This document shows, one piece after another, positions 1 through 20,965 of a stretch of DNA of 20,965 nt. This stretch comes from a virus. Numbering within the stretch: position 1 is the stretch's first letter; every line of letters starts with the position of its first letter. The notes under the pieces are model-generated. The model did no database searches. It was given only the letters and a program-made list of their open reading frames with translations, and was not told the DNA's origin. A program made the translations under genes and the position numbers. Location of the stretch: the IMG/VR virus record IMGVR_UViG_3300037010_001241, positions 1-20,965 of that record; one strand, written 5' to 3'.

Positions 1-162
1 AGCGACAAACGATTTACCGTTGCAGCAAATGCTTTAAGTGTAATGCCTTCGGTTGGCGATAAAATGATCGCGCAAGGGTCCAAATATACTATTGTGGGCA
101 TGGCAGTACAAATGGCTGCTGAAAATCCTGCTTACTATGTATATCACATTAGGCGAAAGTAA
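1..162 (+). CDS. Head-closure / head-tail joining-like protein, 3' end only
   Basis: The first 53 codons in frame 1 are open and end at TAA 160-162; the 5' part lies outside the window. The visible residues include the stretch MPSVGDKMIAQGSKYTIVG and end in HIRRK, a small beta-rich pattern (GDKM..QG..Y.I.G) like the C-termini of small head-closure or head-tail connector proteins that sit just before the gp10-like gene in siphophages. The stop overlaps the next start (TAATG), so the two are translationally coupled. The assignment rests mostly on position; the protein could be another small connector. Confidence 0.55.
   Translation, partial: SDKRFTVAANALSVMPSVGDKMIAQGSKYTIVGMAVQMAAENPAYYVYHIRRK
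93..100 (+). repeat. TGTGGGCA dispersed motif, copy 1
   Basis: Exact octamer in the head-closure-like gene, read ATT GTG GGC (Ile-Val-Gly). Context TATTGTGGGCATGG. Confidence 0.7.
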
Positions 163-617
163 TGGGCGAGTTTGCAGACTTTTTTTACAAATGGGAAAGA
201 GATTTGCATAATCAATCTGACGCTCTTGTTAGACAAGTTGCATTAGGCGTTATGGAAAGTCTTGTTGAAAAAAGTCCTGTAGGCGATCCTAGCCTTTGGG
301 CTCCTAAATCTTTGCCTCCGCCTCCTGGTTATGAAGGTGGCAAGTTTAAAGCTAATTGGCAATATGGTTTAGATAAGGTAAATGAATTAACTACTGACGA
401 TATTGATCCAACTGGTCAAATTAGCATTGATCAAATTGGTTTAATGCCAGACAAAGCAAGCGGACACATTCATTATATAACTAATAGTTTGCCATATGCT
501 AGAGTTTTAGAAGATGGTGAACACTCTAGTCAAGTTCCACCTCATGGAATGGTTGGTTTGACTGTTGTTGAATTTGAAGACATTGTTAATAAATCTGTTG
601 CGAGGATTAGAAAATGA
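162..617 (+). CDS. HK97 gp10-like tail completion (neck) protein
   Basis: 151 residues. The middle carries a 'SPVGDPSLW...GGKFKANWQ' segment and the C-terminal half 'YITNSLPYARVLEDGEHSSQ' followed by a PPHGMVGLT stretch. This is the hallmark layout of HK97 gp10-like / neck proteins (SPVDTG..R.NW ... I.N..PYA..LE.G.S.QAP.GMV). Such proteins join the connector to the tail tube during assembly. The start ATG overlaps the preceding stop by 1 nt and the gene ends in an ATGA overlap with the tail terminator. Length is usual for the family. The family match is by motif recognition, not a search. Confidence 0.85.
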   Translation: MGEFADFFYKWERDLHNQSDALVRQVALGVMESLVEKSPVGDPSLWAPKSLPPPPGYEGGKFKANWQYGLDKVNELTTDDIDPTGQISIDQIGLMPDKASGHIHYITNSLPYARVLEDGEHSSQVPPHGMVGLTVVEFEDIVNKSVARIRK

Positions 618-1024
618 GCCAAATAGAAATAAGACAGGCTCTTGAAAAAGCTTTAGACTCTATCACTCCTCAGATTTCAACTGCTTGGGAAAACAGAGTA
701 TTTGAAGCTACTGAAGACGTTCCTTATCAACGTGTTCATTTAATGCCAGCTCAGCCTTTAAATCCTGAAATTGGAGTTGGTGGTTTTTTCCAAGAACAAG
801 GAATTTTTCAAATTAGCTTATGCTATCCTTTAAACAATGGTCCAAAGGATGCAGATGCAAGGGCTGAACTGTATAGAACAGTCTTCTACCAAGGTTCCCA
901 GTTTACAAAGGGACAAACTAAGGTACAAGTAACCCGAACCCCTGCGATAAGCCTAGGCAAGGCTGATGGTGATCGCTGGATTGTTACTTTAAAGATCATG
1001 TATGTTGCAAACGGCTTAAACTAA
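614..1024 (+). CDS. Phage tail terminator protein (DUF4128 / gpU-like)
   Basis: 136 residues. It starts with an amphipathic helix (residues about 4-22), followed by the pattern 'YQRVHLMPAQPLNPEIG' and 'GIFQISLCYPLNNGPKDA', and a late 'TRTPAISLG..DGDRWIVTLKI' strand pair. This matches DUF4128-type tail terminators, which cap the finished tube and form the joining interface to the head. It lies between the gp10-like gene (4-nt ATGA overlap) and the tube gene (12-nt gap), the expected place. Confidence comes from both sequence pattern and synteny. Confidence 0.8.
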   Translation: MSQIEIRQALEKALDSITPQISTAWENRVFEATEDVPYQRVHLMPAQPLNPEIGVGGFFQEQGIFQISLCYPLNNGPKDADARAELYRTVFYQGSQFTKGQTKVQVTRTPAISLGKADGDRWIVTLKIMYVANGLN

Positions 1025-1036
1025 GGAAGCTGCAAA

Positions 1037-2254
1037 ATGGCTACTGCTCAGGGTATTTCTAAAATTACTGTGGTTGCTAAGCAAAGCGGGCTTGGCGTAC
1101 CTAACGTTACTGCTTCTGCTGGTCAAATCTTGCGGCGTGTTTCTTCCGTTGGTAAGATGGATCGTGCTACTTTTACCAATAATGAAATTAACCCTGATCA
1201 ACAGGATCGCGGTATTTCTTATGGTAACAAGAAGCCAGATATGAAGTTTTCTGGCTTGCTTTCAGCTTCTACTTATAAGCTGTTTATGGGCTCTATTATT
1301 CGCCAAACTTTTGTTGCTGGTGTTGCTGCTACTGCTGTTTCAATTACTATCGCTGGTGCTGGTCCTTCTTACACCGTAACTCGTGGTACTGGTTCTTACC
1401 TTACTGACGGTTTTAAAATTGGTGATGTTATTCGTCTGTCTGTTGGTGTTTTCAACGCTTCCAATATTAACAAGAACTTGCTGATCACTGGCTTAACTGC
1501 CACTGTTGCAACTGTCGTTGTTCTTAACGCTACAGCTATGGTTGCTGAAGGTCCAATTGCCACTTCTACTGTAACTGTTTTTGGTAAGAAGGCCGTTGCT
1601 CCTGTTACCGGCCAAACTAACGATTATTATACTATTGAAGAGTATTACTCTGATATTACTAAGTCTGACTTATTTACCGATATGAAGGTAAATAAGATGG
1701 ACATTAAGCTTCCGGGCTCTGGCAATTGCACTATTGATTTTGAGCTTATGGGTCTTGCTCGTACTATCAATGCTTCTCAACAAATGGCTACTCCTTCTGC
1801 TGTTACTACAAACCCAATTCTAACTTCTGTTAACGGTGACGTTTTATTAAACGGTACTTCTTTTGCAAATGCTACTGCGATTAGCATTAGTGTTGAAGCT
1901 GGCGTTGCTCAAGCTGAACCTGTTATCGGTTCTAATGTTGGTGTTGACCTTACCCGTGGCGTTACCAAGGTTAGCGGTTCTATCAGTGGAATGTTCACTG
2001 ATCAGCAAATTCAAACTCTGTATCAATCTGAAACTCCTACTCAGATTGTCTTTGTTGCTTCTGCCGACCAAAGCGCAACTTCTGATTTTATCTCGCTTAA
2101 CCTGTGGCGTGTTAAGTTCACTGGTGATGCTCCCGATGATGGTCAAAAGCTTATCGTTCGTACTTATCCGTTTACCGCTGAATACAATGCGGCTGGTGGC
2201 GCTGGTACTACTACCGATCAAGCTATTCTTTCTATCCAAGACAGTGCTGCTTAA
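1037..2254 (+). CDS. Major tail protein (tail tube subunit)
   Basis: 405 residues, rich in Thr, Val, Ala, Gly and Ser with alternating beta-strand patterns and no obvious signal or membrane segment. The N-terminus (about residues 28-75: 'GQILRRVSS...MDRATFTNNEI....QD.G..YG') is typical of phage tail-tube proteins. It is longer than lambda gpV (about 246 aa), so extra beta-rich material is present, here between roughly residues 90 and 180. SD AAGGAAG lies 7 nt before the ATG. Position between terminator and chaperone genes fixes the role. Codon use is strongly biased to GCT/GTT/ACT and AAG, as expected for a highly expressed structural gene. Antisense ORFs over the 3' half are shadows. Confidence 0.85.
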   Translation: MATAQGISKITVVAKQSGLGVPNVTASAGQILRRVSSVGKMDRATFTNNEINPDQQDRGISYGNKKPDMKFSGLLSASTYKLFMGSIIRQTFVAGVAATAVSITIAGAGPSYTVTRGTGSYLTDGFKIGDVIRLSVGVFNASNINKNLLITGLTATVATVVVLNATAMVAEGPIATSTVTVFGKKAVAPVTGQTNDYYTIEEYYSDITKSDLFTDMKVNKMDIKLPGSGNCTIDFELMGLARTINASQQMATPSAVTTNPILTSVNGDVLLNGTSFANATAISISVEAGVAQAEPVIGSNVGVDLTRGVTKVSGSISGMFTDQQIQTLYQSETPTQIVFVASADQSATSDFISLNLWRVKFTGDAPDDGQKLIVRTYPFTAEYNAAGGAGTTTDQAILSIQDSAA

Positions 2255-2290
2255 TCTCAGCACTTAACTTTTTAACACTGGAGAAATACA

Positions 2291-2746
2291 ATGTCTAAGA
2301 GTTCTGCCGCTGTTCCTGTTGTCGATCTTGCTGATTTTGATACTCGCAAAGCTTGCGACAATGCTGTTGAGATTGAACTTGTTCACCCTGTAACCGAAGC
2401 TGGTATTGGCGTTTTTATTAGCATTCTTGGGCGCGAAAGTAGCGTGTTCCAAAATGCTTTAAATAGCAAGATTAATCAATCTCTTAAGCTTCAAGCAGTT
2501 GGACGTGGCAAGCCAACCATTACTACTGTTGAAGGTAATGAACAAGAAGCGTCAGAACTTTTATCTAAGTGTACTACTGCTTGGCGTACTAAGCTGGATG
2601 ATGTCAGCCGTCCTGTTGTTTTCTTCAAAGGTGAAGAAATTGCTTTTTCTACTGCAAACGCCAAGCAGCTTTATTTAGAAAACAAGTGGATTAGACAGCA
2701 AGTTGACAAGGCTGTTGGCGACTTATCGCTTTTTTTTCAGGCTTAG
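2291..2746 (+). CDS. Tail assembly chaperone, short form (gpG-like)
   Basis: 151 residues, preceded by GGAG 8 nt before the ATG. It opens with a Val/Asp-rich segment and contains 'EIELVHPVTEAGIGVFISIL' followed by a helical C-terminal half, the layout of gpG-type tail assembly chaperones that coat the tape measure protein before tube polymerisation. Near its end the mRNA runs through seven in-frame T residues, allowing a -1 slip into the downstream frame (see the fusion entry). It lies immediately upstream of the tape measure gene, the universal location. It is expected to be the major product of the pair and absent from virions. Confidence 0.8.
   Translation: MSKSSAAVPVVDLADFDTRKACDNAVEIELVHPVTEAGIGVFISILGRESSVFQNALNSKINQSLKLQAVGRGKPTITTVEGNEQEASELLSKCTTAWRTKLDDVSRPVVFFKGEEIAFSTANAKQLYLENKWIRQQVDKAVGDLSLFFQA
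2731..2737 (+). promoter_or_regulatory. Programmed -1 ribosomal frameshift slippery site (T TTT TTT)
   Basis: Read in the gpG-like frame the heptamer is T|TTT|TTT, a perfect X XXY YYZ slippery sequence. The zero frame ends three codons later (CAG GCT TAG). After a -1 slip the frame opens with TCA GGC TTA and runs 129 codons to TAA 3124-3126. Tail-chaperone genes of siphophages nearly always use such a slip. I saw no strong stem directly downstream in the usual 5-9 nt spacing. Confidence 0.8.
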
Positions 2747-3126
2747 TTGAAGAAATAGTCGAATATGGTTTATCTGAATTTGCTTTAGATGCACCGGCTG
2801 GCGATGGTTTAACCCAACGCCAGCATTTCGAAAAGTTAGAAGAAAGAGGAACGTCAACACCTCTTTCTGACCCGGATAGACCAGAATTGCCCACATTAGG
2901 TAGCCTAGTGTGGGCAAAGTTTCTTCAACTAAGTAGTTTACGTGAAGTGGGCGAAACAGGCCCTAAACAGCTTTCTTGGCAAGCTATACAGGCTTGGCAA
3001 AACGTGACACATTCAAGTTTAGAGGAATGGGAATTGGCTACTATTCTCAAACTTGATAGAGAATACATACTTTCCAAACTTAGTAAAACTGAAGACACTT
3101 CTGAAGACGTACAGGAAGAAGGCTAA
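2737..3126 (+). CDS. Tail assembly chaperone extension (gpT-like part of the G-T frameshift fusion)
   Basis: This frame has no credible start of its own (a TTG at 2887 is the only start-like codon giving a sizeable ORF). It is entered by -1 slippage at 2731-2737, giving a fusion of about 278 residues (149 from the upstream gene plus 129 here). The extension has the helical 'LPTLGSLVWAKFLQLSSL' core and ends in an acidic, Glu/Asp-rich tail, as in gpT domains that recruit tail tube subunits. Its stop overlaps the tape measure start (TAATG). A 14-bp inverted repeat lies inside it at 2887-2917. Confidence 0.75.
   Translation, partial: SGLVEEIVEYGLSEFALDAPAGDGLTQRQHFEKLEERGTSTPLSDPDRPELPTLGSLVWAKFLQLSSLREVGETGPKQLSWQAIQAWQNVTHSSLEEWELATILKLDREYILSKLSKTEDTSEDVQEEG
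2888..2895 (-). repeat. TGTGGGCA dispersed motif, copy 2 (left arm of hairpin)
   Basis: Exact octamer on the - strand with extended form CTAATGTGGGCAATT. It pairs with copy 3. Confidence 0.75.
2909..2916 (+). repeat. TGTGGGCA dispersed motif, copy 3 (right arm of hairpin)
   Basis: Exact octamer with extended form CTAGTGTGGGCAAAG, read Val-Trp-Ala in the gpT-like frame. Confidence 0.75.
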
Positions 3127-6100
3127 TGACCGACTTAGCTACTTTAGGCATTGCCATTGATAGTTCTTCTGTACCTTCTGCTATTGGAAAGGTTAGAGAG
3201 CTTGGCGATGCGGCAGCAGTAACTGAAAAGCAGGTTGGCTCTTTAACAGCTACTGCTGCTGCACAGATTGAAATTATCGCCAATCTTGGAAATAGCACAG
3301 CTACTTTAACTCAAAAACAAATTCAAGCTGCTGGCGGTTGGCAAGCTTTAAATAGCGCATACATTGCGTCTTATAATAATCAACTTCAAGCCGCTCAAGC
3401 TGTTATTAATTATGCAGACAGAGTTGATAAGCTTTTGGCTTCTGTTGATAAGTATTCTGCTGCACAACTGCGTTCGAATAATGTTATTAAAGAGGCTGAT
3501 GCTTTATACGAAGCTGGTGTTTTAAGCGCTGGAAACTATGCTTTAGTTTTAGCTGCTAACTCTAACAATTTTGATAAAACAGCTGCTTCTATTACTGGAA
3601 CTATTCAGCAACTGGAAAAGCTTAAAGCTATCCAGCAAGGTACTAACTTTGCTTCTGATGTTAATACCTTACTTGGCGTTGGTAGTGTTGGTAAATCTGC
3701 CAAAGATAGCGCTTCTGTATTTGAAGATATGCTTAAACAGCAAGAAGCTCTTGACAAGCTTAGAGAGGCGCAAGCTTCTAGTAACTTCCAATACACAATC
3801 GCCCAAGCTGCTGAAATTGATTTAAGTGGAAAGAGCGCTAAAGAAAGTGCTGCTGTATTTTCAGAATTGATTGCTCAAGAAGAAATCATTGAACGTCAAA
3901 AAGCTGATTATCTTTCTCAAGTTGCTAGGACACAAGTTGAATATGCAAAGGTAAAAGCTCTTCAAGAAGCTCAAACTTTCCAAAGCAATATTAAATATGC
4001 AAGCGAGCTTGGTCTTAGCGGTAAGTCTGCTAAGCAAAGCGCTTCTGTGTTTATTGAAGAAGAGCAATTGCGTACAGCCGCTGTTGTTAAAGGCGAAAAG
4101 GCTCAAGCTGAAGCTGCCATTGCTTCCGCCGCTGAAATGGCTGCTGCTGAAGAAATTAAGCGCACAGCTTGGGCTGTTACCGATGGGGAAATGACTAAGG
4201 TTGCTGGTGCTAGTATGCAACTGCATGTTAGCACTTCTCTTATTGCGCGCGAAACTGTTACAATTTTTAGAGAATTGGCAAGAGGTGATTTTAGCCGTCT
4301 TGCTGGTTCTACCACTTTGCTTGCTCAAGGCTTTGGAGCTTTGACGGCTGCAATGCTTCCGTTTACAGCCGCTTTTGCTGCTGCGATTGCAATTATTGCT
4401 GGCTTCATTGCATTGTGGGCAGATTACGACAATCATTTAGCTACTGTAAATCTTTCAACAGTTGGCTTAGGTACTGCCACTGGAAAGACAGCAGAACAGC
4501 TTGATGAATTAGCTAGAAAGACTGCTGAAGCTGCTGGTATTTCTGAAAATGCCTCTGCTAAAAATCAATTATCTTTGATTAGAATGGGCGTTACTAATAC
4601 TGAAGTGATGACCAAAATTCAATTAGAGCTTAAAGATTATATGGCTGCAACAGGTGATAAAGCTCCCGAAGCTTTAAAAACTTGGGCCGCTGCTATGAAA
4701 GACCCCATAAAAGGGGCTATTGATCTTAATGAAAAAGTTGGTGGTCTTGACGGTACTACTTATGAGCTTATTAAAAAGCTTACTGAAGAAGGCCGCATTT
4801 TAGACGCTGACAACTTGCTTATTGAAACTTTTGCGGCTAAGACTAAAAATGCTGCAAAAGAACAATCTGAATTTACCAAAGCTATTGATGGTACTAAAAA
4901 AGCGGTTGGTGATTTCTTCTTAAACACTGGTAAGTCTTTATTTGGCGATGCAGGAGACAATCAAAGAGCTAGCGATTATGCTGGTTTTCCAGGTGCTCAA
5001 AGCATGGCTGACGATAAAGCGGCTGCTAAATCTAAGAAAGAAAAAGCTGCTGCTACAGCCGCTGCTGCTGAAGAAGAGCGCCAAGCAAGTCTTCGCGCTG
5101 CTTTGGCTATGGATGAATACGCTCCTAAGTACAGTAAGATTACTGAACTTATGAATGCCCGTAAACTTGTTATGGATGATATTGGAAGAAGTGGCTTAAG
5201 TGCAAAAGCCAGCGATGCTCTTAGTGAAATTGACAAACAAATTGCTAAGCTTAAAAAGCAAGATGTTGAACACAAAAGCCCACAGGAACGTTATTCTGAC
5301 GGAACTGATAAGTTAAATCAACAAAACGTTGGTTTGGCTAAAAGTATTGAGCTTTATGAAAAAGGCGATGTTGCTGCTGCTAAGTATGCGGATGCCGTTG
5401 GTAAAGCTAACGGTGAAGCCGCCGGTAAGCATATTTCCATTGGCGAAGCTGCTGCTAGAGCACAAGCTATTCTTAATAATGAAAACTTAAGAGCTATTGA
5501 AACTCAAGTTATTAAGAATAATCAGACTGAAGCTTCTAACAATATTCAACTGCGAGCTAATAAAGCCGTGGCTGATGGCTCTTTGACTGTTTATCAAGCT
5601 AATCAGCAAATAGCACAAGAAAATGCCTTGTATCAAGCTGGTGTTGTTCTTGCCGAAGCTAAAGGTAAGAAGCAACAAGAAGCCGCTCAAACTGCATATG
5701 ATAAGCAAAAACAACTTATTGAAAGTGGTGTTTATCAAAAAGAAATTTCTGCTTTACAAGCCGCTAATGAAAGCTATGCAAACCAAATTGAACTTATTAA
5801 TTTGGAAACTGCATCCATTGGCTTGAGCAATAAAGAACGTGCAGTTAGACTTGCTATTGCGAAAGAAGAGCAAGTTGTTCGTTCCAAGGGTATGGAAAAT
5901 ACTCCAGAAGGTCGAAAGGCTATTAGTAATGCTGGTTTGACTGCTGGTCTCAGTGCCGAACTCAATTCAATTAAATCACCTCTTTCTAGTTTGGAAGACG
6001 AAACAGCTAAGTACAACGGACAGCTTATTGCTCTAAGAGCACAATGGGCTGCTGGTAGTATTAGTGCAACTCAGTACAAGCTTGCTGTAAATAATATTAA

Positions 6101-6983
6101 GCAAGCTCAAGCTGAAATGAATATTGCTAATGGCAAAAGTACTTTTGCTGATATGATGACAACCGCTTTAGGACGTTTGGCTAATACTGGTAAATCTACT
6201 GCTCAACAACTTACTGACAGCTTCACTCAAGCAGCTACTACTATTGGCGATGGTCTAGCTAATAGTATCGGCAAAGCTTTTGTTGGTACTCAAAAGTTCG
6301 GCCAAGCTATCAGAGACGTTGCTAACAATGCCGTTTCTGATCTTATTGCAAGCCTTGTTAAAATGGGTGAGCAATGGTTGCTTCAACAGCTTCTTGGTAA
6401 AGCTGCAATGGCGGCAACTACGTCTGCTGGCGTGGCCCAGGCGGCGGTGCTGACGGCTGCTTATACCCCGGCTGCTGTTATGGCCTCTATCATGAGCTTT
6501 GGAGCTGCTGACGCCGCTGCGGCGGCTGGCATGGCCTCTACAATGGCTGTAGGGCAGGCTTTGGCTATGCTGCACCTTGCCAACGGTGGTCCCGTGACCG
6601 GACCGGGTGGTCCTAGGGAAGACAAAGTTCCAGCTATGCTTTCAGCTGGTGAATACGTAATAAATGCAGCGGCTGCTGCACAACACAGACCGTTGCTTGA
6701 TGCTATTAATAAAGGTCAATCGCTTAATAATCATTTTGCGAATGGTGGTAGTGTGGGCAGTGTTACTTATATGCCTGCTAACAATCATGCACCTATTTCC
6801 CATACTTGGGACTTTAGAGGTGCTAACTTTGGCGGTGCAAATCCCGCTGATATTGAACAGCGCTTTAGAAAAATCGTTGAACAAGAATATGCTCCTGTTC
6901 TGCTTAACATTGCTAGACAACAAGCAAGCAAAGATGTTAGCAACAGGATTGGCCGTCAAAGCTTAAATGGTAGAACAAGATGA
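3126..6983 (+). CDS. Tail tape measure protein
   Basis: 1285 residues, the longest gene in the window and directly after the chaperone pair, as always for tape measures. The first 360 residues are Ala/Gln/Glu-rich helical or coiled-coil sequence with three copies of the motif GKSAKxSAxVF starting at residues 189, 235 and 299. A hydrophobic segment lies at about 400-430 ('FTAAFAAAIAIIAGFIALW') and an Ala-rich hydrophobic one at about 1095-1150. The C-terminus has the conserved 'GGPVTGPGGPREDKVPAMLS.GEYVI' block found in many proteobacterial phage tape measures. The protein sets tail length (about 190 nm at 1.5 angstrom per residue) and is ejected ahead of the DNA. It has no visible lysozyme or peptidase domain. 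DNA at 6415-6610 is far richer in G+C than the rest of the gene. Confidence 0.93.
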   Translation: MTDLATLGIAIDSSSVPSAIGKVRELGDAAAVTEKQVGSLTATAAAQIEIIANLGNSTATLTQKQIQAAGGWQALNSAYIASYNNQLQAAQAVINYADRVDKLLASVDKYSAAQLRSNNVIKEADALYEAGVLSAGNYALVLAANSNNFDKTAASITGTIQQLEKLKAIQQGTNFASDVNTLLGVGSVGKSAKDSASVFEDMLKQQEALDKLREAQASSNFQYTIAQAAEIDLSGKSAKESAAVFSELIAQEEIIERQKADYLSQVARTQVEYAKVKALQEAQTFQSNIKYASELGLSGKSAKQSASVFIEEEQLRTAAVVKGEKAQAEAAIASAAEMAAAEEIKRTAWAVTDGEMTKVAGASMQLHVSTSLIARETVTIFRELARGDFSRLAGSTTLLAQGFGALTAAMLPFTAAFAAAIAIIAGFIALWADYDNHLATVNLSTVGLGTATGKTAEQLDELARKTAEAAGISENASAKNQLSLIRMGVTNTEVMTKIQLELKDYMAATGDKAPEALKTWAAAMKDPIKGAIDLNEKVGGLDGTTYELIKKLTEEGRILDADNLLIETFAAKTKNAAKEQSEFTKAIDGTKKAVGDFFLNTGKSLFGDAGDNQRASDYAGFPGAQSMADDKAAAKSKKEKAAATAAAAEEERQASLRAALAMDEYAPKYSKITELMNARKLVMDDIGRSGLSAKASDALSEIDKQIAKLKKQDVEHKSPQERYSDGTDKLNQQNVGLAKSIELYEKGDVAAAKYADAVGKANGEAAGKHISIGEAAARAQAILNNENLRAIETQVIKNNQTEASNNIQLRANKAVADGSLTVYQANQQIAQENALYQAGVVLAEAKGKKQQEAAQTAYDKQKQLIESGVYQKEISALQAANESYANQIELINLETASIGLSNKERAVRLAIAKEEQVVRSKGMENTPEGRKAISNAGLTAGLSAELNSIKSPLSSLEDETAKYNGQLIALRAQWAAGSISATQYKLAVNNIKQAQAEMNIANGKSTFADMMTTALGRLANTGKSTAQQLTDSFTQAATTIGDGLANSIGKAFVGTQKFGQAIRDVANNAVSDLIASLVKMGEQWLLQQLLGKAAMAATTSAGVAQAAVLTAAYTPAAVMASIMSFGAADAAAAAGMASTMAVGQALAMLHLANGGPVTGPGGPREDKVPAMLSAGEYVINAAAAAQHRPLLDAINKGQSLNNHFANGGSVGSVTYMPANNHAPISHTWDFRGANFGGANPADIEQRFRKIVEQEYAPVLLNIARQQASKDVSNRIGRQSLNGRTR
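4414..4421 (+). repeat. TGTGGGCA dispersed motif, copy 4
   Basis: Exact octamer in the tape measure gene, read Leu-Trp-Ala. Context GCATTGTGGGCAGAT. Confidence 0.7.
6752..6759 (+). repeat. TGTGGGCA dispersed motif, copy 5
   Basis: Exact octamer near the tape measure 3' end, read Ser-Val-Gly, so in a different phase from copy 4 within the same gene. Context GTAGTGTGGGCAGTG. Confidence 0.7.
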
Positions 6984-8212
6984 GCAGCATAATTAATTTT
7001 CCTCTTGATCAACGCATTGGTTTTAAATCTGGCGGTATTTTTAATTTAAGCCGCAAAACAACTGTTTTACGTTCACCGTTTACTTCTAAAAGACAAATTC
7101 TTATTAACCCTTATGCTCTTTGGACTTACAAGGGTGATTTGTCTATGGTTGATGGTGATGCTGCTGCAATGATCCGAACCTTTCTAGTTCAGCTAGAAGG
7201 TCAAGGTAATAAGTTTCGCATGCCTGTTCCGGGTTATGTTGGTCCTAGCTCTAATTATGGCATTTCGCCACAAGCTACAGCCGGTCCTTTTGTTAACGGA
7301 GCTGGTCAAACTGGAAGTTCTTTAAACATTATAAGTTTAATAGCCTCAACTTTGATTTTTAAAAGAGGTGATTATTTTACTGTAAATGATGAACTTAAAC
7401 TTGTAACAGATGATTGTTGGTCTAATTCATCTGGCCTTGCAACAGTTAAATTTAAACCTACTTTAAGAGCTTCACCTGTTAATGGTGCTACCCTTAAAAT
7501 TGGTAAATATGGCACTATTCCTAGCAATAATAAACTTCCATATAGCAATGCCTTTTTAACTTCTCCTTGGACTAATTCTGGACTTCTTACTTTTACAAAT
7601 CCAGGAACTGTTCAAAATGCTTTAAATTCTAACTTAGATGCTTGGAGCTTAATTCCTTCTACAGCTAATACACAACATACGTTTTCTAGTAGCTATGTGC
7701 AAATAAAACCAAATGTTCCTTTTACTTCCAGCTTGTTTGTAAAAACAAATGGCTATGGTAAATTTCTTCTTCAAATGGTTGACAGTCAAAATCAATATGC
7801 TATTGGCTGCGGCTTTGACGCTGCAACTGGCGTTGCTTCAACTCCTTATGCGTCTACTGGTGGCGGTAGAGGTGTAACAACTGCTGTAAGCATTTCTAAC
7901 TCTGGTTTAAATGCTGGATGGTATAGAGTTACTGTAACTGGAACTCTTGACTCTGATATTACTCAAATGCAATTTTATTCTACAGATGCTTCATATAGTT
8001 CTATTTACGCAGGCAATGGAACTAGTGGATATTATGTTTACGGTGCTCAAATTGAAGAAAGTTCAGTTGCTACTTATTTTCACTCTACTACAGATGGTGA
8101 AGGTGTGCCTACAGTATTAATGAGTGCAAACACTGATGATATTGCATCTTGGATTTACGATGCTCCTTTGTATCATTCAGTTACTCTTGACTTAATTGAG
8201 GCTGTTGAATAA
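6980..8212 (+). CDS. Minor tail protein (gpM position) with inserted carbohydrate-binding-like domain
   Basis: 410 residues, overlapping the tape measure stop by ATGA. Residues 1-110 ('INFPLDQRIGFKSGGIFNLS', 'MPVPGYVGPSS') look like a tail-tip hub domain that resumes at about 378-410 ('TVLMSANTDDIASWIYDAPL' and a short tail). Between them, from about 184 to 378, is a beta-sandwich-like insert with the pattern 'LDAWSLIPSTANTQHTF', 'YVQIKPNVPFTSSLFVKTNG', 'GWYRVTVTGTL' and 'GYYVYGAQIEESSVATYFHS'. This resembles the sugar-binding-like sandwich often found inserted in phage spike, fibre and head-decoration proteins. By position it is a distal-tail or gpM-type protein linking the tube to the tip. 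The insert suggests surface glycan binding; that is inference. Confidence 0.75.
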   Translation: MSSIINFPLDQRIGFKSGGIFNLSRKTTVLRSPFTSKRQILINPYALWTYKGDLSMVDGDAAAMIRTFLVQLEGQGNKFRMPVPGYVGPSSNYGISPQATAGPFVNGAGQTGSSLNIISLIASTLIFKRGDYFTVNDELKLVTDDCWSNSSGLATVKFKPTLRASPVNGATLKIGKYGTIPSNNKLPYSNAFLTSPWTNSGLLTFTNPGTVQNALNSNLDAWSLIPSTANTQHTFSSSYVQIKPNVPFTSSLFVKTNGYGKFLLQMVDSQNQYAIGCGFDAATGVASTPYASTGGGRGVTTAVSISNSGLNAGWYRVTVTGTLDSDITQMQFYSTDASYSSIYAGNGTSGYYVYGAQIEESSVATYFHSTTDGEGVPTVLMSANTDDIASWIYDAPLYHSVTLDLIEAVE

Positions 8213-8883
8213 TGGCGCGTTCTTTAGATACCGCTACAGCAGCGGCAATTGTAAGTCCTTCAATTTATCCTATGTGGCTTGTTCGCTTAGACTTTGTTGG
8301 CGAACCTGTTTACATCCATACTGGTATTGGAAATATTACTTTTACTTCTGGTTATGATGCACCTTTGAACGGTTTAACGTTTCTTGGAATTGGAAATGTT
8401 GGTTCTATTGGAGCTATTACAGATGCTATAGACGGTAGCCAATCTGTTACTTTGACGCTTCCGGGTGTTGATCTTTCAAATGATTATTTGCATCAAATCA
8501 ATGTTAACAGTGATCTTTGGCAAAGGCAACTTGCTTATTTGTGGCTTGCTACTTTAGACAGTAATGGAAATATGCTTGGAAAGCCAGCTAGAGTTAAAAG
8601 CGGCAGAATTGATCAACTTAATATTTCAATTGATCCTAATTCAGGTGGCACTATTGAAGTAATAATTGAAAGCCAGCAAGCTTATGCGGGCCAAGCATTA
8701 GGAACGCGCTACATCGAAAACAAGCAAATTGACACTACCGATAACTCTCAAGCATATGTATACGACTTGGCAAACAAAGTTCCGACAATTGGACAAACTA
8801 GTTCTAATGCTAGCTCTCAACTTATAAGCGGAGGCCCTTCTTATGGTCAATACCTCGCAAACTTCAAAATGTCGTCTTACTAA
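8212..8883 (+). CDS. Minor tail protein (gpL position, DUF2163-like)
   Basis: 223 residues. The opening 'SLDTATAAAIVSPSIYPMWLVRLDF' pattern (a short helix then a strand describing the measured surface) and the mid-protein 'QRQLAYLWLATLDSNGN..GKPARVKSGRIDQL' are characteristic of tail-tip proteins annotated as DUF2163 / phage minor tail proteins. The order tape measure - M - L - K - J is kept. There is no cysteine cluster, so an Fe-S protein of the lambda gpL type is not supported. It begins by a TAATG overlap and its last 41 nt overlap the next gene. Confidence 0.65.
   Translation: MARSLDTATAAAIVSPSIYPMWLVRLDFVGEPVYIHTGIGNITFTSGYDAPLNGLTFLGIGNVGSIGAITDAIDGSQSVTLTLPGVDLSNDYLHQINVNSDLWQRQLAYLWLATLDSNGNMLGKPARVKSGRIDQLNISIDPNSGGTIEVIIESQQAYAGQALGTRYIENKQIDTTDNSQAYVYDLANKVPTIGQTSSNASSQLISGGPSYGQYLANFKMSSY
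8830..8834 (+). promoter_or_regulatory. Shine-Dalgarno GGAGG fixing the start of the gpK-like gene inside the upstream gene
   Basis: GGAGG lies 8 nt before ATG 8843, inside the end of the preceding coding region. It supports the early start and hence a 41-nt overlap, rather than the later in-frame ATGs at 8870, 8933 or 8945. Confidence 0.7.
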
Positions 8884-9316
8884 AGTAGATAAAGATTGGA
8901 TTACTCTTTTAGGACAACACATCAAAACCAACATGCAGACGCCCATGGAATGGGGCGTTTTTGATTGTGTAATGTGGGCAACTAGCTGTGTTAAAGTTAC
9001 AACTGGCGTAGACTATTATGAGCCTTTTGAAGGCAAATATGACACAGCTGCTGGCGCCGCTAAAGTGTTATTGGGTGAAGCTGAAAGCATTAGTGCTTTG
9101 TGCGAAAAGTATTTTGGTGAAGAAAAGCATGTTGCTTTTGCAGTAACTGGAGATATTGTAAAAGCTTCTGTTAATAAAATACAACAAGATGCTGAATATA
9201 ACAGCGTATTCAATTGTGCACTTGGCATTGCATACGGTGGAATGGCTTATTTTGTAGGCGATGAAGGTTTGGTTGTTTATCCGCTGTTAGAAATGGATGG
9301 CTGTTACAATGTCTAG
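8843..9316 (+). CDS. DUF6950 / NlpC-P60-like tail-tip protein (gpK position)
   Basis: 157 residues. 'TPMEWGVFDCVMWATSCVKV' (about residues 33-52) holds the W-G-x-x-D-C motif of DUF6950, a family related to NlpC/P60 cysteine peptidases in phage tail tips. The Cys of the D-C pair would be the nucleophile. The 'HVAFAVTGDIV' strand further on fits the same fold. A conventional NlpC catalytic His is not obvious, so hydrolase activity is uncertain. Lambda gpK-type proteins sit at this place and are thought to trim peptidoglycan or process the tip. The early start is supported by GGAGG 8 nt upstream. Confidence 0.7.
   Translation: MVNTSQTSKCRLTKVDKDWITLLGQHIKTNMQTPMEWGVFDCVMWATSCVKVTTGVDYYEPFEGKYDTAAGAAKVLLGEAESISALCEKYFGEEKHVAFAVTGDIVKASVNKIQQDAEYNSVFNCALGIAYGGMAYFVGDEGLVVYPLLEMDGCYNV
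8973..8980 (+). repeat. TGTGGGCA dispersed motif, copy 6
   Basis: Exact octamer in the DUF6950 gene, read Met-Trp-Ala just after the D-C motif. Context GTAATGTGGGCAACT. Confidence 0.7.
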
Positions 9317-11768
9317 TGTTGTTAAAGCAGTAGTTGGCGTAATTGCCATTGCAGCGGCTGTTTTTGTACCTGGTCTTGGTACAGTCCTTGCAGCGTCTTT
9401 GCTTATCGGTGGAGGGGCTTTAGTTGTAAGCTCTGTTCTTGCACCTATGAATGCAAAGAAAAATTCTTCAACTAACACTGCTTTACAACAAACTTTAAAT
9501 CCTGATGAATATAGAAAAATTGTTTTCGGCAAAGCTCCTGCTGGCAATGATATTAGATATTGGGAAGTTTATGGTTCCGCTGGTTATGATCAGATAATTG
9601 TTGCTGCAACTCACAAAATCAATTCTTTTCAATCTCTTTGGATTGAAGGAAATGCTTGCTCAATTTCTAGCGGTAATGTGACCGAAACTATTGTTTCTTC
9701 TACAGGCACTACTACTAAGAGCGGCTTCTTAAACGTTCTGTATAACACTATGGGCGTTACAGCAACTAACTTAGCTGCTGGTCAAGGTACTCTTTGGAAC
9801 TCTTCTTGTTCTTTAACTGGCTTAGCTTACTACAGGCTAAAATGGACTTATGACCAAAAGAAAATGCCCAATGGTTTCCCCAACCGCATTGTTCAGGTGG
9901 TTGAGGGGGCTTTGGTCTATGATCCTCGCAGAGATAGCACTGTAGGCGGCTCAGGCTCACACAGGGCCAATGATCAGACAACTTGGGACTATGCTACAAC
10001 TGATAGCAACGGTGTACCTCTTGGGCTCAACAATGCCCTTCAAATGCTCTGGTATTTGATCGGTTGGCGTATTCAAAACCCACAAACAAACGAATGGATA
10101 CTTGTTGCCGGTAGAGGTGTAAATTTAAATGATATTGATTATGCTTCTTTTATTTTAGCAGCAAACCAATGCGAAGCGGCTCAATATTATACAGATATGG
10201 TGCTTAGCACTGGCGATACACATTCCACTAATGAAAATATTATTAGCTCAGGATCGCAAGGCGTTTTAGTTGATACTGGGGGACTGTGGTCTTATTATCC
10301 TGCTGTTGATGATACAGCTTCTATTGCTGTTGCTTTTACCGATGACGATATTATCTCTGGTGTTGTTTGGACGCCAAAAGCTAGCATTACTTCACAATAT
10401 AATGAAGTTAATGGGACTTTCATTGATCCTTCACAAACTGTTTTGTATCAATCTGCACCTTATCCTTCTGTTAAAAGTGCAACATATTTAAGCCAAGACA
10501 ACAACTTTCCAGCTAGAATGAACCTTGATTTTCAATGTGTTCAATCGGCCGCACTTGCACAAAAACTTGCCTGGATTGCTCTTAACAAAAGCCGTCTAAG
10601 CGGTGTATTTAAAGCAACATTTAATCTTAGAGCTTTTCAGGCTAAGAATTACAACTGTTGCACTTTAAGCTTTGCACCACTTGGTTTTGTCAACAAGCTG
10701 TTTAGAATTACAAAGCAAAGCATTAACCCTGCTGGCGGAATTGATCTTGAACTTACAGAAGAAAGCGCGGCTGTTTATAGCAGTGGCACAATTAATAGCT
10801 ATACTGCACCTTCTCAAGGTTTAAGCTATGATCCGGCTCAGCTTATTAATGTGGGCACTGTAACAGCAACTTCTACTTTTATTAATGGTTCTGGTTCTAC
10901 TGTTGTAGATGCGTTAGATGTTATTTGGCCAGCTGCTGCTGCAAATGTAAGAGCTTTTGAAGTTTATTACTGTCTGCATGGCGCAACTGTCTACATTCCT
11001 TGGGGAACTATTGCTGCTGACAAAAATGAAGTAATTATTGCTCCCTTACAACCTTCGACTTCTTATGATGTTTTAGTTAGAACAATTTCTGTAAATGGAG
11101 TTGTTGGCAACTTCTCTTCGGTTACTCAAAGCACTGGAAATCACAACACTATTCCGCTTGCCAGTGTAGCCGGGGCTGGTACTGTTGCTGGCATCACTCC
11201 ACCTAGCTATGCTGGCATGTCTGCTGCTTTATCGGCTTTGGGTGTTGGACAATTGTTTTCTGATACTACAGACAGCAATAAGGTTAAATCCACTACTGGT
11301 TCAGTTCTTGTTCCTAAAGTTGTAAACGGTGTTGGAACTGGTTCGATTTCTAATGTAAGTGCAAACACTTCTTGCTTTATTAACTTTACAGGAATTACAA
11401 CTGGTGGATTTTGGAACTTTAATGCTCAGTTAAGCACAAGATCAGCAACAACTCCATATACTACTTTAACTTCTGCTGCTGGTACTTGGCAAATTATAGA
11501 AACGCAAACAGGCGGTGGCGGTTCTACTAATATCATTGCAAGTGGAACTTGGAGTTCTGGACCTTATAGCGCTGGTGCTCCGGGTATCAACTTTGCGCCT
11601 GATACTATTTATTCTAATATGCTTCAAATGTCAGGTGGACCGCTTGCAAATATAAATACCGGAAATGTTACATTAACCTTGGCCTTACAAATTACTTCTG
11701 GTACTGGTTCTTTAGCGGCTATTACAAACGGAATTTTAATGACTGCTACATTTACTCCAACGCAATGA
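9297..11768 (+). CDS. Tail tip attachment protein, fused gpI+gpJ-like (host-specificity)
   Basis: 823 residues. Residues about 5-50 hold two glycine/alanine-rich hydrophobic helices ('VVGVIAIAAAVFVPGLGTVL'), as in gpI-type tip proteins. The region 55-500 has the gpJ pattern: 'NPDEYRKIVFGKAPAG', 'RIVQVVEGALVYDPRRDS', 'WDYATTDSN..PLGLNNALQ', and 'FRITKQSINPAGGIDLELTE'. A fibronectin-III-like unit follows ('AFEVYYCLHGAT...LQPSTSYDVLVRTIS'), then a Gly/Ser/Thr-rich beta domain from about 630, the likely receptor-binding end. The start may be ATG 9297 or 9309; neither has a strong SD, and the gene overlaps the gpK-like gene by 20 nt. The 9850-10060 segment is GC-richer than its surroundings. Confidence 0.82.
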   Translation: MAVTMSSVVKAVVGVIAIAAAVFVPGLGTVLAASLLIGGGALVVSSVLAPMNAKKNSSTNTALQQTLNPDEYRKIVFGKAPAGNDIRYWEVYGSAGYDQIIVAATHKINSFQSLWIEGNACSISSGNVTETIVSSTGTTTKSGFLNVLYNTMGVTATNLAAGQGTLWNSSCSLTGLAYYRLKWTYDQKKMPNGFPNRIVQVVEGALVYDPRRDSTVGGSGSHRANDQTTWDYATTDSNGVPLGLNNALQMLWYLIGWRIQNPQTNEWILVAGRGVNLNDIDYASFILAANQCEAAQYYTDMVLSTGDTHSTNENIISSGSQGVLVDTGGLWSYYPAVDDTASIAVAFTDDDIISGVVWTPKASITSQYNEVNGTFIDPSQTVLYQSAPYPSVKSATYLSQDNNFPARMNLDFQCVQSAALAQKLAWIALNKSRLSGVFKATFNLRAFQAKNYNCCTLSFAPLGFVNKLFRITKQSINPAGGIDLELTEESAAVYSSGTINSYTAPSQGLSYDPAQLINVGTVTATSTFINGSGSTVVDALDVIWPAAAANVRAFEVYYCLHGATVYIPWGTIAADKNEVIIAPLQPSTSYDVLVRTISVNGVVGNFSSVTQSTGNHNTIPLASVAGAGTVAGITPPSYAGMSAALSALGVGQLFSDTTDSNKVKSTTGSVLVPKVVNGVGTGSISNVSANTSCFINFTGITTGGFWNFNAQLSTRSATTPYTTLTSAAGTWQIIETQTGGGGSTNIIASGTWSSGPYSAGAPGINFAPDTIYSNMLQMSGGPLANINTGNVTLTLALQITSGTGSLAAITNGILMTATFTPTQ
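10850..10857 (+). repeat. TGTGGGCA dispersed motif, copy 7
   Basis: Exact octamer in the tip protein gene, read Asn-Val-Gly. Context TTAATGTGGGCACTG. Confidence 0.7.
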
Positions 11769-11776
11769 GGTTTGAT

Positions 11777-11929
11777 ATGAACACCGATAAAAAGATTTTA
11801 ATTGCTGGTCTGTCTTTAATTGCTATTATAACTGCTGCTTGCAGCGACAAGGCTTCGCAGCCGATCAACAATGTATCGGGTGGGCCGCCTTCTCAGTCAC
11901 CCTCTACAACGCACACAGCGCAAAGCTAA
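11777..11929 (+). CDS. 50-residue lipoprotein at the end of the tail operon
   Basis: ATG 11777 follows GAGG (11767-11770, overlapping the previous stop) by 6 nt. The product starts MNTDKK, has a hydrophobic core and a lipobox ending T-A-A-C with Cys22. The mature 29 residues start CSDKAS and are Pro/Ser/Thr-rich. Ser at +2 does not match the classic Asp+2 inner-membrane retention signal, so outer-membrane sorting is plausible. Two ideas fit: a superinfection-exclusion lipoprotein like T5 Llp, whose gene also neighbours the receptor-binding gene, or an Rz1-like spanin subunit. No Rz partner or lysis gene is next to it, which favours the first. Its TAA overlaps the polymerase stop on the other strand. 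Confidence 0.72.
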   Translation: MNTDKKILIAGLSLIAIITAACSDKASQPINNVSGGPPSQSPSTTHTAQS

Positions 11930-13902
11930 AACAAAGTAGCTGTTTCAGGTCTGGCTATAATTCCTACGTCTTTAAGAGCTTCGTAAGCTTCATTGATGTA
12001 GTAGTTATAGTCTAGATCGTGTGGAATAGAAGAAGGTAGGCGTAAGCACGGTTGAGCGGCTTCGCTCTTTGGAACATTGTCACCAGATAGCACGTAGTTA
12101 ATCGTTCCTTTAGCTTCTGTGGAATAGTACCAACGAATTGCTTTACCGAGATATTGTCCTGATTTCTCAGCGCCGCCTTTAACGGTTCGTAAGCTAATAA
12201 ATCTTCTAATATCTATACAGGCGCGTACTGTATCCCTAAGTTTTGTTCCGTTTGCAATATAACTTTGCACTGCATCTGAAATAATATTAGACTCTGGGTT
12301 TTTACTAAGTACGCTGTTAAGAGCACTTCCTGTTTCGGAATATATGCCTTTACACTTACAGTTGCCGTCTTCTTTAACTGCTATGTAGTTATTAACATCT
12401 CTAGAGTGAATTGATCTATATCTTGTTTCTTCAGTGGTAAAACCTGTTCGCTTTTCCCAAGCATTGATAATGTTTTCAAATGCGGTGTATCTTGCTTTAG
12501 GTACGACTGTTACAATTCCATCTGTGTTTGCCGATATGACGTTAAAGCCATTTAATTCAAGCTCCTCAATTTGCATTAGCAGATAAAGCTGGCCACTTAC
12601 TGTAACTTGAGTAAGAAGATCAGGAGTATAAAGCTTGCTGAACGTGCTTCCAAGCTTTCCAAAGCTTCCATTAACAACGATCTTAAGAGCATCGGCAAAG
12701 ATTTTATTGCCTGCTGCTTTTGCTTCAAGACGCCTAAGAACAATTGCCATGTAAACGTCTAAGAAACGTTCGCCAAGGTGAGTTGGATAAAGCTGTTGAT
12801 TAAGAATAATAAAAGGATAGTAACTTGCAACATCTCTATCAACAATGAAATTTTCATTAGACGAATAATAGGATGCTGACTTTTCGCAGGAATGCAATCC
12901 GCCATTACCCATCCTATAAGTAGAACGCCCAATGTTAATGTTGAGACTGGCAATGATCTCAGGTGTAGTTGTAGCGCCCTTGGCAGAAATGACAAATTCG
13001 GCATTTCTAATTACCTCTAAAACATGTTGAAGCTTCGGAGTTTTAAAGCTAATATTGTCAGGAACTTTGTATTTAATAACAGTACCAAAATCCCATTTGG
13101 GGGCTTTGCCCACACGAATACCGGCTTGGCGAAGTTCACTAACAATAACAGTTTCGGCAATTTGAGCATCTGACTTGGATCGCAAATCCATTCCGTATTG
13201 CGAACCAAGTTCTTCACGAAGCTTGATATAAGGTTCAAGCTCATTATAAAGAAGCATGGTAACGTCAAGATCGTTGATGTTATAATCTCTGACGTTGATA
13301 GCTTCTGTGTAAGACAAATCCTTCATATGATAATATGGCAATTCTTGGATTTGTTGGCAGTGCATTCTACCTCCGTAAATCTTAAGACTTGCTTCAAGCG
13401 GTGCAACTTCAATCAAATCAATGTGATTGCAATTTGAAAGAGGACCAACAAAAGTAGGATAATCTTTATTGATAATTCTATTAGACACGTCTTTAAGTGC
13501 CGAAGTATTTAAGCCTTCAAGGGCTGCGCCAGTTAAAGGAAAGTCATAGTTAATAGAATTAAATCCAATAATGGTAAATCTGTGAAGCATATAGTTTAGC
13601 AAGTCACGCCAAACTTCAAAAGTTAAGAGAGTACTATTAATTTTATATCCGTCTGGATCAAGTTCAAAATAAATAACTTTCTTGTCTTCAAAGCTTCTAA
13701 AAGAACCTAGCCAGTAGTTTGGATAGCATTCAACGTCATAGGCGAAGCGGGCCTTATGAATGGCGAATAGCTCAGTAGGGCTCAGGGTCGCATACGCGGG
13801 CGCTGGCGGGATTTGTGCAGCTTCTAGGGTAGGAGTGGCTCGCCCCATACGGCGAGCCCTCCGCTGACGATCTGGACGGCTGGCGGCAAACTCAATGGCC
13901 AT
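11926..13902 (-). CDS. Family B DNA polymerase with 3'-5' exonuclease
   Basis: 658 residues. Exonuclease motifs: Exo I 'FAYDVECYPNYW' (Asp56, Glu58), Exo II 'GFNSINYDFPLT' (Asn115-Asp120), Exo III 'YNINDLD' (Tyr207-Asp211). Polymerase motifs: A 'RDVASYYPFIIL' (Asp357), B 'KIVVNGSFGKLG' (Lys407, Asn411), C 'SANTDGIVTVV' with Asp461. Motif C has Asn in place of the first Asp of the usual D-T-D, while the second, metal-binding Asp is kept. At 658 residues it is smaller than T4-type enzymes (about 900). It is probably the replicative polymerase, working with the upstream clamp-like protein. SD AAGGGA precedes ATG 13902; an ATG 5 nt upstream is followed at once by TAA, which is the stop of the coupled 45-aa gene. 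The first 45 residues are Arg/Ala/Pro-rich and GC-rich at DNA level, unlike the rest. Confidence 0.92.
   Translation of the reverse strand: MAIEFAASRPDRQRRARRMGRATPTLEAAQIPPAPAYATLSPTELFAIHKARFAYDVECYPNYWLGSFRSFEDKKVIYFELDPDGYKINSTLLTFEVWRDLLNYMLHRFTIIGFNSINYDFPLTGAALEGLNTSALKDVSNRIINKDYPTFVGPLSNCNHIDLIEVAPLEASLKIYGGRMHCQQIQELPYYHMKDLSYTEAINVRDYNINDLDVTMLLYNELEPYIKLREELGSQYGMDLRSKSDAQIAETVIVSELRQAGIRVGKAPKWDFGTVIKYKVPDNISFKTPKLQHVLEVIRNAEFVISAKGATTTPEIIASLNINIGRSTYRMGNGGLHSCEKSASYYSSNENFIVDRDVASYYPFIILNQQLYPTHLGERFLDVYMAIVLRRLEAKAAGNKIFADALKIVVNGSFGKLGSTFSKLYTPDLLTQVTVSGQLYLLMQIEELELNGFNVISANTDGIVTVVPKARYTAFENIINAWEKRTGFTTEETRYRSIHSRDVNNYIAVKEDGNCKCKGIYSETGSALNSVLSKNPESNIISDAVQSYIANGTKLRDTVRACIDIRRFISLRTVKGGAEKSGQYLGKAIRWYYSTEAKGTINYVLSGDNVPKSEAAQPCLRLPSSIPHDLDYNYYINEAYEALKDVGIIARPETATLF
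13107..13114 (-). repeat. TGTGGGCA dispersed motif, copy 8
   Basis: Exact octamer on the - strand in the polymerase gene, read Arg-Val-Gly-Lys. Context ATTCGTGTGGGCAAAG. Confidence 0.7.
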
Positions 13903-14039
13903 TACATTTCCCTTGTAATAGTAATCTCAAAAGTTTTAATGCCGCCGTAGTATTTGCTAGCGAAAGAAAGCTTCCAGCCGCTAAGCTTTAGCAAATCTTT
14001 CAGCTGCAGCAAAATTAGTTCAATCGTTGCCGACTTCAT
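13902..14039 (-). CDS. 45-aa protein between clamp and polymerase
   Basis: This short ORF begins MKSATIELILLQLKDLLKLS and ends ITREM. Its ATG overlaps the last 20 nt of the clamp-like gene in another frame, and its TAA overlaps the polymerase ATG by 1 nt (TAATG). The 138-nt span would otherwise be an unusual non-coding gap in a tightly packed operon. The N-terminal 20 residues form a Leu-rich amphipathic helix; the rest has strand-like 'KTFEITITRE'. I do not recognise a family. Double coupling suggests a real gene, possibly tuning translation of the polymerase or a small replisome partner; that is inference. Confidence 0.65.
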   Translation of the reverse strand: MKSATIELILLQLKDLLKLSGWKLSFASKYYGGIKTFEITITREM

Positions 14040-15201
14040 TTACAATCGCTCCAATAATAACACCTCGCATATTATTACCGAAAAAGAAAACTCTATCGGT
14101 GTAAGTAGTAAGGTCAACTGTGGAAACAAAAGGAGCAATTAGTTTTGCCCTTTCAACGTTAAGGCAAATTACGTTTGAAGCCATACCTTCAACTTCGTAT
14201 TGTGCTCCTGTATTATCTTTAAGGTTTGTAGAAACAAAACCATCTTTAAGATAGATAAAGCCGTTTTCCGAAAACTCGCCAGCTTTTTCAATGCCTTCAA
14301 ATAGTGTGGGCATTACAGGAACTTGATTGCTAGGAACATCAATAACTTGTTGGAAAGTAGGGTATTCGTCTGCATACAATTGAGTTTTAACCCAAGCACC
14401 GCCTTCAAACCAAAAAGTAATAGACTTTTCAGCGTTCCAACCAAAACCAACAAGAGGCGCTTTGTTAGAAACAACTGCTTTGACAAAAATCTTAGGAACA
14501 ACAAGATTTGGCGGCAAGCTAATGCCGTGCCAATATTGCATAAGAACTTTTGTGTCAGTAGCTGTAACTACGTTAGCTTCAAGTAGAACAGAAGCTTTAA
14601 AAGCTTGGTCTGAATTTTCATCTGCAATCTTGCCAACACAAGCAAAGGCGTGCTTAAGCCTGTCATCAATAGGCGCGATCATAGGATCAGGCACAGTACC
14701 TGGATATTCTTCAGCTTCCAAGCAAGGAACAAGAACACGAAGCTTTCCACCTTTAACTGAAATTCGGTTAGTTTCAAGTTCAGTTATTGAAAATGTGTCG
14801 CCACACTGCTTAAGAGCTTTCTTAAGAATTTCGTAATTGGGAACAAGAGCAATTTGTTCTTCAACAGGATAGCCAGCGGTAACTACACCATCTGTCATTT
14901 TAACATAATCATCTTCGAAGATACAGAAGCTATTGCTACTAAAGCCTCTGTCTTCAGAAGCTACGCCAATGAAAGCAAGAGCTTCGTAAAGCTGTGAGTT
15001 CTTCTTAGGCTTTGCAACTACAGTTTTCTTAGCTGCGTTAGTTGATCCTCTAGGGCGTCCCATTTTAAATCTCTCCAATTCTTCAGGAAGTAAGTGATTA
15101 GGATAGAGCTTTGCATATTCACACCCACATGTACCATATTGCCCTTTGTGAAAGGTGCGATACAAGTTGTGCTCAATTAGTATGTCTAGGTCTTTAATCA
15201 T
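14020..15201 (-). CDS. Beta-sliding-clamp-like DNA polymerase processivity factor
   Basis: 393 residues from ATG 15201, or 347 from ATG 15063. The body has DnaN-like features: repeated strand-helix units, 'VVTATDTKVLMQYW' matching the clamp 'ATD.HRL' segment, 'PPNLVVPKIFVKAVVS' matching 'iP.k.l..l.k', and 'WVKTQLYADEYPTFQQVID' matching 'l.srLidG.FPdy..vi'. The role would be to tether the polymerase encoded two genes downstream. The match is by pattern, so divergence is large. Start choice is open: ATG 15201 is TAATG-coupled to the upstream gene and in frame throughout, while ATG 15063 has a strong GGAGAG SD at 7 nt and gives a length nearer the usual 370. The sequence from 15063 opens MGRPRGSTNAAKK, an AT-hook-like basic segment. 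Confidence 0.7.
   Translation of the reverse strand: MIKDLDILIEHNLYRTFHKGQYGTCGCEYAKLYPNHLLPEELERFKMGRPRGSTNAAKKTVVAKPKKNSQLYEALAFIGVASEDRGFSSNSFCIFEDDYVKMTDGVVTAGYPVEEQIALVPNYEILKKALKQCGDTFSITELETNRISVKGGKLRVLVPCLEAEEYPGTVPDPMIAPIDDRLKHAFACVGKIADENSDQAFKASVLLEANVVTATDTKVLMQYWHGISLPPNLVVPKIFVKAVVSNKAPLVGFGWNAEKSITFWFEGGAWVKTQLYADEYPTFQQVIDVPSNQVPVMPTLFEGIEKAGEFSENGFIYLKDGFVSTNLKDNTGAQYEVEGMASNVICLNVERAKLIAPFVSTVDLTTYTDRVFFFGNNMRGVIIGAIVNEVGND
14305..14312 (+). repeat. TGTGGGCA dispersed motif, copy 9
   Basis: Exact octamer on the + strand, antisense to the clamp-like gene, which reads Met-Pro-Thr-Leu there. Context ATAGTGTGGGCATTA. Confidence 0.7.
15071..15076 (-). promoter_or_regulatory. 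Internal Shine-Dalgarno GGAGAG in the clamp-like gene
   Basis: GGAGAG lies 7 nt before the in-frame ATG 15063. It is the best-placed SD of the clamp gene and suggests either that 15063 is the true start or that two clamp forms, with and without a 46-residue N-terminal extension, are made. Confidence 0.55.
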
Positions 15202-15425
15202 TAGAACGGTATCAAATCTGTGTGCTGTTCGCAACCGACAACTATAACTTCAGGAGGCGGCAAAGCTCTAGCCAAAGAACAGCCTTCCGGTAAGTTATTA
15301 ATACCTCTTTGCCAATGTTCGCAATTTAAACAATTTCGAAAAATACCTGCATCTAATAGAGTTTCTACTAGAACTATCAAAGTTCTTTGTCTGGCTTCGT
15401 ACAAGTATTTTTCGCGCATGTTCAT
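15201..15425 (-). CDS. Small four-cysteine (probable zinc-binding) protein
   Basis: 74 residues. After a helical first half (residues 4-28), four cysteines follow as C32-x2-C35-x13-C49-x15-C65, a likely zinc site. The same spacing (C-x2-C-x12-C-x15-C) and flanking residues (Asn before the first Cys, a Pro and hydrophobics before a final Gly-Cys-acidic step) occur in the C-terminal tail of the Cas4-like protein at 17638-18540. The gene lies between the helicase and the clamp, and its TAA overlaps the clamp's upstream ATG. The start is ATG 15425 or the second Met at 15419; no clear SD. Function unknown; a nucleic-acid-binding or protein-docking zinc module is the natural guess. Confidence 0.65.
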   Translation of the reverse strand: MNMREKYLYEARQRTLIVLVETLLDAGIFRNCLNCEHWQRGINNLPEGCSLARALPPPEVIVVGCEQHTDLIPF

Positions 15426-15436
15426 TTGCTATTGTT

Positions 15437-15499
15437 TCAAAGCTTAATTGCTGCAATTTCAGTTCGTAAAGCTAGATTTTGATAAGTATTGGCATCCAT
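15437..15499 (-). CDS. 20-codon ORF, possible leader or MazG-like gene remnant
   Basis: ATG 15499 follows AGGAG (15508-15512) by 8 nt, one of the best SD sequences on this strand, yet the frame stops after 20 codons. The peptide begins MDANTYQNLALRTEIAAIKL, and 'YQ.LALRTE' recalls the N-terminus of phage MazG-like nucleotide pyrophosphohydrolases. It could be a truncated remnant whose start signals survive, or a short translated leader coupling the helicase to the four-cysteine gene. The MazG link rests on a very short match. Confidence 0.3.
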   Translation of the reverse strand: MDANTYQNLALRTEIAAIKL

Positions 15500-15501
15500 G
15501 T

Positions 15502-17136
15502 TCAAAACTCCTGTGATAGAACTTGGGGATGGGGGTTTCTATTAAGCCAAACCTTAATAGTCTTTGGAGCACGAAGGTAAGAAACAAGGTTTAAAACATC
15601 TGCATTGGTAAGATGTTCCGGCGGTTCGCCGTATATTTGTCTAAACCAATCTCTTCCTTGATGCTTAGTGAACTGTTTAGGACCTTCAACAGATTTCCAA
15701 TCATAGAAGGTGCGCAAACCACAGTAATAACTGATCTTGATAGACTTGTTGCCTGTTTTGCTAGTGTGGGCAGTATAAACAACCCTGTTAACTTTAATGT
15801 CTTCCACTAATGGAAGCTCCGACTTCATTACTTCGGCTCTAGAAGCTTCAGTAGTAAGAATGGGAGAAAAGTCAAACTCCAAGCCGCAAGCTATACATTG
15901 CCGAAAAGTGGCATGATTATACACGCCACAATTAGGACATATTCTAGTAGGAGCAGGGCCGCCGCCACTTTCCCCTTTTTTTCTAGGAATTAAAGGATCA
16001 TTAATTGGTCCTAGTCTACGGGTATTGCCTGCAAAATCAAGTATAAGACCATTATACTTAATATAACCATTTTCTTTAAAAGGTCTGGTGAGACGGCCAT
16101 ATTTTTGAACGTGCTTTCCTGTTGACATTGTTGGCTGTAGATCAGCACAAATATCAAGCATAGGACTATCAACGCCAGTAGTGAGCATGTTCATGTTTAC
16201 AGCATGTTTTACTCTACCCAGCTTCCAGTTTTCCAATGCTTTATCGTTTTGTTTATCTGTACGCTTGGAATGAAGAATTACAGCAGGAACATTGAAAACA
16301 TCATTTATCATTTCCCAAATATGCTCAGCATGTTTAACTCCAGAAGCAAATACAATGCCAGAACGTCTATCTTCAGAATACTGCAAATATTGAGACAAAG
16401 CAGCTTGATTAACATCTGATTTATCTACAGCTTCTTCAAGTTCACCTTGCTTGTATTCACCTTTGGAAAATCCTACTCCTGAAACATCAAGCTGAACAGC
16501 AAGACGGCTAGGAATAATAAGAGGGCAAATATAGCCTTCGGCAATTAGACGGCCAAAGCCTTCAAGATTACATTGGTTATAAACAATATCAGTAAAAATA
16601 CTGCCATTGGTCATAAGACCAAGACCCATACGATAAGGAGTGGCAGTAAGGCCAATAACTTTAAGAAAAGGATTTCTAAGCCTAAGTTCATTGATAAATT
16701 GAATATAACGTCCTTCGTCACCTAAAAGGTGCGCTTCGTCAATTATCAAGAAATCAACTTTTCCAAAAATTAGTTTTCCGGCCATAGATTGAATACCGCC
16801 AAATATAATTGGCTGATAATAATCTCTTTGGTTAAGACCTGCTGAAAATATGCCCACAGGTGCAAGAGGCCATACTTCAAGTAGCTTTTGGGCGTTCTGC
16901 TTGATCAACTCTTTAACGTGAGTTGCCATGATGACACGAGTATTTGGAACAAGCTCAAAACAGCGTTGAATGAACTTCGCGATAACAACGCTCTTGCCTG
17001 TACCTGTGGGCAAACAGATAAGCGGATTCTTTTGAACTGGATTGCCTTTGTCATCAAGTGGCCTAGGAACGCCATAGTATTCAAACAGGCGCTCTATAGG
17101 TTCTGCTTGATACCAACGTTCTTCAAAGACCTTCAT
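15502..17136 (-). CDS. SF2 DEAH-box helicase with zinc ribbon
   Basis: 544 residues. Motif I 'LPTGTGKS' (Lys48), motif II 'IIDEAH' (133-136), motif III 'GLTATP' (162-167), motif V 'NMNMLTTGVDSP' (about 314-325) and motif VI 'QKYGRLTRP' (344-352) are all intact, so an active ATP-driven DNA translocase of the RecQ/Rad25/type I restriction-like SF2 branch is expected. A four-cysteine ribbon, C400-x2-C403-x10-C414-x2-C417, follows the second RecA domain, then about 125 residues of unassigned sequence. Phages of this type use such helicases in replication in place of a DnaB-type enzyme; no DnaB-like gene is seen here. AAAGG lies upstream of the ATG. The gene starts 12 nt after the winged-helix gene stop. 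Confidence 0.88.
   Translation of the reverse strand: MKVFEERWYQAEPIERLFEYYGVPRPLDDKGNPVQKNPLICLPTGTGKSVVIAKFIQRCFELVPNTRVIMATHVKELIKQNAQKLLEVWPLAPVGIFSAGLNQRDYYQPIIFGGIQSMAGKLIFGKVDFLIIDEAHLLGDEGRYIQFINELRLRNPFLKVIGLTATPYRMGLGLMTNGSIFTDIVYNQCNLEGFGRLIAEGYICPLIIPSRLAVQLDVSGVGFSKGEYKQGELEEAVDKSDVNQAALSQYLQYSEDRRSGIVFASGVKHAEHIWEMINDVFNVPAVILHSKRTDKQNDKALENWKLGRVKHAVNMNMLTTGVDSPMLDICADLQPTMSTGKHVQKYGRLTRPFKENGYIKYNGLILDFAGNTRRLGPINDPLIPRKKGESGGGPAPTRICPNCGVYNHATFRQCIACGLEFDFSPILTTEASRAEVMKSELPLVEDIKVNRVVYTAHTSKTGNKSIKISYYCGLRTFYDWKSVEGPKQFTKHQGRDWFRQIYGEPPEHLTNADVLNLVSYLRAPKTIKVWLNRNPHPQVLSQEF
15765..15772 (+). repeat. TGTGGGCA dispersed motif, copy 10
   Basis: Exact octamer antisense to the helicase gene, which reads Thr-Ala-His-Thr there. 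Context CTAGTGTGGGCAGTA, identical over 12 bases to copy 3. Confidence 0.7.
16851..16858 (-). repeat. TGTGGGCA dispersed motif, copy 11
   Basis: Exact octamer in the helicase gene sense strand, read Pro-Val-Gly-Ile. Context CACCTGTGGGCATAT. Confidence 0.7.
17005..17012 (+). repeat. TGTGGGCA dispersed motif, copy 12
   Basis: Exact octamer antisense to the helicase Walker A codons (Leu-Pro-Thr-Gly), the one copy that a conserved protein motif could partly explain. Context TACCTGTGGGCAAAC. Confidence 0.65.
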
Positions 17137-17147
17137 TGTGCGAACCT

Positions 17148-17537
17148 TTAATTTTTTTCAAAACGTTCCAAAGAACGCCTAACAACTTCTTCTCTAGAAA
17201 TATTAATTCTGTAGTTTTGCTCCTTCGTACAAATTATAATATCTCTACCTAGTTTCCTTCTAATTTTACTTATATAAACATTTACAATTCTAATGTCACG
17301 TTCTTTAACATGATCTTTTTTTGGCAAACCTTCTTCAATTGCATACACATTTACACTTTTTGGATAAGCATGTAAAAGAATTTCAATAATTGTAATTTCG
17401 TGACGAGTTAAACCGACAACAGTAAATACTTCAGGAACAGGCTCAATGTCTTTGGCCACAAGCATTGCTTCAAGCTGAATTATTCTAGCTTTCAAGAAGT
17501 CAATATATAATAGTGGTCTATGTCTTGAGGGTTCCAT
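17148..17537 (-). CDS. Stand-alone winged-helix DNA-binding protein (CtrA/OmpR C-terminal type)
   Basis: 129 residues. A short N-terminal coiled coil ('FLKARIIQLEAMLVAKD', about 14-30) precedes a winged helix: 'LTRHEITIIEILLHAYPKSV' (43-62), recognition helix 'RDIRIVNVYISKIRRKLG' (80-97) and wing strands 'IIICTKEQNYRI' (100-111). This follows the trans_reg_C pattern 'LT..E..iL..L ... vdvhIskLRrKL ... i.T..g.GYri'. There is no receiver domain. Proteins with a coiled coil plus a CtrA-like wing are common in alphaproteobacteria and their phages. It is likely a phage transcription regulator or a competitor of host CtrA at its sites; both are inference. The 100-bp gap upstream has an inverted repeat and one GTGGGCA motif, candidate autoregulatory sites. 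SD weak. Confidence 0.72.
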   Translation of the reverse strand: MEPSRHRPLLYIDFLKARIIQLEAMLVAKDIEPVPEVFTVVGLTRHEITIIEILLHAYPKSVNVYAIEEGLPKKDHVKERDIRIVNVYISKIRRKLGRDIIICTKEQNYRINISREEVVRRSLERFEKN

Positions 17538-17570
17538 ATATTAGCTTTCTGTTTTACAAGCTTTACAAGT

Positions 17571-17577
17571 TGCCCAC
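17571..17577 (-). repeat. GTGGGCA, 7-base variant in the winged-helix promoter gap
   Basis: CGTGGGCA on the - strand, 34 bp upstream of the winged-helix ATG and the only copy outside a larger gene. Context TTATTCGTGGGCAAC shares the TTCGTG flank with copy 8. Confidence 0.55.
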
Positions 17578-17593
17578 GAATAAGCATAAAATA

Positions 17594-17615
17594 TAATTAC
17601 ATACAATGGTAATTA
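17594..17615. repeat. Inverted repeat TAATTAC-N8-GTAATTA (candidate operator)
   Basis: Seven-base perfect arms around an 8-bp spacer, about 60-80 bp upstream of the winged-helix start. Half-sites 15 bp apart fit a dimeric DNA-binding protein. AT-rich arms make chance occurrence possible. Confidence 0.4.
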
Positions 17616-17637
17616 AAGCTGTTTTTAAACAACACGT

Positions 17638-18540
17638 TTAAGCAATTCTTTTCCATTGATCACAACCTTTTAGAATAAAATCAGCAGGAACAATATTATT
17701 CCAATGTTTGCAAACCCATTGACCGTTGTCAATTGGAAAAGCATTTACACAACTTCTACAGTTCTTATCAGGTACTTCGTTACCATGACAAAGACCTTTA
17801 AAGTTACAGTATTTACAATCTGAAAACGTTTCAGAGTTTGCTATCTTAGAAGGTCTTTCTTGTGAGAAAATAACTTGATCAGCTTTGCGAAAAAGATCAT
17901 CGGCAATGTGCCAATCAAGCTCTACAATTTCTAAGTATATTTCATCTGTGTTTTTGTTAACAGCAACATATAAGCCATATTTATATCCGCAAGCTCTACC
18001 ATAAACGCTCATTTGTCTAAAGTGCATTGGCTTTGCAAGCTGTACGCCAGTAGGGTTAGAACGAATATAAGTTGCCTTGTTCAACTTTCCAGCAAGTTTA
18101 GTAAAACTGTCTTCACTGTGAGTTTTAAACTCAGTGACTAGAATTAAGTCATGTGGAAGATTGTAATGGCTAGGCGCTCTAGCAATACCATCGAGAGAGC
18201 CACCAAAATGACCTTTACTAGCTGATATACGAAATTGGTTTTGTGTTTGTGGATCAACTTCATGAATTTCAAATCCTATCCCTCTAAGCCAGCGAACAAT
18301 TCTGTGCTCTTCACCGTGACCACGATTAAACAGTCTATACATTCTACCGCTAAACTGTTCAGCCTTCAACCAACGGAACACATTCCAAGACTTAGCCGTA
18401 CAACTATCGCCAATAATGGAAGCTCCAAGATGGGTTCTTGGGTCTTCTTGAAAAGCTTTAACGGAATAAGCTTCAATGTCTTCGGCTATTTGGCGAGTAA
18501 GTCTAACTCTTTGGAAATGATCCGTAAGGTCAATTGTCAT
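17638..18540 (-). CDS. Cas4-like PD-(D/E)XK exonuclease with Fe-S cysteines and extra C-terminal cysteine module
   Basis: 300 residues. Nuclease core: 'GHGEEHR' (about 74-80), 'GGSLDGIA' (Asp117), 'VTEFKTH' (Glu137, Lys139) and 'FRQMSVYGRACG' with Gln176 and Tyr180 (QxxxY motif). Fe-S ligands are Cys47 plus Cys242, Cys245 and Cys251 (C-x2-C-x5-C), the split arrangement of Cas4 and AddB. A second set follows at the C-terminus, C261-x2-C264-x12-C277-x15-C293, not part of canonical Cas4 and shared with the 74-aa protein at 15201-15425. Expected activity is 5'-3' ssDNA exonuclease or end resection feeding the Sak4-like ATPase and SSB upstream. No Cas1/Cas2 or repeat array is present, so CRISPR adaptation is not indicated. 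The start overlaps the previous stop (ATGA). Confidence 0.85.
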   Translation of the reverse strand: MTIDLTDHFQRVRLTRQIAEDIEAYSVKAFQEDPRTHLGASIIGDSCTAKSWNVFRWLKAEQFSGRMYRLFNRGHGEEHRIVRWLRGIGFEIHEVDPQTQNQFRISASKGHFGGSLDGIARAPSHYNLPHDLILVTEFKTHSEDSFTKLAGKLNKATYIRSNPTGVQLAKPMHFRQMSVYGRACGYKYGLYVAVNKNTDEIYLEIVELDWHIADDLFRKADQVIFSQERPSKIANSETFSDCKYCNFKGLCHGNEVPDKNCRSCVNAFPIDNGQWVCKHWNNIVPADFILKGCDQWKRIA

Positions 18541-18788
18541 TTAATTATTACCTTAACTTCGCCTTTTACCAATTCAGTTACGTTATTGTAGCCTTTGATA
18601 ACAGGCCGATTTAGTTTATTCATCTTGTATCTAATCAAATACTTTTCAGAGATACAATAGTAAACAACAAATTGTTGCTTTTTTCCGTCAAGATAAATTT
18701 CTATACTGTCAGGATGAACAGGAGGATCAAGCTTTTGATAAAAATGTTTGCTTTGCATGTTTACCGAAAGTCTATCGGGGGGATGCAT
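18537..18788 (-). CDS. Unrecognised 83-aa protein
   Basis: ATG 18788 is preceded by AGAGGA about 8 nt upstream. The product is basic in its C-terminal half, with strand-like stretches 'SIEIYLDGKKQQFVVYYC' and 'GEVKVIIK'. It has no membrane segment or recognised motif. It lies between the tRNA gene and the Cas4-like gene, overlapping the latter by ATGA, so it is probably co-translated with the nuclease. Function unknown. Confidence 0.65.
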   Translation of the reverse strand: MHPPDRLSVNMQSKHFYQKLDPPVHPDSIEIYLDGKKQQFVVYYCISEKYLIRYKMNKLNRPVIKGYNNVTELVKGEVKVIIK

Positions 18789-18810
18789 TGTTTTATCCTC
18801 TTTTTTGAAT

Positions 18811-18895
18811 TGGTGCGCTCTTCCGGGATCGAACCGGAACGCCTTGCAGCAACAGATTTTAAGTCTGTCGCGTCTACCTATTCCGCCAAGAGCGC
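18811..18895 (-). tRNA. tRNA-Leu (anticodon UAA) with encoded CCA
   Basis: On the - strand, the acceptor stem GCGCTCT (18895-18889) pairs with AGAGCGC (18821-18815), discriminator A at 18814 and CCA at 18813-18811 encoded in the DNA. The anticodon arm ACAGA-CTTAAAA-TCTGT carries TAA; a long variable arm and a T arm TCCGG-TTCGATC-CCGGA are present, as required for a class II Leu tRNA. It decodes UUA/UUG. TTA is frequent in these AT-leaning phage genes and would be rare in a GC-rich host, so it likely supplements host decoding. The gene sits inside the operon between SSB and the 83-aa gene. Confidence 0.95.
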
Positions 18896-18949
18896 ATTTA
18901 AATTAATTGGTACATGTTTATACCCACAGTACCATTGGGTTAGTATTAG

Positions 18950-19606
18950 TTAGGAGCGAGCCCAATCAGGAGCTTGACCCATGGCAGGGTTGCCACCTTG
19001 AGGCGGTTGCCAACCGGATTGCGGTGCAGGCTGTTGAGGCTGTGTAGGCGGTTGCCACCCCTGCTGCGGGGCTTCCTGAGGGGCTTGCTGCTGCGGCGGT
19101 TGCCAGCCGCCTTGAGGCGGTTGAGCTGGGGGCTGGTACTGCTGTTGAGGCGGAGGCGCAACAGGAGGCGCAACAGGAGCCTGGCTAACAGGAGCGGAGC
19201 CAGGCTTACCGGGTTCATTGCCATTAATGTCAAACAGCTTAGCAATTTCGGTATATTCGCTATCAGCCTTTTTCTTTATTTCAATCATGAAGGGGCGATT
19301 GTGCAGTTGCATAGTATCAGCCAGAACAAATTGACCTGTTACATGGCAATAAGCAGAAAGTTGCTTATTCGCAATGTCAACAGCTTGGGCGTTAGGGTTC
19401 CACAAGTTCAAACGATCAACAGTCTTTTGACCTTGAAATTGACCTTCAATTACTTGAATGTTAAATTGCAGATAACCGCCAGTTCCGGCTTTAGTTGGCT
19501 TCTGTTCTTCAGAAACGATAGCAACCTTGTACTTGCCTTCAGGAAGCGAGCCGCCAGAGCCATACTGTGGGCTAACTTCCTGGGAATTTAGAGCGTAAGC
19601 AACCAT
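18950..19606 (-). CDS. DUF669-type single-stranded DNA-binding protein
   Basis: 218 residues. Residues 1-130 follow the DUF669 pattern: 'LPEGKYKVAIVSEEQKPTK', 'GGYLQFNIQVIEGQFQGQ', 'DRLNLWNPNAQAVDIANKQL' and 'HNRPFMIEIKKK'. DUF669 proteins are phage OB-fold-like SSBs usually next to AAA_24 ATPases, as here (2-nt gap). Residues 131-218 are a low-complexity Pro/Gln/Gly tail with three GWQPP repeats, ending DWARS rather than the acidic D-D-I-P-F tip of bacterial SSBs, so interaction with host SSB partners through that tip is unlikely. The tail DNA is GC-rich. SD AGGGA lies in the end of the upstream gene. Confidence 0.82.
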   Translation of the reverse strand: MVAYALNSQEVSPQYGSGGSLPEGKYKVAIVSEEQKPTKAGTGGYLQFNIQVIEGQFQGQKTVDRLNLWNPNAQAVDIANKQLSAYCHVTGQFVLADTMQLHNRPFMIEIKKKADSEYTEIAKLFDINGNEPGKPGSAPVSQAPVAPPVAPPPQQQYQPPAQPPQGGWQPPQQQAPQEAPQQGWQPPTQPQQPAPQSGWQPPQGGNPAMGQAPDWARS

Positions 19607-19608
19607 TT

Positions 19609-20457
19609 TTAAACGTCCCTATTATAAACATCAATGCCGGTATTGACATAGATAGCGTGAGCAAGTGCATTCCATCCATTTTCTTTGGGAATTGGAATAA
19701 CACCTTGCAACCCATAACGATTACCCGCAACCCATCCCGGAGTACGATCAACCGCTAGAACTCTTCCTTGATTAGCACTAACGCCTTTACTGAAAGTGCT
19801 TTTGTTATTCTCGTTTTTAACTACAAACAAAGGTTCATGAAGAAAGCCGATCATATCAACCCACTGTGTCATCATTTCCCGTTTGCCGTAAGTTTTGTCA
19901 TTCTTAGGAGAATGAAGAAGTAAATCCCAAGAATTATACTCGCCATAAGCAGCATCTTTGACCAATGAGGGAAAGACGTGACAGGTAATGACAATATTAA
20001 CTTTTCCATTAATAGCCAAATCATCGCAATAACGAGTAAATTGAGCAAAATAAGAATTGGCTAACTGATAAGCTTTGCCGTATCCACCATGTGCAGTCTC
20101 CATAGTGACATTTTTGGCAGTTTTCTTTATAACATCAGGATCAGTTTCAATAACTTTATTATGAATTAACTGTTCAAGGGCAGTTGCACTATCAAATGCA
20201 AGTGTCCTATATGGAAATTTACCGGCGACGATAGAGCCTTTAACTTCATCAAGTAGGCTGATAAGATCATCAAATCTAGTAATCATTGGAGTAACAGGGG
20301 TTTTAACACTGGCAAACCCCATTTCCATAGGAATAAGCAAAGCTCTAGGCGCATTAGCAACCAAAGTAGTTTTGCCAACCTTTTCAACAGCAGCGATGAC
20401 AATTCGTTGTCCGTTAGGCGGAGCGCCTTGACTTACTTGGCCTAGAAAATTTGACAT
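19609..20457 (-). CDS. AAA_24 RecA-fold ATPase, Sak4-like single-strand annealing/recombination protein
   Basis: 282 residues. Walker A 'AAVEKVGKTTL' (Lys29, Thr30; the first Gly of G-x4-GKT is Ala) and Walker B-like 'RTLAFDSATALEQL' (Asp89) with a later 'VNIVITCHVFPS' sensor strand fit the AAA_24 family, which includes Sak4 recombinases such as that of Pseudomonas phage PA73. Sak4 activity is known to depend on the cognate phage SSB encoded nearby, and an SSB-like gene follows at once. The probable role is ATP-dependent strand annealing or a UvsX-like replication-coupled recombination step. The start is coupled to a 51-codon ORF by TAATG. Confidence 0.8.
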   Translation of the reverse strand: MSNFLGQVSQGAPPNGQRIVIAAVEKVGKTTLVANAPRALLIPMEMGFASVKTPVTPMITRFDDLISLLDEVKGSIVAGKFPYRTLAFDSATALEQLIHNKVIETDPDVIKKTAKNVTMETAHGGYGKAYQLANSYFAQFTRYCDDLAINGKVNIVITCHVFPSLVKDAAYGEYNSWDLLLHSPKNDKTYGKREMMTQWVDMIGFLHEPLFVVKNENNKSTFSKGVSANQGRVLAVDRTPGWVAGNRYGLQGVIPIPKENGWNALAHAIYVNTGIDVYNRDV

Positions 20458-20612
20458 TAGAACTTCCTCAACAGGCTATCGGCTCTAGATTTAGAACCTT
20501 CCATTACTTTTGTAAGATTGGCTTTCTCAAGACTGGAAAGCTTTTCTTTCAGCTTCGTAACTTTGTTATATATATCGGTTTTTGCTTTTGCTTTTTCATT
20601 ATAGCTTCTCAC
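20457..20612 (-). CDS. 51-codon basic helical ORF (GTG start), coupled to the AAA_24 gene
   Basis: The frame from GTG 20612 encodes a Lys/Glu-rich helical peptide (core 'KLKEKLSSLEKANLTKVMEG') ending RKF, and its TAA overlaps the AAA_24 ATG by one base. Coil-forming character and stop-start coupling argue for translation. The start is poor: GTG with only a weak GAAAG 3 nt upstream. A frame change from the ORFs just upstream could supply a better one. Confidence 0.45.
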   Translation of the reverse strand: MRSYNEKAKAKTDIYNKVTKLKEKLSSLEKANLTKVMEGSKSRADSLLRKF

Positions 20613-20668
20613 AAACTTTCAAAACTACGGCCATCGCAATTAAAGCAAAAGCAAAACCAATTAAACAT
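20609..20668 (-). CDS. 19-aa ORF with strong SD; possibly a frame-broken membrane peptide
   Basis: AGGAG (20674-20678, overlapping the previous stop) is 5 nt before ATG 20668, but the frame gives only a Cys/Phe-rich 19-mer (MFNWFCFCFNC...). One base over, the same stretch (20667-20599) encodes a clean transmembrane-like segment 'CLIGFAFALIAMAVVLKVC' with no start codon. A single-base indel near 20662 would join the good start to that segment. Either a real tiny gene, a frameshifted membrane peptide, or a sequence error. Confidence 0.3.
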   Translation of the reverse strand: MFNWFCFCFNCDGRSFESL

Positions 20669-20676
20669 TTTAGCTC

Positions 20677-20965
20677 CTAATCGGCATTGAGCACTGCTTG
20701 CGAAACTATTTCATCAAGCAATCGCTTAGCAGCTTTTTCAGCCCTTAGAGCTTCAAGCCAAAAACTACGCAATTGCTTTTGAGCCTTTTCCCCACGAAGC
20801 TTTGCTTCAAGCGCATCGCGTTGTGCTGGATAAGCTGCAATAATATCAGACTTGTAGATTGTGACGTACTCGCCTGTATAATCTAAAATTTCTACTGAAC
20901 CGTTATTAAGTTCTCTAACGTGTTCAGCAACTTCAAGACCAACAGGAGTACGGATTACATACCAA
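20677..20965 (-). CDS. Unidentified protein, C-terminal part (runs off the window)
   Basis: The - strand is open from the window edge to TAG 20677-20679, about 95 codons. The first visible part is strand-rich ('VEILDYTGEYVTIYKSDIIA'), the rest a long charged helix ('LEAKLRGEKAQKQLRSF' and 'LRAEKAAKRLLDEIV') likely to form a coiled coil. The stop region doubles as the SD of the next tiny ORF. Family not recognised; the start lies outside. Confidence 0.65.
   Translation of the reverse strand, partial: WYVIRTPVGLEVAEHVRELNNGSVEILDYTGEYVTIYKSDIIAAYPAQRDALEAKLRGEKAQKQLRSFWLEALRAEKAAKRLLDEIVSQAVLNAD

Follow-up and report, generated by a model that had tools for sequence, protein, structure and literature searches.

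We report that the octamer TGTGGGCA, which is present as 12 exact copies over both strands of a 20,965-nt stretch of viral DNA (the window), is probably the word at which the phage's own NrS-1-type primase recognizes its template and starts synthesis, used in lagging-strand priming. This reading is drawn by analogy with NrS-1, from site spacing and strand bias, and from gene association: the motif is common to phages with a full-length primase of this type (an AEP domain, a helix-bundle domain, or HBD, and a fused helicase). The original prediction had listed a replication-protein site among its alternatives, and it is this alternative that the primase association supports. A literature search found no paper describing the motif (Zhu 2017 being covered through its citation in PMC8718748).

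Enrichment of the octamer in the window

An exact-match search returned the same 12 positions and strands as originally predicted, and the additional GTGGGCA placed at 17571 on the minus strand is also present, within the full word CGTGGGCA. The sites are as follows.

93..100, plus strand: TGTGGGCA, exact; kept in near-identical contig L014
2888..2895, minus strand: TGTGGGCA, exact; forms an inverted pair with 2909; kept in L014
2909..2916, plus strand: TGTGGGCA, exact; kept in L014
4414..4421, plus strand: TGTGGGCA, exact; tape-measure gene, L-W-A
6752..6759, plus strand: TGTGGGCA, exact; tape-measure gene, S-V-G-S
8973..8980, plus strand: TGTGGGCA, exact; M-W-A
10850..10857, plus strand: TGTGGGCA, exact; N-V-G-T
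13107..13114, minus strand: TGTGGGCA, exact; DNA polymerase gene, sense; kept in L009
14305..14312, plus strand: TGTGGGCA, exact; clamp gene, antisense; kept in L009
15765..15772, plus strand: TGTGGGCA, exact; helicase gene, antisense; kept in L009
16851..16858, minus strand: TGTGGGCA, exact; helicase gene, sense; kept in L009
17005..17012, plus strand: TGTGGGCA, exact; helicase gene, antisense; TGTGGGTA in the 98-99% identical L009
17571..17578, minus strand: CGTGGGCA, one mismatch; predominant version in Variovorax phage VCLv21

About 0.4 copies had been predicted by chance, a figure matched by three null models (about 0.3 to 0.7). A dinucleotide shuffle gave 0.54 copies, with 12 reached in 0 of 100 shuffles, and a trinucleotide Markov model gave 0.33 for the window. 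Nine of the 12 copies lie inside listed genes, where a codon-preserving shuffle, the check originally proposed, gave 0.74 expected and a maximum of 5 in 2000 shuffles. Because TGTGGGCA is the most over-represented of all 8-mers in the window (z 14.7; runner-up, 8.1), post hoc choice of the word does not explain its enrichment. Copies with at most one mismatch number 21, the 12 exact ones included, against 14.1 expected; since there is thus no enrichment beyond the exact copies, the motif is a sharp octamer. Seven of the 12 extend to TARTGTGGGCA, and the coding copies occupy two codon phases, encoding differing residues, so that protein conservation does not explain them; both points had been claimed from the sequence. 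So had the orientation of the tail-operon sites, six of seven of which read with transcription; in the right arm, three copies are antisense and two sense to the genes. No site lies in the final 3.4 kb of the window, as had been noted, but this is no real boundary, because TGTGGGCA reappears in the overlapping contig L172 (near L172:2488, minus strand, and L172:4592, plus strand).

Spacing and orientation of the sites

In most of the 18 genomes analyzed, the sites are spaced more evenly than at random (combined p 3e-26). On the major strand the spacing is about 1.7 to 2.8 kb; that of RcSpartan carries 19 sites with a CV of 0.24 (random, 0.93). Sites are co-oriented with late genes in 149 of 225 cases (p 1e-6), and this holds where the genes run the opposite way. 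The strand bias is only about 2:1, and both strands carry sites in all 18 genomes tested. The sign of the GC skew agrees with site orientation in 14 of the 18, the skews being small and confounded with gene direction.

The motif in other phages

TGTGGGCA or a drifted form of it (TGTGGTCA, TGTGGTTA, TTGTGGGT, and others) is among the leading over-represented 8-mers in many lytic phages, whose hosts include E. coli, Klebsiella, Pseudomonas, Sphingomonas, Rhodobacter, Acinetobacter, Paracoccus, Vibrio, Salmonella, and others. Most of the group has the form TGTGG[GT][CT]A, and the GTGG core is found in every version. Phages of the first seven of these hosts share the same octamer, while those of E. 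coli have three versions (TGTGGGCA, TGTGGTTA, or TGTGGTCA). For the group, this distribution over unrelated hosts rules out a host-linked word (a host Chi, a Chi-like recombination site having been suggested, or a DNA uptake sequence), which despite a Chi-like length and G-richness is scarcely credible; moreover, FtMidnight and 9g show no marked enrichment of E. coli Chi.

Association with the primase gene

The replication module of the window phage was annotated as follows.

11926..13902, minus strand: family-B DNA polymerase (phrog_1252, E 3e-192)
14020..15234, minus strand: polymerase processivity factor, or clamp (phrog_947, E 3e-43)
15502..17136, minus strand: SF2 DNA helicase (phrog_16, E 2e-76; ResIII/DEAD/Helicase_C)
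17638..18540, minus strand: Cas4-domain exonuclease (phrog_1990, E 3e-91)
18950..19606, minus strand: single-stranded DNA-binding protein, SSB (phrog_6015, E 4e-59; DUF669)
19609..20457, minus strand: Sak4-like ATPase (phrog_124, E 3e-27; AAA_24)
19156..20965, plus strand: overlap with IMG/VR contig L172 (1810 bp, 99.95% identity)

L172 runs past the end of the window into a primase-helicase gene (L172:2715-5042, plus strand). Because the overlap is 99.95% identical, the window phage has its own such gene, and it encodes, just beyond the window end, an AEP and HBD primase fused to a helicase. The product matches phrog_3022 (E 1e-180), and its alignment extends through the HBD; its match to the Pfam HBD is sub-threshold (E 0.0055), so that phrog_3022 and the alignment are what support its assignment. 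In the group at large, profile search matched the primase N-domain to NrS-1 primase structures (E 6e-41), and the NrS-1-HBD family PF22763 was also matched. The L172 primase-helicase is the putative binder of the motif.

Among IMG/VR loci of at least 8 kb found only via the primase, TGTGG lies in the top 8-mer in 47 of 72 and within the top three in 52 of 72. The corresponding count for the top 8-mer was 0 of 32 in control loci found via the tail-tube protein, a set that left out L058 and L070 (where the motif was already known) and loci below 8 kb. Profile search found the full-length primase in every genome that bears the motif and whose replication genes are known, and in no motif-free genome. 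The polymerase, clamp, second helicase, Cas4, SSB, and Sak4 are each separable from the motif; the full-length primase is not. Thus, S144 and PmaS-R3 carry the motif without a family-B polymerase (profile search), and RcAqua, phiAxp2, and 9NA have the polymerase and no motif. The motif is kept in G003 and ctUnS216 without a detectable clamp, in Axy19 without a detectable Cas4, and in BUCT548 without a detectable SSB. Mcat24 (helicase, Cas4, SSB, and Sak4) and 16-3 (helicase and Cas4) lack both primase and motif.

These same genomes bear on the idea that another phage protein (a RecBCD-like pair of Cas4-exonuclease and helicase, or Sak4/SSB) recognizes the sites as a phage Chi-like system. The motif is G-rich, asymmetric, and strand biased, as Chi is, and helicase, Cas4, and Sak4 genes occur in most motif-bearing genomes. 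However, Mcat24 and 16-3 have such genes and no motif, Axy19 and BUCT548 have the motif with one or another of them undetected, and GTGG matches no known specificity of these proteins; we regard this explanation as unlikely.

The primase association has its own bounds. A dispersed TGTGG motif is lacking from 9NA, LP-101, phi105, and A2, all of which have the N-terminal primase domain alone. NrS-1 and its IMG/VR relative L220, tried as positive controls for dispersed sites, were both negative; in the NrS-1 genome the octamer is not dispersed, and a single TTTGGTTA is found at 17198, 147 bp beyond the primase gene. Given NrS-1 and the N-terminal-domain-only phages, HBD homology alone does not predict a dispersed motif. 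Two further comparisons were set aside. YuA was uninformative as a module-swap control because it has no module gene in common. L011 was dropped as a case in which the motif follows the primase and not the rest of the module: raw identity puts its primase closest to the G-type, but its other module proteins also resemble those of T-type phages.

Within the group, the base at motif position 6 varies together with a single residue of the HBD, which is R or K in 80 of 87 G-type primases and N, I, or P in all 8 of the T-type; the residue was chosen as the best of 300 columns, and the R/K-to-N covariation comes largely from one clade. NrS-1, with site TTTGGTTA, has I at this position. In alignment, NrS-1 HBD residues R249 and K251 (numbering inferred) apparently match a conserved R-x-K.

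Comparison with known systems

NrS-1 primase recognizes TTTGGTTA and, more efficiently, GTGG through its HBD, and starts synthesis in vitro 1 to 4 nt 5' of the recognized word, while pRN1 ORF904 recognizes GTG (PMC8718748). Starts at GTGG and TTTGGTTA fit the motif TGTGG[GT][CT]A; the AEP and HBD are homologous, the GTGG core, one of the NrS-1 template words (TTTGGTTA; GTGG/GTGA), is in all motif versions, and TGTGGTTA, the version of CAjan, is one base from TTTGGTTA. The systems differ in that NrS-1 has its single TTTGGTTA, whereas the site is repeated 12 to 57 times per genome or fragment in the window group, whose C-terminal helicase is of another type and most of whose phages encode their polymerase separately. 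At 8 nt, the start site would also be longer than is usual (2 to 5 nt), which counts against reading it as a primase site.

T7 gp4 primase sites are GGGTC, TGGTC, and GTGTC. Like the proposed system, T7 has a phage primase-helicase fusion with Okazaki starts at specific words, but gp4 is a TOPRIM/zinc-finger enzyme of unrelated fold with sites of about 5 nt.

Programmed single-strand nicks offer another likeness, the Pseudomonas phage Rembedalsseter being nicked at WACTRTGAC and phages tf and phiKMV also having nick sites (PMC11780129). Those sites too are dispersed, motif bound, over-represented, and conserved across a phage family (PMC11780129). Yet the sequence is different, those of Rembedalsseter all lie on one strand and ours on both, and nicking does not predict a primase association, making this explanation quite improbable. 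A DNA-modification or packaging target is more doubtful still: 9g and its relatives carry annotated deazaguanine DNA-modification genes, but most motif-bearing genomes looked at, including the available part of the window phage, have none, and the even spacing and primase association would be left unaccounted for.

The stoperators of mycobacteriophage L5 are asymmetric, dispersed, repressor-bound sites that are mainly intergenic, and they were the analogue originally favored. The general idea of asymmetric protein-recognition sites spread over a phage genome stands, and the orientation of the tail-operon sites would suit stoperators. The analogy itself does not hold, as the sites are mainly intragenic, lie on both strands both sense and antisense to genes, and follow the primase rather than a repressor. 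The candidate binder, a winged-helix protein (17148-17537) that is the only DNA-binding regulator recognized in the window, lacks a homologue in every other genome compared, including those that bear the motif. Stoperators are therefore extremely improbable.

Proposed mechanism and implications

Under the primase-site reading, an advancing fork would expose single-stranded lagging-strand template, on which the HBD would read GTGG and its 3' flank, [GT][CT]A. The primase would then begin a primer at the conserved T or immediately 5' of it, and a polymerase would elongate it into an Okazaki fragment. Because a word of 7 to 8 nt is rare by chance, selection would be what retains a site roughly once per 2 kb, chiefly on the strand co-directional with the late genes; forks would, on this placement, mainly travel in that direction. 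We infer priming at TGTGGGCA by these enzymes in the cell, as well as fork direction and Okazaki length. The bolder proposition is that Okazaki starts are hard-coded, with an 8-nt primase site that selection keeps genome-wide, about 2 kb apart at near-regular spacing, on the principal template for the lagging strand and that is co-evolving with one HBD residue (R/K with TGTGG-G; N/I/P with TGTGG-T); to our minds the case for and against this is evenly balanced.

If the primase-site reading is correct, the points at which lagging-strand synthesis starts could be deduced from genome sequence for a large lytic phage group (Septimatrevirus, Lokivirus, Queuovirinae, and others), and the direction of forks, together with the ends and lengths of Okazaki fragments, would be predictable for phages without laboratory study. 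It would mean that selection acts on genome-wide primase sites at near-regular spacing, and it would provide a set of natural primase-site pairs from which to learn how HBDs recognize DNA, as well as a sequence signature by which fragments of this phage group may be recognized.

Results

All 12 copies of TGTGGGCA claimed for the window, a virus record of 20,965 bases that is itself a fragment, were found where the original prediction had placed them, against 0.54 expected from dinucleotide shuffling and 0.33 from a trinucleotide model. The enrichment also withstood a codon-preserving shuffle (9 copies inside genes versus 0.74 expected and at most 5 in any of 2000 shuffles), and the octamer's z score of 14.7 was the highest among all 8-mers of the window (runner-up, 8.1). 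One-mismatch versions were not in excess in the window. Other features of the window were as follows.

2887-2917, inverted pair of sites, TTGCCCACA...TGTGGGCAA, flanked by an ORF that ends at 2746 and by the tape measure gene
17148-17537 (-), OmpR/PhoB-type winged-helix domain (Trans_reg_C) protein
18811-18895 (-), tRNA-Leu (TAA), between the SSB and a DUF3297 protein

The region that holds the inverted pair is a likely site of tail-chaperone frameshifting. No homologue of the winged-helix protein was found in the related phages compared. The replication module of Kaya also has a tRNA (tRNA-Gln).

The signal is common to many phages and not peculiar to one. In L009 and L014, contigs nearly identical to the window, the sites are intact save for one base change; a relative at about 67% identity (L010 plus L015) has no TGTGGGCA and carries 11 copies of TGTGGG (2.4 expected) with flanks different from those of the window. 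In two distant records, G001 (22 kb, 13 copies) and G002 (49 kb, 14 copies), TGTGGGCA is the top 8-mer, and the reversed control word is absent from both. Cultured phages that share the window's replication genes were also compared. In further members the word has drifted, to TGTGGTCA, TGTGGTTA, TTGTGGGT or CTGTGGTC. Phages of a single host, E. coli, carry three versions, which rules out a word set by the host.

Motif words in the phages and loci compared (copies; expected)
FtMidnight (E. coli): TGTGGGCA, 16; 0.9
Kaya (P. aeruginosa): TGTGGGCA, 17; 0.3
Lucius (Sphingomonas): TGTGGGCA, 19; 0.5
W9 (Acinetobacter): TGTGGGCA, 24; 0.7
RcSpartan (Rhodobacter): TGTGGGCA, 16; 0.25
PmaS-R3 (Paracoccus): TGTGGGCA, 26; 0.8
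ctUnS216 (spring-water genome): TGTGGGCA, 30; 0.6
Kmi2C (Klebsiella): TGTGGGCT and TGTGGGCA
VCLv21 (Variovorax): CGTGGGCA and TGTGGGCA
9g, ESCO3, NP1, BUCT548, R31B: TGTGGTCA, 30-57; 1.9-3.1
CAjan: TGTGGTTA, 47; 2.7
S144 (Salmonella; L236-L238): shifted motif TTGTGGGT, 32; 1.4
RHEph04: CTGTGGTC, 14; 1.1
L212-L215 (loci whose primases share an identical N-terminal part): TTGTGGGG, 14-20; 0.6-0.7

Taken across 18 genomes, sites were more evenly spaced than under random placement (combined p about 3e-26), and 149 of 225 had the late-gene orientation (p 1e-6), although combined p-values of this kind are too strong because related phages were counted as independent. On the major strand of RcSpartan, the gaps between 19 sites have a median of 2.4 kb and a CV of 0.24 (0.93 expected). 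The late-gene orientation persists across blocks whose genes run in the other direction. Of the aligned sites, Kaya and FtMidnight share 6 of 12 (or 6 of 17), versus 12% of other 7-mers; the site set is therefore part conserved, part replaced.

The window encodes a family-B polymerase, clamp, helicase, Cas4-domain exonuclease, SSB, and Sak4-like ATPase, and in a profile matrix across the genomes and fragments fetched, each was uncoupled from the motif in one direction or both. Neither Mcat24, with four of these genes, nor 16-3, with clearly two, has the primase or the motif; RcAqua and phiAxp2 carry the polymerase alone. The full-length primase, comprising an AEP plus helix-bundle part and a DUF3987 helicase part, was found in all motif-bearing genomes whose replication region was covered and in none of the motif-less genomes of the matrix. 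In five genomes where only the N-terminal part occurs (9NA, LP-101, phi105, NrS-1, and A2), a dispersed TGTGG word was missing. In an independent scan, 80 IMG/VR loci were found by primase, and in 47 of the 72 that measured at least 8 kb, the top 8-mer was a TGTGG word, as against none of 32 tail-tube control loci (L058 and L070, where the motif was already known, were left out); TGTGGG was in excess at most of the other primase loci. Contig L172 overlaps window positions 19156-20965 at 99.95% and runs on into the primase gene, so the phage of the window encodes the full-length enzyme.

Other words and primases were also seen. S144 has a divergent primase of the same family and lacks a family-B polymerase. 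Salmonella phage 9NA (L108-L110), with only the N-terminal primase part, holds 28 copies of CCCGTGG (3.7 expected). RcAqua (L087) has a different prim-pol (PF09250, PriCT_2, and VapE) and an over-represented word, GTTGTAGA (8 copies; 0.29 expected), a possible start site for that enzyme.

Discussion

The motif is a strong, real, and widespread signal, and its best explanation is that an NrS-1-type phage primase starts synthesis at these hard-coded sites. The N-terminal domain of the group's primases matches the solved NrS-1 primase, and several members also match the Pfam NrS-1 helix-bundle domain. The NrS-1 enzyme recognizes TTTGGTTA, and GTGG more efficiently, through its helix-bundle domain, and synthesis begins one to four bases 5′ of the site; the archaeal pRN1 enzyme recognizes GTG (PMC8718748). 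Every version of the motif contains GTGG after a conserved base, usually T, opposite which the primer would begin with A. The CAjan word TGTGGTTA differs from TTTGGTTA by one base. Whereas the motif is dispersed here, the NrS-1 genome (L223) holds a single TTTGGTTA, at 17198-17205 (-), 147 bp past the primase gene, a plausible origin; the top 8-mer of that genome is AGTGTAAC.

Among 95 primases (including L088:19683-21950 and L082:31866-34202), one helix-bundle residue is R or K in 80 of the 87 from genomes without T at motif position 6 and N, I, or P in all 8 from genomes with T there, a covariation that is a lead and not proof because the residue was picked as the best of 300 columns and the T-type primases are almost one clade. 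The R/K lies in FYTQNRAQI in TGTGG-G phages and the N in FYxxSNxQC in TGTGG-T phages; NrS-1 has I. From sequence comparison, this residue is a candidate specificity determinant.

That the motif marks nick sites of the kind described in PMC11780129 is spoken against by its placement on both strands and its association with the primase.

The biochemical principle of start-site recognition by the primase is already known; we did not find its genome-wide, evenly spaced form described. Given that genomes with the N-terminal primase domain alone lack dispersed sites, we infer that such sites would pay only if the primase travels with the fork helicase. If forks travel in the late-gene direction, lagging-strand synthesis would be primed at template words that lie on the late-gene strand.
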